Source: Spirochaetales bacterium | GTDB taxonomy: Bacteria > Spirochaetota > Spirochaetia > JABEVK01 | NCBI GenBank assembly: GCA_947478845.1 | Contig: CANJXC010000001.1 | Coordinates: 1 to 64,000, forward strand | DNA length: 64,000 bases | Reading direction: 5' to 3' | Shown: piece after piece, positions 1 to 64,000 of the stretch | Layout: each line of letters begins with the position of its first letter | How positions within the stretch are numbered: the first letter of the stretch is position 1 | The notes under the pieces: generated by a model | The model's input: the letters and a program-made list of their open reading frames with translations, nothing else | Told to the model about the DNA's origin: nothing | Databases searched by the model: none | Translations under genes and position numbers: made by a program

Positions 1-87
1 CGCCACCTCGCTGACAGGCCTCCCTTTCTCAGTGACCTGCTTGATCGCCTCGTCCTTGAACTCGGCCGTGAACTTCGATACGCCCAT
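1..87 (-). CDS. IS3-family transposase OrfA, N-terminal fragment (cut by window edge)
   Basis: The first 29 residues are visible and begin MGVSKFTAEFKDEAIKQV, followed by a segment rich in charged residues and ending SEVA. This is the typical start of the helix-turn-helix OrfA protein of IS3/IS911-type elements (TAEFK-EAIKQV, then a V-EVA helix). OrfA binds the inverted repeats; a downstream OrfB supplies the DDE integrase, usually by frameshift, but that part is outside the window. The ATG at 87-85 is the natural start. Whether the element is intact cannot be judged here. Confidence 0.75.
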   Translation of the reverse strand, partial: MGVSKFTAEFKDEAIKQVTEKGRPVSEVA

Positions 88-150
88 GGGCTCCCCTTTT
101 GCCTAGACTTCTGAGTGTATCAGGTGTCTAGGAATTTGGGGGAAGTCCAC
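1..150 (-). mobile_element. IS3-family insertion sequence, one end only
   Basis: The left edge of the window holds the 5' end of a transposase reading out of the window, preceded by about 60 bases of non-coding sequence. Read on the minus strand, the outer boundary looks like TGGACTTCCCCC near 149-138, an end sequence of the kind I associate with IS3-family elements. The stop codon of the neighbouring gene lies only about 24 bases further in, at 174-176, so the element sits just beyond that gene without cutting it. The other inverted repeat and the target duplication lie outside the window, so the exact end is approximate. Confidence 0.7.
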
Positions 151-173
151 TAATGACCGCTTTCGAAACTTCC

Positions 174-1688
174 TTAGACGCTCAGGAATCTCCAGTTCGT
201 CTTCAGGGTGGCCTCAAGTTCATTCCGACTTCTTGGAACCCAGCGGTTCAACTGCTGGTGATAAGCCAAGGGACCCTCCATGAGGAAGTTGAGGCCTTCA
301 TTGAGAACACGAGAAAGACTCGCGAACTCAACCATTTCGCCGGATTCACCCTGATCACCCCCGAGCAGACCGCTGGTGAGAAAACAATCGAGAAGTAACT
401 TTGCCGCCAAGAACCTCCGGTTCTTCTCCACCCCGTAAATAAGGGGGTGTTCAAGCAGCCCAATGACCTCCCAAGTTATTTGCTCTGCTTGGGCATACCG
501 TCCTACGTCTTTGTCTTGTTCCGAAATGCGGATCGGAAGCTTCTCGACAATGTGATCAAGGTTTTTCGTAAGCTTACGCAGATCAAACAAGCCGGTGGCA
601 CAGTTGAAAAGGATGGGCGTGCCCAAACGGTCAGCCTCACGGACTTTTTCGCGATCGATCGCTACACCGATATCGGCACAGTTTAGTTTGCCGTTAGTCT
701 GCTGATAGAGAACTCCACCCTTAACGTCTATTTTTGTCTTGAACGAAAAATCAAAGGCCGCCGGTGCCCCTCGCAAGGCCAGCACAGCTAGCCCCTTGAG
801 ACTGGGCAAATAGCCCAGATTATCAATGTTTCCTAAGTAAACGAACTGATAGCCTTGTTTTTCCAGATCGCGGTACACAGGGCCAAGGACACGAAAGTTC
901 TGCCCGTGACCGGCAGGCAAAGCGTAAGGTTCACTTTCGCCTTGGTTACCGACTAAAAACAGTTGCCTTGGAGTACCCGAGGCTGCGGAAGTGAAGGTAC
1001 CTACCAGCTCCTGTACTGCCGTCGGGGTAGAAATCAAAGGGATGGGACTAAACTCGAGCCACTCTTTGATACCTGCAGAACCGTTTAGCTCTGTCCAAAA
1101 GTTGCGAATCGCCGCGTCGGTGTTCTGACTGGTCATCTGGAACAGTTGGAGGCCGGGGCCGTGGTGTCCCTGCATCCGCGCCGCTGCATTCAGCATCAAC
1201 AGATGGCGAACTTTCAGCTCTAGATAAGTCGGGCCTGGGAAATTGTCTTGTTGAAAAAATGCCGGGGTCATCCCCTTGGGTAGGTGTCCGAAATCGCGTG
1301 CGGCCTGTTCCAGCGGAATCCTCAACCTCGTATAGAGGTCGGGCCCGAAGCTCTGGTTTTTTTTTGTATCGGTGTAACTGGTGGCCATTCCCCCATTGAG
1401 GAGACCGAACGCTGTAACAGGAATCAGGGCCAATCCGAGGTTTTCCAGTTCCTTTTCCGTCGGACTGATCATCTGATCCTTGATGCCGGTCCAAGAAGTT
1501 TTGTGGCCGGGAAGATAGTGAGCAAACACCGATTCCACCCTGTCACGCTGAAACGACGGCCGACTTCCAGCCCGCAAGTCAAGAATATCCCCTCCTAACC
1601 CCGGAAAACTATCAAACTGGAGGTCTGGAGGTATAATTGTTCCTGCGTTGAGTCCATCCAAGACGCGCTTGGTAAACTCCCAATCCAT
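174..1688 (-). CDS. UTP-glucose-1-phosphate uridylyltransferase (UDPGP type)
   Basis: A 504-residue protein of the eukaryote-like UDPGP family, which makes UDP-sugar from UTP and sugar-1-phosphate. Visible family features are the glycine-rich stretch LPAGHGQ, the YLGNIDNLG segment matching the NIDNLG motif of UGP2-type enzymes, and a sugar-binding region further on (GVAIDREKV). Length fits the family. It lies three bases after the glucokinase gene on the same strand, so the pair would take glucose to glucose-6-phosphate and, after a mutase, to UDP-glucose for glycan or glycolipid synthesis. Substrate specificity (glucose versus N-acetylhexosamine) cannot be settled by eye. An IS element lies 24 bases past the stop codon. 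Confidence 0.8.
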   Translation of the reverse strand: MDWEFTKRVLDGLNAGTIIPPDLQFDSFPGLGGDILDLRAGSRPSFQRDRVESVFAHYLPGHKTSWTGIKDQMISPTEKELENLGLALIPVTAFGLLNGGMATSYTDTKKNQSFGPDLYTRLRIPLEQAARDFGHLPKGMTPAFFQQDNFPGPTYLELKVRHLLMLNAAARMQGHHGPGLQLFQMTSQNTDAAIRNFWTELNGSAGIKEWLEFSPIPLISTPTAVQELVGTFTSAASGTPRQLFLVGNQGESEPYALPAGHGQNFRVLGPVYRDLEKQGYQFVYLGNIDNLGYLPSLKGLAVLALRGAPAAFDFSFKTKIDVKGGVLYQQTNGKLNCADIGVAIDREKVREADRLGTPILFNCATGLFDLRKLTKNLDHIVEKLPIRISEQDKDVGRYAQAEQITWEVIGLLEHPLIYGVEKNRRFLAAKLLLDCFLTSGLLGGDQGESGEMVEFASLSRVLNEGLNFLMEGPLAYHQQLNRWVPRSRNELEATLKTNWRFLSV

Positions 1689-1691
1689 CGG

Positions 1692-2765
1692 CTAGACCAT
1701 CAAGGACATGGCTGCATTGGCCGCACCGTAAAGGGAGATCGAGTAGTCCTTGATTACGTAAAGCGGAATCTCTTGCAAAACGCGCAAGATGTTGGGATTG
1801 CAGTGCCGTTCGAAGGTCCGCACGAAGAGTTCGTTGTGGGAAAAGAAGTCTAGGTTTTTGCCCGAAATGCCACCAGCGAGGTAAAAGCCCCCTTTCGGGA
1901 TAAGAAAACCAGCCACACTTGCGGCAAAACGGGCATATAAACGCACAAACCCTTCCATGACGCTGCGGCAACCTGCATGGTCGCTTGCGGCTTTTGAAAT
2001 CTGCGCCGGCTTGTTCGAATCAGGTAGCTTGAGAATCTCCTGTATCACAGGGTCGCTCTTATCCAAGCGTCCCGACTCTAGGAAATAGTTGAAATAGTTT
2101 TTGATTCCCGTACCTGAAAGCCCCATTTCATATTCAGGGACTATGCCAATCCCTTTTTGGAGAAACTCCTTGAAGCCTTTGGAGTCTTCATCGAAATCGG
2201 CCATGTCCATGTGGCCACCTTCCGATGGAAAAGCACGCCAACGCTCACCCATGCGGGCAAGAAACCCGACCCCCAAGCCTGTCCCCGCGCCAACTACAGC
2301 CCTCATGTCTCCCTGAGGTTCGGGGTTACTCCCGCCGGGCCGCCTTAGTACCTCAATCTGGCTTGGGTCGGCCGGATTAAGCAAAGGGAGTCCATAACTG
2401 ATCGCCGAAAAATCGTTGATGATGAGGGTTCTGACCCCTAAGGTATCCTGAATCTCATTGCCATCGATGACCCAATTCTGGTTGGTCATCTTGCAAAAGT
2501 TGTCTTTCACCGGGCCGGCTCCCGAGATACAGCAAAGGTCGAAGGCGATATTGGGATACTTTTCCCTCACGACTTCCATCGTTTTCTTGACGCAGGGTGT
2601 GAACTGAGTCACAGTAGAACTCTCAAAGACGACCTCGAGTAAAAGGTCAATCTTGCCATCGTATTCGGCCGCCAAGCCTAAGTTAGTGTTCGTCCCGCCA
2701 ATATCACCCACGAGAATCAGTTTGCGGTATTTCTTGTCGACGTCCTTTTTCCATTGCACTTTCAT
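1692..2765 (-). CDS. glk: Glucokinase (Glk family)
   Basis: A 357-residue glucokinase of the bacterial Glk family (not ROK). The N-terminal phosphate-binding motif GDIGGTNTNLGLA is clear, followed by INDFSAISYG, a second nucleotide-binding segment VVGAGTGLGVGF and a glutamate-containing sugar site (SEGGHMDMA). It phosphorylates glucose with ATP in the cytoplasm. The start ATG at 2765 has AAGGA seven bases upstream. It is first in a two-gene operon with the UDPGP-type uridylyltransferase, and is divergent from the HAD gene at 2823, sharing a 57-base intergenic region. No truncation seen. Confidence 0.88.
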   Translation of the reverse strand: MKVQWKKDVDKKYRKLILVGDIGGTNTNLGLAAEYDGKIDLLLEVVFESSTVTQFTPCVKKTMEVVREKYPNIAFDLCCISGAGPVKDNFCKMTNQNWVIDGNEIQDTLGVRTLIINDFSAISYGLPLLNPADPSQIEVLRRPGGSNPEPQGDMRAVVGAGTGLGVGFLARMGERWRAFPSEGGHMDMADFDEDSKGFKEFLQKGIGIVPEYEMGLSGTGIKNYFNYFLESGRLDKSDPVIQEILKLPDSNKPAQISKAASDHAGCRSVMEGFVRLYARFAASVAGFLIPKGGFYLAGGISGKNLDFFSHNELFVRTFERHCNPNILRVLQEIPLYVIKDYSISLYGAANAAMSLMV

Positions 2766-2822
2766 GCGTCTATCCTTGGATTCGATTTTTTTTTAGAATA
2801 GGCCAAGTTGAGGATTTCGTCC

Positions 2823-3569
2823 ATGAAAAACGCTCGGGCTGACTGGTTGTTTCTAGATTTCGACGGTGTAATCTGCGATTCGCTCGAAGAATGCTACCGC
2901 TCAAGCTGGTTAGCCCATTCCGATGCCGAAATCAGCGAAGACCACGTTCAACAACCCCCTTTCAAAAAACGGTATCGGGATCAATTCATATCCTGCAGGC
3001 CGTTTATCCGCTCGGGGGAAGACTATTTAGCTGTCCATGAGCTTCTGAGTAAAGGAAGTGTACCAAGCTCTCAAACTGAGTTTGACGCAAAATTAATAGC
3101 AATTGGGCAGCAGAAGCTGGATGACTGGAAGGTAAGGCTTTACAAGGTTCGGGAACTTCTTCTCGAGCATCACCGCGAGTTGTGGCTGAGCTGGAATCCG
3201 CTCTACGCTCCTATGAAGCGACTTTTGCCTCAACTGTGTGGTCATGGAAAAGTCCGGATACTTTCCACCAAAAAAGCCGAGTTCATCCACGATATTTTGG
3301 TCTACCAAAACATTGAATGGCCATTGGAACGCATCGTCTACTCGGGCTCTCGGAGCAAATTGGAATACATCGCTCAGATTTCCGGTAAAGAACGAAGTTT
3401 GTTCATCGACGACCAGATCGAACATTTGGATTTTTTTCATTCCAGCTGTGATTCTCGGTTGGCCTTGTGGGGTTATGTGACCGAGGAGAGCAGGCTGCGC
3501 GCGTCAAAGACCCTGAACCTCGGAGATCTTGCTCAGGTGTTGAAACCCTGGGCGATGGCCACCATTTAG
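2823..3569 (+). CDS. HAD-superfamily phosphatase
   Basis: A haloacid dehalogenase-like hydrolase of about 248 residues. Motif I is LFLDFDGVICDS near the N-terminus (nucleophile and acid/base aspartates), motif II is the threonine in RILSTKKAEF, and motif IV the acidic pair in LFIDDQIEHL. The helical cap between motifs I and II fits phosphoglycolate-phosphatase-like members. I chose ATG 2823 because GAGG at 2810-2813 sits nine bases upstream; an in-frame TTG at 2808 would overlap that site. The substrate is unknown. The 3' end overlaps the converging gene at 3566 by four bases. Confidence 0.72.
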   Translation: MKNARADWLFLDFDGVICDSLEECYRSSWLAHSDAEISEDHVQQPPFKKRYRDQFISCRPFIRSGEDYLAVHELLSKGSVPSSQTEFDAKLIAIGQQKLDDWKVRLYKVRELLLEHHRELWLSWNPLYAPMKRLLPQLCGHGKVRILSTKKAEFIHDILVYQNIEWPLERIVYSGSRSKLEYIAQISGKERSLFIDDQIEHLDFFHSSCDSRLALWGYVTEESRLRASKTLNLGDLAQVLKPWAMATI

Positions 3570-4024
3570 GTCTGCTCGGAATCTGGTCGGGTCAGAAGAG
3601 CCATTTCGTCATCGGTGATGAAGTCTACTTTGTCTTCTTCCTCGGTTGTCGCTTTGCGAAGGATATTCCTTATTTCAGCCACGTCGGAGCGGTGAGACTC
3701 CTGCCTCTGCCGAAACTCCGTGAAAAAGGCTTGAAGCGATTCGCAGAACGGATATTTGACCGTCAAAACCTCTTCCAGGAGATCGACAAACACGGTCTCT
3801 ACCTTGATCAGGTTGTGAAAATACTCAGAACGTCGAATCAGACTCGAGTTCTCCCTCAAAGTCGAAAAGATTCTTCCTAGTCCCGAGTCAATGAACCTGA
3901 GGTCATGAACAACTTTGTCCAAGAAGTAGTCCGAATCGATGTTAAGCCGAAATCCTTCCCGCAACAACTTCATTTGAAGGTTAAAAAAGAACAGGTCGTC
4001 TTCGTAGTGAATCTTGTTTTTCAT
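3566..4024 (-). CDS. Hypothetical protein, all-helical, about 152 residues
   Basis: I do not recognise a family. The protein is rich in charged residues, with long predicted helices (KLLREGFRLNID, FVDLLEEVL, FFTEFRQRQESHR) and no signal peptide or membrane segment, so a cytoplasmic helical protein is likely. ATG 4024 is preferred to the in-frame ATG at 4045, because the latter lies inside the strong divergent promoter of the rpsF operon (TTGACA at 4039-4044). It converges on, and overlaps by four bases, the HAD phosphatase gene. The reading frame is open along its whole length, but coding support is only moderate. Confidence 0.6.
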   Translation of the reverse strand: MKNKIHYEDDLFFFNLQMKLLREGFRLNIDSDYFLDKVVHDLRFIDSGLGRIFSTLRENSSLIRRSEYFHNLIKVETVFVDLLEEVLTVKYPFCESLQAFFTEFRQRQESHRSDVAEIRNILRKATTEEEDKVDFITDDEMALLTRPDSEQT

Positions 4025-4038
4025 TGGTAGCGCTCGAA

Positions 4039-4067
4039 TTGACATTTAACCATAGGCGTGCTATTTT
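4039..4067 (+). promoter_or_regulatory. Sigma-70 promoter of the rpsF-dnaB operon
   Basis: TTGACA at 4039-4044, a 17-base spacer, then TATTTT at 4062-4067: a perfect -35 and a good -10. Transcription would start near 4074, giving a leader of about 50 bases before rpsF. Confidence 0.82.
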
Positions 4068-4081
4068 GGCAACGCCTCTTT

Positions 4082-4102
4082 ATCCAGCCCGTGTGGTTGG
4101 AT
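4082..4102 (+). promoter_or_regulatory. Leader hairpin upstream of rpsF
   Basis: ATCCAGCC (4082-4089) pairs with GGTTGGAT (4095-4102) around a five-base loop CGTGT: eight pairs with one G-U. It ends 11 bases before the AAGGAGG ribosome-binding site (4114-4120). Autogenous control of rpsF operons by an S6:S18 complex at a leader hairpin is known in bacteria; whether this hairpin has the needed bulge is not clear, so regulation is an inference. Confidence 0.45.
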
Positions 4103-4124
4103 CGTATGTCCGCAAGGAGGAATC

Positions 4125-4406
4125 ATGCGCGCTTATGAAGTCGTGTTCATTTTCCGTCACGAGAATGATCACTTTACCAAGGGTCTGGACTTCGTCCGGA
4201 ACGAACTCAAAACCTTTGGAGCTAACGTCCTCAAAGAAGAGGATATGGGAGAACGGAATCTAGCGTATCCGATCAAGAAACAGGATCGGGGTCACTATAT
4301 TCTGTTCAATATCGAGTTTGCACCCGACAAGGTTGTTGAAATCGACAAGTCGATCAAGCTTCAGAGTGAGATTCTGAAGTTTTTATTCATCGTACAGGAA
4401 GCCTGA
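4125..4406 (+). CDS. rpsF: 30S ribosomal protein S6
   Basis: A 93-residue S6, the usual short form, starting MRAYEVVFIFRHENDHF. It shows the core pattern with RNLAYPIKKQDRGHYILFNIEF in two halves around the conserved AYPIKK segment. S6 binds S18 on the platform of the small subunit. A strong AAGGAGG site lies four bases before the ATG. First gene of the operon rpsF-ssb-rpsR-DUF2232-rplI-dnaB-comFB, all closely spaced. The position next to ssb and rpsR confirms the assignment. Confidence 0.95.
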   Translation: MRAYEVVFIFRHENDHFTKGLDFVRNELKTFGANVLKEEDMGERNLAYPIKKQDRGHYILFNIEFAPDKVVEIDKSIKLQSEILKFLFIVQEA

Positions 4407-4416
4407 GGACTCATCC

Positions 4417-4884
4417 ATGGCAGGTGATATCAATCAGGTTGTCCTAGTAGGCCGGGTCACCCGGGACGCCGAACTGAGGTACACTGGTTCGGGGGCGGCT
4501 CTGTGTAACTTTTCCGTAGCAGTGAATCGCCGTGTCAAGAAGGGCGACCAATGGTCGGACGAGGCGAGTTTCTTTGACCTCACGCTCTGGGAGAAACAGG
4601 CAGAGAATCTCAATAAGTACCTTGTCAAGGGAACTCAGGTGGCTGTTCAAGGTGAGTTGAGGCAAGACCGCTGGGAAAAAGACGGCCAGAAATTCAGCAA
4701 AGTACAGGTCTTCGTCAGCAGTCTTCAACTTCTAGGGTCTGCTCGAGGACGCGATGGAGTTGAAGCTCGCTCCCCAGACTCAGGGACAGTTTCACCGTCA
4801 AGAGGCCCCGAGAAGCCCAAGTCTGAAACCCAGGCGGCTGACGACTTTGACCCTCAAGCCTATGAAGATGATATTCCGTTCTAA
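4417..4884 (+). CDS. ssb: Single-stranded DNA-binding protein
   Basis: A 155-residue SSB. The OB fold covers about residues 1-108, with the opening VVLVGRVTRDAELRYT, the strand-forming FDLTLWEKQAENLNKYL, and KGTQVAVQGELRQDRWE. A low-complexity acidic tail follows and ends DDIPF, the universal tip that docks replication and repair proteins. It coats single-stranded DNA in replication and repair. The gene sits between rpsF and rpsR, ten bases after rpsF, the classic arrangement. Confidence 0.95.
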   Translation: MAGDINQVVLVGRVTRDAELRYTGSGAALCNFSVAVNRRVKKGDQWSDEASFFDLTLWEKQAENLNKYLVKGTQVAVQGELRQDRWEKDGQKFSKVQVFVSSLQLLGSARGRDGVEARSPDSGTVSPSRGPEKPKSETQAADDFDPQAYEDDIPF

Positions 4885-4899
4885 AACCCCAAGGAGAAT

Positions 4900-5223
4900 A
4901 TGGTGTCTTTTGAAAATGAAATGAAAGAAGTGGAAGAATCTCTCGACAAAGGAAACAAATCGGGGGAAATGGAACGCCGCGACGGTGGTGAGCGTGGCGC
5001 ACGCCGTGGGAAGGTCTACTTTAAGAAAAAGATTTGCAAGTTCACTGTTCACAAATGGCCTTGCGACTGGAAGCGTACTGATATTCTTCAGAAGTTCATC
5101 ACCGAGCGTGGCAAGATTCTGCCAAGGCGGATTACCGGCACTAGTGCAAAGTTCCAGCGTAGACTTGCCAAGCAGGTGAAGATTGCTCGGGTGTTGGCTT
5201 TATTGCCATTCGTGAAGAACTAG
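4900..5223 (+). CDS. rpsR: 30S ribosomal protein S18
   Basis: A 107-residue S18. The conserved core lies in the C-terminal two-thirds: [18 protein letters not shown], then [19 protein letters not shown] and [20 protein letters not shown]. The first 35 or so residues are a charged extension rich in Glu, Lys and Arg that is longer than in E. coli S18. S18 pairs with S6 on the ribosome and possibly on the operon leader. It is preceded by AAGGAG and lies 15 bases after ssb. Confidence 0.93.
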
Positions 5224-5227
5224 GATC

Positions 5228-6205
5228 ATGGGTTCTCTGACCTTGCGTTCCGGAGCAGTTGCCGGGGTGGCACTGGTCAGTGTGCTCGTTTTTCACCTGA
5301 GCGTTTTGGGAGTCTTTTTTTTGCTTCCACTGGCTTGGTTGGAAAAGAAAGGATTGCGGCACCTTGAACCCCACGGTGTGTTGGCAACCACGATCGGCTT
5401 CCTGGCTTGGCCCTGGTTTTGGAAACTTTTTTCACGGGAACCATGGTCGGTCTGGGACAGCTTGGATGCCGGCCTCCCCATTGCTCTTGTGGCGGGGTGG
5501 TATTTTGTGCGTTTGCTAAGTGTTTATCGTTGGAGGTACCTGTTCCGATTGGGAGCGGTTACGGTAGCGAGTGCTGTGATTGGTTTGCCGCTTGTCATGT
5601 ACTTGGTCAACGATCCACTCGTGCAAAAAGCATGGCGAACTGGATTTGAGCTGGTTTGGACGGAACTTGCGCGAGCTTCGAAAGCCGAGGTTGTTGATAG
5701 CCTGACTGATTCCTACAAGCAAGAGTTCTTTGGAATGTTGAAGCAGTCGGTTTCCAGTGCATTCTTGCCGGCGATGTTCTTGTTTTGGGCAGGTACTGAG
5801 GCTTTGTCGCGGCGACTCGGTTGGACTGTTAAGCCGTTGCCTTGGTCAAAGTTTCAACTTCCGAGCTGGGGTGTTTTTCCATTTTTGGGTCTGTGGACAA
5901 TTTTGCTTGTGCAGAACTTGTCGCGAAACTTGGGTGGAGAGACGATTAGTGGGACGTTTTGGTATGCTATTGGCAATCTTTCTATCGTGTTTTGGATTGT
6001 CTATGCTTTTGCGGGGTGGGGTGTCCTGAAGGCCTTGATGGTAAGGTGGAAAGTGGCCACACCGCTACAGAGCGTGATTGGTGTTTTGCTTGTGCTGACT
6101 TTGATCAGCGCTAACGCTGCTTCTGTGATTGTTATGGTGTTGTTGCCGTTGCTAGCGGTTTTAGAACTTTGGGTGAACTTCCGAAAGATGGAACAAAGAG
6201 GGTAA
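5228..6205 (+). CDS. DUF2232-type multi-pass membrane protein
   Basis: A 325-residue integral membrane protein with about eight hydrophobic segments (for example VAGVALVSVLVFHLSVLGVF, then FSKLFS-like loops, VIGLPLVMYLV, and a C-terminal VIVMVLLPLLAVLELW). Its place between rpsR and rplI and its overall pattern match the DUF2232/YybS family often found at this spot. Molecular role unknown; a link to cell envelope or ribosome-operon regulation has not been shown here. It starts four bases after the rpsR stop codon, so translation is likely coupled. Confidence 0.65.
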   Translation: MGSLTLRSGAVAGVALVSVLVFHLSVLGVFFLLPLAWLEKKGLRHLEPHGVLATTIGFLAWPWFWKLFSREPWSVWDSLDAGLPIALVAGWYFVRLLSVYRWRYLFRLGAVTVASAVIGLPLVMYLVNDPLVQKAWRTGFELVWTELARASKAEVVDSLTDSYKQEFFGMLKQSVSSAFLPAMFLFWAGTEALSRRLGWTVKPLPWSKFQLPSWGVFPFLGLWTILLVQNLSRNLGGETISGTFWYAIGNLSIVFWIVYAFAGWGVLKALMVRWKVATPLQSVIGVLLVLTLISANAASVIVMVLLPLLAVLELWVNFRKMEQRG

Positions 6206-6209
6206 GTGT

Positions 6210-6662
6210 ATGAAGGTGATTCTGCTGAAAGATGTGGAGAATCTGGGAGAAGAAGGTGAAATGAAATCTGTTGCTGACGGCTACGGAAGAAACTTTCTCA
6301 TTCCCCGCGGTTTTGCGATCCTGTTTTCTAAGGATGGGCTCAACCTGATTGAGCAGCGAAAGACCAAGATAGAGGCTCGCAAGGAAGAGAAGCGCAAGGA
6401 AGCAATGGGTTTGAAAGACAAGCTTCAAGGTCTCAATCTCGTGATTTCGATGCCCGCTGGCGAAAATGGCAAGCTTTTTGGTGCTGTCACCAACGGTGTG
6501 ATCTCTGAGCAGTTGCTTAAACACGGTGTGACCATGGACCGGCGTCACATCTCATTGCCCGGGAACGCAATCAAAATGGTCGGTGTCTATGATGCCAGAA
6601 TCCGAGTGCTTGAACGTGAGTTTGCAACCGTAAAGGTGGAAGTGAAGGCCCTGGAGGCTTGA
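6210..6662 (+). CDS. rplI: 50S ribosomal protein L9
   Basis: A 150-residue L9 with both domains. The N-terminal rRNA-binding part opens MKVILLKDVENLGEEGE and carries the GYGRNFLIPRG segment. A long charged connecting helix (about residues 45-75, KTKIEARKEEKRKEA) leads to the C-terminal domain with GKLFGAVTNGVISEQLL and FATVKVEVKALE. L9 binds 23S rRNA at the base of the L1 stalk. It is four bases downstream of the DUF2232 gene and immediately before dnaB. Confidence 0.95.
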   Translation: MKVILLKDVENLGEEGEMKSVADGYGRNFLIPRGFAILFSKDGLNLIEQRKTKIEARKEEKRKEAMGLKDKLQGLNLVISMPAGENGKLFGAVTNGVISEQLLKHGVTMDRRHISLPGNAIKMVGVYDARIRVLEREFATVKVEVKALEA

Positions 6663-6666
6663 TCCC

Positions 6667-8013
6667 GTGGGAAAGGAAAGGGTCCCGCCGCATAACGAAG
6701 ATGCTGAGTCTGCGGTGCTGGGCGCTCTTTTGCTTTCCCGGGATGCGCTGGACCTTGTCGTCCAGATCCTTCGCCCTCAAGACTTCTATAAACAGTCTTA
6801 TCGACTGATTTACGAGTGCATTCTGTCAATGCAAACCGAAGGTCAAGAGGTAGATATCCTTACCCTTGCTAACTCCTTGGGAAAGCAAGGGAAACTTGAT
6901 CTTGCGGGTGGAGTTGCCGCATTGGCCGCGCTTTCTGAATCGGTCCCATCAGCTGCCAACGCCGAGTATTACGCTCAGATTGTCAAGAACTCAGCTATAC
7001 GGCGAAACCTCATCGAAGTTTCCAGTCGTATCATTCTACAAAGCTACGAAGAAACCACAGACAGCCGCATCCTGCTTGACGAAGCAGAACGGCGAATCTT
7101 CGAACTTGGTGAGGAAAGGACGTCCCGAAACTACAAAAAGGCTTCGGAACTAGTAACCTTGGCCATGGAGAGGATCATAGCGCTCTCCAAGTCTAAAGAC
7201 GTTGTCACAGGCATCCCAACCGGCTTCAAGGATCTCGATCAGGCTACGACAGGGCTGCATGAATCTGAGTTCATCATCATTGCCGCCAGGCCTTCGATTG
7301 GAAAAACGACATTTGCCTTGAACATGGCAGCCTATCAGGCCGTAGTAAAGAAGATTCCTGTGGGCTTTTTATCTCTAGAAATGCCTGACTTGGATATCGT
7401 AGACCGAATTCTCGCTTCCGAGGCACGGCTGGATTCGTCCAAAATCCGCAACGGATTTCTTCGCCCGTCTGATTTGACCAGCATTCGTGACGTCGTGCCG
7501 GCGATTTATGAAGCTCCTCTTTACATTGACGACTCACCAAACATGAAACTGCTTGATCTGCGTGCCCAAGCTCGAAGAATGAAAAGCAAAAACGACATTC
7601 AAATCCTGTATGTCGACTACATTTCTCTTATCGGCCATGAGAACATGAATCTACCCCGGCACGAACAGGTGGCCGATATCAGCCGTTCCTTGAAAGCACT
7701 GGCTCGAGAACTAAAGATACCAGTTGTTGCTCTTTCGCAGCTGACGAGGATCACCGAAGAGAAGAAAGTTCCTGGGTTGGCTGATCTTCGCGAATCGGGT
7801 TCGCTGGAACAGGATGCCGACGTAGTTCTTTTTCTGCATCGCAACCGCGGTACCGACCGTGATACGAATGAGGCGAATCACAATGTGGTCCCCACCGACC
7901 TGATCATCGGGAAGCAACGTAAAGGGCCCATCGGAACCGTAAAGCTCGCTTTTCTTCCCCAGTTCACACGCTTTGAAAATTACGATAGCGGACACGACTC
8001 ATCCCCGGTATAA
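6667..8013 (+). CDS. dnaB: Replicative DNA helicase DnaB
   Basis: A 448-residue hexameric helicase that unwinds DNA at the fork. The N-terminal helical domain contains EDAESAVLGALLLSRDALD. The RecA-like domain has a Walker A motif in ARPSIGKTTFALN, LSLEMP, a Walker B region ILYVDYISLI, and the DRLESGSLEQDAD-like segment ADLRESGSLEQDADVVLFL. Start is GTG at 6667, five bases after rplI, where frame and spacing fit best. An isoleucine replaces the usual methionine in the PSMGKT core, a mild change. No intein is present at the usual sites. Confidence 0.95.
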   Translation: MGKERVPPHNEDAESAVLGALLLSRDALDLVVQILRPQDFYKQSYRLIYECILSMQTEGQEVDILTLANSLGKQGKLDLAGGVAALAALSESVPSAANAEYYAQIVKNSAIRRNLIEVSSRIILQSYEETTDSRILLDEAERRIFELGEERTSRNYKKASELVTLAMERIIALSKSKDVVTGIPTGFKDLDQATTGLHESEFIIIAARPSIGKTTFALNMAAYQAVVKKIPVGFLSLEMPDLDIVDRILASEARLDSSKIRNGFLRPSDLTSIRDVVPAIYEAPLYIDDSPNMKLLDLRAQARRMKSKNDIQILYVDYISLIGHENMNLPRHEQVADISRSLKALARELKIPVVALSQLTRITEEKKVPGLADLRESGSLEQDADVVLFLHRNRGTDRDTNEANHNVVPTDLIIGKQRKGPIGTVKLAFLPQFTRFENYDSGHDSSPV

Positions 8014-8029
8014 TAATGAGGGGTGGGGT

Positions 8030-8329
8030 ATGAGTTTTCACAAAAAATATGATTTCAGTCTGGTCGTCAATGAGAAAGTACGTCTAGTTATCGACGAACT
8101 TGAAAAACAGCTGCAAAAGCGCCCAGAGGTGTGTCAATGCGAAGAATGCGTACTCGACATGGTGACCCTCGCTCTCAATAAAACCAAGCCAAGTTACCGC
8201 GCAACGCTGATGGGATCGATTTATGCTAAGGTCAAGGACGAAGAAAACAGTGTGGATATCGAGCAATCTGTAGCCGTGGCAATTAAAAGAATTTTTGAAA
8301 ATCCCTCACATGCCCACAGAGGACAATAG
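8030..8329 (+). CDS. ComFB-like (late competence development) protein
   Basis: A 99-residue protein with the ComFB pattern: ELEKQLQKRP, a two-cysteine knuckle C-x-C-x2-C (VCQCEECVLDM) and LALNKTKPSY. ComFB proteins occur in competence operons and in cyanobacteria, where some bind cyclic di-nucleotides; function here is unknown. The start ATG 8030 follows GAGGGG; an upstream in-frame ATG at 7973 lies inside dnaB and is unlikely. Last gene of the ribosomal/replication operon, converging on rseP four bases away. A window EAL protein (44385) shows that c-di-GMP signalling exists. Confidence 0.72.
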   Translation: MSFHKKYDFSLVVNEKVRLVIDELEKQLQKRPEVCQCEECVLDMVTLALNKTKPSYRATLMGSIYAKVKDEENSVDIEQSVAVAIKRIFENPSHAHRGQ

Positions 8330-8333
8330 CCCG

Positions 8334-9710
8334 TCATTTCGGCCCCATAAGGAAGGTTGTGTCGTTATAAAGGGTGAACGCCACCAAACCTAGAATCAAT
8401 AAACCTCCCACCTGTTGATAGCGGAGAAGAAAGCTCACAGGAGTCGGCCTTCTTCTGACCCCCTCGACAAGGTGAAGGACAATGCTCCCGCCATCGAGAG
8501 CAGGTATAGGCAGAAGGTTCATAAAGAACAGAGCCAAACTAAGAAAGGCAAGGTCGCCAGCAAGAGCACTCCAGCCTTCGTTGAGACCAACGCCGAAACT
8601 ACGGGTGGTTTGTTCCCCGATGAGGTAAGAAATCCGCAATGGTCCGGAAAGGCTCTCTGCGGCAGAACTAGAACCGGTGACAAGGTGACCAAGTCCTGCA
8701 GCCATTTGAACAATCATTCCCCCCGTTTGCCTAAAGGAACTCTCAATCGCCCCTCCCAGAGACTTCCCACGCGGGGGGAAGGTTTGCAGATAAAAGGTAA
8801 CCCCTAGGTCGGGAAGGCCTTCGGGGAAATGGGTGATCAAATCGAGACTGACTGGCACAGAACCGCGAAGAATCTGAACTTGGACTGGGGTTTTGAGAGT
8901 TGGGAGGATGTTGGCCAAATCGCGGGTATTCCTTATCTCGCTGTCTCCCAGTCGTACGATGGTGTCTCCAGCCTTTAAACCTGCGATATCCGCAGCACTT
9001 CCGGGTGTGACCGTAGCAAGTACAGGATCGACCCAATCGGAGATTCCGATAAGGGTCCGGCTCTGGGTGGCAACCCACCTTGGTGTTACAGAAAACTCCA
9101 AACGTTCTCCCGCCCGCTGGACTTGCATTTTCATGGTGCCGGGGCCCTTAATTGCAATCGCCTCCTGGACATCCTGAAAACTGCGAACCTCGTTTCCATC
9201 GATCGAGAGTATCAAGTCTCCTGTGCGGAGACCGGCCGATTGAGCCGGGTATGGAACCTCGCCTTCAGCTGCTTCGAGCAGAGCAAGACGAGGGACCGTA
9301 GAATGTTGGGGTGAACCGGTCAATCCCAGAACGATAAAGATGAGAAAGGCAAGAAAAAGGTTAGCCAGTGGACCGAAAACCGAGATCACAATTCGCTTCC
9401 AAGGTGAAATGGAATGAAATGACCCTGGTTCAGGAATGGGTGCCTCCAAACTCTTGTCCTGAGACGCCTCGATCGCCTTGAGCAGATACTCATCACCCTT
9501 CATTTTGCAGTAACCACCCAACGGCAGTAGGCATATGCGATATTCCGTTTGGTTTGGTTTCCATCGCCATAGCACCTTTCCCCAGCCAACGGCGAAAGCC
9601 TCCACTTCCACCCCCATCCATCGAGCCGCTAGGAAATGGCCCCCTTCATGCACGAAGACAACGACTGTGAGACCAATCAGGCCTAGGGCCATGTAAGCAA
9701 GTAGTTCCAT
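8334..9710 (-). CDS. rseP: Site-2 intramembrane zinc protease RseP
   Basis: A 458-residue M50 family protease of the inner membrane. The catalytic HEGGH motif lies near residue 22 in the first membrane helix, and the third zinc ligand region is NLLPIPALDGGS near the C-terminus. Two PDZ-like domains (about residues 130-290) contain SAGLRTGDLILSIDG and IAGLKAGDTIVRLGD. RseP cuts membrane-anchored regulators such as anti-sigma factors and leftover signal peptides. Its ATG overlaps the cdsA stop by one base; it ends the rpsB-tsf-frr-cdsA operon. The isoprenoid gene dxr, often placed between cdsA and rseP, is absent. Confidence 0.9.
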   Translation of the reverse strand: MELLAYMALGLIGLTVVVFVHEGGHFLAARWMGVEVEAFAVGWGKVLWRWKPNQTEYRICLLPLGGYCKMKGDEYLLKAIEASQDKSLEAPIPEPGSFHSISPWKRIVISVFGPLANLFLAFLIFIVLGLTGSPQHSTVPRLALLEAAEGEVPYPAQSAGLRTGDLILSIDGNEVRSFQDVQEAIAIKGPGTMKMQVQRAGERLEFSVTPRWVATQSRTLIGISDWVDPVLATVTPGSAADIAGLKAGDTIVRLGDSEIRNTRDLANILPTLKTPVQVQILRGSVPVSLDLITHFPEGLPDLGVTFYLQTFPPRGKSLGGAIESSFRQTGGMIVQMAAGLGHLVTGSSSAAESLSGPLRISYLIGEQTTRSFGVGLNEGWSALAGDLAFLSLALFFMNLLPIPALDGGSIVLHLVEGVRRRPTPVSFLLRYQQVGGLLILGLVAFTLYNDTTFLMGPK

Positions 9711-10555
9711 CAGAGGCGTCCAAAAAGGAGGAAGACATAGTAGACGGGGGCGGAAAAGAGAAGAGAATCAACCGAATCAAGGACGCCACCCCGTCCAGGT
9801 ACCAAAGTACCCGAATCCTTGACTCCTGCACTGCGTTTCAAACTTGACTCGAAGAGATCGCCAATTATTGTGGTGGCGGCAAGAACAAGAGCCACAGCAA
9901 CGATTAAGTACCAGTTATGCCCCAATATACCCGGAAAAAGTAATGTGGCGACCACAAATACCAACACAGTTCCTACTACTCCGCCTAAAAATCCTACCAC
10001 ACTCTTTGTGGGACTCACATGAAAAGGCTTCGGGCTGTTGCGACCCCATAAAGTACCGAACACCCAGGCGAGGGCATCATTGCCAAAGGTAGCCAGACAA
10101 AAAACGGCCATCAGCGGGAAAGTATCAGATACTGCCAAGATTTTGACCAAGAAATACATGAAAAACCCTGGATAGAACAGAACAAAAAGAATACCTGTAA
10201 TTTTACCGAGTACAGGTTCGAGATTCTGTTCTGTGTTAGCAAAAATCTGCCGAACAAAGATGACCACTATCAGGAGGGCAAGAATCATCAGCGACAGGTC
10301 AGGCCTAATCCAACCCAGATTCTCACCGTAGGCCAATAAGGGAAACGCTAAACCTAAAATCGTCGGAAGGTAGGGATTGACGACAAAACCTTTGGACTTC
10401 AACAGACCGGCAGATTCCCGAGCACCAAGAGCCGAAAATGCTAGGACAAGCAAAACCATAGGTAAAAAATGGAGAAAATTGAAAAAAGAGATAACCAAAA
10501 TAGCCGGTAGCCCGAGAAGGGTCAGCATGATCCTTATCACTGCATTCCGATTCAT
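9710..10555 (-). CDS. cdsA: Phosphatidate cytidylyltransferase
   Basis: A multi-pass membrane enzyme of about 281 residues making CDP-diacylglycerol from phosphatidate and CTP. The CdsA signature is present near the end: GDLFESSLKRSAGVKDSG followed by LVPGRGGVLDSVDSL. In most CdsA this reads PGHGG-LDR-DS; here His is Arg and Arg is Ser, while the two aspartates remain. I chose ATG 10555 (MNRNAVIRI) over an upstream in-frame TTG at 10621, because the first membrane helix follows directly. It sits between frr and rseP; the common uppS gene is missing here. Confidence 0.85.
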   Translation of the reverse strand: MNRNAVIRIMLTLLGLPAILVISFFNFLHFLPMVLLVLAFSALGARESAGLLKSKGFVVNPYLPTILGLAFPLLAYGENLGWIRPDLSLMILALLIVVIFVRQIFANTEQNLEPVLGKITGILFVLFYPGFFMYFLVKILAVSDTFPLMAVFCLATFGNDALAWVFGTLWGRNSPKPFHVSPTKSVVGFLGGVVGTVLVFVVATLLFPGILGHNWYLIVAVALVLAATTIIGDLFESSLKRSAGVKDSGTLVPGRGGVLDSVDSLLFSAPVYYVFLLFGRL

Positions 10556-10687
10556 CCGGAAACCCGACAAGAGTGGAGTTTTTCCCAAGAAACCGGCACC
10601 AGACCGCAAATGACTGCACAATGCCCATTTCCCTGTAGGTTGTTACCGTTAGCGTGCGGAAAGCCGAAGAACCCTTGGATTTGCATG

Positions 10688-11236
10688 TCAGATTTCCAGG
10701 ATTTCCTTTTCCTTTTCGATGCAAAGTTTGTCGGTATCCTTGATTGCCACATCGGTGATCTTTTGGACTTCATCGAGAATTTTCTTGACCTCATCCTCAG
10801 TCAATTCATTTTCTTTCTGAAGCTTTTTATAAGCATCATTCACTTCTCTGCGGATATTACGGATGCCAACACGATAGGTCTCAGCTATGGTCTTGGCTTG
10901 TTTGACCAGTTCTTTGCGCCGGGACTCATTGAGAGGAGGGATATTAATTCGAATGACTTTTCCGTCATTCGATGGGGTCAGTGACAGATCACTGGCAAGG
11001 ATGGCTTTTTCGATGTCACCGATGACCCCTTTGTCCCAAGGCTGAATCACTACAAGACGAGCCTCAGGAACGGAAATGTTGGCCACCTGGCTCATGGGAG
11101 TCTTTGAACCGTAATATTCGACTTGAATGCGTTCAAAGAGGGCAGGAGTTGCCCTTCCTGTACGGAGAAGTGAGTATTCATCCTGAAGACTCTTCAGGCT
11201 CTTCTTCATTTTCGCTTCAGCTTCGGCTTTCTGCAT
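10688..11236 (-). CDS. frr: Ribosome recycling factor
   Basis: A 182-residue RRF, standard length. Conserved features are MKKSLKSLQDEYSLLRTGRATP, VEYYGSKTPMSQVANISVP, and RINIPPLNESRRKELVKQA. With EF-G it splits the post-termination ribosome. It lies 17 bases after tsf in the minus-strand translation operon; pyrH, which usually separates tsf and frr, is not here. About 130 bases separate it from the chosen cdsA start; I see no gene in that gap. Confidence 0.95.
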   Translation of the reverse strand: MQKAEAEAKMKKSLKSLQDEYSLLRTGRATPALFERIQVEYYGSKTPMSQVANISVPEARLVVIQPWDKGVIGDIEKAILASDLSLTPSNDGKVIRINIPPLNESRRKELVKQAKTIAETYRVGIRNIRREVNDAYKKLQKENELTEDEVKKILDEVQKITDVAIKDTDKLCIEKEKEILEI

Positions 11237-11253
11237 CCTTGCCCCCTAGAGCC

Positions 11254-12102
11254 TTAGGCCTCGAGACCAATCTGAACGTACGCGTAGGAGGCGATTTCCA
11301 CCTTACTTCCCAATTCCTTACTGACTTTTTCGGCAGCAGCGGAAACGGTAATCTTGTCGTCCTTGACGAAAGGTTGGTCGACGAAGCAAATCTGCTTGAG
11401 AAGTTTCTCGACCTTTCCCTTCATGATGCCCACGACAATGTTGTCAGGTTTACCTTTCATTTGCTCAGCATCCCGAACTCTCATGATTTCTTCCTGCTCC
11501 TTGATCCAGTTGGGATCAACCTTGGTGCGGTCTAGGAAAGCAGGATTAAAAGCCGCCGCGTGAAGTGCAAGATCAAACCCGAACTGCTTCAATCTGGCGT
11601 CGCCAGCTTTCGACGCATCTGCCACTTTCAACTGAACCAGCACCCCAATTCGCCCTTCGCCATGGACGTATGGTACCACCACCATTCCCGTGGCGACACC
11701 CAAGGTCTTGTAGGTCTTGATGGACAAGTTTTCCTTGGTCTTGGCGGCGAGCTCCGACAAGGTTGACTGGGCTTTAGCATTCGGTGTTGTTGCACCATCT
11801 TTCACTAAGGAGTCCAGAATGACTTGACCAGTGGTCACAAAGTCGCTGTTGCGCGCCACGAAGTCCGTTTCGCACGAGATTTCCATCACCGAAGCAAGGG
11901 TGCCACTGACCGAAGTAAAAACTCGCCCTTCGGTAGCCGACCGCCCCGATCGCTTGGCGACGGCAGCCAAGCCTTTTTCCTTGAGAATTTTTTCAGCTCC
12001 GGCAAAGTCACCACCGGATTTTTCAAGGGCGTCTTTGCAGTCCCCAAAACCTGCACCCGTCTTATCTCTGAGCTTCTTCACATCGAGAGGATTCAAGGCC
12101 AT
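11254..12102 (-). CDS. tsf: Translation elongation factor Ts
   Basis: A 282-residue EF-Ts, the nucleotide-exchange factor for EF-Tu. The N-terminal UBA-like module shows VKKLRDKTGAGFGDCKDAL and EKILKEKGLAA. The core has SCETDFVARN and a C-terminal segment CFVDQPFVKDDKITV. Two core subdomains are present, as in E. coli. It starts 15 bases after rpsB on the same strand, the conserved rpsB-tsf pairing. No anomalies seen. Confidence 0.95.
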   Translation of the reverse strand: MALNPLDVKKLRDKTGAGFGDCKDALEKSGGDFAGAEKILKEKGLAAVAKRSGRSATEGRVFTSVSGTLASVMEISCETDFVARNSDFVTTGQVILDSLVKDGATTPNAKAQSTLSELAAKTKENLSIKTYKTLGVATGMVVVPYVHGEGRIGVLVQLKVADASKAGDARLKQFGFDLALHAAAFNPAFLDRTKVDPNWIKEQEEIMRVRDAEQMKGKPDNIVVGIMKGKVEKLLKQICFVDQPFVKDDKITVSAAAEKVSKELGSKVEIASYAYVQIGLEA

Positions 12103-12117
12103 TACAGTTCTCCTGGA

Positions 12118-12912
12118 TTATTCGTCTTCTTCGAGTTCGGCAGCGATGCTAGAACCAGACTTCGCAAAGCCTTGGTCGTCCATGCCTGGAGTTTCATCTT
12201 CTTGCAGGCTATCGATGACAGTAAGACCAATTTCGTTGTCGGCTTCGATGACGGCATTAGCGATGATCTGCGTAAAAAGCGTGATCGCTCGGATGGCGTC
12301 GTCGTTTCCTGGAATCGGAAAATCAATGCCTTCGGGATTACAGTTTGTGTCAACAACGGCAATGATCGGAATTCCTTGGCGTCGGGCTTCGGCAATGGCT
12401 ATGGCCTCTTTTCGGGGGTCAATAACAAAGAGAATGCCAGGAAGTTCCTTCATCTCCTTGATACCTCCGAGGTTCTTCTCCAGCTTGGCTTTCTCTTTAC
12501 CAAGCATAGCTATTTCTTTCTTGGTGAGGTGACCGTAAGTTCCGTCTACCTCCATCTTTTCAATTTTCTTGAGACGCATGAGCGATTTCTTGATGGTGGA
12601 GAAGTTGGTGAGCATTCCTCCGAGCCAGCGGTTGTTCACGAAGAACATATTGCAACGCTCAGCCTCGGTTTGGATCGATTGTTGGGCCTGTTTTTTGGTG
12701 CCAACAAAGAGAACGGTTTTGCCCTCCAAAACAGTCTTGCGAACTGCGTTGTACGCTTCTTTGATGGCCTGAATTGTCTTTTGCAGGTCAATGATATGAA
12801 TGCCGTTGCGCTCCGCAAAGATAAACTTCTTCATGCGGGGGTCCCAACGTTTGGTCTGATGACCGAAATGTACGCCTGACTCGAGCAGGTTCTTCATGGT
12901 AACTACTGCCAA
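12118..12912 (-). CDS. rpsB: 30S ribosomal protein S2
   Basis: A 264-residue S2. Family markers are [42 protein letters not shown], and [16 protein letters not shown]. An acidic tail rich in Glu and Asp ends the protein. The start is TTG at 12912: AAGGAGGA lies five bases upstream and gives [10 protein letters not shown], matching the usual MAVVTMKQLL opening, whereas the ATG 15 bases later has no such site. First gene of the operon rpsB-tsf-frr-cdsA-rseP, with a hairpin in its leader. Confidence 0.95.
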
Positions 12913-13028
12913 GGTAGTCCTCCTTAGTGTTCACCTCATAACGAGTTGTTATGGAGTGATCCGTCTCATATTTCACGACATCCGAAAACAGCTCTGAGGC
13001 TATCGTCGGAGCGGAGATTTCCCGCGAC
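12913..13028 (-). promoter_or_regulatory. rpsB upstream region with leader hairpin
   Basis: A 116-base gap between maf and rpsB. A perfect six-base inverted repeat CATAAC / GTTATG (12937-12953, five-base loop) lies just upstream of the AAGGAGGA site (12919-12926 region). S2 is known to control its own operon in several bacteria through the leader, so this could be an autoregulatory structure; that is inference. I could not place a confident -35/-10 pair here. Confidence 0.4.
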
Positions 13029-13637
13029 CTACGACTGCGGGCCCGGGATTGTTAGATGACTACAAATTATTCCATAAACCTCGGCCAAAGGCAACCCCAC
13101 AACATTGCTCCAAGACCCGTTGATCCGGTCTACTAGCCTTGAGCCCGTTTCTTGGATCCGATAGCCTCCAGCTGCTCCCTGCCACTCTCCTGTTTTCAGG
13201 TAGTCGAGGTAGAGCTTCTCGTTCCAAGGCAGGAACTTGACTACTGTGGTCACCGTTCTGCGGACCACCCGACCCGAGGACAGACCAAGGCAAACCGCGG
13301 TGACAACCAGATGTTTCCGGCCCGCCAGTTGTCGGTGCCAACGTTCGGCCTCGGAAACATTTGCTGGCTTGTTGAGCACTTTGCCATCCAAAGCAACCAG
13401 TGTGTCCGCCGTGAGGACAGGAAGTTGGTTTTCCGGGTGTGTGGAACGATACTGTGCCAGCTTTTCTTGGCTCAGTCGTTGGGCCTGTCTTCTAGGCCGT
13501 TCGCCCTCATGCGGCTCTTCGGTCCATGGGTTGTCTGCAACTTCGTAGGCGAGTCCCAGCGTGTCGAGTAACTCCCGACGGCGGGGTGATGTAGAGGCGA
13601 GTACGAACAGAGGTTGATGCAAAGGAATGGGGAGCAC
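13029..13637 (-). CDS. maf: Maf-family nucleotide pyrophosphatase
   Basis: About 202 residues, the normal Maf size. The signature FVLASTSPRRRELLDTLGL is near the N-terminus, followed by the catalytic region VLTADTLVALDGKVLNKP and GAAGGYRIQETGSRLVDRI near the C-terminus. Maf proteins hydrolyse non-canonical or modified nucleoside triphosphates, mainly dTTP/UTP or m7GTP. The reading frame stays open upstream to a GTG at 13700; I prefer GTG 13637, which has GAGG about nine bases upstream and gives a normal-length protein. The tRNA-Arg gene lies upstream on the same strand. Confidence 0.85.
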   Translation of the reverse strand: MLPIPLHQPLFVLASTSPRRRELLDTLGLAYEVADNPWTEEPHEGERPRRQAQRLSQEKLAQYRSTHPENQLPVLTADTLVALDGKVLNKPANVSEAERWHRQLAGRKHLVVTAVCLGLSSGRVVRRTVTTVVKFLPWNEKLYLDYLKTGEWQGAAGGYRIQETGSRLVDRINGSWSNVVGLPLAEVYGIICSHLTIPGPQS

Positions 13638-13745
13638 AGTTGCAGACCTCGTATGGAAATTTCGTCGATGGAAACAACCGCCAGTTAGGAAGGGTTCCAC
13701 ACTTGCAGGTCCGCAGGGTGCCCTCGATCGGTTGCAAACAGTGAT

Positions 13746-13819
13746 TGAACACGGCGGGGCTCGAACCCACCACCTTCGGCTCCGGAGGCCGACGCTCTAT
13801 CCAAATGAGCTACGTGTCC
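13746..13819 (-). tRNA. tRNA-Arg, anticodon CCG
   Basis: A 74-base cloverleaf on the minus strand. The acceptor stem GGACACG pairs with CGTGTTC (one G-U), with discriminator A. The D arm is GCTC...GAGC, the anticodon stem TCGGC/GCCGA holds the loop CTCCGGA, so the anticodon is CCG (codon CGG, arginine). The T arm is GTGGG TTCGAGC CCCGC. CCA is not encoded. Confidence 0.95.
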
Positions 13820-13828
13820 GACCTGACT

Positions 13829-13857
13829 AGAGTAGCCGAGAAGAGGCTATTTGTACA
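13829..13857 (-). promoter_or_regulatory. Promoter of the tRNA-Arg gene
   Basis: On the minus strand TGTACA (13857-13852), a 17-base spacer, then TACTCT (13834-13829), ending nine bases before the tRNA 5' end. Spacing is ideal and the -35 keeps the ACA half of the consensus. Confidence 0.6.
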
Positions 13858-13905
13858 GGGGCAGGGTGGTGTTGCCGGGGCTTCCTAAATCGGTCACCAT
13901 GCGGT

Positions 13906-15048
13906 ATGCATCTTGAACGTGTGCTCGAATCACTTTTGCTCGAGAGGGAACTTCCTCGTCTAGATCGCTGGTATGCAGCTCTGGCAAAAAAGGAAAACTG
14001 GTCCTATGAAACCCAGCGAAAACTTTGGGATAATCTTCGCCGAGCCATGGCCTGCGCCACAGCAATGGACGAAACCCAGTCTGTCGACGGTGAGCGAGGA
14101 TGGGAAGACTATCGTAAGGCCCTGGCTGGGCACCACCGCGTGTGGGCACAGGCCTCCCTCCTGCCGGCCTTGACCGCTCAAAGCGCACGTCTTGGAGTTC
14201 CAAGCTGGTTGGTTCCCGCGTTGGCGGCTCGCCGCCGACTCTCGGGCTGGTCTGATACCCACACCAGCAAGTTCTTGGCCTCCCAGACTCGGGGCTTGCC
14301 AGTCCATGTCCGTTTTTTGACCAGCCGAGAAGGCCTTGATTTACGGCAGAAATTGGCGGGCAAGGGCCACCTCTCCACTTACGAGGCTATCGCCCAGTAC
14401 CTTGGTCCGAGAAAAGAGTTGTCGGGCTTGCTTTCCAGTGGGCTGATGGACATTCAGGATGCCTCGAGTCAACTCAGTTTGTCAGAATTGGATCTACGGC
14501 AGGGACAACGAGTGTGGGACATTTGCGCTGGTAACGGCGGTAAGACCACTTTGGTGGCCGACACCTTGGGCAATCACGGTGTAGTGGTGGCCACCGACAC
14601 TTCGCCTCGTAAATTGACAGTTTTGAAGAAAAGGGTTTCAAGGCAAAAGTGGCAGACCGTGAGGACTCAGTTGTGGGATGGAGAGAAATTGCCATTATTC
14701 GGTCTCGAGATCACCAAGAATGGAGGTTTCGACCGTGTGATTTTGGATGCACCCTGCAGTGCCTCGGGGACCTGGCGACGCGATCCTGAGGCCCGCTTTC
14801 GTCTCACAAAGGAGGGACTTAACGAACTGATGGCAATTCAGTTGAAGTTGCTCAGGCTGGGCTGGAGCGCTCTGAAGTTCGGAGGAAGGCTTGCTTATAT
14901 CACCTGCTCTTGGATTCCGTCAGAAAATGAAGGGGTGATGGAAGCTTTTTTGAGTGGAGTTCCCGCTAAGCTTTTGTCACAACAAATCCTTGGTACACCC
15001 CACCAAGAAGCAAACACCATGATGTCCTTTGTGTTGGAAAAGTCGTGA
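13906..15048 (+). CDS. RsmB/NOL1/NOP2-type rRNA (cytosine-C5) methyltransferase
   Basis: A 380-residue SAM-dependent methyltransferase. The SAM site reads VWDICAGNGGKTTLVADTL, followed by ATDTSPRKLTVLKKRV. The two catalytic cysteines are in DAPCSASGTWRRDPEARF (motif IV) and AYITCSWIPSENEG (motif VI). The N-terminal 150 residues are helical and divergent, without a clear NusB domain, so the exact target (RsmB-like m5C967 or another site) is uncertain. The start ATG lacks a strong ribosome-binding site. The following SDR gene overlaps its stop codon by four bases. Confidence 0.82.
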   Translation: MHLERVLESLLLERELPRLDRWYAALAKKENWSYETQRKLWDNLRRAMACATAMDETQSVDGERGWEDYRKALAGHHRVWAQASLLPALTAQSARLGVPSWLVPALAARRRLSGWSDTHTSKFLASQTRGLPVHVRFLTSREGLDLRQKLAGKGHLSTYEAIAQYLGPRKELSGLLSSGLMDIQDASSQLSLSELDLRQGQRVWDICAGNGGKTTLVADTLGNHGVVVATDTSPRKLTVLKKRVSRQKWQTVRTQLWDGEKLPLFGLEITKNGGFDRVILDAPCSASGTWRRDPEARFRLTKEGLNELMAIQLKLLRLGWSALKFGGRLAYITCSWIPSENEGVMEAFLSGVPAKLLSQQILGTPHQEANTMMSFVLEKS

Positions 15049-15836
15049 GGCTTGTTCTTCCTGAGGGGACATCGATACTGATCACCGGAGCTAGTTCGGG
15101 CATAGGCAGGGCACTGGCCTTAGGACTGGCGGCCAAGCGGTTGCGATTGTACCTAACCGGACGAAACGCAACCTCCTTGATGGAAGTTGTGCTCAGGTGT
15201 CGGGAAGCCGGCGCCTCCGGAGTTAGCTGGGGTGTTGCGGATCTGGCAACACCAAAAGGTGTAGCCCAACTGTTTGAAGACATTCAAAGTTCGGGCACGG
15301 TAATAAGCGCCCTAGTCAACAACGCCGGTTCGGGCCGTTTTGGTAACTTTGCGAGCTTAGAACACGAAGAAATAGCCCGAATGGTCCATTTACTGGTAGT
15401 GGCCCCGCTCCTTTTGGCAAAAAAGTGGTTGCCAGACTGGCAGGCCTCGAGAGCAGGTGGTGTTCTGCAGGTAGCTTCAACAGGTTCTTTCCAGCCCGGT
15501 CCATTAACGGCTGTCTATTACGCATCCAAGGCCTTTGGCCTGTCTTGGGCGTTAGCGCTCCGCCATGAATTGCGCGGTTCGGGAGTCTGCGTCACCGTCC
15601 TTTGCCCCGGTGCTACCCTCTCACAGTTCTCCTCGAGAGCCGGTAAGTCAGAACTCCCTTGGGCACGCCTCCCGGAGTTTGTCGCCCGCAAAGCGCTCAA
15701 AGCATGGTTCCGTGGAGATCACTTGGTGGTCCCTGGTTGGGAGAATCGCCTCCTAGTGACCCTGAGCCGACTACTTCCGCTCTCTTGGGTAGCTTTCCTT
15801 GCCTCAGCAGGTCAAAAGCCAGCCAAAAAAGGTTGA
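15045..15836 (+). CDS. Short-chain dehydrogenase/reductase
   Basis: A 263-residue classical SDR. The cofactor motif TGASSGIGRALALG follows a short first strand, NNAGSG is the structural motif, and the catalytic Ser and YxxxK are in VASTGSFQPG and YYASK. The residues after the second strand (TGRNA) suggest NADP(H) preference. The substrate is not predictable; the group includes DltE-like and fatty-acyl reductases. Start is GTG 15045, overlapping the methyltransferase stop in GTGA, so the two are translationally coupled. Confidence 0.85.
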   Translation: MRLVLPEGTSILITGASSGIGRALALGLAAKRLRLYLTGRNATSLMEVVLRCREAGASGVSWGVADLATPKGVAQLFEDIQSSGTVISALVNNAGSGRFGNFASLEHEEIARMVHLLVVAPLLLAKKWLPDWQASRAGGVLQVASTGSFQPGPLTAVYYASKAFGLSWALALRHELRGSGVCVTVLCPGATLSQFSSRAGKSELPWARLPEFVARKALKAWFRGDHLVVPGWENRLLVTLSRLLPLSWVAFLASAGQKPAKKG

Positions 15837-15966
15837 GTTTTGACTTTGCAGGAGTGCCTCGGCCCATGGTGGGGAAAAAAGTGCCGCTTCTGTTGAGCGC
15901 ACTCCCGAGAAGCAACCTTTGTCAAAAGATCCTGGACGTGGTAAAACCTCATCGGGAGCGAATCCG

Positions 15967-17247
15967 ATGACAGTTCCGACCCTTCTCCACGAAGTTCTGG
16001 AAGCTTTTCAAAGCCGCGAAGAAGTAGAGGCCATACTGCTCGCTGGGTCTAGAGGAAGGTCCCGACGGCCTGATGCCTTTTCTGACTTTGACTTGTATGT
16101 CTATACCAGTAGGGAACTTGATAGTACCTTTAGAAAAAAAACCTTGGAATCGCGAACTTCAGTTCTCGAGTTGGGTAATCAATTTTGGGAACTCGAAGAC
16201 GATGGGGTATTGAACGACGGGACTGCGTTTGAGCTGATCTACCGGGACCTCTCTGACTTTGTTGACAGGATAGAAGCAATTGTTTTTTCTGCTCACGCTA
16301 GCGTGGGGTTATCAACCTGTTTCTGGGACAGTCTCATCGATTCCCACGTCTTGTTTGATCGCTCCGGCCGTTTGGAATTGCTCAGAGTCCAATACGATGT
16401 ACCGTTTCCTCATGAGTTGCAGAAGCGCATCTTTCAAAAGAACTGGCCCCTGCTGATGAAGTCAACCTGTTCCTTCTACAACCAGACAAAGCTCGCCTTG
16501 ACACGACAAGACTGGGTCAGCCTACAGCACCGGACCGCCGCTTTTCTTGCCTCGGTATTCGATCTGGTGTTTGCCGCCAATGGCGTCAGACATCCGGGAG
16601 AAAAACGTCAGCTTCAGGCGGCTCTCCAGCTGGCCAGCCTCCCTCGAGACTTCGCAAAGCGAATCGGCGCCCTTGCTGGCCCCGAAGCCCGAGTTGAGTT
16701 TGCACTGGCCGCCATGGAAGCCCTGACCCTCGACTTGGGAATCTGGCTCACCACGAAAGGCTACCCGACAGGAACTACAGCTTCAATTCCCGTGGATCTG
16801 GCAACAGAGGCGCTCGTCTATACTGATGGTGGTTGCATTGGAAATCCCGGCAAGGGCGCTTGGGCGTACTTGATTGACGATGGTGTTGCAGTTATCGAGG
16901 GAACTGGGGGTGAAGGTTTTACCACCAACAACAAAATGGAGCTTAAGGCGGTTATCGAGGCGCTGAAGTCCCTGTCTTCGCGTGCCAAAATACCAAGTGT
17001 TGTCATCCATACGGACAGCCAGTATGTGAGAAATGGAATTACATCCTGGATCAAAAGCTGGGAGTCCAACGGCTGGAAGACCGCTTCTAAGGAACCGGTC
17101 AAAAACAAGGAATTATGGGTAGAACTTCAGCATTGGAACCAGGTGCTCGCACCTCAATGGAAATGGATCAAGGGACACGCGGGAAATCTTCGAAATGAAC
17201 GTTGTGACGCCCTGGTCCGGCAAACTATGCAGAATCTTCCAGACTAG
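15967..17247 (+). CDS. Nucleotidyltransferase domain fused to RNase HI
   Basis: One open frame of 426 residues with two parts. The N-terminal half carries a pol-beta-like nucleotidyltransferase signature GSRGRSRRPDAFSDFDLYVY (GS then D-x-D) and a helical region like DUF4037-type proteins. The C-terminal 145 residues are a complete ribonuclease HI with YTDGGCIGNPG (D287), KMELKAVIEAL (E325), HTDSQYVRNG (D350), KGHAGN (H404) and ERCDALVR (D414), so all catalytic residues are kept. RNase HI removes RNA in RNA:DNA hybrids. I chose ATG 15967 with GGGAG eight bases upstream; TTG 15919 is less likely. I know no standard protein with this pairing. Confidence 0.82.
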   Translation: MTVPTLLHEVLEAFQSREEVEAILLAGSRGRSRRPDAFSDFDLYVYTSRELDSTFRKKTLESRTSVLELGNQFWELEDDGVLNDGTAFELIYRDLSDFVDRIEAIVFSAHASVGLSTCFWDSLIDSHVLFDRSGRLELLRVQYDVPFPHELQKRIFQKNWPLLMKSTCSFYNQTKLALTRQDWVSLQHRTAAFLASVFDLVFAANGVRHPGEKRQLQAALQLASLPRDFAKRIGALAGPEARVEFALAAMEALTLDLGIWLTTKGYPTGTTASIPVDLATEALVYTDGGCIGNPGKGAWAYLIDDGVAVIEGTGGEGFTTNNKMELKAVIEALKSLSSRAKIPSVVIHTDSQYVRNGITSWIKSWESNGWKTASKEPVKNKELWVELQHWNQVLAPQWKWIKGHAGNLRNERCDALVRQTMQNLPD

Positions 17248-17295
17248 TTTGAAGCAGTAGCCCGCCGCCCCCTGTTAGGGGATTTGGAGGTCTGC

Positions 17296-18789
17296 ATGGA
17301 AATCTACGGCTTTGCCCCATGGGGGTTCGAGGGGCACTTGGTCCGAATCGAGGTCGATTTGAGGAGGGGTATACCTGGCCTTGAAATGGTAGGACTTCCT
17401 GGGAGTGCTGTGCGGGAAGCGCGTGAGCGGGTAAGGATTGCCCTTTCGGCGGCAGGATTTCAGTTCCCTGCCGATCGCATCCTGGTGAATCTTTCGCCGG
17501 CTGATATACCTAAGACCGGCTCGGGCTATGACCTGCCTCTCGCGTTGGCTCTTCTTGCAGCTTCGGGACAATGGCGAGGCAGCGGGTCACTGCTGGCCGT
17601 CGGTGAGCTCTCTCTTGATGGGAGCCTTCGGTCCGTGACAGGCACACTGGCTGCCGCGGTAACTGCTCGAGAACGGGGTCTGCGAACGTTGGTTCTGCCG
17701 CTGGATTCCGTTGCAGAAGCCTCGGGAGTCCCTGGGCTCAACATCATTGCTGGATCCTGCCTCTCCGACCTGCTGGCGAATCTGAATAGCTTGCATTTTG
17801 CTCCCGTGCAAACCGCGACATCACTGGAAACTCAAGCGCCTCCGGTCCTGCGTGGCCAACCTCAAACTCTCCGCGCACTTCAAGTGGCTGCTGCTGGTGG
17901 ACATTCCTTACTGCTTTTTGGACCGCCAGGCAGCGGGAAAACTTTGGCAGCTAGGACGCTTGAGCATTTGCTTCCTCCGTGGCCGATTGACAGTGCCCTA
18001 CAAACCTCAAGAATCTGGTCTCTGGCCGGAAAACTACCTCCTGGTTCTGGACTGTTAAGACGTCGTCCTTTCCGCGAGCCCCATCATAGCGCCTCTGCGC
18101 AGGGGATACTCGGGGGCGGCCTTGGTCTGTTACCAGGGGAGATCTCCTTGGCGCATCAGGGAGTGCTGTTTCTCGACGAGGCGCCGGAGTATTCTTCTCG
18201 GCTTCTCCAGGCCCTTCGAGAACCGCTAGAAGCTGGAAAAATCCACGTGGTTCGGGCCGGAATGTCGGTGTGGTACCCTTCGCGCTTTGCACTGGTCATG
18301 ACCGCCAATGGCTGTCCCTGCGGCCAGAGTGGTAGGGATAAGGGTGTTTGCTTCTGTTCAGCACAGACTATTCGCAGGTATTGGGATCGACTCGGTAATG
18401 CACTCATGGACCGTGTTGAACTCCGACTTTTCTTGAGGCCTGTTCCCGTTGATCAGGGTTTATCCCAGGATTCTACGTCTTGGGTGGATCTAAAGGCGCC
18501 TGTTGAACTTGCGAGAAAGAGACAGGCTGCCCGGGGTCAGGACGTGAATCAGGCGAATGTAGACCTTGATCTTCCCGCGCTCAGGCGCTTCTCCAAACTT
18601 CAGCCCGCGCACGAGAACCTATTGGGAAAATGGGGTCGGCAGGAAGACTGGTCAACTCGGGCCCTGCAAGCGGTACTTAAAGTGGCTCTCACTTTGGCTG
18701 ACCTGGATGACTCTGTCATGGAATTATCCCACATCGAACAAGCCTGCCGCTTGAGAAGTCCTCAGGGTGGCGAACCTTGGAGGGATTAA
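17296..18789 (+). CDS. YifB/ComM-type Mg-chelatase-like AAA ATPase
   Basis: About 497 residues. The N-terminal ChlI-like domain has GIPGLEMVGLPGSAVREARERV and NLSPADIPKTGSGYDLPLAL. The AAA core has Walker A in GPPGSGKTLAART, sensor region FLDEAPEYSSRLLQALREPL, and ANGCPCGQSG with paired cysteines. ComM proteins are helicases that aid branch migration in natural transformation. ATG 17296 has GGAGG five bases before it; the in-frame TTG at 17284 overlaps that site. A small CCCC/GGGG hairpin (about 17269-17281) precedes it, after the RNase H fusion gene. Together with comFB, this hints at DNA uptake ability. Confidence 0.88.
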   Translation: MEIYGFAPWGFEGHLVRIEVDLRRGIPGLEMVGLPGSAVREARERVRIALSAAGFQFPADRILVNLSPADIPKTGSGYDLPLALALLAASGQWRGSGSLLAVGELSLDGSLRSVTGTLAAAVTARERGLRTLVLPLDSVAEASGVPGLNIIAGSCLSDLLANLNSLHFAPVQTATSLETQAPPVLRGQPQTLRALQVAAAGGHSLLLFGPPGSGKTLAARTLEHLLPPWPIDSALQTSRIWSLAGKLPPGSGLLRRRPFREPHHSASAQGILGGGLGLLPGEISLAHQGVLFLDEAPEYSSRLLQALREPLEAGKIHVVRAGMSVWYPSRFALVMTANGCPCGQSGRDKGVCFCSAQTIRRYWDRLGNALMDRVELRLFLRPVPVDQGLSQDSTSWVDLKAPVELARKRQAARGQDVNQANVDLDLPALRRFSKLQPAHENLLGKWGRQEDWSTRALQAVLKVALTLADLDDSVMELSHIEQACRLRSPQGGEPWRD

Positions 18790-18814
18790 TCTGGCTCCCC
18801 CGTCGCATTCTGAG

Positions 18815-18820
18815 TATATT
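18815..18820 (+). promoter_or_regulatory. -10 element of htrA, leaderless geometry
   Basis: TATATT at 18815-18820 followed by exactly six bases (TCTCCA) and the ATG at 18827. There is no ribosome-binding site between, so transcription would begin at or beside the start codon. The -35 region is weak. Confidence 0.5.
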
Positions 18821-18826
18821 TCTCCA

Positions 18827-20041
18827 ATGAGATTGTACAGTCGTGCCTCCATGGTGTGGGCTTTAGTTTCTGGAGCCTTATTTGCCTTGGTCCTTGGGTT
18901 GTCTGGTGCACTTTGGTACCTCAAGGCCGAAGAACTCCGGTCTGTTGCCCAGATGACCGAGTCCCTCAAGAGCGCCTCTCCTACCGCTGGTCTGGAGCTC
19001 AGAAAAGTCGCCCTTCAGGAAGATTTCTCAGCCGAGGAGCAACAAAATATCAGCATCTACGAGTCGCTGAACGCCGGAGTGGTCAATGTCACTACTGAAG
19101 TCATGGGGTACAACTGGTTTCTCGATGCCGTACCCCAATCAGGAGGTACCGGTTCAGGCTCCATCATCGACAAGAAAGGCTACATTCTCACAAACCAGCA
19201 CGTCGTCAATAATGCTGTAAAAGTAACCATCACCCTGGCAGACGGAACCCAGTTTGACGGGGAAACGATTGGGAAAGATCCGGAAAACGATCTTGCTGTG
19301 GTGAAGTTCGACCCAAAGGGCCGCAACTTGACTACGATACCCATGGGAAGCAGTGCCAACCTACGTGTTGGTCAAAAAGTCCTGGCGATTGGCAACCCTT
19401 TCGCCCTCGACCGCACCCTTACCACAGGCATTGTGAGCGCTCTAGGAAGACCACTGAAGAATGATAATGGGGTGGTGCTTCATGAACTCATTCAGACCGA
19501 TGCCTCCATTAATCCGGGAAACTCCGGTGGGCCATTGTTAAATGGCAAGGGACAAATCATCGGCATCAATACCATGATTTACTCGCCAACTGGGGGTTCA
19601 GTGGGCATTGGTTTCGCAGTTCCTGTTGATACCGCGCGGCGTGTTGTTCCCGAGTTGATTCAATTTGGCATGGTAAAACGGGGCTGGATCGATATCTCTC
19701 CCGTCCAGCTTTTCCCCCAATTGGTAAGGTATGCGAGACTACCTGTCGAAAAAGGAATTCTGGTTTCAAAGGTTACTGCTGGAGGACCCGCCGAGAAAGC
19801 CGGACTCAAGGGCGGTAACTCAGGTCAGGCGGTACGCTACGGCAATTCCATCCTTTACCTCGGAGGCGACATCATCACCGCGATCAATGGCACCGAAATG
19901 ACAGCACTCGCCGATCTTTATTCCGCCCTAGAATCGACGAGACCCGGCGACAAGGTCAAAGTGTCGGTCGTCCGTTCCGGTCGAAAACTTGAAATCACGG
20001 TGACATTGGCCGAACGAACGGCTCAGGATCAACTGGAGTGA
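18827..20041 (+). CDS. HtrA/DegP-type periplasmic serine protease with PDZ domain
   Basis: About 404 residues. One N-terminal membrane helix (about residues 10-30, ALVSGALFALVLGLSGALW) anchors or exports it. The trypsin-like domain has the triad H125 (TNQHVV), D155 (ENDLAVV) and S233 (NPGNSGGPL). One PDZ domain follows, with GPAEKAGLKGG and GDIITAINGTEM. It degrades or refolds damaged envelope proteins. ATG 18827 is preferred to an upstream frame extension into yifB because the hydrophobic segment then starts properly. The uvrB start overlaps its stop by four bases. Confidence 0.9.
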   Translation: MRLYSRASMVWALVSGALFALVLGLSGALWYLKAEELRSVAQMTESLKSASPTAGLELRKVALQEDFSAEEQQNISIYESLNAGVVNVTTEVMGYNWFLDAVPQSGGTGSGSIIDKKGYILTNQHVVNNAVKVTITLADGTQFDGETIGKDPENDLAVVKFDPKGRNLTTIPMGSSANLRVGQKVLAIGNPFALDRTLTTGIVSALGRPLKNDNGVVLHELIQTDASINPGNSGGPLLNGKGQIIGINTMIYSPTGGSVGIGFAVPVDTARRVVPELIQFGMVKRGWIDISPVQLFPQLVRYARLPVEKGILVSKVTAGGPAEKAGLKGGNSGQAVRYGNSILYLGGDIITAINGTEMTALADLYSALESTRPGDKVKVSVVRSGRKLEITVTLAERTAQDQLE

Positions 20042-22014
20042 AGTTTACCGTTAAGGCTCCTTTTGAACCTGCCGGTGACCAAGGACAGGCAATCAGCAAG
20101 CTGACTCAAGGAGTAGTCGACGGCCTTAAGTTTCAGACTCTTAAAGGAGTTACGGGGTCTGGAAAGACCTATACCATGGCTAAGGTGATTGAGCAGTTGC
20201 AAAGACCTACGCTCATCATGAGCCATAACAAAACTCTTGCTGCCCAGTTGTACCGCGAGTTTAAGGATTTCTTCCCTGATAATGCGGTTGAGTACTTTGT
20301 GTCTTACTATGATTATTACCAACCTGAGGCCTATGTTCCTTCCAAAGACCTCTACATTGAGAAAGACTCATCCATTAACGAAGAAATCGACCGACTGAGG
20401 CTCTCTGCCACTACCTCTCTGGCCTCTAGGCGTGATGTCGTTGTGGTGTCGACTGTTTCAGCAATTTATGGCTTGGGAAGTCCGGTCTCATACCTCGAGA
20501 TGGCCCAAGAAATTAGGTTGGGTCAAAGACTTTCTCTTGACCAGCTGAAAAGAACATTGATAACGCTTCAGTACGAACGCAATGATGCCGTGCTCGAACG
20601 AGGCACGTTTCGGGTGCGAGGCGAACTATTGGAAATCTGGCCTGCTTATATGGAAGAAGGTTTCCGGGTGGAAACGGAATGGGGAGAGGTTTCCAGACTC
20701 CGGCGCTTCGACTGCCTCACCGGTACCACCAAGGAGGAGTTGGACGTCGTAACTATCTTCCCTGCAAAACACTTTGTTCTTCCGGAAGCGCAGGTTAAAA
20801 GTGCGGTAGTTTTGATCCGGGAAGAATTGGAAGCGCAGCATGCCAAGTTCCTTGCGGCAGGGAAGCATCTCGAGGCCGAGCGCATCAAGCAACGCACGGA
20901 ATACGATCTCGAAATGATGGCCGAAATGGGCTACTGCTCGGGTATCGAGAACTATAGTCGTCCGTTGACAGGTAGAAAAGAGGGCCAACGGCCTGCGGTC
21001 CTTCTAGACTACTTTCCCAAGGAGTTCCTGACCTTTGTAGACGAATCACATGTTTCTCTCTCGCAGATTCGCGCGATGTACCTTGGCGACCGAAGCCGAA
21101 AACAGACACTTGTAGATTTTGGTTTCCGCCTCCCATCGGCCCTCGACAATCGTCCGCTATTTTACGAGGAGTTTGAAGGTTTGCTCGACCGCACCATCTA
21201 CGTTTCAGCTACACCTGGAAAGGAAGAGGCTTTGAAAGCCCTCCAAGTTGTAGAGCAGATTATTCGTCCCACAGGCTTGCTAGATCCCGTAGTTGAGGTA
21301 CGACCGACTGAGGGCCAAATTGAAAACCTCTATGGGGAAATCCGCAAGCGAATCCAAAACAACCAGCGGGTCATGGTGACCACCCTCACTAAGAAGATGT
21401 CGGAGCAATTGTCAACTTATTATTCCCAATTAGGCCTGAAAGTCCGCTACCTCCATTCAGAAATTGAAACATTTGAGCGGGTCGATATTCTGAGAGATCT
21501 CCGTGCGGGTGTGATCGATGTGCTCGTTGGAATCAACCTGCTGCGGGAAGGCCTCGATACTCCCGAGGTTTCCTTGGTAGCCATACTCGATGCTGACAAA
21601 ATAGGCTTCTTGCGTTCTGCCACTTCCTTAATCCAGACCATCGGCAGGGCAGCGAGAAACTCCGACGGATTGGTGCTGATGTACGCCGACCGAATCAGTC
21701 CTGCCATGTCCATTGCCATCGAGGAGACCGCAAACAGGAGGAAGCGCCAAATACAGCACAATCTAGCGAACGGGATTACACCGACAACGATTGCAAAAAC
21801 GATCCAAAATATTCTGCAACGAGAGACCCCAACCACCGGAGAACAGCACCGACAGACAGTGGAGGAGTTGAAGAAAAAGTACAACGTGCTGGTTCCGGCC
21901 CAGAAAAAGGCCTTGATCAGTGCCCTAGAAAAAGAGATGCTGGAACTAGCCAAGAACCTAGAGTTTGAGAGTGCGGCTTTGTTGCGGGATGAGCTTCAAA
22001 AACTGAAGAAATGA
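20038..22014 (+). CDS. uvrB: Excinuclease ABC subunit B
   Basis: A 658-residue UvrB, the DNA damage verification helicase of nucleotide excision repair. Motifs in order: Walker A GVTGSGKTYTMAKVI, the beta-hairpin region YYDYYQPEAYVPSKDLYIEKD, Walker B FVDESH, LREGLDTPEVSLVAILDAD, and QTIGRAARN. The C-terminal UVR motif (LEKEMLELAKNLEFESAALLRDE region) that contacts UvrC is present in the last 35 residues. The start is GTG 20038, inside the end of htrA (GTGA overlap). UvrA and UvrC are not in the window. Confidence 0.96.
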   Translation: MKFTVKAPFEPAGDQGQAISKLTQGVVDGLKFQTLKGVTGSGKTYTMAKVIEQLQRPTLIMSHNKTLAAQLYREFKDFFPDNAVEYFVSYYDYYQPEAYVPSKDLYIEKDSSINEEIDRLRLSATTSLASRRDVVVVSTVSAIYGLGSPVSYLEMAQEIRLGQRLSLDQLKRTLITLQYERNDAVLERGTFRVRGELLEIWPAYMEEGFRVETEWGEVSRLRRFDCLTGTTKEELDVVTIFPAKHFVLPEAQVKSAVVLIREELEAQHAKFLAAGKHLEAERIKQRTEYDLEMMAEMGYCSGIENYSRPLTGRKEGQRPAVLLDYFPKEFLTFVDESHVSLSQIRAMYLGDRSRKQTLVDFGFRLPSALDNRPLFYEEFEGLLDRTIYVSATPGKEEALKALQVVEQIIRPTGLLDPVVEVRPTEGQIENLYGEIRKRIQNNQRVMVTTLTKKMSEQLSTYYSQLGLKVRYLHSEIETFERVDILRDLRAGVIDVLVGINLLREGLDTPEVSLVAILDADKIGFLRSATSLIQTIGRAARNSDGLVLMYADRISPAMSIAIEETANRRKRQIQHNLANGITPTTIAKTIQNILQRETPTTGEQHRQTVEELKKKYNVLVPAQKKALISALEKEMLELAKNLEFESAALLRDELQKLKK

Positions 22015-22024
22015 GGGAATTATA

Positions 22025-22405
22025 GTGCGAAGCCCGGTCGTCCTGATGCTGACCTGTCTCCTGGCGTCGTGCAGTCCCACTGACAAGTACGAAGGCTTCA
22101 TTTTGCCTCCGACGCCAGTGCTCACTATCCAAACGTTTTACGGTGTCGTAGATTTTGTACTAATCCGGGTCCGCGATAAGCCGCTGGCGGAAGCGAATCT
22201 CGTGACGATGCTGAGAGCAGGATCCATCGTTGAGATTGTCACATCATCGAGCAACGAAGAAACTATCGAGGGGAAGACCAACCGATGGTATCAGATACAG
22301 TTTCAAGGTAGACGGGGCTGGGTCTTCGGATCGTATCTAAAAATATTTGACAGCCTTGATAAAGCCCGAAATGCTGCCAAGATTACCTCAAAAGAAAAAT
22401 CTTGA
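22025..22405 (+). CDS. Lipoprotein with bacterial SH3 domain
   Basis: A 126-residue exported protein. The signal VVLMLTCLLASCSP has a lipobox (LASC) with the lipidated cysteine near residue 16. The rest is a bacterial SH3 (SH3_3-like) fold: VVDFVLIRVRDKP, AGSIVEIVTSS, RWYQIQFQGRRGWVFGSYLKIF. Such domains often bind peptidoglycan or other wall ligands. The GTG start has GAGGGA six bases upstream, ten bases after uvrB, so it is probably co-transcribed with htrA-uvrB. Converges on pdxT with three bases between the stops. Confidence 0.75.
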   Translation: MRSPVVLMLTCLLASCSPTDKYEGFILPPTPVLTIQTFYGVVDFVLIRVRDKPLAEANLVTMLRAGSIVEIVTSSSNEETIEGKTNRWYQIQFQGRRGWVFGSYLKIFDSLDKARNAAKITSKEKS

Positions 22406-22408
22406 GTT

Positions 22409-22987
22409 CTAGCAGACTTGGTTTAAGAAATACCGATGCACTTCCAAGGAATCTGTAAGCTCGGGATGAAACGAAGCGGCTAGAATGTTTTTCTCCCTCA
22501 CAAGCACTGGAGTTCCCTCATGCTTGGCCATCACAGTTACCTGTGGACCCACCGCAATGATACGAGGTGCCCGAATAAACACCGCAGGTGCTTTTTCATT
22601 GAGCCTTTCCGGGCTAAACGATACTTCCACCTCAGCTTCGAAACTCTCCACCTGCCTTCCGTAGGCGTTACGCTCCACGCTGATGTCCAGCAATCCTAGA
22701 ATTAATTGTTGACTGCCTAGGATTTGCCTAGAAAGCAAGATCATACCGGCACAGGTTCCAAAAACAGGCAGACCACCGGAAATACGTTTCCGCAGAGGCT
22801 CCCAAAGGCCCTGAAGGACCAGAAGTTTCCCAATAGTGGTGCTTTCCCCCCCTGGCAAAATCAATGCGTCTACAGAATCCAGTTCCGCCTGATAACGAAC
22901 TAGAGACACTTGAACCTCGGGAAAACAGGCTAATGTGCGGGCGTGCGGGTCATAACCTCCCTGAAGAGCCAGAACTCCGATCCGCAT
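22409..22987 (-). CDS. pdxT: Pyridoxal 5'-phosphate synthase glutaminase subunit PdxT
   Basis: A 192-residue class-I-like glutaminase. It starts MRIGVLALQGGYDPH and contains LPGGESTTIGKLL, the nucleophile cysteine in PVFGTCAGMILLS, and the His-Glu dyad in SFHPELTDSLEVH. PdxT releases ammonia from glutamine and channels it to PdxS. It lies five bases after pdxS on the same strand, the usual two-gene unit of the ribose-5-phosphate-dependent vitamin B6 pathway. Complete; no odd residues. Confidence 0.95.
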   Translation of the reverse strand: MRIGVLALQGGYDPHARTLACFPEVQVSLVRYQAELDSVDALILPGGESTTIGKLLVLQGLWEPLRKRISGGLPVFGTCAGMILLSRQILGSQQLILGLLDISVERNAYGRQVESFEAEVEVSFSPERLNEKAPAVFIRAPRIIAVGPQVTVMAKHEGTPVLVREKNILAASFHPELTDSLEVHRYFLNQVC

Positions 22988-22992
22988 GGAAG

Positions 22993-23898
22993 TTACCAGC
23001 CGCGGAGGGAGAGCTTCTGGCCATCCGTCAGCTGACGCACATCAACGCCCGCTATCGCCTGTCCGAGCCCAGTAGAAATAGCTGCTAGACGTGAGGGATT
23101 CTGGTAGTTCGCCACAGCCTCAACAATCGCATGAGCCATTCTTTTTGGGTCAGCAGCCTTGAAAATTCCAGAGCCTACAAACACGGTTTCTGCGCCTAAG
23201 TGCCTCATCAACGCTGCGTCGGCGGGAGTGGCTACACCACCTGCGGAGAAGTTAGGAACCGGTAACTTTCCGGTCTGTGAAACTTCCATTACCAGCTCAA
23301 AAGGAGCGCCAATGTTTTTGGCGAAGGTCATAAGCTCTTCCTTGGGGGTCCTCGTGAGTTGACGGATCTGATCCATAAGTGTCCGCATATGCCGAACTGC
23401 TTCTATCACGTTTCCGGTGCCGGCTTCTCCTTTAGTACGAATCAGAGCAGCTCCTTCACCAATCCGGCGCAACGCTTCACCAAGGTCTCGGCAACCACAG
23501 ACAAAAGGGACCTGAAAATCATGTTTGTAAATGTGAAACTGGTCATCGGCTGGAGTCAGAACCTCGCTTTCGTCGATAAAATCGACCTTGAGTGCCTCCA
23601 GAATCTGAGCCTCGACAATGTGGCCAATGCGACACTTGGCCATGACCGGAATAGAAACTGAAGCTTGGATCTCTTGAATCATTTTCGGATCGGACATGCG
23701 GGCGACGCCACCTTGAATCCGAATGTCGGAAGGTACACGTTCCAAAGCCATTACGGCAATTGCACCGGCTTCTTCAGCAATTTTCGCCTCTGCTGCTGTT
23801 GTCACGTCCATGATGACCCCGCCTTTCAGCATCTCAGCGAGACCGAGTTTCGTTTTCCAGGTGGCCTTCTGACGTTGGGACCAAAGAGTATCGCTCAT
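22993..23898 (-). CDS. pdxS: Pyridoxal 5'-phosphate synthase lyase subunit PdxS
   Basis: A 301-residue PdxS barrel enzyme that builds PLP from ribose 5-phosphate, glyceraldehyde 3-phosphate and ammonia. Landmarks: [32 protein letters not shown], the active-site lysine in [11 protein letters not shown], and [11 protein letters not shown]. The protein has a cysteine where many have alanine in AKARIGH. A clear promoter (TTGACT-17-TAAATT) and an AAGGA site precede it. With pdxT it forms a complete PLP synthase operon. Confidence 0.96.
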
Positions 23899-23923
23899 CG
23901 AACCATCCTTCTTCTTTCCTGCG

Positions 23924-23952
23924 AATTTATCCCTGTCAAGTCAAAAAGTCAA
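23924..23952 (-). promoter_or_regulatory. Promoter of pdxST
   Basis: On the minus strand TTGACT (23952-23947), a 17-base spacer and TAAATT (23929-23924). The leader of about 20-25 bases holds AAGGA before the pdxS ATG. A second TTGACA lies inside the spacer. Confidence 0.7.
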
Positions 23953-23989
23953 GGCGCAGAAACTGTCTGTCCCTGTCCAATGAAAGGTA

Positions 23990-23995
23990 TATAAT
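23990..23995 (+). promoter_or_regulatory. -10 element of the CAP gene, leaderless geometry
   Basis: A consensus TATAAT at 23990-23995, then six bases (GTCTTA) and the ATG at 24002. No ribosome-binding site fits between; transcription should start at the ATG. No good -35 is visible at the proper distance. Confidence 0.6.
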
Positions 23996-24001
23996 GTCTT
24001 A

Positions 24002-24424
24002 ATGAACTCTAAGAATTTTTGGACTTTCTTGTTTCTCGCGGTAGGTTTCTCCCTCGCGGGAGAAGTCTCATTTCCCACCCTTTGGAGTCGGGCAGTACCC
24101 TACGCTGTATCCGTCACCGAAGACCCGGCAATCTCCTCCGTATGTGTCCTGCGAGCCCAAGAACTTCTGAACATTGGCCAGCTTAGTCACTACGACGGAG
24201 GGGGACTTCGTGTGGGAAGTCAAATGGTGGGTCTCGGTTTTCAGAATGGTGAATGGGGAGAGATTCTTGGCTCAGGCGCTGATGTGGAAACGGTTTTTCT
24301 TGCTTGGATGAAAAGTCCTTCGCATAAAGCCCTACTTCAGGCTGCTCATTGGGAAAGCTTCGGTTGGGGTGTGGTTAAACAGAACAATGTGGAAGTTGTG
24401 GTTGTCCGCTTCTGGCGCCCCTGA
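24002..24424 (+). CDS. Secreted CAP/SCP-domain protein
   Basis: A 140-residue exported protein. An N-terminal signal peptide (FWTFLFLAVGFSLAGE) precedes a small CAP (cysteine-rich secretory/PR-1) domain: RAQELLNIGQLSHY, GEWGEILGSG, FLAWMKSPSHKALLQAA and a terminal WGVVKQNNVEVVVVRF. The motif order (H, E, W-x-SPSHK) is the bacterial YkwD/SCP pattern. The function of these domains in bacteria is largely unknown. It stands alone with its own promoter and converges on the FTR gene at 24426, one base from its stop. Confidence 0.8.
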   Translation: MNSKNFWTFLFLAVGFSLAGEVSFPTLWSRAVPYAVSVTEDPAISSVCVLRAQELLNIGQLSHYDGGGLRVGSQMVGLGFQNGEWGEILGSGADVETVFLAWMKSPSHKALLQAAHWESFGWGVVKQNNVEVVVVRFWRP

Positions 24425-24425
24425 G

Positions 24426-24749
24426 TCAGGTCAACCTTCGCTCGGGAATTGAACTCACGTTGGCAACGTCTTTCCCCGCTGACAAGTAGAGGCCGCAGTA
24501 GCACTGCCCATGTTCGTCAATATCGGCCGCCGAATAGGTGCAAGGACAAATGATATCCTTGTTATTATCGCCAGTTCCATCGAGGTCCCGACAAGGGCAG
24601 TAAGGACGTCCTGTCTTTTGGGCAGTCATGCACAATCCTGCCAATATGACCTCTGTAAGTTCGGGGTCAGGATTGACCACCCACCCGCGGCGGTTGGCTA
24701 CCTGATCCGCATACCGCCGGACGCTCTCGAGGTCTGAAAACTTACTCAA
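24426..24749 (-). CDS. Ferredoxin:thioredoxin reductase catalytic-chain-like protein
   Basis: About 107 residues. The Cys pattern matches the FTR catalytic (beta) chain: C in LAGLCMTA, then YCPCRDL, IICPC and QCYCGLYL, the set that holds a [4Fe-4S] cluster next to a redox disulfide. Such proteins pass electrons from ferredoxin to a thioredoxin-type disulfide. The start is TTG 24749, overlapping the end of the glutaredoxin-like gene by eight bases; a longer frame reaching back to 24842 would lie inside that gene. The tight overlap suggests the glutaredoxin is its partner. Confidence 0.82.
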   Translation of the reverse strand: MSKFSDLESVRRYADQVANRRGWVVNPDPELTEVILAGLCMTAQKTGRPYCPCRDLDGTGDNNKDIICPCTYSAADIDEHGQCYCGLYLSAGKDVANVSSIPERRLT

Positions 24750-25080
24750 GCAGCTTCGCCTCAACGGTTTCGTCCTCATGAGGGATGTCCAAGAACTCTT
24801 CCCAAAAGCGTTGAATGTAACCGAGAGTATACCGATCGCCATTCCTTACAAGGGAGGGGTAGGAAAGGTTAATGCCAAACTTATCCCTGAACTCCTGCTT
24901 GCTTTTCACCTTGAGTTCTGTCTCTACCTCGTCGAGAAACACATACTCGAATGCGATTTGCTTTTTTTTCAAGAAATCCATTCCGCGCTTACAAAACCCG
25001 CAAGTGGACAAAGCAAGCAGTTGAACTTTTTCGCGCTGGATTTCTCCGGCAACTTCGGTGAAGACAACTTGGTCGAACAT
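24742..25080 (-). CDS. Glutaredoxin/thioredoxin-like protein (CGFC)
   Basis: A 112-residue thioredoxin-fold protein with the active-site STCGFCKRGMDFL (CxxC) near residue 27 and a cis-proline-type segment LSYPSLVRNGDRYTLG. It resembles glutaredoxins that deliver or receive disulfide electrons. It starts 11 bases after the NYN gene with AGAGG upstream, and the FTR-like gene begins inside its last codons. I infer that FTR reduces this CGFC disulfide; an interaction has not been shown. Confidence 0.8.
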   Translation of the reverse strand: MFDQVVFTEVAGEIQREKVQLLALSTCGFCKRGMDFLKKKQIAFEYVFLDEVETELKVKSKQEFRDKFGINLSYPSLVRNGDRYTLGYIQRFWEEFLDIPHEDETVEAKLLE

Positions 25081-25091
25081 GGTTTACCTCT

Positions 25092-26087
25092 TCAGTTGGC
25101 ATTCAGTTTGGCGTAATTGCTTACCCCTTCAGTACGGGTCTCCACCAATCCTCGCAAGTCTGCAGCCTGCAGGAACTTCTTGAACTGCGAATAGCCCAAC
25201 GACTTCAGATCGATCTTGCGTTCCCTAATCCGCGAGCTGATGACACTGTATTCATGAAACTGCGGGTCCCGGCCGGCATCGAGCTCCGAAAGTGATTCTA
25301 CGAGTGAACGAAGGGCTTTTTGAAGATCTCCACCTCGGTCGCGTGACTCTTTGGAGTCCTTGGCATCGGGGAGAAGAATTTCCGGATTACCTTCCTTTTC
25401 AATCAGCTGAATGACCCTGTTCTTCACCGCAGCTGAAATAAAGTCTCCCCAACGGGAGTAACCCATGTGTTTCTCGTCAAAGTTGGGATTCAACATCTTC
25501 ATGCGAATCTTTACGGTTCCAACATTCACAGGCTTTCCTTCCTTCGACAGGATCCCGACTGCCTCAGCAAGAGCTGAAAACCAATATTCCGGCGACGGTG
25601 TCCCTTGAGGCGCAGTCCCCGGTTCGTCATCCTCATCGTTGGGAAGAATATCGCGGTAATCAATGAAGCTGTCGGCTATAGACAGAAGCTCCTGAGAGGC
25701 CGTTTTGATGTCGCAAACAACATGGGTCATTTTGCCTGCGCGCCTCAATGTGAGCAACAAGGGGCGGAAGTCACTGTCTCCGGTAACGAGTACGATGCTG
25801 TCGATATGGTCGTAGAGCCTCAGAATTTCCAAGGTGTCCGATACCAGTTGGATATCAACCGAGTTTTTCTTCTTTCTCTCACTAGGAACATGGACCAAAT
25901 AGAAATGGTATTTCTTGAGTTGGAGGGCCAAGCGGGTGAAACTGGGTGTGCTCCAGTCGGCATACGCTTTGGCAGCCACAACTCTACCTAAGTTTTCGGC
26001 GTAGTCCCATAGGGAATCGATGAACAGTGGATTGTTGCCCGGGGGGGTAACGTTCTCGATGTCCCAAATGATCGAAATGTTTGACAT
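25092..26087 (-). CDS. NYN-domain RNase-like protein with two OST-HTH (LOTUS) domains
   Basis: A 331-residue protein. Residues 1-150 are a NYN/PIN-like domain with acidic residues in IIWDIENVTPP, VDIQLVSDTLEIL and LVTGDSDFRPLLLTLRR, the pattern of metal-dependent nucleases. Two OST-HTH/LOTUS modules follow (about residues 165-245, with MGYSRWGDFISAAVKN, and 255-331, with LGYSQFKKFLQAADLRGLV), a domain thought to bind RNA. The architecture is known in bacteria but the target is not. It starts the operon with the Grx and FTR-like genes and has its own strong leaderless-type promoter. Confidence 0.85.
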   Translation of the reverse strand: MSNISIIWDIENVTPPGNNPLFIDSLWDYAENLGRVVAAKAYADWSTPSFTRLALQLKKYHFYLVHVPSERKKKNSVDIQLVSDTLEILRLYDHIDSIVLVTGDSDFRPLLLTLRRAGKMTHVVCDIKTASQELLSIADSFIDYRDILPNDEDDEPGTAPQGTPSPEYWFSALAEAVGILSKEGKPVNVGTVKIRMKMLNPNFDEKHMGYSRWGDFISAAVKNRVIQLIEKEGNPEILLPDAKDSKESRDRGGDLQKALRSLVESLSELDAGRDPQFHEYSVISSRIRERKIDLKSLGYSQFKKFLQAADLRGLVETRTEGVSNYAKLNAN

Positions 26088-26093
26088 ATTCCT

Positions 26094-26121
26094 ATTCTAA
26101 CCCGTATGTACCCTTTGTCAA
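26094..26121 (-). promoter_or_regulatory. Leaderless promoter of the NYN gene
   Basis: On the minus strand TTGACA (26121-26116), a 16-base spacer, TAGAAT (26099-26094), then six bases AGGAAT and the ATG at 26087. Both hexamers are near-consensus, so transcription should begin at the start codon. Divergent from the promoter at 26135. Confidence 0.75.
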
Positions 26122-26134
26122 AGTGGGAAACGGC

Positions 26135-26162
26135 TTGCAAGTTGATCAATTCACATTAAAAT
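26135..26162 (+). promoter_or_regulatory. Promoter of the chemotaxis operon
   Basis: TTGCAA (26135-26140), a 16-base spacer, TAAAAT (26157-26162), then GGGAGCG and ATG 26170. Only seven bases separate the -10 from the start codon. The GGGAG would be too close to the ATG to act as a normal ribosome-binding site. Confidence 0.6.
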
Positions 26163-26169
26163 GGGAGCG

Positions 26170-27381
26170 ATGACCCTACGCAATAAAAAAATCGTTCTAG
26201 CCGTTTTACTGATCCTTCAACTTGTGGAGCTTGTCGCTTTAGCCGAGTCCTTGGTTCCACTCGGCCTTGTTGTGCCTCTTCTCTCGCTGGCTCTGCTAGC
26301 CTGGTTGTTTGCGGAACGACATCACAAGAGTTTACCTGCAACCGTTGATCGGCTCGAACCTGTTGTGGTCATGGTACCTGAAGCTGATGAGCCGTCCAAG
26401 AGTCAAAGCGATTCGCCGGTTCAAAAGCCGGAGATTGATTTGTCGCTTCTCATGGAACAGCAGGTTTCGATTCATCTCGCGGGCCAGCTGTCGCGTTTGG
26501 TCTCAGATGATACCGAGAAAGCTGTAATGACGCTGAGCAACAGTATTTTCGGTCTTCTTCAGACGAGCAAAAAAGTTTCATTAAATATCGAGGAGTCGTT
26601 GAAAACACTGACCGGCGGCGAGGCAGGCCTAGACTCAATGGTTCAACATCTCGATACCCACTGGCAAGCCTTCAACAATTTGGGTCAGAACTTTGACACT
26701 TTGCGTCAAGCGCTTGAAAAAGATATCCACGTTCTCTCCGTGACCGTCGGTGCGATCAACGAGTTTTCCGACCGCATTTCCGATCTTGCCGATCAGACGA
26801 ACGTTCTTGCGATAAATGCTTCTATTGAAGCGGCGCGCGTCGGACTGCCTGGCAGGGGTTTTGCTGTGATTGCCAACCAGGTTCAGTTGCTAGCCAAGAA
26901 CTCCAAGACCATCGCGGAGACAATGGCCGAGACCGTGAGAAACGTCGTTAGCACGGTGGAACTATCTTTCCAGCGGCAGACCGAACGGATCAGGACTTCA
27001 GAAAAGCTAATTGCCCGATCCGAACACGACCTGAGAGATTGGTCTCAGAAAGTGGAACCCCAGGTCCAGCGGGTCGAGCTCCTAGTCAATCAAAGCCGTT
27101 CAATGGCCGAGTTGGTGACGCAGGAATTGAACTCTGTGACCGTCTCACTACAATTTCAAGACCGAGTTCGTCAAATGCTTGAACACTTGGAAGTTTTGAC
27201 CCGGTCGGCTGGAGATGACCTAGCAAACCTCACCGAGGTACCCTTGTCGGGGGTGTCCGAAAACGTGCGGATGCGTGCTGTCGAGAGGGCAAGCAAGTTG
27301 TTTACTGTTGAGCAGGAGTGGAGCCTCGTCGGCGGTCGCCGGTCGAACGAAAATAATGGTCCGAGAGTGGAACTTTTCTAG
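26170..27381 (+). CDS. Membrane receptor-like methyl-accepting signalling protein without HAMP
   Basis: About 403 residues. Two hydrophobic helices close together (about 8-24 and 29-46) leave almost no external domain. After a linker, a chemoreceptor-type hairpin tip is clear: SDLADQTNVLAINASIEAAR, GRGFAVIANQVQLLAKNS. No HAMP domain is seen. A helix near the C-terminus reads SLQFQDRVRQMLEHL, with D331 and Q335 in a DxxxQ spacing that resembles the CheZ catalytic motif. It is first in the che operon. ATG 26170 is preferred to 26161, since the latter overlaps the -10 box. Confidence 0.78.
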   Translation: MTLRNKKIVLAVLLILQLVELVALAESLVPLGLVVPLLSLALLAWLFAERHHKSLPATVDRLEPVVVMVPEADEPSKSQSDSPVQKPEIDLSLLMEQQVSIHLAGQLSRLVSDDTEKAVMTLSNSIFGLLQTSKKVSLNIEESLKTLTGGEAGLDSMVQHLDTHWQAFNNLGQNFDTLRQALEKDIHVLSVTVGAINEFSDRISDLADQTNVLAINASIEAARVGLPGRGFAVIANQVQLLAKNSKTIAETMAETVRNVVSTVELSFQRQTERIRTSEKLIARSEHDLRDWSQKVEPQVQRVELLVNQSRSMAELVTQELNSVTVSLQFQDRVRQMLEHLEVLTRSAGDDLANLTEVPLSGVSENVRMRAVERASKLFTVEQEWSLVGGRRSNENNGPRVELF

Positions 27382-27390
27382 GAGTGGTCT

Positions 27391-27756
27391 GTGGGCAAAA
27401 AAATCCTCTGTATTGATGACTCGTCGACCATACGGATGTTGGTTAAAAAGACGCTACTTCCCTTAGACTATGAAGTTCTAGAAGCTGAGAATGGAAAACA
27501 GGGCCTAGAAATGGCGATCAACAATCCTGTTGACCTCCTGCTGGTGGACGTAAACATGCCGGTGATGAATGGCTTTGAGTGTGTTGCTGCCGTGAAGGCG
27601 TTGCCCCAATATGCCAAGGTCCCGATGGTGTTTCTGACGACGGAGAGTAGTCAGGAAAAAAAAGACCAAGGCCGACAACTTGGAGTCTCGGGCTGGATCA
27701 TCAAGCCTTTTGAACCGGACGGTCTGGTGAAGATTCTCAGGATGCTGTTGCCTTGA
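27391..27756 (+). CDS. cheY: CheY-like response regulator
   Basis: A 121-residue single receiver domain. It begins KKILCIDDSSTIRMLVKKTL (acid pair), phosphorylation aspartate in LLLVDVNMPVMNGFE, threonine-switch region VFLTTESSQ, and lysine in GWIIKPFEP. In the che operon it should carry the signal from CheA to the motor. The GTG start at 27391 lies nine bases after the receptor gene, and the stop overlaps the cheA TTG start. A second CheY-like protein is encoded at 32501. Confidence 0.92.
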   Translation: MGKKILCIDDSSTIRMLVKKTLLPLDYEVLEAENGKQGLEMAINNPVDLLLVDVNMPVMNGFECVAAVKALPQYAKVPMVFLTTESSQEKKDQGRQLGVSGWIIKPFEPDGLVKILRMLLP

Positions 27757-30104
27757 GAAAACCGACCATAGTGGGAGTGGTAAAAAAGATTCGAGCTTTC
27801 GAGCCGGGAGATCTGATTGCCGCTGCTGATATTCTTGAAGATCTCGAGTCTTTGATTGTTGCCGAACAGACGTCCTTTGACGATTCGGCACTCCTGAGCA
27901 AAGTTCTTGAGGATTTTACAGTTCTCAATCAAAGAAATACGACTTCCGAAGGAGTAAATTGGACGTCCTTTTTGGAGGGTCTGCCTGGGAAGATGCCCAA
28001 GAAACCTTCCAAGTCACCCGCTGTTCGCACTTCAAGCAGTCGGCAAGCCCCTCGGAAAACCCCCAAGTTGAACTCGGAAGACATTTCAGTCGATGTGGAG
28101 GTCCTGTCTTCTTTTCTCATCGAAGCCCGGGAGCACCTCGACGAGATTGAGCCTCGGGTGTTGTCCCTTGAATCCCAGTTTGACGCCCAGACAGTGAATG
28201 AGATTTTCCGTTCGGTTCATACGATCAAGGGTGTCTCTGGCTTTCTCAACCTCGACCAAATTAAGACTCTTAGCCATGAGCTCGAGTTCCTTCTCGATGG
28301 GTTACGTAGCGGCAACCTCGCCACAAGTTCGGCGCTTGTCGATCTCTTGCTGCAAGGCTGTGATGTTCTTCAAAAAATGGTTCAGGATGTCGCAGGTAAA
28401 GCCTCGGAAATGAGTGTAAAAAAGGGTGTAGGGACTCTAAGGCCCACTTTTTTTGATCTTTCAGCCCTGATGAAGCTTTTTCATGACTTTCAGAATGTGC
28501 GACCCGCACCACCGCAGGAGATCACCGAGTTATTGCAGAATCCCGAATTGATCGCCAAGTTCGCCCAAGAAGCGGTCGAGACGCTCGAGACGGTAGAACA
28601 ATGCATCCTGACCATGGAAAAAACCCACAAAACCGGCGATTATCTCAACGAAGCTTTCCGAGCCATCCACACTCTCAAGGGAAACGCGGGATTCTTCGGC
28701 TTCGGCAACTTGGAAAGTCTCTGCATGGAGATGGAAAGCCTGCTTGACTCTCTGCGCAAGGGTCAGAAACAAATTGACGAACAGAGTATTCAAAGTCTCT
28801 TGAGGTACCTCGACCGCTTGAGAGCCCTTGTGCAATTGAGCACCTCGCCCAATCAGGCGGTCCCATTTGAAACTAGCGACCATGAACCGGTCAAAGTGGC
28901 CCTATTAGATCCTGAGGCAAACAAATACTCCGTAAAGAAGAAAGATATCCGGGTCGATACGGAAAAATTGGACTCCTTGTTTGACCTCATCGGTGAGCTC
29001 ATCACGGCGGAATCGCTGGTTATTGACAGTCCAGACCTGCGTGGCCTTGAGCTTGAGGGTTTTCAAAAGTCGGCCGCGTACCTCTCGAAGATCACACGCG
29101 AATTGCAAAACATCACGATGTCAATGCGAATGATCCCGCTGGAGGGATTGTTTAGCAAGATGAACCGATTGGTGCGTGACCTCGGTCGCAAATTCAATAA
29201 AGAGATCGAGCTGGAGATCAGTGGCGCAGAGACAGAAATGGACCGTAACATCATCGAAGAAATTTCCGACCCATTGGTGCACATCATCCGGAATGCTGTT
29301 GACCACGGCATCGAAGATACCGCCGTTCGCTTGGCAAAGGGCAAGAAACCCAATGGTAAAGTGGTTCTGAATGCTCGCTATGAGGGAAACGAGATCTGGA
29401 TCACGGTCTCCGACGACGGCGCGGGGCTCGACCGGGCCCGTATCCTCGAAGTGGCCACAGACAGGGGACTGATCAGCCAAGGCGCTGTACTTAACGATGG
29501 TGAGGTTTACAAACTGGTTTTTGAACCGGGTTTTTCTACGGCTAAGGAAGTCTCTGAGATCTCCGGACGCGGTGTTGGCATGGACGTGGTAAAAAAGAAC
29601 TTGGAAAAGCTCCGGGGGAATATTGATATCCACACGGTGATCAACAAGGGAACAGACTTTGTCTTGAGAATTCCATTGACCCTTGCCATTATCGATGGTG
29701 TCACTCTTCGATGTGGTACGATGTTGTATTCACTACCAATCGGTGACGTGGTGGAGTTCCAAAACTTTGACCCCGACAAACTCACGAGTGCAGACCCGCA
29801 CCACAAGGTTATGCGCCTTCGAGGAGAGATCTTGCCTGTCATGTCGTTGGCAGATTTTTTTACAAGCTCAAACCAGGTGGCTCCGGATACGGGAGACAAA
29901 AAGGTTTCCATTATTCTCAAAAGCCAGAACCGAAAAATGGCAGTCATCGTTGATGAGATCGTAGGTTACAAACAAATTGTTCTCAAAGCGCTCCCTGAGT
30001 TCATGTCCCACCTGAAGGGAGTGTCAGGTTGCACCATCATGGGCAACGGCGAGGTGAGTCTAATCATCGATGTCCATGCGCTCTTTCACAGGTTCCTTGT
30101 TTGA
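27753..30104 (+). CDS. cheA: Chemotaxis histidine kinase CheA with two HPt domains
   Basis: A 783-residue kinase. Two histidine phosphotransfer domains are visible: EIFRSVHTIKG (H156) and AFRAIHTLKG (H306). Then come the dimer helices (DTEKLDSLFDLIGELI), the ATPase domain with N box HIIRNAVDHGIED, DDGAGLD and GRGVGMDVV, and a C-terminal CheW-like domain (RLRGEILPVMSL). The CheY-binding P2 domain seems absent. The first 100 residues are of unknown fold. TTG start at 27753 overlaps the cheY stop. No separate cheW is found in the operon. Confidence 0.93.
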   Translation: MRKPTIVGVVKKIRAFEPGDLIAAADILEDLESLIVAEQTSFDDSALLSKVLEDFTVLNQRNTTSEGVNWTSFLEGLPGKMPKKPSKSPAVRTSSSRQAPRKTPKLNSEDISVDVEVLSSFLIEAREHLDEIEPRVLSLESQFDAQTVNEIFRSVHTIKGVSGFLNLDQIKTLSHELEFLLDGLRSGNLATSSALVDLLLQGCDVLQKMVQDVAGKASEMSVKKGVGTLRPTFFDLSALMKLFHDFQNVRPAPPQEITELLQNPELIAKFAQEAVETLETVEQCILTMEKTHKTGDYLNEAFRAIHTLKGNAGFFGFGNLESLCMEMESLLDSLRKGQKQIDEQSIQSLLRYLDRLRALVQLSTSPNQAVPFETSDHEPVKVALLDPEANKYSVKKKDIRVDTEKLDSLFDLIGELITAESLVIDSPDLRGLELEGFQKSAAYLSKITRELQNITMSMRMIPLEGLFSKMNRLVRDLGRKFNKEIELEISGAETEMDRNIIEEISDPLVHIIRNAVDHGIEDTAVRLAKGKKPNGKVVLNARYEGNEIWITVSDDGAGLDRARILEVATDRGLISQGAVLNDGEVYKLVFEPGFSTAKEVSEISGRGVGMDVVKKNLEKLRGNIDIHTVINKGTDFVLRIPLTLAIIDGVTLRCGTMLYSLPIGDVVEFQNFDPDKLTSADPHHKVMRLRGEILPVMSLADFFTSSNQVAPDTGDKKVSIILKSQNRKMAVIVDEIVGYKQIVLKALPEFMSHLKGVSGCTIMGNGEVSLIIDVHALFHRFLV

Positions 30105-30970
30105 TGGTAGCCCGCGAACCCACCGAATCCGGTATTCTCGTCGATATTTCGGATTCCGAATTTCTTGCTCTGTCGACCATGGTTTATGACCAGTTTGGGA
30201 TCAATTTGACCGATAAGAAGAAAGCCTTGGTGCGGGGTCGCCTCAACCGCGTCCTGCGGAACCGAAACTTGCGGACATTCAAAGAGTACCTCGATCTGGT
30301 ACGCAATGATCCGACCGGCACCTGCCTCATTGAGCTTGTAGACCGGATTTCCACAAATCACACCTTCTTCTTCCGTGAGTCGGAGCATTTCACCTTCTTG
30401 ATGGAAACTGCCGTCCCCGAACTTCTTAAGCGCTTTTCGTCGGAGGGCCCCGGTCAGGAGGTGCGGATCTGGTGTGCTGGTTGTGCAACTGGGGAGGAGG
30501 CATACACACTTGCCATGCTCTGCCAAGAAATGGCCCAGTCCAGGAGTTTTTTGGGAAAAATCAAGATTCTTGCAACGGATATCTCCGTCACAGCCCTAGA
30601 GGGGGCCACTAAGGGTCAATACAACAGCGAACGGATCCGGCTGGTACCCGAGGCACTCAAACGAAAGTATCTGACGAAACTTGGCGAAGATCTTTGGGAA
30701 GTCAGTCCGCTTCTCAAGTCCATGGTGCTTTTCAAGCGCTTGAACTTTATGGATTCCACGTTTCCCTTCAAGAACAGTTTTCATGCCATTTTTTGCCGGA
30801 ATGTCATGATCTATTTCGACCGTCCGACCAAGAACAGTCTTGTCGAACGACTTAGTTCGTGTCTCTTTCCAGGGCACTATTTCTTCATCGGTCATTCCGA
30901 AACTCTAGGCCGCGACTCTTTCGACCTCGAATATATCAAACCATCGGTCTATCGAAAGAAGGTTCCATGA
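30104..30970 (+). CDS. cheR: Chemotaxis protein methyltransferase CheR
   Basis: About 288 residues. The helical N-terminal domain has GINLTDKKKALVRGRLNRVL and TNHTFFFRESEHF. The SAM domain has RIWCAGCATGEEAYTLAML, ILATDIS, and IFCRNVMIYFD. It methylates glutamates of chemoreceptors. I chose ATG 30104, overlapping the cheA stop by one base (TGATG); an upstream in-frame ATG at 30029 is inside cheA. CheB follows with an ATGA overlap, so the trio is coupled. Confidence 0.93.
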   Translation: MVAREPTESGILVDISDSEFLALSTMVYDQFGINLTDKKKALVRGRLNRVLRNRNLRTFKEYLDLVRNDPTGTCLIELVDRISTNHTFFFRESEHFTFLMETAVPELLKRFSSEGPGQEVRIWCAGCATGEEAYTLAMLCQEMAQSRSFLGKIKILATDISVTALEGATKGQYNSERIRLVPEALKRKYLTKLGEDLWEVSPLLKSMVLFKRLNFMDSTFPFKNSFHAIFCRNVMIYFDRPTKNSLVERLSSCLFPGHYFFIGHSETLGRDSFDLEYIKPSVYRKKVP

Positions 30971-32019
30971 AGCGGATCAAAGTCTTGATTGTGGATGATT
31001 CGGCCGTTGTAAGGGACATTTTGACTACCGGACTTGCCCGAGACCCCGAGATTGAGGTCGTCGGTGCCGCCGGAGATGTGTTTCGTGCCCGGGAAATCAT
31101 TCTTTCAAAAGAGCCCGATGTGCTAACTTTAGATATCGAAATGCCGCGTATGGATGGCCTGATGTTTCTCAGGAAACTCATGCCGCAGTATCCTATACCT
31201 GTTATCATTTTGTCGGCGCTGGCAGGCTCGGGAGCTTCTGCAAGCCTCGAGGCTTTAAAGTACGGTGCAGTCGAGGTTGTGACAAAGCCTGGGGGCAACT
31301 TGCGACAGGAACTCGGGGCCATGCTCGACGATCTAATTCTTAAGATCAAAGCAGCGGCCCAAGCTGACGTCAGCAAGTGGCGAGTTGACAACTGGAAAGA
31401 ACCGGTTCACCGCATTAGAGCTGGAGCGCTGGCGAAATCTACCGACAAGGTGGTTGCAATCGGGGCCTCTACAGGAGGGACAGTAGCCCTTCGCACCATC
31501 ATCACAGCATTTCCCCCGGACATGGTGGGAACTGTGGTCGTGCAGCACATGCCTCCGGTGTTCACACGCTTATTTGCTGAGAAACTGAACTCGGAAAGCC
31601 AAGTTGAAGTCAAAGAAGCGGAAAATGGTGACCGCATAATCCAGGGAAGGGTCTTGATTGCCCCCGGCGGTTTCCAGACAACCGTTTTTCGTTCGGGTGG
31701 TGAATACTTGGTGCGAACAGAAGAAGGCGAAAAGGTCAATGGTCACGCGCCATCTGTGGATGTCTTGTTTGATTCGGTGGCAGAAACGGTTGGAGCCAAT
31801 GCTCTCGGTTGTGTGCTCACGGGAATGGGAAGAGACGGAGCTAGTGGCTTACTGAAGATGAGAGAAGCGGGTGCAAGAACGCTGAGTCAGGATGAAAGAA
31901 CCTCCCTGATATACGGCATGCCCAAAGAAGCTTGGGAGGAAGGTGGATCAGAGTTTCAAGTTCCGATTCAAAACATTCCGGCTGAGATAATCCGACTGCT
32001 CAAGGGGTTCCACGCATGA
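30967..32019 (+). CDS. cheB: Chemotaxis response regulator methylesterase CheB
   Basis: A 350-residue two-domain protein. The receiver has LIVDDSAVVRDIL, phospho-aspartate in DVLTLDIEMPRMDGL, and a lysine in VVTKPGG. The methylesterase has the catalytic serine in IGASTGGTVAL, histidine in VVVQHMPPVF, and aspartate in LTGMGRDGASGL. It removes receptor methyl groups and can deamidate. ATG 30967 overlaps the cheR stop; an upstream continuation to 30859 is not credible. CheD follows with an ATGA overlap. Confidence 0.95.
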   Translation: MKRIKVLIVDDSAVVRDILTTGLARDPEIEVVGAAGDVFRAREIILSKEPDVLTLDIEMPRMDGLMFLRKLMPQYPIPVIILSALAGSGASASLEALKYGAVEVVTKPGGNLRQELGAMLDDLILKIKAAAQADVSKWRVDNWKEPVHRIRAGALAKSTDKVVAIGASTGGTVALRTIITAFPPDMVGTVVVQHMPPVFTRLFAEKLNSESQVEVKEAENGDRIIQGRVLIAPGGFQTTVFRSGGEYLVRTEEGEKVNGHAPSVDVLFDSVAETVGANALGCVLTGMGRDGASGLLKMREAGARTLSQDERTSLIYGMPKEAWEEGGSEFQVPIQNIPAEIIRLLKGFHA

Positions 32020-32492
32020 CCAAGGTTGATGTCGGTATAGGCGACGTAACAGTCAGCGGCGGAGAAAAAGAAATAAAGACTTACGCCCTAGGGTCTTGCG
32101 TGGCACTGGTAGTCTGGGACTCGATGCTGAAAGTAGGTGGCATGGTCCATGTTGCCCTTCCTGAGTCTGAAATCAACCCGGAGAAGGCCCGTGATAAGCC
32201 TGGCTACTTCGCCGACACGGGGCTCCCTGTCTTGTTCGCAGAGCTCAAGAAAATCGGAGCTAACCGGAAAACCTGCTGGGTAAAAATGATCGGTGGAGCA
32301 AGCATCCTTGACGAATACTCTACCTTTGACATAGGTCGCAGAAACGCTTTGGCAGTCAAGAAGTACCTTTGGAAAATCGGTCTTCCGCTTACGGCCGAAG
32401 ATTGTGGAGGCCACATTTCGCGAACCGTTTCGCTCGTTCTACCCACTGGCGATTTGGTTATAACCAACAGCAGTTCAAGGTGGAGCATCTAG
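32016..32492 (+). CDS. cheD: Chemoreceptor glutamine deamidase CheD
   Basis: A 158-residue CheD. The catalytic cysteine is in ALGSCVALVVWD and the histidine in GGMVHVALPES; the third residue lies in the THR-like region GRRNALAVKKYL. CheD deamidates receptor glutamines and, where present, binds the CheC/CheX-type CheY phosphatase system. It overlaps cheB by four bases and precedes the second cheY. Confidence 0.93.
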   Translation: MTKVDVGIGDVTVSGGEKEIKTYALGSCVALVVWDSMLKVGGMVHVALPESEINPEKARDKPGYFADTGLPVLFAELKKIGANRKTCWVKMIGGASILDEYSTFDIGRRNALAVKKYLWKIGLPLTAEDCGGHISRTVSLVLPTGDLVITNSSSRWSI

Positions 32493-32500
32493 GAGATTCC

Positions 32501-32896
32501 ATGTACAATAACATCCTGATCATAGACGATTCTGAAACCTCCCGGATGATCATCAAGAAGTGTTTGGTCATGTCAGGACATTCCCGAGCCAACTATTGGG
32601 AAGCCGAAGATGGCATCAAGGCCTTGGCCATCCTTGGTTCGAAGCCCGTTGATCTGGTCATCACCGACCTGAATATGCCCCGGATGGACGGCCTGACACT
32701 TGTACGCAAGCTTCGTAAGGGCCCCACCACCAAAGCCATGAAAGTTATCGTGATTTCGTCCATGGCAAACCAGCAGATCGATGCGGAATTGCAGAACCTA
32801 GAGGTGGTTTCCATTATCCGTAAACCGGTGACACCTGCAAAAATCATAGAGGCCGTGGGCAGTGAGGATGGATCTGGCGAAGGGGGCGAGTTTTGA
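32501..32896 (+). CDS. CheY-like response regulator, second copy
   Basis: A 131-residue receiver domain: ILIIDDSETSRMIIKKCL, phosphorylation aspartate in DLVITDLNMPRMDGL, VIVISSMA for the switch residue, and a lysine in IIRKPVTP. The tail is acidic and glycine-rich. AGGAG precedes ATG 32501, eight bases after cheD. The acidic patch and the neighbour cheX suggest a partner for that phosphatase; the operon thus has two receivers with possibly different output. Confidence 0.9.
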   Translation: MYNNILIIDDSETSRMIIKKCLVMSGHSRANYWEAEDGIKALAILGSKPVDLVITDLNMPRMDGLTLVRKLRKGPTTKAMKVIVISSMANQQIDAELQNLEVVSIIRKPVTPAKIIEAVGSEDGSGEGGEF

Positions 32897-32898
32897 TC

Positions 32899-33339
32899 AT
32901 GCAGGAATCGCAGGTTCTGGATATTCTCAGGGCCACCTTCGAGGAAATGACTTTCTTGGATGTTGGCGTACCTAACCCTCAAACAGTAGATCTGGATATT
33001 GGTCCAATCTTGTTCTTGCCCTATTCACATCCGAGAGCGGGAAGCTTTTGTCTTGAAATGCCCAAAGAGATCAAGTTTCTATCTGCCGAGAACATCTACG
33101 GCGAATCGTGGAAGGACCTTTCCTCAGAACAGATCGACGACAGCCTCTTGGAATTGCTCAACGTACTTGGGGGTCGCTTCCTGACCGCACATTTTGGCGA
33201 GCAAGCGGCCTACGTCATGGGGCTCCCAACAGTACTCTATCAGCGGCCATTCTACGGCCTGAATCATAAGTACTACGCCTACCGATTCCAAATCAACAAT
33301 ATTGCGTTTCTTCTCGCTTGGGCCGAGGAAAAAACATGA
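32899..33339 (+). CDS. cheX: CheX-type CheY-phosphatase
   Basis: About 146 residues of the CheC/CheX/FliY phosphatase fold. The helix DDSLLELLNVLGGRFLTAHFG carries the ExxN motif (E-L-L-N) that inserts a glutamate and asparagine into CheY to remove its phosphate. A single such helix is seen, as in CheX. ATG 32899 lies two bases after the cheY stop; an in-frame TTG at 32893 would overlap it. CheX is typical of spirochaete chemotaxis operons. Confidence 0.82.
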   Translation: MQESQVLDILRATFEEMTFLDVGVPNPQTVDLDIGPILFLPYSHPRAGSFCLEMPKEIKFLSAENIYGESWKDLSSEQIDDSLLELLNVLGGRFLTAHFGEQAAYVMGLPTVLYQRPFYGLNHKYYAYRFQINNIAFLLAWAEEKT

Positions 33340-33391
33340 GGACACGAGCACGGGTAGCCTGCAGGAATAGGTCTTCCTTGAAGCAGGTATC

Positions 33392-34231
33392 ATGAATCAG
33401 GATCAGACAAAAGAACTCCTGCTTCGCCTTGAGCCCAACGCTCCGAGTTTTGAACTTTTGTTCACCGGAAAGTCAAGCAAGAAGGTCAATGGGCTTTATA
33501 AGCCTGAAACCCGCGAGATTCTCCTCCACAATAGAAACTTTGTTTCTGACGAAGAATTGATTTATACGGCTATTCACGAGTTTGCTCACCACCTCCATTT
33601 CTGTTCCGACCAAAGGCCAACAACGATTCGTTCGCATACCTCGGTCTATTGGAGCTTGTTTCATCGGTTGCTCAAAAAAGCCGAGGATAACGGTATTTAC
33701 CGCAATGTCTTTCGCACGGAGCCGGAATTTTTGGAACTCACTCGCCATATCGAACAGGATTTTCTCCAATCAAACGGTCAGATGATGAAGGATTTTGGGC
33801 AAGCGCTACTTCTTGCTGTTCAATTGTGCAGCAAGTACCATGTCCGATTTGAAGACTACATGGATCGGATTTTGTGCATTCCGCGCACGACGGCAAAGAC
33901 TGTGATGGCCTCATTTGCCCAAGATGTGACCCCTGATTTCGGTTATGACCATTTGAAACTGATGACCGGGGTCAAAGATCCGGAGATCCGCCGGGAAATG
34001 GAACTCAAACGCAAAGAAGGGTATAGCCCAGAAATGCTAAGACAGGAGTTGCATGGTGACCCGATTCCGGGACCCTTTGTAACTGGCAAGAATCCTGATC
34101 CCGACTCTCTGGCAAAGCAAGTCCTTGAACGCAACCGAGAAGCTTTGCAAAAAAAGATTGCGGACTACACCAAAAAGCTCGAGGTTGTGGAAGCAAGGCT
34201 TCAGCAATTCAGCAAGGCGATTGTGCCGTGA
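33392..34231 (+). CDS. Putative zinc metalloprotease with HEFAHH motif
   Basis: A 279-residue soluble protein with no signal peptide. The motif AIHEFAHHLHF holds HExxH with a further histidine next to it, and the helix around it resembles SprT/IrrE-like gluzincins. A helical C-terminal half (about residues 200-275, ending in a coiled coil KIADYTKKLEVVEARLQQF) is rich in Lys and Glu. Its substrate is unknown. It follows the che operon after about 50 bases, and the hisI start overlaps its stop by four bases. Confidence 0.65.
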   Translation: MNQDQTKELLLRLEPNAPSFELLFTGKSSKKVNGLYKPETREILLHNRNFVSDEELIYTAIHEFAHHLHFCSDQRPTTIRSHTSVYWSLFHRLLKKAEDNGIYRNVFRTEPEFLELTRHIEQDFLQSNGQMMKDFGQALLLAVQLCSKYHVRFEDYMDRILCIPRTTAKTVMASFAQDVTPDFGYDHLKLMTGVKDPEIRREMELKRKEGYSPEMLRQELHGDPIPGPFVTGKNPDPDSLAKQVLERNREALQKKIADYTKKLEVVEARLQQFSKAIVP

Positions 34232-34602
34232 GCCAGCCGCTTGTTTTAGCGTTTGAAAAACGGGGCGGTCTTTTACCCGTAGTTGTCCAAGACTTAGGGG
34301 GACAGATCCTGATGGTTGCGTGGATGAACCACGAGGCCTGGTACAAGACTGTCTCCAGCAGGATAGCCACATTTTGGAGCACAAGCCGCAACGAACTTTG
34401 GACCAAAGGCGCTACCAGCGGGGATTATCTGGAAGTCCACGACATCCTTGTCGACTGTGACCTAGACACAGTTCTCCTCAAGGTGCGGCAACTGGGAAAA
34501 GGAACCTGTCACACGTTGAATGCTTCCGGCCAAACTCGAAAAAGCTGCTTCTACCGTAAGCTGTCAGAAAATGGCCAGCAGCTTGAGGAAATCGACCCCT
34601 GA
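34228..34602 (+). CDS. hisI: Phosphoribosyl-AMP cyclohydrolase
   Basis: A 124-residue HisI, one step of histidine biosynthesis. Family blocks are VAWMNHEAWYKTV, FWSTSRNELWTKGATSG, DCDLDTVLLKV, and the zinc-binding cysteine region GTCHTLNASGQTRKSCFY. The separate His pathway genes are not in the window; this one is coupled to the metalloprotease gene through a GTGA overlap. No HisE domain is attached. Confidence 0.93.
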   Translation: MSQPLVLAFEKRGGLLPVVVQDLGGQILMVAWMNHEAWYKTVSSRIATFWSTSRNELWTKGATSGDYLEVHDILVDCDLDTVLLKVRQLGKGTCHTLNASGQTRKSCFYRKLSENGQQLEEIDP

Positions 34603-34623
34603 AGGAGGCTGGGCCTTGCTGGT

Positions 34624-37113
34624 TCAAGGTTTCGGCGGTGAAAACAAGTTTAGCAGGTCTGTGCGACCAAACGCCTTGGCTATATCGGCAGCAGTTTTTC
34701 CGTCTTTGTTGCGAGTTTCGAGATCTGCACCGATTCCCATGATGTATTGCACTGCCAAGGGCGACACGCCTGAGGCAGCTGCCAGATGGACAGCGGTTGA
34801 ACCCTGGTTGTTCTGCAAGTTCACATTTTTTGGATTAAAGAAGTTCTTCCACGTTTCAGGAGTGCCTTTGAGTGCGATCACAGCTGGGGTGATACCTGAA
34901 GCATTTTCGGCAAAGAGGTCACCGTTATTGGAAATTAGCAAATCGATGATACCCTTTGGGGCAGCGACGGCTGCTTGATGAAGGATCGTACTGCCCGATG
35001 CGTCTCGTATGTTGACCGATCCGCCTTGGCTTATCAAAAGCTGCACAAGCTCTTGGCTTGAAATCTGTACCGCATCAAAGAGCGGACTACGCCCTAGGGA
35101 GTCTCTTGCGTTGGGATCTGCCTTTTTTTTCAGCAGGTAACTGACCAGTTTGGTTTCCCCTCGCCTGACAGCCTCTTGAAGGGTCGTGCGCCCATCCTTG
35201 TTTTTTGCATTGATCGCTGCGCCTGAGTTGAGAAGTAGATCACCCATGTCTTGCGAATCCCAGAAGACCAGGTTGTGAAGCGGTGTGTTGCCCAAATTGT
35301 CGGTACTTGTAAGGCTGGAACCTGCCTTCAGGAGCAATCCTGCGGCCTCCACGTTTCCAAGTCGCACCGCCTCATGAAGCACTGTGCTGCCCCCTAAGTT
35401 CTGTACCCCGAGAGATGCTCCCTTCTTCAAAAGAATCTGGAGGATGGGGATGTTGCCCGTGAAGACAGAGTGAAATAGAGGGGTGTTCTTGGCAGAATCC
35501 CGAAGCTCAAGGATTTCAGGTTGGAAGAAAGCATCGACAAAAGGGACTGGCGACTGAAAGGCAAGATTCAGTGGCGATTTCCCGCTGTTGTTCAGAAGAT
35601 AGAGGTCCGCGCCTTCCTTGAGAAGCGTTTGGGAAATCAGCAGATTCTGATCCGACAACGCCATATGCAGCGGGCTGAGTCCGGCCTTGTTTCTCTCATT
35701 CGGATTGGCTCCGATAGAAAGAAGATACTGAACTGCCGCTGGGTATTTCTTCAGTTTCACTGCCAGATGCAGAGCGGAATCACCATTGTCATCGCGCTGC
35801 GCCGTATTGGAGCTGTTGACCAGCCAAGAAAGGGTATCGCCGCCCTGCTGAATGGCAACCGAAAGGGGAGATTCGTCAGAGTTATTGACTGCAAAGGGAT
35901 TTGCGCCGGAGATCAGCAGCCCTTGAACCAGTTCCTGTTTCTTCTCTTTGACTGATTCCAAGAGAGCTGAGTTCCCCACTTTATTGCGCGCGTTTACGTC
36001 GGCACCATGGGAAATCAAAAGCGAGGCCATGGAGGCGGGCAGGTTGAGTGCGACCACGAGGTGGAGAGGCGTGTTTCCAAAGTTATTCTTGGAGTTTGGC
36101 AGGGCAGCCTTGCTCAGGAGAAAGGTGACCATTTCGGTTGGATTGCGGCTTGTTAGAGCTAAGTGAAGGGTTGTGTTGTTGTTGAAATCCTTCGCGTTGA
36201 CATCGGCGCCCTTGTCAATGAGCCAGGCGGCGGCATCGATATTCCCGGCCTCGACGGCACTATGCAACGGAGTATTTCCCGGTAAATCTGTTGCTTGAAC
36301 GCTTGCCCCTTGTGTTGTCAGCATCTTTAAAAGCCCAGTATGGCCCCGTGCAGCTGCTAGGTGCAGGGCTGAAGTTCCCTGTTCAAAGGTCAGATTTGCA
36401 TTGTCGGCTTGGGCAGCTCTCCAAAAGTAATCCACGTTTTTGTCATTGGGTGCTGGTGAACCTTGCCGGGTCAGTTTCCAGGCAATCTTGGAATGAGGCA
36501 AACTTTGGGCAAACTGCAGGGCCTCGTCAAGCGGGCTGAGACCCTGAAGGTTTCGGGTCCCTGTGCCCGCTCCAAGTTTGAGCAGGATATCGGCTAAATT
36601 TTCCAAACCTTGTGAGGCAGCGAGGTGGAGTACAGTGTTCCCAGCGGCGTCCTGCCTCCCTACATTAGCCTGTGTGATTAACTTGGGAATGATTTCAGGA
36701 TTCTGCTGGAGCGCCGTTTGCAAAGGTGATTTTCCTTGTTTGTCGGAGACAAACAAAGAGGCATTGTACTGGATAAGCACGGGAAGGATTCCGACAGAAC
36801 CGTTTTTGACCGCTAGATTAAGCGCCGTATTGCCTTGGGCGTCTTGAAGGTCAACTTCAGCGCCCCGGGCAAGAAGTACCGCAGCAATATCGGCGAGATC
36901 TTTAATTGCTGCAATGTGCAAAGCCGTTTGGCCTGTGGCGTTGATGCTGTTGATGTCGGTATTCAGCCCAAAGATGTCCCGAATCTTGTCCAAGTTCTGG
37001 TTTTCGACCAAGTCGAGCAGACTTTCCTTGGCCGGCGAAAGTGTCGCCGGTGGCGGTGTTTGACACGAAACAAGGAGAACGCAGACTAGGGTAAAGATCG
37101 GAAGGGTTTTCAT
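34624..37113 (-). CDS. Large ankyrin-repeat lipoprotein
   Basis: An 829-residue protein. A signal LVCVLLVSCQ with a lipobox (VSC) starts it. Nearly all of the rest is ankyrin repeats: by length about 22-24 copies of a 33-residue unit with GNTPLHLA-type cores, for example GNTALNLAVKNG, GNTPLHSAVEAGNID, GKTAADIAKAFGRTDLL. The repeats would form a long solenoid outside the inner membrane. It converges on hisI with 21 bases between stops. The role is unknown; scaffold or binding of partner proteins is likely. A promoter with GATAAT about nine bases before its ATG may be shared, in the opposite direction, with 37203. Confidence 0.85.
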   Translation of the reverse strand: MKTLPIFTLVCVLLVSCQTPPPATLSPAKESLLDLVENQNLDKIRDIFGLNTDINSINATGQTALHIAAIKDLADIAAVLLARGAEVDLQDAQGNTALNLAVKNGSVGILPVLIQYNASLFVSDKQGKSPLQTALQQNPEIIPKLITQANVGRQDAAGNTVLHLAASQGLENLADILLKLGAGTGTRNLQGLSPLDEALQFAQSLPHSKIAWKLTRQGSPAPNDKNVDYFWRAAQADNANLTFEQGTSALHLAAARGHTGLLKMLTTQGASVQATDLPGNTPLHSAVEAGNIDAAAWLIDKGADVNAKDFNNNTTLHLALTSRNPTEMVTFLLSKAALPNSKNNFGNTPLHLVVALNLPASMASLLISHGADVNARNKVGNSALLESVKEKKQELVQGLLISGANPFAVNNSDESPLSVAIQQGGDTLSWLVNSSNTAQRDDNGDSALHLAVKLKKYPAAVQYLLSIGANPNERNKAGLSPLHMALSDQNLLISQTLLKEGADLYLLNNSGKSPLNLAFQSPVPFVDAFFQPEILELRDSAKNTPLFHSVFTGNIPILQILLKKGASLGVQNLGGSTVLHEAVRLGNVEAAGLLLKAGSSLTSTDNLGNTPLHNLVFWDSQDMGDLLLNSGAAINAKNKDGRTTLQEAVRRGETKLVSYLLKKKADPNARDSLGRSPLFDAVQISSQELVQLLISQGGSVNIRDASGSTILHQAAVAAPKGIIDLLISNNGDLFAENASGITPAVIALKGTPETWKNFFNPKNVNLQNNQGSTAVHLAAASGVSPLAVQYIMGIGADLETRNKDGKTAADIAKAFGRTDLLNLFSPPKP

Positions 37114-37190
37114 GACTCTCCGATTATCGGACTTTGGAGCAAAAACCTTTCTCTGAATCCGTTACTGTTCCGCAAGATTGCCAACTCGCC

Positions 37191-37196
37191 TATACT
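37191..37196 (+). promoter_or_regulatory. -10 element of the thymidine kinase-like gene, leaderless geometry
   Basis: TATACT at 37191-37196, then six bases TCTCAA and ATG 37203. No ribosome-binding site is between. The -35 is weak. This supports the choice of ATG 37203 as the start. Confidence 0.45.
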
Positions 37197-37202
37197 TCTC
37201 AA

Positions 37203-38300
37203 ATGGTTCCATCGGACGATTCTTCGTTTCTTAAATCGCTAGGGTTTCCGAACCTTAAGGTTCACCATTCCTCCAACCATTTTGATTTCCGTATCCCTCG
37301 GCGCCGAATCCTTGTGATTGGCCCCATGGGCTCAGGAAAGACCGAGTTCTCGGCTCGAGTCTGGCGAGATTCTCGGATTCTTCTCAAAAAGAGCTCCTCC
37401 GTGGATAAGGTGATGAAGACCGGCATTTCTGACCGGAGAAAAGTTTTCTTTGTCAGGACCGCACTAGACGCAGCCCGTTTTCCAGACGCACCTTCCGATG
37501 CCTTGGCCTACCGGTCTGGCTACGAAAGGCTGGGAGAGAATCTGGCAAGTATTCACAACTCCTTCGAACTGGAAACTCTCATCGAGGAACACCCTGAGGC
37601 TGGAACCTGGATCATCGACGAAGCCTCGTTTTACGAAGAACGCATGGTGTATGTGATCAAGCAGGCCAGTGAGGAACGGGATTTGAGTTTCATTTTTCCG
37701 ACCCTGGTGCTGAACTTTCGTAGCGATATTTTCAACGCCACCGCCCGTTTGCTGCTTGATAACGCCACCGACGTCTTTCCTCTCACGGCGTATTGCGAAC
37801 ATGCCGACTGCGTGGAAGATTCCTTCTACACTTACCGCTGGTACGAAGTGAATGGACGGGAGTGCCCTGCGCCTTTCTTTGATCCACTGATTATCATTGG
37901 AGGTGACCGGTCTTCTGGGTCTCCCTCGGAACCCAATTACTGCACACGATGCGATGCGCACCATTATCTGCCGGGAAAGGAATACACCTATCTGACTTTG
38001 ACGCCGCTGGGAGAAGCGTACGTTCAGGGGCATACCGATGGACTTCTCAGGGAGTTGCGTTTCCTGAGCACTAATCCCGGGGGGTCTAGGTTGGCCTTGA
38101 GCCTCGATTCAGAGCCTGAGGTGTGCCGTGCAACTTTATTGGTACCTTTTCTTGCTGAGCGGGCACTGGTGTTTCTTTTCGCCGAGCGAAACCTTTTGTC
38201 CGAATCGCAATTGAGGGATATCTACGGGGCGCTGCAGCTAGATACCAAGTTCCTTGGACGTCGTCTGGCCGATAACGGTAAGAACCTGGTGAGCTTATGA
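37203..38300 (+). CDS. Thymidine kinase-like P-loop protein with extended C-terminus
   Basis: About 365 residues, roughly twice a normal type II thymidine kinase. The order of motifs fits that fold: Walker A GPMGSGKTEFSA, a Walker B-like WIIDEASFYEE, LVLNFRSDIF (compare GLRTDFRGELF), and zinc-binding cysteines around YCEHADCVEDSF and NYCTRCDAHHY preceded by IIIGGDRS. About 100 further residues of unknown role follow. An in-frame TTG at 37134 would add 23 residues; I favour ATG 37203. It lies just upstream of deoB, so deoxynucleoside salvage is a fitting role. Thymidine specificity is not proven. Confidence 0.7.
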   Translation: MVPSDDSSFLKSLGFPNLKVHHSSNHFDFRIPRRRILVIGPMGSGKTEFSARVWRDSRILLKKSSSVDKVMKTGISDRRKVFFVRTALDAARFPDAPSDALAYRSGYERLGENLASIHNSFELETLIEEHPEAGTWIIDEASFYEERMVYVIKQASEERDLSFIFPTLVLNFRSDIFNATARLLLDNATDVFPLTAYCEHADCVEDSFYTYRWYEVNGRECPAPFFDPLIIIGGDRSSGSPSEPNYCTRCDAHHYLPGKEYTYLTLTPLGEAYVQGHTDGLLRELRFLSTNPGGSRLALSLDSEPEVCRATLLVPFLAERALVFLFAERNLLSESQLRDIYGALQLDTKFLGRRLADNGKNLVSL

Positions 38301-38312
38301 CAGGGGGGTTCC

Positions 38313-39503
38313 ATGCGAGCATTTCTGGTGGTTATTGACAGCTTTGGTATCGGTGAGTTGCCTGATGCGGAAGCTTATGGAGATGTGGGTAGCAACACAG
38401 CCTTGCACATTGCCCAAGCCGTAGGAGGAGCCAAGTGGCCTCAACTTCAGGCTCTCGGACTGGGGAATGCGGCCATGTTACTAGGCGTTTCGTTGCCAGG
38501 CTGTCCTCCCTCAGCATCGCCACGGGGCTCGTGGGGGGTGATGTCGGAACTATCGCCCGGAAAAGACACCACGACGGGCCACTGGGAGCTCGCGGGATTC
38601 CAGTTGGCGAAGCCGTTCCCAGTGTTCCCTCCCGGACCACCCTCGTTTCCCGAAGACCTACTCAGTCGACTGACGAAGGTTTCGGGCCTCCAGTTCCTTG
38701 GAAATTGCTCGGCGAGTGGTACCCAGATTATTGAGGATTTTGGCGCTGAACATCTGCGAACTGGGAAACCTATTGTCTATACCTCGGGTGATTCGGTGTT
38801 TCAGATTGCCGCACATGAAGAAGTGTTGGATACGGAGCGGCTGTACGCTCTGTGCTCACAGGCCAGGGTGATCTGTGACGACTATCTTGTGGGACGGGTC
38901 ATCGCAAGACCCTTCCGAGGTATACCGGGTCATTTTGAGCGAACCTCGGGCCGACACGACTACAGCTATCCTCTTCCCGGTCCGAGCATAGTTGACCATC
39001 TTGCCGGCCATGGAGTCCACACCATCGCCGTAGGAAAGATTTCCGATATTTTCAATGGAAAAGGATTCCACCGTAGCTACCCCGACAAGGGTAACCCTGC
39101 CTGCCTGGCTCGGACCTTGGAGCTCGCCCTTGAGACTCAAGTTCAGAAGCAGCTTGTTTTTATCAATCTGGTCGACACTGACATGATTTATGGCCATCGT
39201 CGTGATCCTCAGGGTTACCACGACTGCGTTGTAGCCACCGACAATGCCCTAGGTGAGCTGATGCCCATCCTCGGCAAAGAAGATATGCTGATCATCACCG
39301 CCGATCACGGTTGCGACCCAACCTACCGAGGAACAGACCACACCCGTGAGCACGTTCCCCTCCTGGTCTGGCGTCCGGAAAAGCCTGCCATCAGTCTTGG
39401 AATTCGGAGCTCGTTCGCAGACGTGGCCCAGTCTCTGGCGGTTTTTTTTGGCGTGGAGTCTTACCCTGAAGGGTCCATTCCCAGGGGAAGCTCGTTCCTT
39501 TAG
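38313..39503 (+). CDS. deoB: Phosphopentomutase
   Basis: A 396-residue DeoB-type phosphopentomutase, interconverting (deoxy)ribose 1- and 5-phosphate. It begins FLVVIDSFGIGELPDAEAYGD with metal ligands, contains GKDTTTGHWELAG with the phosphorylated threonine, and the metal-binding end segment TADHGCDPTYRGTDHTRE. The position 12 bases after the thymidine kinase-like gene suggests a shared deoxynucleoside-salvage transcript. GGGGGG before the ATG acts as ribosome-binding site. Confidence 0.95.
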   Translation: MRAFLVVIDSFGIGELPDAEAYGDVGSNTALHIAQAVGGAKWPQLQALGLGNAAMLLGVSLPGCPPSASPRGSWGVMSELSPGKDTTTGHWELAGFQLAKPFPVFPPGPPSFPEDLLSRLTKVSGLQFLGNCSASGTQIIEDFGAEHLRTGKPIVYTSGDSVFQIAAHEEVLDTERLYALCSQARVICDDYLVGRVIARPFRGIPGHFERTSGRHDYSYPLPGPSIVDHLAGHGVHTIAVGKISDIFNGKGFHRSYPDKGNPACLARTLELALETQVQKQLVFINLVDTDMIYGHRRDPQGYHDCVVATDNALGELMPILGKEDMLIITADHGCDPTYRGTDHTREHVPLLVWRPEKPAISLGIRSSFADVAQSLAVFFGVESYPEGSIPRGSSFL

Positions 39504-39608
39504 CTGTTATCCCATTCCCGGTGGCGCGTCACAGACGGACTATTTCACCTTAATCCTGTTTACAACGGAGAGGCTTTGCCTCAAACTACTCGGCAGGAGC
39601 AACCAGTT

Positions 39609-40883
39609 ATGATGGAAGACACCATATGCCTGATTTTGGGAGGGGGGCAGGGTAGCCGGCTTTTTCCTTTAACAAAAGACCGGTCTAAACCAGCCGTTCC
39701 GATCGGGGGCAAGTTTCGTCTGATTGATATTCCGATCTCAAACAGTTTGAACTCAGATATTTTTAAGATTCTCATCCTGACCCAGTTCAACTCCGCTTCA
39801 CTTAACCAGCACATCAACATGACCTATCGTTTTGACAGCTTCCACGATGGATTTGTCGATATTCTCGCCGCAGAGCAAACTATGGAAAATACCGGCTGGT
39901 ATCAGGGAACAGCCGACGCCGTGCGCAAGAATATCAAGCATTTTACCTCGTTCCGAAACGTGAAGCACGTTCTCATTTTGTCTGGCGACCAAATCTACAC
40001 GATGGATTTCCGTCAGATGTTCGCCTTTCACGAAGCCAACAAGGCAGATCTGACCGTGTCGGTACTTCCCTGCAATCGGCAAGACGCCAAAGGATTTGGC
40101 ATCACCAAACTTGGCGATGGTCTGATCACCGAGTTCGTAGAAAAGCCCAAAGAGGAAAGCCTTCTCGATAGTCTCAAGTCCACACAGTTTATCCGTGATA
40201 AGTTCCCGCAAATCGAGAAAGACAAGAACTGGCTGGCCTCGATGGGCATCTACCTGTTCAACCTCGACACCCTTCTCGAGCTTCTCGACAGCGAACACAA
40301 AGACTTTGGCAAGGAGGTCATTCCTCATGCGATCAAGACCAAACGAGTAGGGGGGTATCTTTTCAACGGCTATTGGGAAGATGTGGGAACCATCCAATCC
40401 TTTTGGAAAGCCAACCTCGACTTTGCCTCTCGGAATCCCCAGTTTGATTTCTACCGCAATCGAATCTATACCCATGCCCGGTACTTGCCCTCTTCACGGT
40501 TTGATGCTTGTAGTATCGACGAGTCCCTTGTTTGTGACGGGACGATTCTGAGCAAAACCACGTTGAGGCAGGCCGTGATTGGAATTCGCGCCATCATCAA
40601 AGAAGGTGCGGTGATAGAGAGGTCTATTATTCTCGGCGCGGACGATTATGAGAGCGAGACTGACTTAGGCGGGAATCGCCTAAAAGGTATTCCGGACATT
40701 GGAATCGGGGAGAACTCGGTAATCAGAAATGCGATTGTTGATAAGAACGCGCGCATAGGGAAGAACTGCCAGATTCAGAACAAAGATGGTTTAGATCACT
40801 TTGATGGTGGCCACTACTTCATACGGGACGGTATTGTCATTATTCCCAAGAATGCTGTAGTTCCCGACAATACGGTAATCTAG
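39609..40883 (+). CDS. glgC: Glucose-1-phosphate adenylyltransferase
   Basis: About 424 residues making ADP-glucose for glycogen. The N-terminal nucleotidyltransferase opens ICLILGGGQGSRLFPLTKDR and has KPAVPIGGKFRLIDIPISN. YQGTADAVRKN and GYWEDVGTI are also present. The C-terminal left-handed beta helix (hexapeptide repeats) contains NSVIRNAIVDKNARIG. I chose ATG 39609 with AGGAG nine bases upstream; an in-frame TTG at 39576 is less likely. It is followed ten bases later by a ferredoxin reductase-like gene and rlmN. Confidence 0.92.
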   Translation: MMEDTICLILGGGQGSRLFPLTKDRSKPAVPIGGKFRLIDIPISNSLNSDIFKILILTQFNSASLNQHINMTYRFDSFHDGFVDILAAEQTMENTGWYQGTADAVRKNIKHFTSFRNVKHVLILSGDQIYTMDFRQMFAFHEANKADLTVSVLPCNRQDAKGFGITKLGDGLITEFVEKPKEESLLDSLKSTQFIRDKFPQIEKDKNWLASMGIYLFNLDTLLELLDSEHKDFGKEVIPHAIKTKRVGGYLFNGYWEDVGTIQSFWKANLDFASRNPQFDFYRNRIYTHARYLPSSRFDACSIDESLVCDGTILSKTTLRQAVIGIRAIIKEGAVIERSIILGADDYESETDLGGNRLKGIPDIGIGENSVIRNAIVDKNARIGKNCQIQNKDGLDHFDGGHYFIRDGIVIIPKNAVVPDNTVI

Positions 40884-40893
40884 GCCAACCAAA

Positions 40894-41544
40894 ATGATTC
40901 GGGGGTTCCAAAGCGTCACCGTAACCCGGCTTGAGCTCTGGGGGCCAGAGACTTGGTTGCTTTGTTGGCCGCGTTCGTTTTCGTTTCTCGCCGGTCAAGT
41001 GGTAATCCTCACCTTGAAGCCCGGTGGTGCTGAACGCATTTTCAGTCTTGCTACCGGAGTCCGAGAGCCCGAAGCTGGGGTTTTGTTCAATTTAGTGGAA
41101 GACGGCGAGTTGACACCGGCCTTGGCTAATCTTCGCCCGGGTGACCTGCTCTGGGTCAGCGAGCCGTTCGGCTCTTTTCCCGGTCTGGAAGGTCCGGCGG
41201 TCTGGATTGCCAACGGTACGGGTGTCGCTCCCTTTGTTTCCATGGTTCGATCCGGTCTTGGGCAACAAAAAGTTCTCATTCATGGCGCAAGAAAACTCGC
41301 GGGATTTTTGGGTCGACAGGAGCTTGAGAACTTGCCCGGGCTCACCTATTATCGTTGTTGCACCGGTGAAGCCCATGAATTGGTCTTTTCGGGGCGTCTG
41401 ACTGAGTTCCTCGAACAGCGGTCTTGGGCTCCTTCCCAACGTTACCTCCTTTGTGGAAGTGCTCCCATGATCGTGGAAGTACGAGAATTGTTATTTCGCA
41501 AGGGTATTCCCTTTAGCCATATCCTCGCGGAGGTCTTTTTTTGA
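40894..41544 (+). CDS. Single-domain ferredoxin-NADP reductase-like flavoprotein (partner of RlmN?)
   Basis: A 216-residue protein of the FAD/NAD(P)-binding ferredoxin reductase fold, without an iron-sulfur domain. FAD-binding RxFS is in ERIFSLATG; the nucleotide-binding loop is NGTGVAPFVS; a second pocket is LLCGSAPMIVEV. The C-terminus ends with aromatics (EVFF), as in true FNRs, where the last aromatic stacks on the flavin. It probably moves electrons from NADPH. The rlmN start (TTG 41541) overlaps its stop codon by four bases. Two related genes (51231, 58672) precede miaB and lipA. Confidence 0.82.
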   Translation: MIRGFQSVTVTRLELWGPETWLLCWPRSFSFLAGQVVILTLKPGGAERIFSLATGVREPEAGVLFNLVEDGELTPALANLRPGDLLWVSEPFGSFPGLEGPAVWIANGTGVAPFVSMVRSGLGQQKVLIHGARKLAGFLGRQELENLPGLTYYRCCTGEAHELVFSGRLTEFLEQRSWAPSQRYLLCGSAPMIVEVRELLFRKGIPFSHILAEVFF

Positions 41545-42581
41545 CTGAATCAAAGTCTGTGTTTGGCATGACACTCGGCGAACTGCGCCTCTTGGCAGAA
41601 AGACTCGGAGCCCCTGCCTTTGTGGGCAACCAGCTCGCCAGATGGCTGTATCAAACGCAGGTTGCCTCGTTTGACGAAATGACGGACCTTGCCAAACCCT
41701 TGAGGACTAGACTTTCAGAAGATTATTCCATGGGTTTGGTTGCCCCTTCGAAAGTTGACGCTTCGATAGACGGAACACGGAAGTATCTCTTCCCGACGGG
41801 CAGCAAGTTCATTGAAGCGGCTTTTATTCCAGATGACGACCGAAACACTCTCTGTGTCAGTTCACAAGTTGGATGCAAGATGGGTTGCCTGTTCTGCATG
41901 ACGGCACGCCAGGGATTTCAGGCCCAGTTGTCATCTATGGAAATCCTGAACCAGGTTCGTAGCCTTCCGGAAATGTCGGCGCTGACAAACATTGTTTACA
42001 TGGGAATGGGCGAACCACTGGATAATCTGGAGAATACACTTAAAAGTCTTGAAATCCTGACCTCAGATTGGGGCATGCGCTTCGGAAACCAGAGGGTAAC
42101 TGTGTCTTCGATTGGCATGCTCCCGGCCCTCGAAGAGTTTTTTGCGCGCACACAGGTCCGTTTTGCCCTATCGATGCACACGCCCTTTGACGAGGAGCGC
42201 CAGCAACTTATGCCCGTACAACTGGTCCATCCGCTTCAGGGAATCTTGAAGTTCATGAAATCCGTTCAAGAATCGGACAACCGGCGACTGTCGATCGAGT
42301 ACATCTGCTTTGGAGGCGTGAACGACACTCCTCGCCATGTAAGGGAACTCGTTCGCATCCTCCACGGTTTGAAAGTGCGGGTGAACCTCATCCGCTTTCA
42401 TCCGATACCTGGGACCCCGCTCAAGGGGTCTAGTGAGCAGTCGATGCAAAAGATGAGGGACTCGCTTGCCGATAAAGGGATCCCTGCGACCGTACGAAAG
42501 TCGCGTGGCGAAGACATTTTTGCGGCTTGCGGCATGCTTTCAACCAAGGCGTTGTTGAAACCCGTTGAACTGGACTACTAG
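41541..42581 (+). CDS. rlmN: Dual-specificity RNA methyltransferase RlmN
   Basis: A 346-residue radical-SAM enzyme that methylates C2 of an adenosine in 23S rRNA and in some tRNAs. The iron-sulfur ligands are in VGCKMGCLFCMT (CxxxCxxC), the methyl-carrying cysteine is in DIFAACGML at the C-terminus, and the N-terminal domain is the accessory helical bundle. TTG 41541 overlaps the FNR stop (TTGA). Enzymes of this class need an electron to reduce the cluster; in E. coli flavodoxin and its reductase do this. Confidence 0.94.
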   Translation: MTESKSVFGMTLGELRLLAERLGAPAFVGNQLARWLYQTQVASFDEMTDLAKPLRTRLSEDYSMGLVAPSKVDASIDGTRKYLFPTGSKFIEAAFIPDDDRNTLCVSSQVGCKMGCLFCMTARQGFQAQLSSMEILNQVRSLPEMSALTNIVYMGMGEPLDNLENTLKSLEILTSDWGMRFGNQRVTVSSIGMLPALEEFFARTQVRFALSMHTPFDEERQQLMPVQLVHPLQGILKFMKSVQESDNRRLSIEYICFGGVNDTPRHVRELVRILHGLKVRVNLIRFHPIPGTPLKGSSEQSMQKMRDSLADKGIPATVRKSRGEDIFAACGMLSTKALLKPVELDY

Positions 42582-42717
42582 GAACTTCCTTCCTGTTTCC
42601 ACTCCAGTTTCAGGTGAGAGACACTGTCACGAAGATGCAAATTGAAAATCCCCAACAGAACAAGGAAACTGGGGTTCATGGACAAGCCTCTAGAGTTCCA
42701 GTATATGATGATTTGTC

Positions 42718-43647
42718 ATGACATGGACCACCTTCTTGCAGATCGTAGAGTTGCGCACGAAAATCGTCAGTATATCGACCTTTGTTCTCTCCGGCCTTTC
42801 AGTCTATTGGATCTACGGACAAATGCCGTGGTTGCTCGTCGTCCTTTTGTTTTTCACGGTTCTTGCCGTAGATATGGGCACTACCGCCTTCAACACCTTT
42901 TTTGACTTTGAACGCGGCGTAGACGATGCCAACACCAACCAAGAAGCTGACAAGGTCCTGATCCACCGAAAGACACCATCCGGCTACGCGCTTCTGGCCG
43001 CTTTGGCCTTGTTTGCTTTTGCAGGCGTTTTGGGTTTATTTTTGGCTCTTTGGAAAGGTTGGCCTCTTCTGGTGTTGGGAATTGTCAGTTTTTTTGTCGC
43101 GTACAGATATTCAGGAGGCAAGACACCGCTGAGTGCTACCCCGTGGGGAGAGTTCTTTGCTGGTTTGTTTCTAGGCTCGGTGTTATGGCTGGTAGTCTGT
43201 TTCACTTTGGCCCCCCCATCGGTCCCGACACCTGCATGGCAACCCGAGTTCTGGACCCGGCACCTGCTTGCCAGCCTCCCGTCGTTTTTCTTTATTGCCA
43301 GCATCTTGACCGTAAATAATGCCTGCGATCGAGAGGGTGACCGTACCTCCGGGCGCCAGACCCTGTCATTGGCTTTGGGACCGCGGGCAGATTTGTTGAT
43401 TGTGTTGTTGCCCTTGGCTGCCTACGTTACCATGATTGCCCAGTCACTTTTGGAACTCCTTCCCATTGGCATGACTTACGCAGCGCTGCTTGGATTAGCG
43501 CTCAGCATTCCAATCTGGAGGGCGATGTTTGAGCGGGGCTTCTCGCACCGTACCAAGGGAAGCAATATGGGTGATGTATCACGAAGTTTCTTGATTTTCA
43601 CCTTGTTTTCAGGGCTCGGGTTGTTTTCAGGAATAGTTCTCCGGTGA
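42718..43647 (+). CDS. UbiA-family prenyltransferase (MenA-like)
   Basis: A 309-residue integral membrane enzyme with about eight or nine helices. The two prenyl diphosphate motifs are NTFFDFERGVDD and NNACDREGDRTSGRQTLSL, the second like MenA (1,4-dihydroxy-2-naphthoate polyprenyltransferase). It would attach an isoprenoid tail to a quinone head group. Its -10 (TATGAT) lies eight bases before the ATG, so the mRNA may be nearly leaderless. No other men genes are in the window; the next gene overlaps its stop by four bases. Confidence 0.75.
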   Translation: MTWTTFLQIVELRTKIVSISTFVLSGLSVYWIYGQMPWLLVVLLFFTVLAVDMGTTAFNTFFDFERGVDDANTNQEADKVLIHRKTPSGYALLAALALFAFAGVLGLFLALWKGWPLLVLGIVSFFVAYRYSGGKTPLSATPWGEFFAGLFLGSVLWLVVCFTLAPPSVPTPAWQPEFWTRHLLASLPSFFFIASILTVNNACDREGDRTSGRQTLSLALGPRADLLIVLLPLAAYVTMIAQSLLELLPIGMTYAALLGLALSIPIWRAMFERGFSHRTKGSNMGDVSRSFLIFTLFSGLGLFSGIVLR

Positions 43648-44339
43648 AACTACTCTTCACTTTGTGCCTTCTCATTGCCTCCGCTGAGCTTTCCAGCGAA
43701 GTTTGGCCGCTTCCCATCCCGCTGGAAACCGGTCATTTGTTGGGGGCCGGCCGACCAGCTGGGAAGCCCCCAGTGCCCTTGGTGGATGAGCTATCAATTT
43801 TAGGAATGGGCTCCAACAATGTGATCGCTTTGCTGGAGAGGTCGCAGGTCGGCAGTTCTTGGAGGGTCCGTACCAAAGGACTAGATCTAGTCAATGATTC
43901 TGTACTTTGGCAACAGGACTGGGAAGACTGGGGCGACGACGATTTGTTTTCCCTCTGGTGGGAAACTCACAGAAATGAGATTTCTATTCCCCTACAGAGG
44001 TGGAAAATCAGCCCCCTCGACTATCAGTTGGGCGAGTTTCCAGTTATTCTCGACGAGGAGTACTATCTGGCATTTCTTCGCAGGACCAACGACGTTGCCA
44101 CGGGGTTGCTGGCAAGGCTTGAGGTGATTCTGCAATCCACAGGGCGCGGGGTAAAGACCGTACTAGACTTGACGGGTACGTGGAGGTGGGCGACTTTGCT
44201 CGGTTTTGTGCCGTCACCCTTCGAGAATCGCCTCGCGCTGGTGCTGCTGATTCAGCCTGAGGGTTGGGCCGGAGACCAGCAACCCCTGAGATTTCTGGTG
44301 ACAGGCGCAAGTCTTAAGGCTGGTTTCGAACTGCCTTGA
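43644..44339 (+). CDS. Exported hypothetical protein
   Basis: A 231-residue protein. An N-terminal signal LFTLCLLIASAEL suggests export; the rest contains many Trp and Leu residues and no motif I know. GTG 43644 overlaps the prenyltransferase stop (GTGA), so they are coupled. It might take part in the same membrane or quinone pathway, but this is only context. Mature form is probably about 213 residues. Confidence 0.6.
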   Translation: MKLLFTLCLLIASAELSSEVWPLPIPLETGHLLGAGRPAGKPPVPLVDELSILGMGSNNVIALLERSQVGSSWRVRTKGLDLVNDSVLWQQDWEDWGDDDLFSLWWETHRNEISIPLQRWKISPLDYQLGEFPVILDEEYYLAFLRRTNDVATGLLARLEVILQSTGRGVKTVLDLTGTWRWATLLGFVPSPFENRLALVLLIQPEGWAGDQQPLRFLVTGASLKAGFELP

Positions 44340-44384
44340 CGGAGGAGCCTTCTCCACCCTTTAATAATCTGACGAGGTTAATCT

Positions 44385-45830
44385 TTGGGGCTCCTCACTG
44401 CTTCTGAAAACATGCAAAATAAGCGTCTGGTTGAGATCCTCCAGGCAGAACTCACTGACGCCAATGTTCTTATCCAAAAACTAACCCAGAAACTGGAAGT
44501 GAACGAAGATTCGGGGCTTCCAAATGCGGTTGTCATGAACCGAGAGCTCGATGATTTGTTAAGATTGACACCCCACCCCAAGGCGGTACTTTTTCTTTCG
44601 CTTTCTGATCAATACACTGTCCTGAAACGGACTTCACCTAGCAAACCCCAATGGATTCTCTTCAATACGGCAATCCGGATTATGAACGTGGTGGGGGACA
44701 AGGGCCGTGTTAATCACACCAAAGACGAAGAGTTCCTGATCCTTTTGCAAGACCTTACAGAGCCGCAAGTGGCTACTGAAGTGGCGGCCGAAATCATCAA
44801 ACAGGTTAAGGAAGCGTATGTACTGAACGGACAGGCTATTTCGTTGGGCGTCAACATCGGAATCTCTTTTTACCCCGAACAAGGCGAAAGCAAATCGATT
44901 CTGCTTCGGCATGCCGACATTGCTCTTAGCGAAGCCATCAAGCACAAGAGTATTTATCAATTATTCACCCCTGAGTTAAGAGATCGGTTGATCGAAAAAG
45001 ATGAGCTCCAAAAGAAAATTCTGAGAGCCTTGGAAGCCAACAATTCTGATGGACGTCCGCAATTGATGCTTTTCTTTCAGCCACAAGTAGAAATCCACGA
45101 TTGGAACTCCCCCGGAAAGACGGGGCGAGTCGTAGGCGCTGAGGCTCTGATTCGCTGGAACCATCCCAACGATGGTTTTATTCCGCCTAGTAAGTTCATC
45201 CCTGTCGCGGAAGAAACCGGACTCATAGTCCACTTGGGAACTTGGATACTTCACACGGCAATTACGTGCCTCCAAGACCTCGCCACCCAGGGTTTCGACG
45301 GGATTACGTTGTCGGTAAACATTTCAAGTGAGCAATTAAACTTAGAAGACTTCATTCCGAGGATGAAGGAAATTGTCCGGCGTCTGAAGTCCAATGATCA
45401 CCAAATAAAACTGGAATTAACCGAGAGTGGAATGGTCAATGTGGATGACACCATTTCCAAGATCAACCAAATGAGAGAGTTGGGCTTCAAGGTTCTGTTA
45501 GACGACTTCGGCACCGGTTATTCGTCTCTTAGCTACCTAAAAAACCTCCCTATTGACGTGGTCAAGATCGATAAATCCTTCATAGACGGTGTGCCCGCAG
45601 GAGAAAAAGATACCGCCCTGACTCGCACAATTATTAATCTGGCCACGGAACTGAAGAAGGATATCGTGGTTGAGGGTACCGAAAATCGAGACCAAATTGA
45701 CTGGTTGTATGCCCATGGCTGTAAAGTTTTCCAGGGCTACTATTTCAGTAAACCACTGTCTTATGCCGACTTTCTTCACTACCTGAGGAACTTTCCCGCC
45801 ATCTTTGAGGCAAAATCGGCCATCATTTAA
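44385..45830 (+). CDS. EAL-domain c-di-GMP phosphodiesterase with degenerate GGDEF domain
   Basis: A 481-residue cytoplasmic protein. The N-terminal GGDEF-like domain (about residues 30-210) has KDEEFLIL where GGDEF should be, so cyclase activity is unlikely. The C-terminal EAL domain (about 215-475) is complete: VGAEALIRWNHP, SVNISSEQL, ELTESGMV, LDDFGTGYSS and VEGTENRDQI. It should hydrolyse c-di-GMP. TTG 44385 has GAGG seven bases upstream; ATG 44412 is the alternative. It converges on the CDF gene with an eight-base overlap of stops. Confidence 0.88.
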   Translation: MGLLTASENMQNKRLVEILQAELTDANVLIQKLTQKLEVNEDSGLPNAVVMNRELDDLLRLTPHPKAVLFLSLSDQYTVLKRTSPSKPQWILFNTAIRIMNVVGDKGRVNHTKDEEFLILLQDLTEPQVATEVAAEIIKQVKEAYVLNGQAISLGVNIGISFYPEQGESKSILLRHADIALSEAIKHKSIYQLFTPELRDRLIEKDELQKKILRALEANNSDGRPQLMLFFQPQVEIHDWNSPGKTGRVVGAEALIRWNHPNDGFIPPSKFIPVAEETGLIVHLGTWILHTAITCLQDLATQGFDGITLSVNISSEQLNLEDFIPRMKEIVRRLKSNDHQIKLELTESGMVNVDDTISKINQMRELGFKVLLDDFGTGYSSLSYLKNLPIDVVKIDKSFIDGVPAGEKDTALTRTIINLATELKKDIVVEGTENRDQIDWLYAHGCKVFQGYYFSKPLSYADFLHYLRNFPAIFEAKSAII

Positions 45831-46767
45831 GCGCCGAATGAGATTCAGGGAGGTCAAGGTGGGCATCATCGTGTCTAGTTTGGGTTTCAAGGTGAGTGGT
45901 TACGACAGCATTTGGGTAGGCCGCGATGACCAGCTTCTCAATCGATGTCGCTGTCTCGTGGGCTTGTGCGAGCAAGATATGGTCGTCAAAGAGCAGGTGG
46001 AACTGTATCCAGTACCGCGCGCCGGAATTGCGCACACGTAGCTCGTGGCTGTTTACTCCCTTTAATTGGCAGATCGAGTTGATAGTCTGCTCTATGGAAA
46101 GTTGTTCACCCTCCGTGACGATGTCCATAAGTCCGAGGAAAGATCGTCGAATAAGGGAAAAACCTTCTTTGATAATATTCAAAGCGGCCAAAATGGCGAA
46201 GATCGGATCAAAATACATGCTACTGAACCACGGGTTCTGGCCGAACATGCACAACAACAATCCGATCATGACCCCCAGTGAGGTTACACTGTCGGTGAGT
46301 ACGTGACGTCCATTAGCCTCAACGATGAACGAACCGTTCTTTTTTCCGCTCCAGATGAGCGCAAAACCCAAGAGGCCATTGATCACTACTACCAACGCTG
46401 AGATTCCCGTACCCAGACTCAGCTCTTGGATCTCTGGACCCGCCAGAATTTTTCGTACCGCTTCGAAGAGGATATACCCGGCGGCCAAAATGATCATAGC
46501 TCCTTCAAAGCCGGCTGAAAAGAAGGTGATTCGATCGTAGCCAAACTGGTGGGACTTGTCCGAGACTCTTCTGGCCAAGCGAAGGCTCCATGCCGCAAAG
46601 GTAACGGCCACCACATGTACCACGGACTCGGCGGCGTCAGAGAGGATAGCCGCTGACCCGGTAACGACGGTGGCATACATTTTTATCCCCAGCATCAGGA
46701 ACCCAGTTACGAGAGAGATGTTCATCATGAGGTCAAGTTGACGGTCTTTATTGGAAGTACTACTCAT
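45823..46767 (-). CDS. Cation diffusion facilitator family transporter
   Basis: A 314-residue membrane protein with five or six helices and a cytoplasmic C-terminal domain. The metal site residues are in ILSDAAESVVHVV and HVLTDSVTSLGV (HxxxD). The C-terminal His-rich tail (THLETQTRHDDAHLDLPESH) may sense metal. It exports Zn2+, Fe2+, Mn2+ or a similar ion by proton exchange; the metal is not predictable. ATG 46767 overlaps the rarA stop by four bases, so it is likely in one operon with rarA. Confidence 0.85.
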   Translation of the reverse strand: MSSTSNKDRQLDLMMNISLVTGFLMLGIKMYATVVTGSAAILSDAAESVVHVVAVTFAAWSLRLARRVSDKSHQFGYDRITFFSAGFEGAMIILAAGYILFEAVRKILAGPEIQELSLGTGISALVVVINGLLGFALIWSGKKNGSFIVEANGRHVLTDSVTSLGVMIGLLLCMFGQNPWFSSMYFDPIFAILAALNIIKEGFSLIRRSFLGLMDIVTEGEQLSIEQTINSICQLKGVNSHELRVRNSGARYWIQFHLLFDDHILLAQAHETATSIEKLVIAAYPNAVVTTHLETQTRHDDAHLDLPESHSALK

Positions 46768-48878
46768 GACCCAAGTGCCTCTTTTACCCCTATGAGCCAG
46801 CTCACCCTCCAGTCGAGAGACCCTCCAGGGCAGTGGGAACCAATGACTCGCAGATGAGGGAGCAATTCAGGAGCCTGCTCTAAGATAAAGTCCGGCCAGC
46901 TTCCAGGGCGTCCTGGAGTCCACCAACTTTTCCAGTCTTTCGTTGCAAGAGAACGCTTACTGGTCGAAGAAAAATGGTGAACCTGAAAGTTTTGGTCCTG
47001 CAAGAGCGTAGTGGGATTGCGTTGCCCGAGGAACTCCCGTTCGAGCGAATACAACCGCTGAAAAACCTCTTCTCCCAAGGAGACCCGGTCTAACCAGGCT
47101 ACGAGGCTGACCCCGTCAGCAAGGTCAGGCTCGACAACCACCGAGCGACCTACTTCCTGTCCAGCAAGGCCCTCAAGAACTCGCGATAATCCCCACGCCA
47201 GCATCACTTCAAAACGGTTAGTTTCCGAAAGAACTCCCCAGCCGAGTCCCTCTAAATAGGGTTTCTGCAGCTCAGGAAGGTCATTGAGTCGGTCGGACAG
47301 TTCCTTAGCCGAGCCTTCATCCCGGCAGCTTACCCAAACCCCGCCTTCTGGCGCCAAAAGCAGCGTTCTGGCCACGAAAAGTCCTTTTGGATCGGCTGCA
47401 ATCCAGACTCTGCTGTGACGCAAGATACCTGCAAGTCGAAAGACCTCGGCGACCAGCTCAGTAAATGAACCAAGGTTTTGCCTTTCCAGCCGCCTAAGCC
47501 AAGGCGAGCGCAAGGGCTCGGACCAAGTCAGGTTTTCTGGCTCAGGCTCCGTGTCGAGATTCATCATCCACGTCCGGCGCGCCAGGACCTCAGGCTTTAA
47601 ATGCCCCTCATAGCCAAGATCGCCAGGGTGATAAAATACGAGGGCTTCCAGTTGGGAAGGGAGGTAGCGCTGTTTCACCCAATGACCTTCAAAAGCATGG
47701 GGATAAAGGTAGTTTTTGCCGTGTCCCAAGGCAGCTCCATCGCGGCTACCATCTTTGAGCGCCGAGGGAACCTGACCGTCTCCCGCGGTCTCGAGAGACT
47801 TGAGCGCCTCAAAGTATCCGGAGGTGCTATTGCTTTTAGGACAAGTCGCCAAGTAAAGTGCTGCCTGAGCCAAGTGATATTGACCTTCAGGCATACCCAC
47901 CTTACGGAAAGCTTCCGAGGCCGCATTCACGATTCCTAAGGCCCCTGGTTCCGCTAGCCCCACATCTTCTGAAGCAAGAATCAGCATCCGCCGCAACAGG
48001 TAGTCCGGATCCTCACCCGCACGGATCATCCGGGCCAGCCAATAGAGGGCTGCGTCAGGGTCACTCCCACGCAACGACTTAATGAAGGCGGAAATCGAGT
48101 CGAAATGGTAATCTCCATCCTTATCGTAGAGGACAGCTCGCTTCTGAATGCTTTCTTCGGCCATAGCAAGGGAAATAACAACACTGGTTCCAGGAGGCGG
48201 TGGAAAAGGTGTCACCGATGATTCGATGGCTAGTTCCAAGGCGTTGAGCAAGCTCCGAGCATCGCCGGAAGCCATTTTGACCAAATGTTCCAGCGCGTCT
48301 GGTTCAAAAGCTACTGCCAAAAGCCCGTAACCGCGCTCCGGATCAGAAACCGCCTGTCGGGCAATCTCCATCAACTCTCCATCGCTGAGCGGTAACAACT
48401 GAAAAATTCGACTTCGGGAAACCAAAGCGGCATTGACCTCAAAAAAAGGATTTTCCGTTGTTGCACCGATGAGGATGAAGGTGCCGTCTTCTACCCAGGG
48501 AAGTAAGGCATCCTGCTGAGTTTTGTTCCAGCGGTGGACTTCATCAACGAAAAGAATGGTCTTTTGCCCCTGTAATTGCCTCACATCTTTTGCCTTGTCG
48601 ATAAGTTCCCGGATGTCTTTCACCCCTGAAAGAACTGCGCTCACCGACAGAAACACTCCGCGGGTTGCCTGTGCGATGACTCTCGCCAGTGTTGTCTTTC
48701 CGGTGCCCGGAGGGCCTGAAAAAAGGACGCTGGTGAGTTTATCCGCTTCGATAGACCGGCGTAGCAGTCTGCCGGGAGCCAGGATATGGTCCTGTCCCAC
48801 ATATTCGGCCAGGCTTCTCGGGCGCATCCGGCTGGCCAAAGGTTCGTAATTTCTGACTTTCGACAGGAAAAGGTCCAC
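46764..48878 (-). CDS. RarA/MgsA-type AAA ATPase fused to a C-terminal domain
   Basis: A 704-residue protein. Residues 1-425 are a full RarA (MgsA) clamp-loader-like ATPase: GPPGTGKTTLARVIAQ, FVDEVHRWNKTQQD, ATTENPFFEVN, and YLYPHAFEGHW. It acts at stalled forks. Residues 426-704 are an extra domain with no motif I can read. A RarA/unknown-domain fusion of this layout is known from other bacteria. GTG 48878 has no ribosome-binding site, and a promoter sits directly upstream. The CDF gene is coupled. Confidence 0.88.
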   Translation of the reverse strand: MDLFLSKVRNYEPLASRMRPRSLAEYVGQDHILAPGRLLRRSIEADKLTSVLFSGPPGTGKTTLARVIAQATRGVFLSVSAVLSGVKDIRELIDKAKDVRQLQGQKTILFVDEVHRWNKTQQDALLPWVEDGTFILIGATTENPFFEVNAALVSRSRIFQLLPLSDGELMEIARQAVSDPERGYGLLAVAFEPDALEHLVKMASGDARSLLNALELAIESSVTPFPPPPGTSVVISLAMAEESIQKRAVLYDKDGDYHFDSISAFIKSLRGSDPDAALYWLARMIRAGEDPDYLLRRMLILASEDVGLAEPGALGIVNAASEAFRKVGMPEGQYHLAQAALYLATCPKSNSTSGYFEALKSLETAGDGQVPSALKDGSRDGAALGHGKNYLYPHAFEGHWVKQRYLPSQLEALVFYHPGDLGYEGHLKPEVLARRTWMMNLDTEPEPENLTWSEPLRSPWLRRLERQNLGSFTELVAEVFRLAGILRHSRVWIAADPKGLFVARTLLLAPEGGVWVSCRDEGSAKELSDRLNDLPELQKPYLEGLGWGVLSETNRFEVMLAWGLSRVLEGLAGQEVGRSVVVEPDLADGVSLVAWLDRVSLGEEVFQRLYSLEREFLGQRNPTTLLQDQNFQVHHFSSTSKRSLATKDWKSWWTPGRPGSWPDFILEQAPELLPHLRVIGSHCPGGSLDWRVSWLIGVKEALGS

Positions 48879-48884
48879 AAAAAA

Positions 48885-48913
48885 AGTGTACTCGGTCTTT
48901 CATTTTTCCACAA
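48885..48913 (-). promoter_or_regulatory. Leaderless promoter of the rarA fusion gene
   Basis: On the minus strand TTGTGG (48913-48908), a 17-base spacer, TACACT (48890-48885), then six T residues and the GTG start at 48878. No ribosome-binding site is possible. The divergent chemoreceptor gene at 48951 has a Shine-Dalgarno site (GAGGAG). Confidence 0.65.
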
Positions 48914-48950
48914 ATACTCTAGAATCAGGCGGTATGTGAGGAGTGACACC

Positions 48951-51173
48951 ATGAACAAATCCGAGGAAATCAAGTTCGGAATTGGGACCAAATTGATCTT
49001 GGGACTGGGGTCTCTGATTGCTCTTTCTGTCTTGATCGGTGGTATTGCCATGGCGAGTATGCTTTCGATACAAGGCTCCTCAACCGAGTTGGCCCAGCAA
49101 TATCTTCCTGAAACCTTGGTTGCCAACGAGATCGAGCGGCAAACTCTCAAAGTGATGTATGCGGTACGGGGATATTGGCTGAGCTCAGACCCAAAGTATT
49201 ACGATCAGGCTCTAGTTCAGCTTAAATCCTTGCAGGTTGCCTTGAACGCAGCCCAGAGGTTGCTGGACAAGTCCCCGCGCTTACTCAAGCTCAAGGAAAG
49301 CCTTCCCCAAGCGATGGCCGCTTACAACACCTACAATGCTCTTGTTGCGAAGACAAAAACTGCCACCGATCTGATTGTCGCCACCAGAGCAAGGATGGAT
49401 AGCGCAGGGAAACTCTTCGTCGACCAAATTAGCGCCTACATTGAGCATCAGAATGCTCTCCTCAAGGCAGAATTGGGAGCTGGGGCCAGAATTGCCCAGT
49501 TAACCGTGCGTGCCGGAAAGGTTGACAGTGGCCACCGTATTCTCGAGCTTGGTGATGCAATCCGTGTGGCCAATTTCAAGACACAAGCCCTGAGGGACGT
49601 ATCCTACATCACTTCGGCCATGCCAAAGTTCGCTACAATCACGGACTTGACTCAGAATCTGCTCGCCATCACTGTCCTCCAGCAAGACAAAGATGACCTG
49701 AATAATGTCGCCCAAGCCATTGTCGATTACAAGGTTGCCGTAAACCAGTGGCTTTCGGAAAACTCTGAACTCGATGATTTGGCCACCAAACGTCAAGCCA
49801 GTGCTACCGCCCTCGGAGACCTGGCGGAAACGACTAGTCAGACAGGAGTCAACATTAGCCAAGAAATGGCAACGGCCAACTCGGTTGTGATCAATCTAGC
49901 CAATTGGACCATCATCATCGGATTGCTCGTGTCAATTTTTTTGGGTGTCGGCATAGCTTTTCTTCTCATCCGTTCCATTACTGGCCCCTTATCGCTTGTG
50001 ACCGCTTTGTCCCGCAAGGTCGCCGACGGAAACTTTGCCATTGAACGCACCGAAGTCAAGAGTAGAGATGAGTTAGGTGCGCTAATTGTCGCGTTCTACA
50101 ACATGGTCGAAGGCCTAAAAGATAAGGCCACGATTATCGAAAACATTGCAAACGGCAACCTTACCAACGCCATTGCTTTGGCGAGCGAGGATGACAACCT
50201 AGGCCGATCGTTGCAGCTCATGCAGAAATCCCTCAACGAGATCCTTACTCAGGTCAATATAGCCGTTGAGCAAATAGCCAGTGGATCGGACCAGGTCTCT
50301 ACTGCGGCTCAAAGTCTCAGTCAGGGTGCCACAGAACAGGCTTCCAGCCTGGAGGAAATTACCGCGAGTTCGAACGAGATCCATGGTCAGTCAAAACAGA
50401 ATGCAGAAAACGCCACGACGGCAAACCAGTTGGCAAAACTGGCTTCGATGAACGCCTCAGAAGGTAACCAGCGCATGAAGGACCTGATGTCCTTGCTGGA
50501 AAAAATGACTAAGAGTTCGGAAGATACCAAGAAAATCGTCAAGACCATCGATGACATCGCTTTTCAAGTTAACCTTTTGGCTCTCAATGCGAACGTAGAA
50601 GCGGCTCGCGCTGGCAAGTACGGCAAGGGATTTGCAGTTGTCGCCGAGGAAGTTCGTAATCTTGCCGTGCGCTCGGGAAACGCCGTGCGTGAGACGACGC
50701 AGATGGTGGAAGAATCTATCCTCAACATTCAGCAGGTAAACCAGACCGCCGAAGCAACTGGCGGACAACTAAACGAGATTCTGACCAATGCCAACAAAGT
50801 TGCCGACTTTCTCGAGGAAATCGCAGCCTCTAGCCATGAGCAGGCAGTTGCTATGGGACAGATCAATGGCGGTCTGGATCAGATTGATCAGGTTACCCAA
50901 GCAAACACGGCCAGCGCAGAGGAAAGTGCTTCTGCTGCCGAGGAACTTAATGGCCAAGCTCAGCAACTCAAAGTCATGGTTTCCCGGTTCCAACTGTCTA
51001 CCGATGGGCAATCTTCTCGTCCGGGCCCGGTGGTTACGTCAGAACATCGCCGTTCCAAGGCCTCGGCCGCAACGATCACGAGCGCACCCAGGCCTTCAAA
51101 AACCAGACCATATTCCCCTTCCGCTGGAAACAAGCCGGACATTATTCTGAATGACGATTTCGATACGTTCTAA
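48951..51173 (+). CDS. Methyl-accepting chemotaxis protein
   Basis: A 740-residue receptor. A first membrane helix (about 15-40) and a second (about 315-340) frame a long helical periplasmic sensor of about 270 residues, resembling helical-bundle (HBM-like) sensor domains. A HAMP domain follows (SITGPLSLVTALSRKVADGN), then the signalling hairpin with tip IDDIAFQVNLLALNANVEAAR. The C-terminus lacks the CheR-binding pentapeptide. ATG 48951 has GAGGAG upstream. It could feed the che operon at 26170. The ligand is unknown. Confidence 0.92.
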   Translation: MNKSEEIKFGIGTKLILGLGSLIALSVLIGGIAMASMLSIQGSSTELAQQYLPETLVANEIERQTLKVMYAVRGYWLSSDPKYYDQALVQLKSLQVALNAAQRLLDKSPRLLKLKESLPQAMAAYNTYNALVAKTKTATDLIVATRARMDSAGKLFVDQISAYIEHQNALLKAELGAGARIAQLTVRAGKVDSGHRILELGDAIRVANFKTQALRDVSYITSAMPKFATITDLTQNLLAITVLQQDKDDLNNVAQAIVDYKVAVNQWLSENSELDDLATKRQASATALGDLAETTSQTGVNISQEMATANSVVINLANWTIIIGLLVSIFLGVGIAFLLIRSITGPLSLVTALSRKVADGNFAIERTEVKSRDELGALIVAFYNMVEGLKDKATIIENIANGNLTNAIALASEDDNLGRSLQLMQKSLNEILTQVNIAVEQIASGSDQVSTAAQSLSQGATEQASSLEEITASSNEIHGQSKQNAENATTANQLAKLASMNASEGNQRMKDLMSLLEKMTKSSEDTKKIVKTIDDIAFQVNLLALNANVEAARAGKYGKGFAVVAEEVRNLAVRSGNAVRETTQMVEESILNIQQVNQTAEATGGQLNEILTNANKVADFLEEIAASSHEQAVAMGQINGGLDQIDQVTQANTASAEESASAAEELNGQAQQLKVMVSRFQLSTDGQSSRPGPVVTSEHRRSKASAATITSAPRPSKTRPYSPSAGNKPDIILNDDFDTF

Positions 51174-51193
51174 CTCCTGCGGCAGTCGCAATC

Positions 51194-51222
51194 TTGACGC
51201 CTCCTTTTTTTTGCCCTACTTT
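51194..51222 (+). promoter_or_regulatory. Promoter of the FNR-miaB operon
   Basis: TTGACG (51194-51199), exactly 17 bases, TACTTT (51217-51222), then eight bases TGTGACCT and ATG 51231. No ribosome-binding site lies between, so the mRNA is predicted to be leaderless or nearly so. Confidence 0.65.
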
Positions 51223-51230
51223 TGTGACCT

Positions 51231-51887
51231 ATGATCGTAGTTCAGGCGCCTTACAGGGTCCACGGAGTCGAGGAAGTTGCCCCCGGGTTGTTTGTTTTGA
51301 GTTTCGATCGAAATGGTCTGGAGTTTGAGACTGGACAATACCTTAGCCTTGGTATTCCGGGACATCGCAAGGAGCGTGAGTACTCAATCTACTCTTCAGA
51401 AAGCGATACCCATTTGGCGGTGCTGATCAAAGTCGTTCCCGAGGGTGCGATGTCGAGCAAACTGGTGGAGCTTAAGCAGGGAGACTTATTGCATGTTTCG
51501 GGACCTTACGGCTACTTCCTCCTTAAACCTTCCCTTGACGCTGGGGTTCCGTTGCTCTGGATTGCCACAGGATCGGGAGTCTCACCGTTCCACTCCTTTG
51601 CTTCGACTTACCCGGTGAGCGAGTATCATTTGTTTCATGGGACCAGAACCTTAAATGAAAGGGTCTTAGTGCGGAATTTTCCCCCCAAGAGCGTGGTTTC
51701 CTGCGTCTCGGGGGAATCTGGGGGTGATTTTCACGGTCGAGTGACCACTTACCTGTCCACTTGGGAGTTGGACCGGTCTACCCATGTGTTCCTATGCGGT
51801 AATTGTGACATGATCTATGATGCGTTCGATCTGCTGCAGGCCAAGGGAGTTCCAGCGGCTCAAATCCTAACGGAAGTTTACTACTAG
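51231..51887 (+). CDS. Single-domain ferredoxin-NADP reductase-like flavoprotein (partner of MiaB?)
   Basis: A 218-residue FNR-type protein. FAD motif RxYS is in EREYSIYSSES; the nucleotide loop is ATGSGVSPFHSF; the second pocket is FLCGNCDMIYDA. It ends EVYY, an aromatic C-terminus. The residues after the RxYS motif differ clearly from the other two FNR-like proteins of the window, so they are divergent paralogues. MiaB starts seven bases after its stop, with AGGAG across the junction. I infer a reductase that serves MiaB. Confidence 0.82.
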   Translation: MIVVQAPYRVHGVEEVAPGLFVLSFDRNGLEFETGQYLSLGIPGHRKEREYSIYSSESDTHLAVLIKVVPEGAMSSKLVELKQGDLLHVSGPYGYFLLKPSLDAGVPLLWIATGSGVSPFHSFASTYPVSEYHLFHGTRTLNERVLVRNFPPKSVVSCVSGESGGDFHGRVTTYLSTWELDRSTHVFLCGNCDMIYDAFDLLQAKGVPAAQILTEVYY

Positions 51888-51894
51888 GAGCTGC

Positions 51895-53211
51895 ATGAAA
51901 TACTTCATCATGAATCTCGGCTGTCAGATGAATCAGGCTGACTCAGAACGCATTCAGTCAGTTCTTGAAACTATGGGGCTGGTGAAGACTGAGATGGAGG
52001 CAGAAGCATCGGTGCTCGGTGTTGTGGCCTGCTCTGTCCGGCAAAAAGCCATCGACAAAGTTCACAGCAAGATTCATGAATGGAACGAGCGAAAGCAAGG
52101 GCAGAACCTGTTGACCTTCCTCTCGGGTTGCATTCTTCCGGCCGACGAAGACGCCTTTCTGCGCAAGTTCGATGTTGTCTTCCCCATCAAGGACTTATCC
52201 CGTGTTCCTGAGTTGTTGCGAGGATCAGGCATAGTGACACCGCTGAGTCAGGCCCCCCAGCCCGACGCAACCGGAATGGAGCACTTCTGGAACGTGAAGC
52301 CACAATACTCCAGTACTTTTGAGGCTTTTGTTCCGATCCAGAACGGGTGCGACAAGTTCTGCACTTTTTGTGCGGTACCCTATACTCGTGGTAGGGAAGT
52401 CTCACGGCCTTCGCAGGCCATTTTGGAAGAGGTCCGGAATCTTGTCGACCGTGGCTACAAAAGTATTACTCTGCTGGGACAAAATGTGAACAGCTACGGT
52501 CTTGACAAGCCAGGGGTTGAGCGTTCCTTTACGGAACTTCTCCAGGAAATCGGCGAGTACGGAAAAACTTCAGGCCGAAAGTTTTGGGTGTATTTCACCT
52601 CGCCGCATCCACGTGACATGGGGCGTGATGTCTTGGAGACTGTGGCACGTTATGAAGTTCTGGCAAAGCACATTCATTTGCCGTTACAGTCGGGTGACGA
52701 CAAAGTGTTGATCCGTATGAACCGCAATCACTCAATGGACCGCTACCGCACCATTGTCCACGAGGTCCGCGAGTTGTTACCAGATGCAACTCTCATTACT
52801 GACATTATTGTGGGCTTTACTGGTGAGACTGAAGAGCAGTTTGAGAACACGAGGCTTGCGATGAGAGAGTTTGGGTACCAAATGGCGTTTGTGGCTCCCT
52901 ATAGTCCGCGCCCGGGTGCGGCCTCAGCACGCTGGAGTGACGATGTTCCGCTACCAACAAAGAAAGAACGCCTGCGTGTGTTGACCGAAGAATTGCACCT
53001 TAGTTCGCTTGCATACAACCAACGGCTCGTCGGGTCAAAGTTAAGGGTCCTTGTCGAGAGATCCGACAGGAAAGAGGGTTATCTCGCAGCACGAACCGAG
53101 GGGAAGATACCTATAAGGTTTGCTTCCACAGATCTGACTCTCGTAGGTCAGTTTGCCGAAGTGTTGGTAGAGTCGGTACGCCCACTTTCGATGGAGGGAC
53201 AACTCCTTTGA
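51895..53211 (+). CDS. miaB: tRNA-2-methylthio-N6-adenosine synthase (MiaB-type)
   Basis: A 438-residue methylthiotransferase. The N-terminal cluster cysteines are in NLGCQMNQADSERI, VVACSVRQKA and LSGCILPA. The radical-SAM motif is NGCDKFCTFCAVPYTRG. The MiaB hallmark LLGQNVNSYG is present, and a C-terminal TRAM domain follows (residues about 375-438). It adds a methylthio group to isopentenyl-adenosine 37 of tRNAs. RimO is less likely given the LLGQNVNSYG block. The FNR gene upstream is coupled. Confidence 0.93.
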   Translation: MKYFIMNLGCQMNQADSERIQSVLETMGLVKTEMEAEASVLGVVACSVRQKAIDKVHSKIHEWNERKQGQNLLTFLSGCILPADEDAFLRKFDVVFPIKDLSRVPELLRGSGIVTPLSQAPQPDATGMEHFWNVKPQYSSTFEAFVPIQNGCDKFCTFCAVPYTRGREVSRPSQAILEEVRNLVDRGYKSITLLGQNVNSYGLDKPGVERSFTELLQEIGEYGKTSGRKFWVYFTSPHPRDMGRDVLETVARYEVLAKHIHLPLQSGDDKVLIRMNRNHSMDRYRTIVHEVRELLPDATLITDIIVGFTGETEEQFENTRLAMREFGYQMAFVAPYSPRPGAASARWSDDVPLPTKKERLRVLTEELHLSSLAYNQRLVGSKLRVLVERSDRKEGYLAARTEGKIPIRFASTDLTLVGQFAEVLVESVRPLSMEGQLL

Positions 53212-53265
53212 AGCTCGGAGTTGTTTCACTTGGTAGCAGCTCTAAAATGCCGATGGGGGAGCAAG

Positions 53266-54411
53266 ATGGATTTAGAGAATCATTTCAGAATACTCGTTGT
53301 CGACGATGTACCGGCCAATATCCTGGTAGTAAAGTTGCTCCTCGAAGCAGAAGGATACGCAGCGTTTGGAGCAACTAGCGCCGCTGCCGCCAGAGAGTAC
53401 CTAGAAACCGACCCAGTCGACCTTATTCTGCTCGATGTGATGATGCCTGAAGTGAGCGGTTTTGAGTTTGCCCGTGAACTTGCCGCCGAACCTGAGCTCT
53501 GCTTCGTTCCGGTAATCTTCCTCTCGGCGTTACAGGAGAGCAATGAGATTGCAACAGGGTTGGACTCAGGGGGAGTCGACTATATCTCAAAGCCTTTCCG
53601 AAAACCGGAGTTGCTGGCCCGGGTGAGAACCCATCTTCAGCTCAGTCAGTCTCGAAAGCAACTGCGGGAGCAAAACCTCCTCCTCGAGCGTTTGGCCCGC
53701 GAGGCGCGCGAGGCCAGCCAGGCGAGAGACAAGTTTGTCGCGATTTTGGCTCATGACCTAAGGAACCCTTTTTCCGGTATTCTGTCGTTGGTCACCGAAA
53801 TGGAGTTCAACTTGGACCAGTTCAGTCCTGAAGAACTTCGCGATGCGGTTCAGTCCGTGTATAACTCAACCAGACAGGTTAGTGACCTCCTGCATTCGCT
53901 TCTTGAGTGGGCCCAAACGCAAACGGGAGCCCAAGTCATTCACAAGAATATGCATTCCGTGGAGGACTTAGTGAATCAGGCCTTGAAACCGTTAACAGGA
54001 ATGATCGGTAAGAAAGAGCTGAAAGTTACCCAGAGCATCAACAACTGCCAAGTCTGGGCCGATGAGAACACCCTATTAGTGATATTTCGCAATCTGCTTT
54101 CAAATGCTATTAAGTTCACGCCACGCGGCGGATCGATCCGGGTGGAAGGATTAAACGAGGGAGAGCATACTGTAGTTTCCATTCGCGACTCAGGAGTTGG
54201 AATTTCGGCTCAAACGATTTCCGAACTTTTCAGACTCGACATCCGCACGACAACAGCCGGAACGGAGAGTGAGTCAGGAAGTGGCTTGGGTCTCCTGCTT
54301 TGCAAGGAGTTCATCGAGAGAAATGACGGTTCGCTCGAAGTTGAAAGTCAGTTGGGTCAAGGTTCTCTTTTCAGGGTCAGACTTCCCTCCAACAAGGACA
54401 TCAAAGTATGA
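53266..54411 (+). CDS. Response-regulator/histidine-kinase hybrid
   Basis: A 381-residue cytoplasmic protein. A receiver domain leads (ILVVDDVPANILVVKLLL, phospho-aspartate in LILLDVMMPEVSGFE, DYISKPF). A coiled linker then joins a HisKA domain with the phospho-histidine in ILAHDLRNPFSG and an ATPase domain with N box NLLSNAIKFTPRGG, DSGVGIS and GSGLGLLLCKEF. Receiver-first kinases of this layout occur in many bacteria; the partner is not here. ATG 53266 follows GGGGGAG. The hslO gene begins after its stop. Confidence 0.9.
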   Translation: MDLENHFRILVVDDVPANILVVKLLLEAEGYAAFGATSAAAAREYLETDPVDLILLDVMMPEVSGFEFARELAAEPELCFVPVIFLSALQESNEIATGLDSGGVDYISKPFRKPELLARVRTHLQLSQSRKQLREQNLLLERLAREAREASQARDKFVAILAHDLRNPFSGILSLVTEMEFNLDQFSPEELRDAVQSVYNSTRQVSDLLHSLLEWAQTQTGAQVIHKNMHSVEDLVNQALKPLTGMIGKKELKVTQSINNCQVWADENTLLVIFRNLLSNAIKFTPRGGSIRVEGLNEGEHTVVSIRDSGVGISAQTISELFRLDIRTTTAGTESESGSGLGLLLCKEFIERNDGSLEVESQLGQGSLFRVRLPSNKDIKV

Positions 54412-54475
54412 GACACCGAAGGGAACTTACGCGGGAGATGACTTTATTGGATGCGTGGATGAGGGCGGTCAACCT

Positions 54476-55408
54476 GTGATCAAGGTCAAGACAAAAAGAA
54501 AACCTAAGGAATATCTGATAGACCGTGCTCGAGACCGTCAAACGCAGTTTTTACTCAGTAACGGTGCCGTGCGAGGTACGTGGGTTCAGGCAAACTTGGT
54601 TCTCGAAGAAATGGCTCTCAACCATGAGCTTGGCCCGTTCGAAACCCTGATTCTAGGTCAGGCCTATGTGGCTGCGCTCCTCATGGCCTCGACACTGAAA
54701 GGAGAAGACCGCTTTAACCTCAGCATCTCCGTCGACGGTCCAGTGAAAGGCTTTTCGGTTGACGCCAACGCGTTTTGTGCCGTACGCGGTTATCTGCTGG
54801 AAAATCCGATCCGTATACCTACAGACTGGAAAGATGTGGAACTTCCAAAAGTGCTGGGAAGCGGTACTCTCACCTTGACACGTTTTCTGGAACGGAAAAC
54901 CGCGCCGATGAGTGGCACGGTAGAATACCTACCCAACTCCTTGGCTGAAAGTCTAGCCTACTACTACCAGCAGTCGGAGCAGACACCGTCGGCATTCGTG
55001 CTCAGCCTGCCTTTCGACAGGGAGGGGAACCTGCTCGGTGGCGGCGGACTGATGTTGCAGGCGATGCCCGGTTCGTCCGTGGAAGAATGGGACCATCTTT
55101 TACTACGTCTAAGGACCCTTCCCAGTGTTGGCGAAAATGCCGCTGAAAGTCATGAACCTTCGGCGTTGCTCGATTTCTGGTTTTCAGATCTTCACCCTCA
55201 GGTTATGGAATCGAGGCGGGTGGAGTTCTTCTGCGAATGTTCAAAACAGAAGTTCTCAAAGGTCCTCACCACACTTCCCGCCGAAGATCGCACGGAGATT
55301 CTCTCCAAGGGCCCATTCCCCATGGAAACGACCTGCCACCACTGTAATTCAGCTTATTGGTTTGAGCGGGCCGAACTTGAGGCCATTTGGTCCAAACTCT
55401 CAGATTGA
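54476..55408 (+). CDS. hslO: Redox-regulated chaperone Hsp33
   Basis: About 310 residues. The core has LGPFETLILGQAYVAALLMAS and VDGPVKGFSVDANAFCAVRGYL. The C-terminal zinc switch is intact: FFCECSKQKF (CxC) and TTCHHCNSAYWF (CxxC), which disulfide-bond under oxidative stress to activate the holdase. The start is uncertain: GTG 54476 with GAGGGCGG seven bases upstream is preferred; GTG 54455 is the next option. It lies about 65 bases after the kinase gene, and a terminator hairpin follows. Confidence 0.9.
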   Translation: MIKVKTKRKPKEYLIDRARDRQTQFLLSNGAVRGTWVQANLVLEEMALNHELGPFETLILGQAYVAALLMASTLKGEDRFNLSISVDGPVKGFSVDANAFCAVRGYLLENPIRIPTDWKDVELPKVLGSGTLTLTRFLERKTAPMSGTVEYLPNSLAESLAYYYQQSEQTPSAFVLSLPFDREGNLLGGGGLMLQAMPGSSVEEWDHLLLRLRTLPSVGENAAESHEPSALLDFWFSDLHPQVMESRRVEFFCECSKQKFSKVLTTLPAEDRTEILSKGPFPMETTCHHCNSAYWFERAELEAIWSKLSD

Positions 55409-55409
55409 T

Positions 55410-55434
55410 CAGGGGGGCTGAAAGCGCCCCCCTG
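55410..55434. terminator. Bidirectional hairpin between hslO and the PEGA gene
   Basis: CAGGGGGGC (55410-55418) pairs with GCCCCCCTG (55426-55434): nine GC-rich pairs, seven-base loop. It sits between the two convergent stops. No T-tract follows on the plus strand, so strength is uncertain. Confidence 0.65.
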
Positions 55435-55444
55435 AGAGGAACCA

Positions 55445-56584
55445 CTATCGCGACTCGGACAACAGATCGACCACCGATCGTGGCACTAGGGTGATGGTTC
55501 TACCGGCTTGCACTGTAACCTTGGCCTCAGCAAATGCGATGCCCGCTTCGAGTCGAATCAGGTAAACACCCTGTGGTAGTGCCAGTTGCAACGGTTTATC
55601 TTTCTGTTCAACGCCATTGACGAAGACCTTCACCATGCGGGCTGCATTGCCACCGACCCATTCGTCGGTCTTGATGATGACCGTTCCGAAATCTGGCACC
55701 AAGGCGACTGTAAGTGTCGTTTCGTTTGCGGGCATCAAGAAAGCTTGGCTGAAGATCCGGTAACCAACAGCGGAAACCGTGACAGTATGATTTCCAGGGC
55801 TCAAGGGTACCGGAAAGTTTGCCACCGGGACGTTATCGATACTGACTGCAGCGCCAACGACGTTGATGCGTACTGAAAAGGGAAAACTTGCCGGCGTGAG
55901 TGTCACTGGAATCGACAAACCTCGGGTGTTCTGCGTGAAAGACTGGGAATACGAGTTATAGCCGGGAGCACTTACTGTAAGGACATGGTTGCCTGCAGTG
56001 ATCATCGCAGGGGTGCTAACGGTGACATTGTCAACCTGAATTGTGGCCCCAGAAACATTGACGATGACGTTTAAGGGGAATACGGCTGGCTGAAGACTGA
56101 CGTTGATGGTTGTGGCGTTGCTAGGCATGTTGAAAGCTTGGGTCCATGAAAGGAATCCCGGGGCCACTACCGTAAGAGTATGCGCACCCGATTCGATCGC
56201 TACCGGATTCGAAGCAGCAACCTGATTGTCGATTTGTATCGAAGCTCCGGGGACGTTCACTTGGATAGTCAGAGGGAAAAGTGCTTTCGGAGCAATTTTC
56301 GTGTAGGGTATCGCCAAATCAGAATTGACATTAAGAGGAATATTCTTCGTCGGCTGACCCGGACTCAGAAACCCAAGCACATGTTGGCCAGGCTTTACAT
56401 AGACCGTAACCGGCAGTTCTCCGGCTGATTCGCCATCAATTGTTACTGTGACACCAGTGGTGTTTGCGGTTAACCTCAGCTCAAACATTCCACCTTGTCG
56501 TGTCATCGAGAAGGCCTGGCTTGAAACTTCCGCCATTGAACCGAGCATCATTAGCACAGAAAGAACAGAGGTGATCTTTTTCAT
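55445..56584 (-). CDS. Exported protein with several PEGA repeats
   Basis: A 379-residue secreted protein. A signal peptide (SVLSVLMMLGSMAEVSSQA) leads five or more tandem PEGA-type beta modules of about 68 residues, each ending in a PG/AG-H-x-LTV-x-APG-type segment (for example AGNHVLTVSAPGYNSYSQ, PGNHTVTVSAVGYRIFSQ). PEGA domains are common in surface proteins. No membrane anchor or enzyme motif is seen. CAAGGAG precedes the ATG. It converges on hslO at the hairpin. Confidence 0.82.
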   Translation of the reverse strand: MKKITSVLSVLMMLGSMAEVSSQAFSMTRQGGMFELRLTANTTGVTVTIDGESAGELPVTVYVKPGQHVLGFLSPGQPTKNIPLNVNSDLAIPYTKIAPKALFPLTIQVNVPGASIQIDNQVAASNPVAIESGAHTLTVVAPGFLSWTQAFNMPSNATTINVSLQPAVFPLNVIVNVSGATIQVDNVTVSTPAMITAGNHVLTVSAPGYNSYSQSFTQNTRGLSIPVTLTPASFPFSVRINVVGAAVSIDNVPVANFPVPLSPGNHTVTVSAVGYRIFSQAFLMPANETTLTVALVPDFGTVIIKTDEWVGGNAARMVKVFVNGVEQKDKPLQLALPQGVYLIRLEAGIAFAEAKVTVQAGRTITLVPRSVVDLLSESR

Positions 56585-56653
56585 GGCGACTCCTTGGCAA
56601 AAACCTAATCGGCATCCTAATGCGAACCGATCTCAAAAGCAAGGAACTGAAGC

Positions 56654-57460
56654 TTAAGACCGCAGATGACCGGCCCCCCGCAAAGTCCAATCTCGGTCTG
56701 AAAACTTGAGTTGTTCCCTTTCCTTAGCCACGGAGACTTCATGCGGAGTCAAGGTGTCTGGTTCAAGGTCGATGCCGAGGATCCTTGAAAGATTATTCGA
56801 AAGAGCAGACTGCAAATCGGCTCGTGAACCGACGTAGCCAAGGTCCAAAAGGCTCGTGATCTGTTGCACATTGGGAAGAGCCGCAGGGAGAAAAAGAGCC
56901 ACCATCGACGGCCAGTCTAGCGACAAAGGTATTGAACCATGCTGAAAAATAATATGGCGATCTCGTCGCTGGGCGTTTCCCCCAAGTTTTTTGCCCTCAA
57001 CCAATATGTCGTAGGCCTCTTTCCCAGCAAAACAGGCCGGTGTAACCGATCCAAACGCTTGCCCTGTGATCCCTGAATCCTTGGCAAAAAGAGCTACCCA
57101 TCCAAGTTCTTTCCAAGTCTCGACCAAAAATCCGCAGATTTTCTCATAGGTGGACTTTACGTCGCTGTTCCCAAAGAACCCTGAAGGGAAACCCAAGCTA
57201 TAGGTAAGTTCATCGGCGTGCCAAATAGCTCCTCCACCTGTCGGCCGGCGAACAGAGGGTACCTGCTCAAGAATACCGTCGTACAGGCCTGCTATTGGAT
57301 TCTGGAAACGCCCCAGGGACAAGCAGGCTGGTTCCCAGGCGTAAAGTCGAAAAAATGGTCGCCCTCCGGGTCGGGCCAAACTTTCCGTCAACACTTCATC
57401 CACAGCCATGTTCCATGATCCCGGCGCAGGGGGGTCTTGGAATAATCTCCATTTCTTCAC
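56654..57460 (-). CDS. lipM: Octanoyltransferase LipM-type (lipoate ligase fold)
   Basis: A 268-residue protein of the biotin/lipoate protein ligase fold. Markers: RRPTGGGAIWHADELTYSL, the cysteine of the thioester intermediate in VTPACFAGKEAYD (C143), and GKKLGGNAQRR followed by FQHGSIPL. The cysteine position fits LipM rather than LplA or LipB. It would move octanoyl from acyl carrier protein to GcvH. It follows gcvH with a four-base overlap. Confidence 0.82.
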   Translation of the reverse strand: MKKWRLFQDPPAPGSWNMAVDEVLTESLARPGGRPFFRLYAWEPACLSLGRFQNPIAGLYDGILEQVPSVRRPTGGGAIWHADELTYSLGFPSGFFGNSDVKSTYEKICGFLVETWKELGWVALFAKDSGITGQAFGSVTPACFAGKEAYDILVEGKKLGGNAQRRDRHIIFQHGSIPLSLDWPSMVALFLPAALPNVQQITSLLDLGYVGSRADLQSALSNNLSRILGIDLEPDTLTPHEVSVAKEREQLKFSDRDWTLRGAGHLRS

Positions 57461-57822
57461 AAGTCAGTCATCCAAGTTCGCCACGCCTTTTCATCCAGCA
57501 GAGTTCCCAAAAACTCATCTTCCGATGCAATTTCCAGAATCCAAGCTTCGTCTTCAGGCGAAGAGTTCATGAGGCCGGGTGTTTGGCTCAGAAGCGTATT
57601 GACGGAGATGATACGTCCAATTATGGGAGAATAGAAATCGGTGGCTGCCTTGACAGCTTCAAGAACCGCTGAGGGTGATTCACCACCTGCGAGCGCACCG
57701 ATCTTAGGGAGTTCGATGAACGTGATTTCTCCCAAGGCATCCACATTTTCCCGGGATAGACCTACCCGGTAGTGGCTGCCAAACTTTTCGAGCCACTCAC
57801 CAGACTTGGTAAACATCTTCAC
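57457..57822 (-). CDS. gcvH: Glycine cleavage H protein (lipoyl carrier)
   Basis: A 121-residue lipoyl-domain protein. The lipoylated lysine is K58 in AVLEAVKAATDFYSPIIG. Glycine cleavage P and T genes are not nearby. In LipM-type pathways GcvH is the first octanoyl acceptor, and octanoyl or lipoyl groups then move on to other enzymes. It overlaps lipA upstream and lipM downstream by four bases each, so all are translated together. Confidence 0.9.
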   Translation of the reverse strand: MKMFTKSGEWLEKFGSHYRVGLSRENVDALGEITFIELPKIGALAGGESPSAVLEAVKAATDFYSPIIGRIISVNTLLSQTPGLMNSSPEDEAWILEIASEDEFLGTLLDEKAWRTWMTDL

Positions 57823-58679
57823 TCTGACACCTCCGACGCACGATACGAACTCCGGACCAAAGGCCCTGAGGCCACATGGGCAAACCCCAGTTCCAGGGCC
57901 TTGCGTTTAAGGGATTCAAACTCTGCGGGAGAATAGTATCTGCTTACCGGGAGGTGATGAGTTGTCGGCTGGAGATATTGCCCCAAAGTCAGAAAGTCAG
58001 TGCCTACCTCACGGAGATCCAAGAAAGCCTGCTCGAGTTCCTCTTCAGACTCGCCAAGACCCACCATCAGGCTGGATTTGGTACGTAGCAGGTGCTTTGA
58101 CTTGTAGTATTTGAGGCAGTCCAGCGTTTTTTTATAGCCGGCCCGAATGTCTCTCACCCTGTGGGTCAAGCGTTCCACGGTTTCCAAGTTCTGACCTACC
58201 ACGTAGGGACGGGACCTAGCCAAAATGTCCATCAGGCTTTCATCGGCACTGAAGTCGGGAACGAGAGCTTCCACTTTGGTTCCGGGATACCTCTTGTGCA
58301 ACTCCTCAATAACCTCTGCAAAATGCCCGGCTCCCTGATCAGGAAGATCATCTCTATCGACGCTTGTAAGGACGATGTACGCCAGCCCCATAGTTGCCAC
58401 CATGTCCACGGCGTTTTCGATTTCCCGGGAATTGACGACTGCCCTAGGATTACCTGTTTTCACATGACAGAAACGGCAGCCTCGGGTGCAAGTGTCTCCG
58501 AGAAGCATGATTGTGGCAGTCCGGGTGCTCCAACATTCATTGAGGTTGGGACACGAAGCTTCAACGCAGACGGTGTGGAGGCCCTTCTGGCTGAGTTTTA
58601 CCCTCAGGTCGTGGAAGTCATCTGTCTTCCTACCTTGTATTTTGAGCCATTCCGGTTTCCGCACTAGGATGTCAGCCAA
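57819..58679 (-). CDS. lipA: Lipoyl synthase
   Basis: About 286 residues. The auxiliary cluster ligands are CVEASCPNLNEC, the radical-SAM cluster CTRGCRFCHV, and the C-terminal serine ligand in VRSSYRASE. It inserts two sulfurs into octanoyl chains. I chose TTG 58679 with GAGGAGAG upstream; the longer ATG frames lie inside the FNR gene. The start overlaps the FNR stop (58672) by eight bases, so reductase and LipA are tightly coupled. Confidence 0.94.
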   Translation of the reverse strand: MADILVRKPEWLKIQGRKTDDFHDLRVKLSQKGLHTVCVEASCPNLNECWSTRTATIMLLGDTCTRGCRFCHVKTGNPRAVVNSREIENAVDMVATMGLAYIVLTSVDRDDLPDQGAGHFAEVIEELHKRYPGTKVEALVPDFSADESLMDILARSRPYVVGQNLETVERLTHRVRDIRAGYKKTLDCLKYYKSKHLLRTKSSLMVGLGESEEELEQAFLDLREVGTDFLTLGQYLQPTTHHLPVSRYYSPAEFESLKRKALELGFAHVASGPLVRSSYRASEVSE

Positions 58680-59310
58680 AAAAACTCTCCTCATGAACTC
58701 TACCCAAAAGAATTCCTCGTGCCAGCAGGCCCTCACGGCAGGCGCGAACCATCGCTCCGTTGCCACAGATAAAATACTCCCTCAATGGATCAAGGGGAAA
58801 GCCCGGTTCTTCGACCGAAACTCGGCGCGAGACCTTGTGGCGAGAGAATCTCCATTCCACCCGACATCTCGATTCGAGAAAACTATGGAAATAGGCCTCT
58901 TCTGAATTGCGCACGCCCACGTAAAGTAAAGCACTCCTAGGGGGATTTGATCCCCTCAAGCACGAAAGAAAAGGCGCCAAGCCCGTTCCCGTGGCCAGCC
59001 AGATCTCGTTCGGGCAAAGACCGGGGGAAAACAGGCCAAAAGGGGTACCGACACCTACCTCGTCTCCTGTTTTTCTCCCAGCTAGCCAATGGCTGAACTG
59101 ACCTGCATGAGACCTACCGGAAACCCGCTTGACGAGAAACCTTAGCTCCGGTTGATCGGGATGCGAGGAGAAACTGTAAGGTCGGGAATCGACCTGATCA
59201 TCGCGGATCAGAAGGGTACAAGCGCCAGCACCGTACATCAGTCCATCTCGCTCGATGATCAGCTCAAATGCATCAGGAGTGAGCCAGTCGACCCCCAGAA
59301 CCCTTGCCAA
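58672..59310 (-). CDS. Single-domain ferredoxin-NADP reductase-like flavoprotein (partner of LipA?)
   Basis: A 212-residue FNR-like protein. FAD motif in SRPYSFSSHPD, nucleotide loop LATGTGLAPFLSC, and second pocket YFICGNGAMVRAC. It ends ESFFG, with aromatics close to the end. Starts with TTG 59310, five bases after ppiC. Sequence similarity to the other two window FNR-like proteins is limited to these motifs. Its place at the head of lipA-gcvH-lipM implies that it supplies electrons to LipA. Confidence 0.82.
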   Translation of the reverse strand: MARVLGVDWLTPDAFELIIERDGLMYGAGACTLLIRDDQVDSRPYSFSSHPDQPELRFLVKRVSGRSHAGQFSHWLAGRKTGDEVGVGTPFGLFSPGLCPNEIWLATGTGLAPFLSCLRGSNPPRSALLYVGVRNSEEAYFHSFLESRCRVEWRFSRHKVSRRVSVEEPGFPLDPLREYFICGNGAMVRACREGLLARGILLGRVHEESFFG

Positions 59311-59315
59311 ACCGC

Positions 59316-59594
59316 TTAGTCCCGCTTGCCTGTGACCTTAATAACGTGACAGCCAAAACTGCTAGAAACCACGTCGCTGAGACTCCCCACACCGAGGCGC
59401 TTCACCGCGGACTCAAAAGCGGGGACCATTTTCCCCGGGCCGAACCAACCTAAGTCTCCGCCCGAAGACTTGGACGGGCAAGTGGAGTGCTCTCGGGCCA
59501 AACTCTCAAAGTTCGCTCCCTGCTTGAGCCGTTTCAACAACTCTTCCGCCAAGCTCCTATCCTTAACCAGAATATGACTGGCTTTCCATTCCAT
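59316..59594 (-). CDS. Parvulin-type peptidyl-prolyl isomerase
   Basis: A 92-residue stand-alone parvulin (PpiC-like) domain. It opens ASHILVKDRSLAEELLKRL, and contains STCPSKSSGGDLGWFGPGKM and FGCHVIKV. It has no signal peptide, so it acts in the cytoplasm. GGAGG is six bases before the ATG. It is the first gene of the run ppiC-FNR-lipA-gcvH-lipM; a link to lipoylation is not obvious. Confidence 0.9.
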   Translation of the reverse strand: MEWKASHILVKDRSLAEELLKRLKQGANFESLAREHSTCPSKSSGGDLGWFGPGKMVPAFESAVKRLGVGSLSDVVSSSFGCHVIKVTGKRD

Positions 59595-59738
59595 TTTCGA
59601 CCTCCACTATACCCTGTGTTATCAACCAGGCTCTTCCGACTCTCCATGACACCGTTCTGAATTAAGCTTCGTGTTATTGCCTGCGGTTCGTCAAGGCTAC
59701 CAAAAAACTGCTACACTCGCTCGCAGAGAGGAGATTTG

Positions 59739-60389
59739 ATGAGACCTTACGTGACGATTAGCTACGGGCAAAGCCTCGACGGGCGCGTTGCCACCGCCAC
59801 GGGCGATAGCCAGTGGATTGGTGGACCAGAGAGTCTGAGCTTCGCGCACGAATTGCGTCGGGACAACCAGGCCATTCTGGTAGGCATCGGAACCGTGATG
59901 CAAGATAATCCCCGCCTCACCTGCAGACTGCCCGGTGGAAGGAACCCGATTCGAATCGTACTGGACTCTCAACTAAAAATCCCGATTGAGTGCCACCTCG
60001 CCGATACCAGTGAGGCGCAAACCTGGGTGATCGCCGCGACGACGGCCTCCGAAGCGAAGGAACAGACTCTGATTTCACTTTCCATGAAGGTACACCGAAA
60101 CCCCGGTGGATTGCCCGAACTGTTGGACTGGCTTGGCGAACAGGGGATTGGTTCGCTATTTGTTGAAGGCGGAGCGAGGGTTGTCACCAGTTTTTTTAGG
60201 GAAAAGCTTGTCGACCGGCTACTCGCCGTAACTGCACCTTTTGTGATCGGGAAAGGAACCGAAGCGATAGGTGATTTAGGACACCGTGTCCTTTCTGAAG
60301 TTCCACGCCCCCTGCGATGGAGTCGCCGAGAACTCGGCCAGGATCACGTCACGGAATTGATTTTTCGGGAGAGTCCTGAAAACGGATAG
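59739..60389 (+). CDS. RibD C-terminal (reductase) domain protein
   Basis: A 216-residue protein of the RibD_C/dihydrofolate reductase-like fold. Features: YVTISYGQSLDGRVATATG, VGIGTVMQDNPRLTCR, and GSLFVEGGARVVTSF. It lacks the deaminase half of RibD, so it may be a separate pyrimidine reductase for riboflavin synthesis or another NADPH reductase. AGAGGAG precedes ATG 59739. Its 3' end overlaps the convergent rhomboid gene by 41 bases. Confidence 0.75.
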   Translation: MRPYVTISYGQSLDGRVATATGDSQWIGGPESLSFAHELRRDNQAILVGIGTVMQDNPRLTCRLPGGRNPIRIVLDSQLKIPIECHLADTSEAQTWVIAATTASEAKEQTLISLSMKVHRNPGGLPELLDWLGEQGIGSLFVEGGARVVTSFFREKLVDRLLAVTAPFVIGKGTEAIGDLGHRVLSEVPRPLRWSRRELGQDHVTELIFRESPENG

Positions 60390-60933
60390 CTACAAAGCCG
60401 AAAAGTGCGCCCAAAGTGCCTCCAACGATATGTGCAAACTGGCTTACATTATCGTTTTTGAACGCGTCCAAGATTTCTTTTCCTAGGAATAGGACAATAA
60501 CACCGACAAAACTCAGAGGAATTTCACCAGACCGGATGTTTGCGAACGAAACAAGGATAATGAGAAGAAAGACAATTCCCGATGCGCCCAAAAGTGTTGT
60601 CGAGAAAAGGAAAGTGTTGATTAGACCTGTTGCAATCGCCGTTATGATGGCCATAACAAGAATGGTCGGTGACTGATATTTCTCTTCCAAGATGGGCCCC
60701 AGCAAAAGAATGAACGAGAGGTTGCCGAGAAAGTGGTCCCAGCCTGCGTGGCCGAATGTGTAACTTACCAGTCTCCACCAAGACCACGGATCTTCCGGTC
60801 GGAAACTGCCTTGTCCGCCCACTGTGAAGTAGCTGGAGATCAGGTGAGGGACGAGGAACTGGTCCAGAACTAGCACAAGCGAACAGACCAACGAAAAAGT
60901 GAGGGTAAAGGGAGCATTGTACCTGACTCGCAT
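60349..60933 (-). CDS. Rhomboid-family intramembrane serine protease
   Basis: About 194 residues with six or so membrane helices. The catalytic serine is in LLGASGIVFLL (GASG) and the histidine in FAHIVGGTLGALFGF; the HAGWDHFLGN segment matches the HxxxxHxxxN region. It cleaves single-pass membrane proteins. ATG 60933 has GGAGG upstream; the frame extends to 60972 without it. The 3' end runs 41 bases into the RibD_C gene on the other strand. Confidence 0.85.
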   Translation of the reverse strand: MRVRYNAPFTLTFSLVCSLVLVLDQFLVPHLISSYFTVGGQGSFRPEDPWSWWRLVSYTFGHAGWDHFLGNLSFILLLGPILEEKYQSPTILVMAIITAIATGLINTFLFSTTLLGASGIVFLLIILVSFANIRSGEIPLSFVGVIVLFLGKEILDAFKNDNVSQFAHIVGGTLGALFGFVAIRFQDSPEKSIP

Positions 60934-60965
60934 CGGACCTCCTATCCCTGATCGTAATCGGGAAA

Positions 60966-60993
60966 TTGACAAGAATCCAGTGGTGGATAGAAT
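60966..60993 (+). promoter_or_regulatory. Promoter of the acyltransferase-parE-parC operon
   Basis: TTGACA (60966-60971), a 16-base spacer and TAGAAT (60988-60993). The ATG at 60992 overlaps the -10, which supports ATG 61010 (with GGGAGG just before it) as the true start. The leader is only about ten bases. Confidence 0.7.
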
Positions 60994-61009
60994 GGGGTTG
61001 GGAGGGGCA

Positions 61010-61753
61010 ATGTTCTATTTTTCTTTGGTCTACTGGGCCGCCTTCTGGTTGTTCCTTTCTGTGGCAATGTCAGGATTTATCCCGCTCCGCCTGCTGCTTC
61101 TCTTTCATCGCGAGGCTGAGGCTCGGGCCTATCTTGGTCGTTACGGAAAAATAATTACCCGGTCAATCTTATGGGGAACCGGGGCCCGCATCCATGTAGA
61201 AGGTTTGGAAAACATTCCCGTCGGACTTCCGTACTGTTACATTTCCAACCATCAGGCCAATGCCGACATTTTACTGATGATGGCAACCATACCCGAGACT
61301 GCGGGATTCATCGCCAAGATCGAGCTGAAAAACCTTCCATTGGTGAGAAATTGGATGAACCACATGGGGTGCTACTTCATGCGCCGGGATAGTCTAAGGG
61401 ATGGACTCAAAGCTATTTTATACGGAGCATCCAAGATTAAGAAACTGCATCCTATGATCATTTTTCCCGAAGGTACCCGAAGCCAGGGTCCCGTGATGTT
61501 ACCGTTCCGTCGGGGAGGGATGAAGCTCGCCCTAAAAGCACGATGCTGGGCTGTACCCGTTTCCGTACAGGGGACCTACCGTGTGTTCGAGCAGAAAGGG
61601 TATTTCCGGCCGTCCTGGATCGGCATCCGGTTCCATACCGCTATCGACACCTCGGGGCTTCATGGCGCAGAGGAAGACCAGTTTGCCGACCAAGTCCACG
61701 GTACGATAGAGCAGGGTGTATCCTACCTGCGATCCCTCGAGCCCCAAAGGTAA
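61010..61753 (+). CDS. 1-acyl-sn-glycerol-3-phosphate acyltransferase (PlsC-like)
   Basis: About 247 residues. A membrane helix (about 5-25) leads to the acyltransferase domain with CYISNHQANADILLMM (NHxxxxD), FMRRDSLRDGLK, and MIIFPEGTRSQGPV (FPEGTRS). It makes phosphatidic acid for membrane lipid synthesis, the substrate of CdsA. It lies three bases before parE, an unusual lipid/topoisomerase grouping. Start chosen from the promoter and GGGAGG position. Confidence 0.85.
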   Translation: MFYFSLVYWAAFWLFLSVAMSGFIPLRLLLLFHREAEARAYLGRYGKIITRSILWGTGARIHVEGLENIPVGLPYCYISNHQANADILLMMATIPETAGFIAKIELKNLPLVRNWMNHMGCYFMRRDSLRDGLKAILYGASKIKKLHPMIIFPEGTRSQGPVMLPFRRGGMKLALKARCWAVPVSVQGTYRVFEQKGYFRPSWIGIRFHTAIDTSGLHGAEEDQFADQVHGTIEQGVSYLRSLEPQR

Positions 61754-61756
61754 TCC

Positions 61757-63556
61757 ATGGCCAAAGATTCTGCCCCACCAGTGTACGACGAAAACACAAT
61801 CAAGACCCTGAGTTCTCTTGAGCATATCCGGCTGCGCTCAGGAATGTATATCGGTCGCCTCGGCGACGGTTCGAATCTAGACGACGGCATCTACGTTCTG
61901 CTCAAGGAGGTCATAGACAACTCCGTCGACGAGTACATCATGGGTCAGGGCAAACGAATTGATGTATTGCTGGAAGGTGAAAAAGCGTCGATTCGCGATT
62001 TTGGCCGTGGAATTCCGCTGGGTAAAGTTATTGCCGCTGTTTCCATCATCAATACTGGTGCCAAGTACAATGACGACGTATTCCAGTTCTCAGTGGGCCT
62101 GAATGGGGTGGGCACAAAGGCTGTAAATGCGCTTTCCAGTCATTTTATGGTGGCATCATTTCGCGAAGGGGAGTTTTTTCGGGCGATCTTCAGCCGGGGA
62201 AAACTGCTAAAGGAAGAGCACGGCAAGACTGAGGAACCCAACGGCACGTACGTCGAGTTTGTACCCGACAAGATGATCTTTGGCGAGTACAAGTTCAACA
62301 CGGAGTTTATCCAACAGCGGATGTGGAACTATGCATGCCTGAACTCCGGACTCAAAGTGTTCTTCAACAGGGAAAAGTTTGAGGCCAAAAACGGGTTGTT
62401 TGAGCTCCTGAGCGCCGAGATCGGAGACAGGACAGCCTATCCCATCTGTTGGTATCGGGGGCAACACATTGAGTTTGCCTTTACTCACACTGAGGCCTAT
62501 GGCGAAACCTACTTCAGTTTTGTCAACGGCCAGTATACTTCCGACGGGGGAACTCATTTGTCGGCGTTCCGCGAAGCGCAGCTCAAGGGTATCAATGATT
62601 TTTTCAAGGAAACCTATAACGGTCTCGACGTGCGAGAAGGAATCGCAGCGGCAGTATCGGTCAAGGTCAAGAACCCCATCTTCGAGAGTCAGACCAAGAA
62701 CAAACTGGGAAACACCGACATCCGGACTTGGATTCTCCAAGAGGTTCGCGAGGCTGTCGTGGATTTTCTTCACAAGAATCCCGAGACTTCCCGCATTCTC
62801 AGAGACCGAATCAACTCCAACGAGAAACTTCGCAAGGAACTGAACTCAGTCAAAAAGGAAGCCAAGGAAGCGGCCAAGAAGATCGCGCTCAATATCCCCA
62901 AACTGAAGGACTGCAAGTATCATGTGGAAGACGGCGAGAAGGGTGCCGGCTCGGTTATTTTCATCACCGAAGGGCAGTCGGCTGCTGGGTCCATGGTGAC
63001 TTGTAGAGATGTATACACACAAGCCATCTATGCCCTCAGGGGAAAACCGGAAAACCTCCACGGCAAGAAAAGGACAGAGATCTACCGAAATGAAGAACTC
63101 TTCAACCTCATGATGGCTCTCGGTATCGAAACCGATGTGGAAAACCTGCGCTATGGAAAAATCATCATTGCTACGGATGCCGACACCGATGGCTTCCACA
63201 TCCGCAACCTCCTGATGTCATTCTTCCTTAACTTCTTCGAGGAAATTGTCGTTGCGGGCAAGGTCTTCATCTTGGAGACCCCATTATTCCGGGTGAGAAA
63301 TAAAAAAATGACCAAGTATGCGTACAACAGCAGAGAAAGGGACGCGGCCGTATCGGCCATTGCTGGAGCTGAAGTAACACGGTTCAAGGGCCTAGGAGAA
63401 ATAAGTCCCTCAGAGTTTGGTCAGTTTATCGGTAGCGATATCCGCCTCATTGACGTCAACATTCAAACCATCAAAACCATTAGTGAGACCCTCGACTTTT
63501 ACATGGGCAAGAACACCCCGACTCGCCGACAGTTTATCATGGAGAACCTAATTTAA
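61757..63556 (+). CDS. Type IIA topoisomerase B subunit (ParE/GyrB-like)
   Basis: A 599-residue B subunit, short as in ParE of Bacteroidetes and Leptospira types. The ATPase has LKEVIDNSVDEYIMG, IRDFGRGIPLG, and VGLNGVGTKAVNAL. The TOPRIM domain has IFITEGQSAAGSM and IIATDADTDGFHIRNLL; a RFKGLGEISPSEFG segment is present. It lacks the long insert seen in many GyrB. The A subunit starts inside its stop codon (TAATG). Confidence 0.9.
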   Translation: MAKDSAPPVYDENTIKTLSSLEHIRLRSGMYIGRLGDGSNLDDGIYVLLKEVIDNSVDEYIMGQGKRIDVLLEGEKASIRDFGRGIPLGKVIAAVSIINTGAKYNDDVFQFSVGLNGVGTKAVNALSSHFMVASFREGEFFRAIFSRGKLLKEEHGKTEEPNGTYVEFVPDKMIFGEYKFNTEFIQQRMWNYACLNSGLKVFFNREKFEAKNGLFELLSAEIGDRTAYPICWYRGQHIEFAFTHTEAYGETYFSFVNGQYTSDGGTHLSAFREAQLKGINDFFKETYNGLDVREGIAAAVSVKVKNPIFESQTKNKLGNTDIRTWILQEVREAVVDFLHKNPETSRILRDRINSNEKLRKELNSVKKEAKEAAKKIALNIPKLKDCKYHVEDGEKGAGSVIFITEGQSAAGSMVTCRDVYTQAIYALRGKPENLHGKKRTEIYRNEELFNLMMALGIETDVENLRYGKIIIATDADTDGFHIRNLLMSFFLNFFEEIVVAGKVFILETPLFRVRNKKMTKYAYNSRERDAAVSAIAGAEVTRFKGLGEISPSEFGQFIGSDIRLIDVNIQTIKTISETLDFYMGKNTPTRRQFIMENLI

Positions 63557-64000
63557 TGGCGTACGTCCAAAAACTCTTCAACGACAACTTCCTTGAGTAT
63601 GCGAGTTACGTAATCAAAGAACGGGCGATTCCGCATCTCGACGACGGCCTCAAGCCGGTTCAAAGACGCATTATCCACTCACTGCTGGAAATGGACGACG
63701 GAAAGTTCCACAAGGTGGCCAATGTGGTCGGTCATTCGATGAAATATCACCCCCACGGAGATGCTTCCATCTATGAGGCCTTGGTTAATCTCGGCCAGAA
63801 AAACATGTTTATTGACCGACAGGGTAACTTCGGCAACATCTTCACGGGAGATGCGGCCGCAGCGGGCCGGTATATTGAGTGCCGGCTACTGCCTTTGGCT
63901 AAGGAGATTCTCTATAACCCGGAAATAACCGATTTCGCCGATTCCTACGACGGACGAAACAGGGAGCCCGTGGTTTTTCCCGCCAAGCTCCCGGTTGTTC
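63556..64000 (+). CDS. Type IIA topoisomerase A subunit (ParC/GyrA-like), N-terminal part
   Basis: The first 148 residues are visible; the gene runs past the window end. It begins MAYVQKLFNDNFLEYASY, has DGLKPVQRRIIHSLLEMD, HPHGDASIYEAL, and the active-site tyrosine in AAAAGRYIECRLLPLA. The RYIE reading, in place of the RYTE of standard GyrA, matches the ParC-like group of Bacteroidetes and spirochaetes. With the B subunit it decatenates DNA. Starts ATG 63556, overlapping parE by one base. Confidence 0.9.
   Translation, partial: MAYVQKLFNDNFLEYASYVIKERAIPHLDDGLKPVQRRIIHSLLEMDDGKFHKVANVVGHSMKYHPHGDASIYEALVNLGQKNMFIDRQGNFGNIFTGDAAAAGRYIECRLLPLAKEILYNPEITDFADSYDGRNREPVVFPAKLPVV

Follow-up and report, generated by a model that had tools for sequence, protein, structure and literature searches.

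The locus analyzed here raises the question of why 3 radical-SAM genes should each follow a gene for a small flavoprotein, and whether these flavoproteins could be the electron suppliers of their neighbors. For most radical-SAM enzymes, no physiological electron donor is known. The locus lies in a Spirochaetales bacterium (GCA_947478845.1, contig CANJXC010000001.1, positions 1–64,000, forward strand); this whole 64-kb stretch is called the window below. A first-pass annotation had recognized 3 radical-SAM enzymes here, RlmN, MiaB, and LipA, had noted that a gene for a ferredoxin-NADP reductase (FNR)-like protein of 212–218 residues comes directly before each, and had seen no further FNR-like gene in the window. 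Our searches agree: PF04055 gives exactly 3 matches in the window, PF00175 finds no additional FNR-like gene there, and the open reading frames, the 4-base overlap of fnr and rlmN, the 7-base spacing between fnr and miaB, and the 8-base overlap of fnr and lipA are all exact (Table 1). RlmN and LipA pass their NCBIfam equivalog cut-offs; MiaB falls slightly below its own (TIGR01574) and passes the subfamily model TIGR00089 well above the cut-off.

Table 1. Genes of the 3 FNR/radical-SAM pairs and their neighbors in the window
Feature	Position	Strand	Basis
FNR-like flavoprotein, RlmN type, 216 aa	40894..41544	+	ORF; PF00175 30.8 bits; RlmN-FNR clade 100/99
RlmN, radical-SAM rRNA/tRNA adenine C2-methyltransferase, 346 aa, TTG start 41541	41541..42581	+	TIGR00048 322.5 bits, cut-off 290
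FNR-like flavoprotein, MiaB type, 218 aa	51231..51887	+	PF00970 47.8 bits; AlphaFold pLDDT 92.9; FNR fold, TM 0.87 to 5tr9
MiaB, radical-SAM tRNA methylthiotransferase, 438 aa, ATG 51895	51895..53211	+	TIGR00089 378.5 bits; TIGR01574 352.1 bits, cut-off 355.3; subtype co-occurring with FNR family
FNR-like flavoprotein, LipA type, 212 aa	58672..59310	-	ORF; PF00175 22.4 bits; AlphaFold pLDDT 90.0; LipA-FNR clade 98/91
LipA, radical-SAM lipoyl synthase, 286 aa, TTG start 58679	57819..58679	-	TIGR00510 349.2 bits, cut-off 310.25
GcvH-like lipoyl carrier protein, behind lipA, same cluster	57457..57822	-	ORF position; gene order kept in relatives
LplA/LipB-type octanoyl or lipoate transferase, behind gcvH	56654..57460	-	ORF; order kept in relatives; family named by sequence appearance only

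In all 3 flavoproteins, both domains typical of the FNR superfamily, FAD-binding and NAD-binding, are present (PF00970/PF00175; some matches are below cut-off, being weak for single proteins), and structural matches to FNRs in the PDB reach TM scores of up to 0.87. The earlier description of shared RxYS/RxFS, GTG/GSG, and CG motifs and aromatic C-termini holds more widely: in an alignment of 32 sequences, RxYS/RxFS, GTGxxPF, CGxxxM, and the C-terminal aromatic residue are invariant or almost so. Motif counts per partner show that CGNCDM, a CxxC, is frequent in the MiaB-type FNRs and not in the RlmN types. Identity to the MiaB-linked FNR is 32% for the RlmN-linked and 28% for the LipA-linked protein; the 3 proteins are therefore old paralogues, as first proposed. 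None has an N-terminal [2Fe-2S] ferredoxin domain, and their similarity to BenC and MmoC is confined to the FAD/NAD part. At every locus inspected, FNR and radical-SAM enzyme are encoded by separate genes with no fusion; the large open frames considered as possible fusions turned out to be apparent upstream frame extensions without a second domain. The 3 genes probably represent a family, as yet without a name, of compact FNR-superfamily reductases (approximately 210–220 aa) that consist of a single unit and use FAD and NAD(P)H.

The pairing is neither chance nor local. The whole source genome contains 8 radical-SAM domains and 12 PF00175 matches, for which at least 3 direct FNR/radical-SAM pairings would arise by chance with p ~4e-6 (~2,800 genes assumed); this statistic and the recurrence of the pair in other genomes rule out chance pairing. 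In a class-level sample, a radical-SAM gene adjoins 53 of the 64 non-redundant copies of the FNR family, and 45 of the 64 lie directly upstream of it on the same strand, with gaps of -3 to 114 bases. A scan of the genome collection, for which the MiaB-type FNR alignment was used because all types together are too diverse, found FNR and MiaB in line at 75/80 loci, a count biased toward the MiaB type, in 4 phyla (Spirochaetota, Bacteroidota, Kiritimatiellota, and Verrucomicrobiota). The FNR-RlmN pair occurs in Spirochaetota, in one Bacteroidales strain (Bacteroidota), and in Pontiellaceae (Kiritimatiellota). The order FNR-LipA-GcvH-octanoyl/lipoate transferase is common to the relatives G001, G002, G003, and G005, and outside the source genome's family the typical order is lipA (divergent), fnr, miaB, mtaB. 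The linkage thus recurs in related and unrelated genomes alike. No earlier account of the FNR/radical-SAM pairing was found in the literature searched, which did not cover most subscription papers.

The FNR tree also groups by partner, with a change of partner label 22 times as against 57 when the labels are shuffled, and its clades follow RlmN, MiaB, and LipA. The MiaB subtype, defined from MiaB alone, and the FNR family co-occur even where they are unlinked: both are present in 11 genomes, only one in 4, and neither in 30 (p 5e-7; counted by family, 8/2/18, p 2e-5), and the co-occurring set includes 4 genomes in which the 2 genes are far apart. In 2 genomes, G041 and G052, the MiaB subtype occurs without an FNR of this family.

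The pairing is not a general arrangement of radical-SAM enzymes. The other 5 radical-SAM genes of the source genome, encoding MoaA, HemW, RimO, and 2 activating-enzyme-like proteins, have no FNR neighbor, which rules out that every radical-SAM enzyme of this genome is paired. A rule restricted to radical-SAM enzymes is ruled out as well, since a fourth FNR paralogue of the source genome has heme A synthase (CtaA) as its gene partner and other copies elsewhere adjoin MnmG, the Fe-S scaffold SufU, or TrhO. Because of the fourth paralogue, the common theme appears to be electron-requiring enzymes and not radical SAM as such. Of the dedicated reductases proposed in the first-pass annotation, the comparative-genomic predictions (linkage and partner-following clades) stand, and generality for radical-SAM enzymes does not. 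As a separate observation, the Borrelia-like genome G128 retains an FNR, and its sole PF04055 match scores under the cut-off and has no CxxxCxxC motif; an FNR without an intact radical-SAM gene limits the reading of these proteins as dedicated suppliers.

The placement of these genes before particular radical-SAM enzymes, together with their joint diversification, suggests that every one of these enzymes is served by an electron supplier of its own rather than by a shared general one. We consider it likely that the compact FNR family supplies electrons to a few electron-hungry enzymes, chiefly radical SAM, via partner-specific paralogues. Its clients would be MiaB, which stands with MtaB and LipA in the ancestral gene cluster, and RlmN; in the source genome's own family, further paralogues would serve LipA and heme A synthase. 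NAD(P)H would pass a hydride to the FAD of the FNR. In a transient complex with the cognate enzyme, the reduced flavin could then deliver electrons one at a time to that enzyme's [4Fe-4S] cluster, so that SAM cleavage starts. Translational coupling could provide the partner-specific paralogue and its client in near-equal amounts. Where a small carrier exists, the FNR may reduce this carrier first.

Electrons may also pass directly from FNR to client, without a carrier. In its full form, this would mean that members of the family hand electrons from NAD(P)H straight to Fe-S (and heme) enzymes with no ferredoxin or flavodoxin in between, that the paralogues are split by partner (MiaB, RlmN, LipA, CtaA), and that the family's client list overlaps that of the mitochondrial ferredoxins; we put this forward tentatively, as somewhat less than an even prospect. 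There is a precedent for direct transfer: PapB, given FPR and NADPH but no flavodoxin, converted ~45% of its substrate (PMC10470005). Human FDX1/FDX2 have LIAS, heme A synthesis, and ISCU among their clients (PMC10470009). Several points count against a supplier for each enzyme: the availability of a carrier in the source genome, the Prolixibacteraceae, whose RlmN-type FNRs are now apart from rlmN (another copy lies between a Flavodoxin_5 gene and upp), the lack of the FNR in G041 and G052, and HmuF, an operon neighbor of a radical-SAM enzyme that is not its electron donor (PMC10404700).

The best surviving alternative, which we regard as unlikely but worth weighing, is that the FNRs simply work as NAD(P)H:flavodoxin (or ferredoxin) reductases of the ordinary kind, that a shared small carrier serves the radical-SAM enzymes, and that the pairing reflects co-expression with no partner specificity. 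The closest structures are indeed Fpr-type flavodoxin/ferredoxin reductases, and, according to work cited in PMC10470005, T. maritima MiaB is served by an FNR and ferredoxin. The source genome encodes a PF00258 flavodoxin (locus L136) and a POR_N gene (pyruvate:ferredoxin oxidoreductase), which rules out that it is devoid of a low-potential carrier, and 16/18 FNR-bearing genomes have a flavodoxin domain. Yet a single carrier reductase would be enough, whereas 3–4 diverged paralogues track their partners. Moreover, no flavodoxin domain was found in G015, and the matches in G018 and G019 lie only within frames longer than a free flavodoxin. In G019, a near-complete relative (1.28 Mb) whose radical-SAM enzymes are MiaB, MtaB, and LipA only and which has the FNR ahead of miaB-mtaB, the search thus turned up no free flavodoxin, and no ferredoxin either. 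Clearly less probable still is that the FNRs act elsewhere than on the SAM-binding cluster, (re)building or reducing auxiliary clusters or persulfides in enzymes that insert sulfur, or acting on product or substrate like HmuF, itself a flavoprotein neighbor with a different role. The sulfur-inserting LipA, MiaB, and MtaB of the ancestral cluster, the copy beside SufU, and the CxxC of the MiaB types would fit this idea, but RlmN is paired though it has a single cluster and inserts no sulfur, CtaA is paired though it is not an Fe-S enzyme, and the sulfur-inserting RimO is unpaired in the source genome. That housekeeping genes were merely kept or moved together, coincidentally and with no functional tie, is very improbable: the family is patchy (1/296 Bacteroidota genomes), so that the miaB block may be a laterally inherited unit, but the pair is maintained across 4 phyla, partner switches repeatedly land on electron-requiring enzymes, and FNR and MiaB subtype co-occur when unlinked.

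Partner-specific electron supply by the FNR family would have practical consequences. Its members are candidate electron donors for MiaB, RlmN, LipA, and heme A synthase, and offer NAD(P)H-driven assays instead of dithionite. They provide naturally occurring pairs, cognate and non-cognate, for mapping what docks a flavoprotein on a radical-SAM cluster, and could be deleted in cultured hosts that have the family (Draconibacterium orientale, Maribellus, and Mariniphaga). If true, the carrier-free reading would amount to an enzyme-by-enzyme wiring of electron supply.

This arrangement recalls several known systems. With Fpr (E. coli 1fdr, Neisseria 5tr9), the family shares the fold (TM 0.82–0.87 by query length), the RxYS FAD motif, the GTGxxPF and CGxxxM NAD(P)H motifs, and the C-terminal aromatic residue, but its members are ~30 residues shorter, 21–27% identical, and present as several paralogues per genome, each beside its own client enzyme. 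The reductase part of BenC/MmoC (1krh, 1tvc) is the best profile match in PDB and NCBIfam, and these too are reductases dedicated to single enzymes (oxygenases); here, in contrast, there is neither a [2Fe-2S] ferredoxin domain nor an oxygenase, and the clients would be radical-SAM enzymes or CtaA. As predicted here, NADPH-derived electrons reach the [4Fe-4S] cluster through flavins in the E. coli flavodoxin/Fpr system, a pair that has been described as unlikely to be a universal donor (PMC10470005); however, E. coli has one general pair for all, whereas here there would be one reductase per client, possibly with no carrier. TYW1 likewise devotes a flavin module to a single radical-SAM enzyme of tRNA modification (PMC9186531), but that module has a flavodoxin fold and is fused, whereas the present family has an FNR fold, is encoded by separate genes, and would serve several clients. 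Finally, mitochondrial FDXR with FDX1/FDX2 has overlapping clients in lipoyl synthase, heme A synthesis, and the Fe-S scaffold (PMC10470009): While mitochondria have one reductase and 2 ferredoxins, here it is the reductase itself that has been multiplied.

The first-pass annotation held that each of the window's three radical-SAM genes is directly preceded by a gene for a ferredoxin-NADP reductase-like flavoprotein (FNR), and the ORF coordinates confirm this arrangement for rlmN, miaB and lipA. The window RlmN and LipA pass their NCBIfam equivalog cut-offs; MiaB scores 3 bits under the TIGR01574 cut-off and far over that of the MiaB/RimO subfamily; and all three carry the CxxxCxxC motif in sequence.

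FNR/radical-SAM gene pairs in the window
Pair	Coordinates (FNR / partner)	Strand	Junction
FNR/RlmN	40894-41544 / 41541-42581	+	4-base overlap
FNR/MiaB	51231-51887 / 51895-53211	+	7-base gap
FNR/LipA	59310-58672 / 58679-57819	-	8-base overlap

In the window's FNR-like proteins, both the FAD-binding and the NAD-binding domain of the FNR superfamily were recognised, some of them with scores under the Pfam cut-offs. AlphaFold models of the MiaB-type and LipA-type FNRs are confident (pLDDT 92.9 and 90.0, respectively), and the top PDB matches of the former are FNRs (TM up to 0.87). CGNCDM, which places a CxxC at the nicotinamide-side motif, occurs in 20 of the 26 MiaB-type FNRs of the class set; the RlmN-type FNRs are without this CxxC.

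The genome carrying the window (2.99 Mb, 99.75% complete; the window lies on contig C1) yielded 8 radical-SAM and 12 PF00175 matches. No FNR neighbour was found there for MoaA, HemW, RimO or two activating-enzyme-like radical-SAM genes. On contig C13 (locus L013:4759-6370, minus strand), the gene of a fourth compact family member (230 aa) overlaps the end of ctaA, for heme A synthase (PF02628), and a plsC-like gene comes next. Those radical-SAM genes are unpaired and an FNR accompanies CtaA, so the FNRs pair selectively, with enzymes that require electrons and not with radical-SAM enzymes as a class. The CtaA/FNR/plsC-like order was found again in another genome, G002 (L051).

Reading gene neighbourhoods across genomes showed that the linkage recurs well outside the window. 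Within the window's family, a 41-genome search turned up FNR-RlmN, FNR-MiaB, FNR-LipA and FNR-CtaA pairs in several members; the first two kinds of pair were present in other families also. A class-wide profile search gave matches in 49/247 genomes and 26/101 genera, with compact members scoring at least ~140 bits, one partial copy at 110 excepted, and other FNRs at most ~120. Among 64 non-redundant class-level copies, the FNR lies directly ahead of miaB (26), rlmN (14) or lipA (5) on the same strand; another 8 are next to lipA but oriented differently, 5 lie with ctaA, mnmG or sufU, and for 6 no partner was recognised. Outside the window's family, lipA usually diverges from fnr-miaB, and a gene for a second methylthiotransferase comes next; in the loci tested, this was MtaB. 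Individual loci vary: a CtaA-type FNR adjoins a SufU/NifU_N Fe-S scaffold gene in G003 (L049:3267-4466, plus strand); MnmG, for FAD-dependent tRNA modification, is directly downstream of FNR in G015 (L118:4947-7590), where MiaB lies elsewhere, and in G071 (L119); and G006 (L115:3649-7232) retains the GlgC-FNR order with apparent AbiEi/AbiEii toxin-antitoxin genes in place of RlmN.

A search started from MiaB alone, with the subtype set at ≥55% identity to the window's MiaB, found it in 13/45 genomes of the class and 7/45 from the order of Draconibacterium, with FNR directly upstream in 7/13 and 6/7, respectively; in four more genomes with the subtype, the FNR is located elsewhere. Subtype and FNR co-occur (2x2 table 11, 2, 2, 30; p = 5e-7), also when counted by family (8, 1, 1, 18; p = 2e-5), a count that removes shared ancestry only partly.

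Scanning the genome collection with the MiaB-type FNR returned 223 relatives. The best 80 of these fall in Spirochaetota, Bacteroidota (many Prolixibacteraceae), Kiritimatiellota and Verrucomicrobiota, and 75 have miaB on the same strand at most 700 bases downstream; because the scan pattern was MiaB-type, this set shows the reach of the MiaB pair, not its frequency relative to other pairs. Among the genomes examined, five Prolixibacteraceae, Bacteroidales strain 6E and two Pontiellaceae have three FNR copies each, and rlmN follows one copy in Pontiellaceae and strain 6E. As only 1/296 Bacteroidota carry the family, lateral spread is likely. In Pontiellaceae (L242, L243, L233), one copy lies ahead of a TrhO-like (UPF0176/rhodanese) gene, and a divergent MiaE gene adjoins an FNR-RlmN pair; in Prolixibacteraceae and strain 6E (L229, L222, L227, L230-L232), a second copy has a Flavodoxin_5 (HemG-like) gene on one side and upp on the other.

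The FNR tree (105 sequences; IQ-TREE, C20 mixture) contains partner-following clades, which bears out the prediction of the first-pass annotation: an RlmN group of 17 linked and 6 unlinked FNRs from three phyla (support 100/99), a LipA group of 5 linked FNRs (98/91) and a single CtaA-linked group (99/93). MiaB-linked FNRs form a broad background group, which contains CtaA-, MnmG- and some LipA-adjacent copies. Partner labels change 22 times on the tree versus 57 in shuffles. Since branches are long, exact branching inside groups is unsure. This phylogeny supports partner specificity at the level of sequence.

From the fold and the clients, we propose that electrons would pass from NAD(P)H to the FAD of FNR and then, in one-electron steps, to the client's cluster or, for CtaA, to heme. 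The window's genome encodes a flavodoxin (PF00258) and a 1192-aa pyruvate:ferredoxin oxidoreductase frame; therefore, a carrier is available there. Among 18 FNR-bearing genomes, a flavodoxin domain was not found in 2; in G018 and G019, the matches are confined to frames that exceed a free flavodoxin in length, one of the two under the family cut-off. G019, a near-complete 1.28-Mb relative, is the most telling case: its radical-SAM genes are miaB and mtaB, which lie directly behind FNR, and lipA at another site. Motif scans over 99.9% of this assembly (1,275,382 bases; 96% complete) found only RnfC-like and succinate dehydrogenase-type [4Fe-4S] proteins, an NqrF-like reductase and rubredoxin. 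Neither a free ferredoxin nor a free flavodoxin turned up, which favours direct transfer there, with the caveat of 4% missing sequence and motif-based scanning.

Two cases call for caution on mechanism. The Borrelia-like genome G128 has no intact radical-SAM gene yet retains a family member; this orphan FNR (L104:5001-5654) lies near a BesB-like gene, and the genome's HemW homologue (L365:5026-6174) is missing the CxxxCxxC motif. HmuF, a flavoprotein encoded next to a radical-SAM gene, proved not to act as one-electron donor to that neighbour (PMC10404700). The earlier idea of dedicated reductases is well supported as a functional association. Our literature search, with most subscription journals outside its coverage, found no description of the pairing. 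There is precedent for FNR-to-radical-SAM transfer: in the absence of flavodoxin, Fpr and NADPH gave partial turnover of the radical-SAM enzyme PapB, and FMN and NADPH gave full turnover (PMC10470005). Human FDX1 and FDX2, which serve LIAS, heme A synthesis and ISCU, also have clients in common with this family (PMC10470009).
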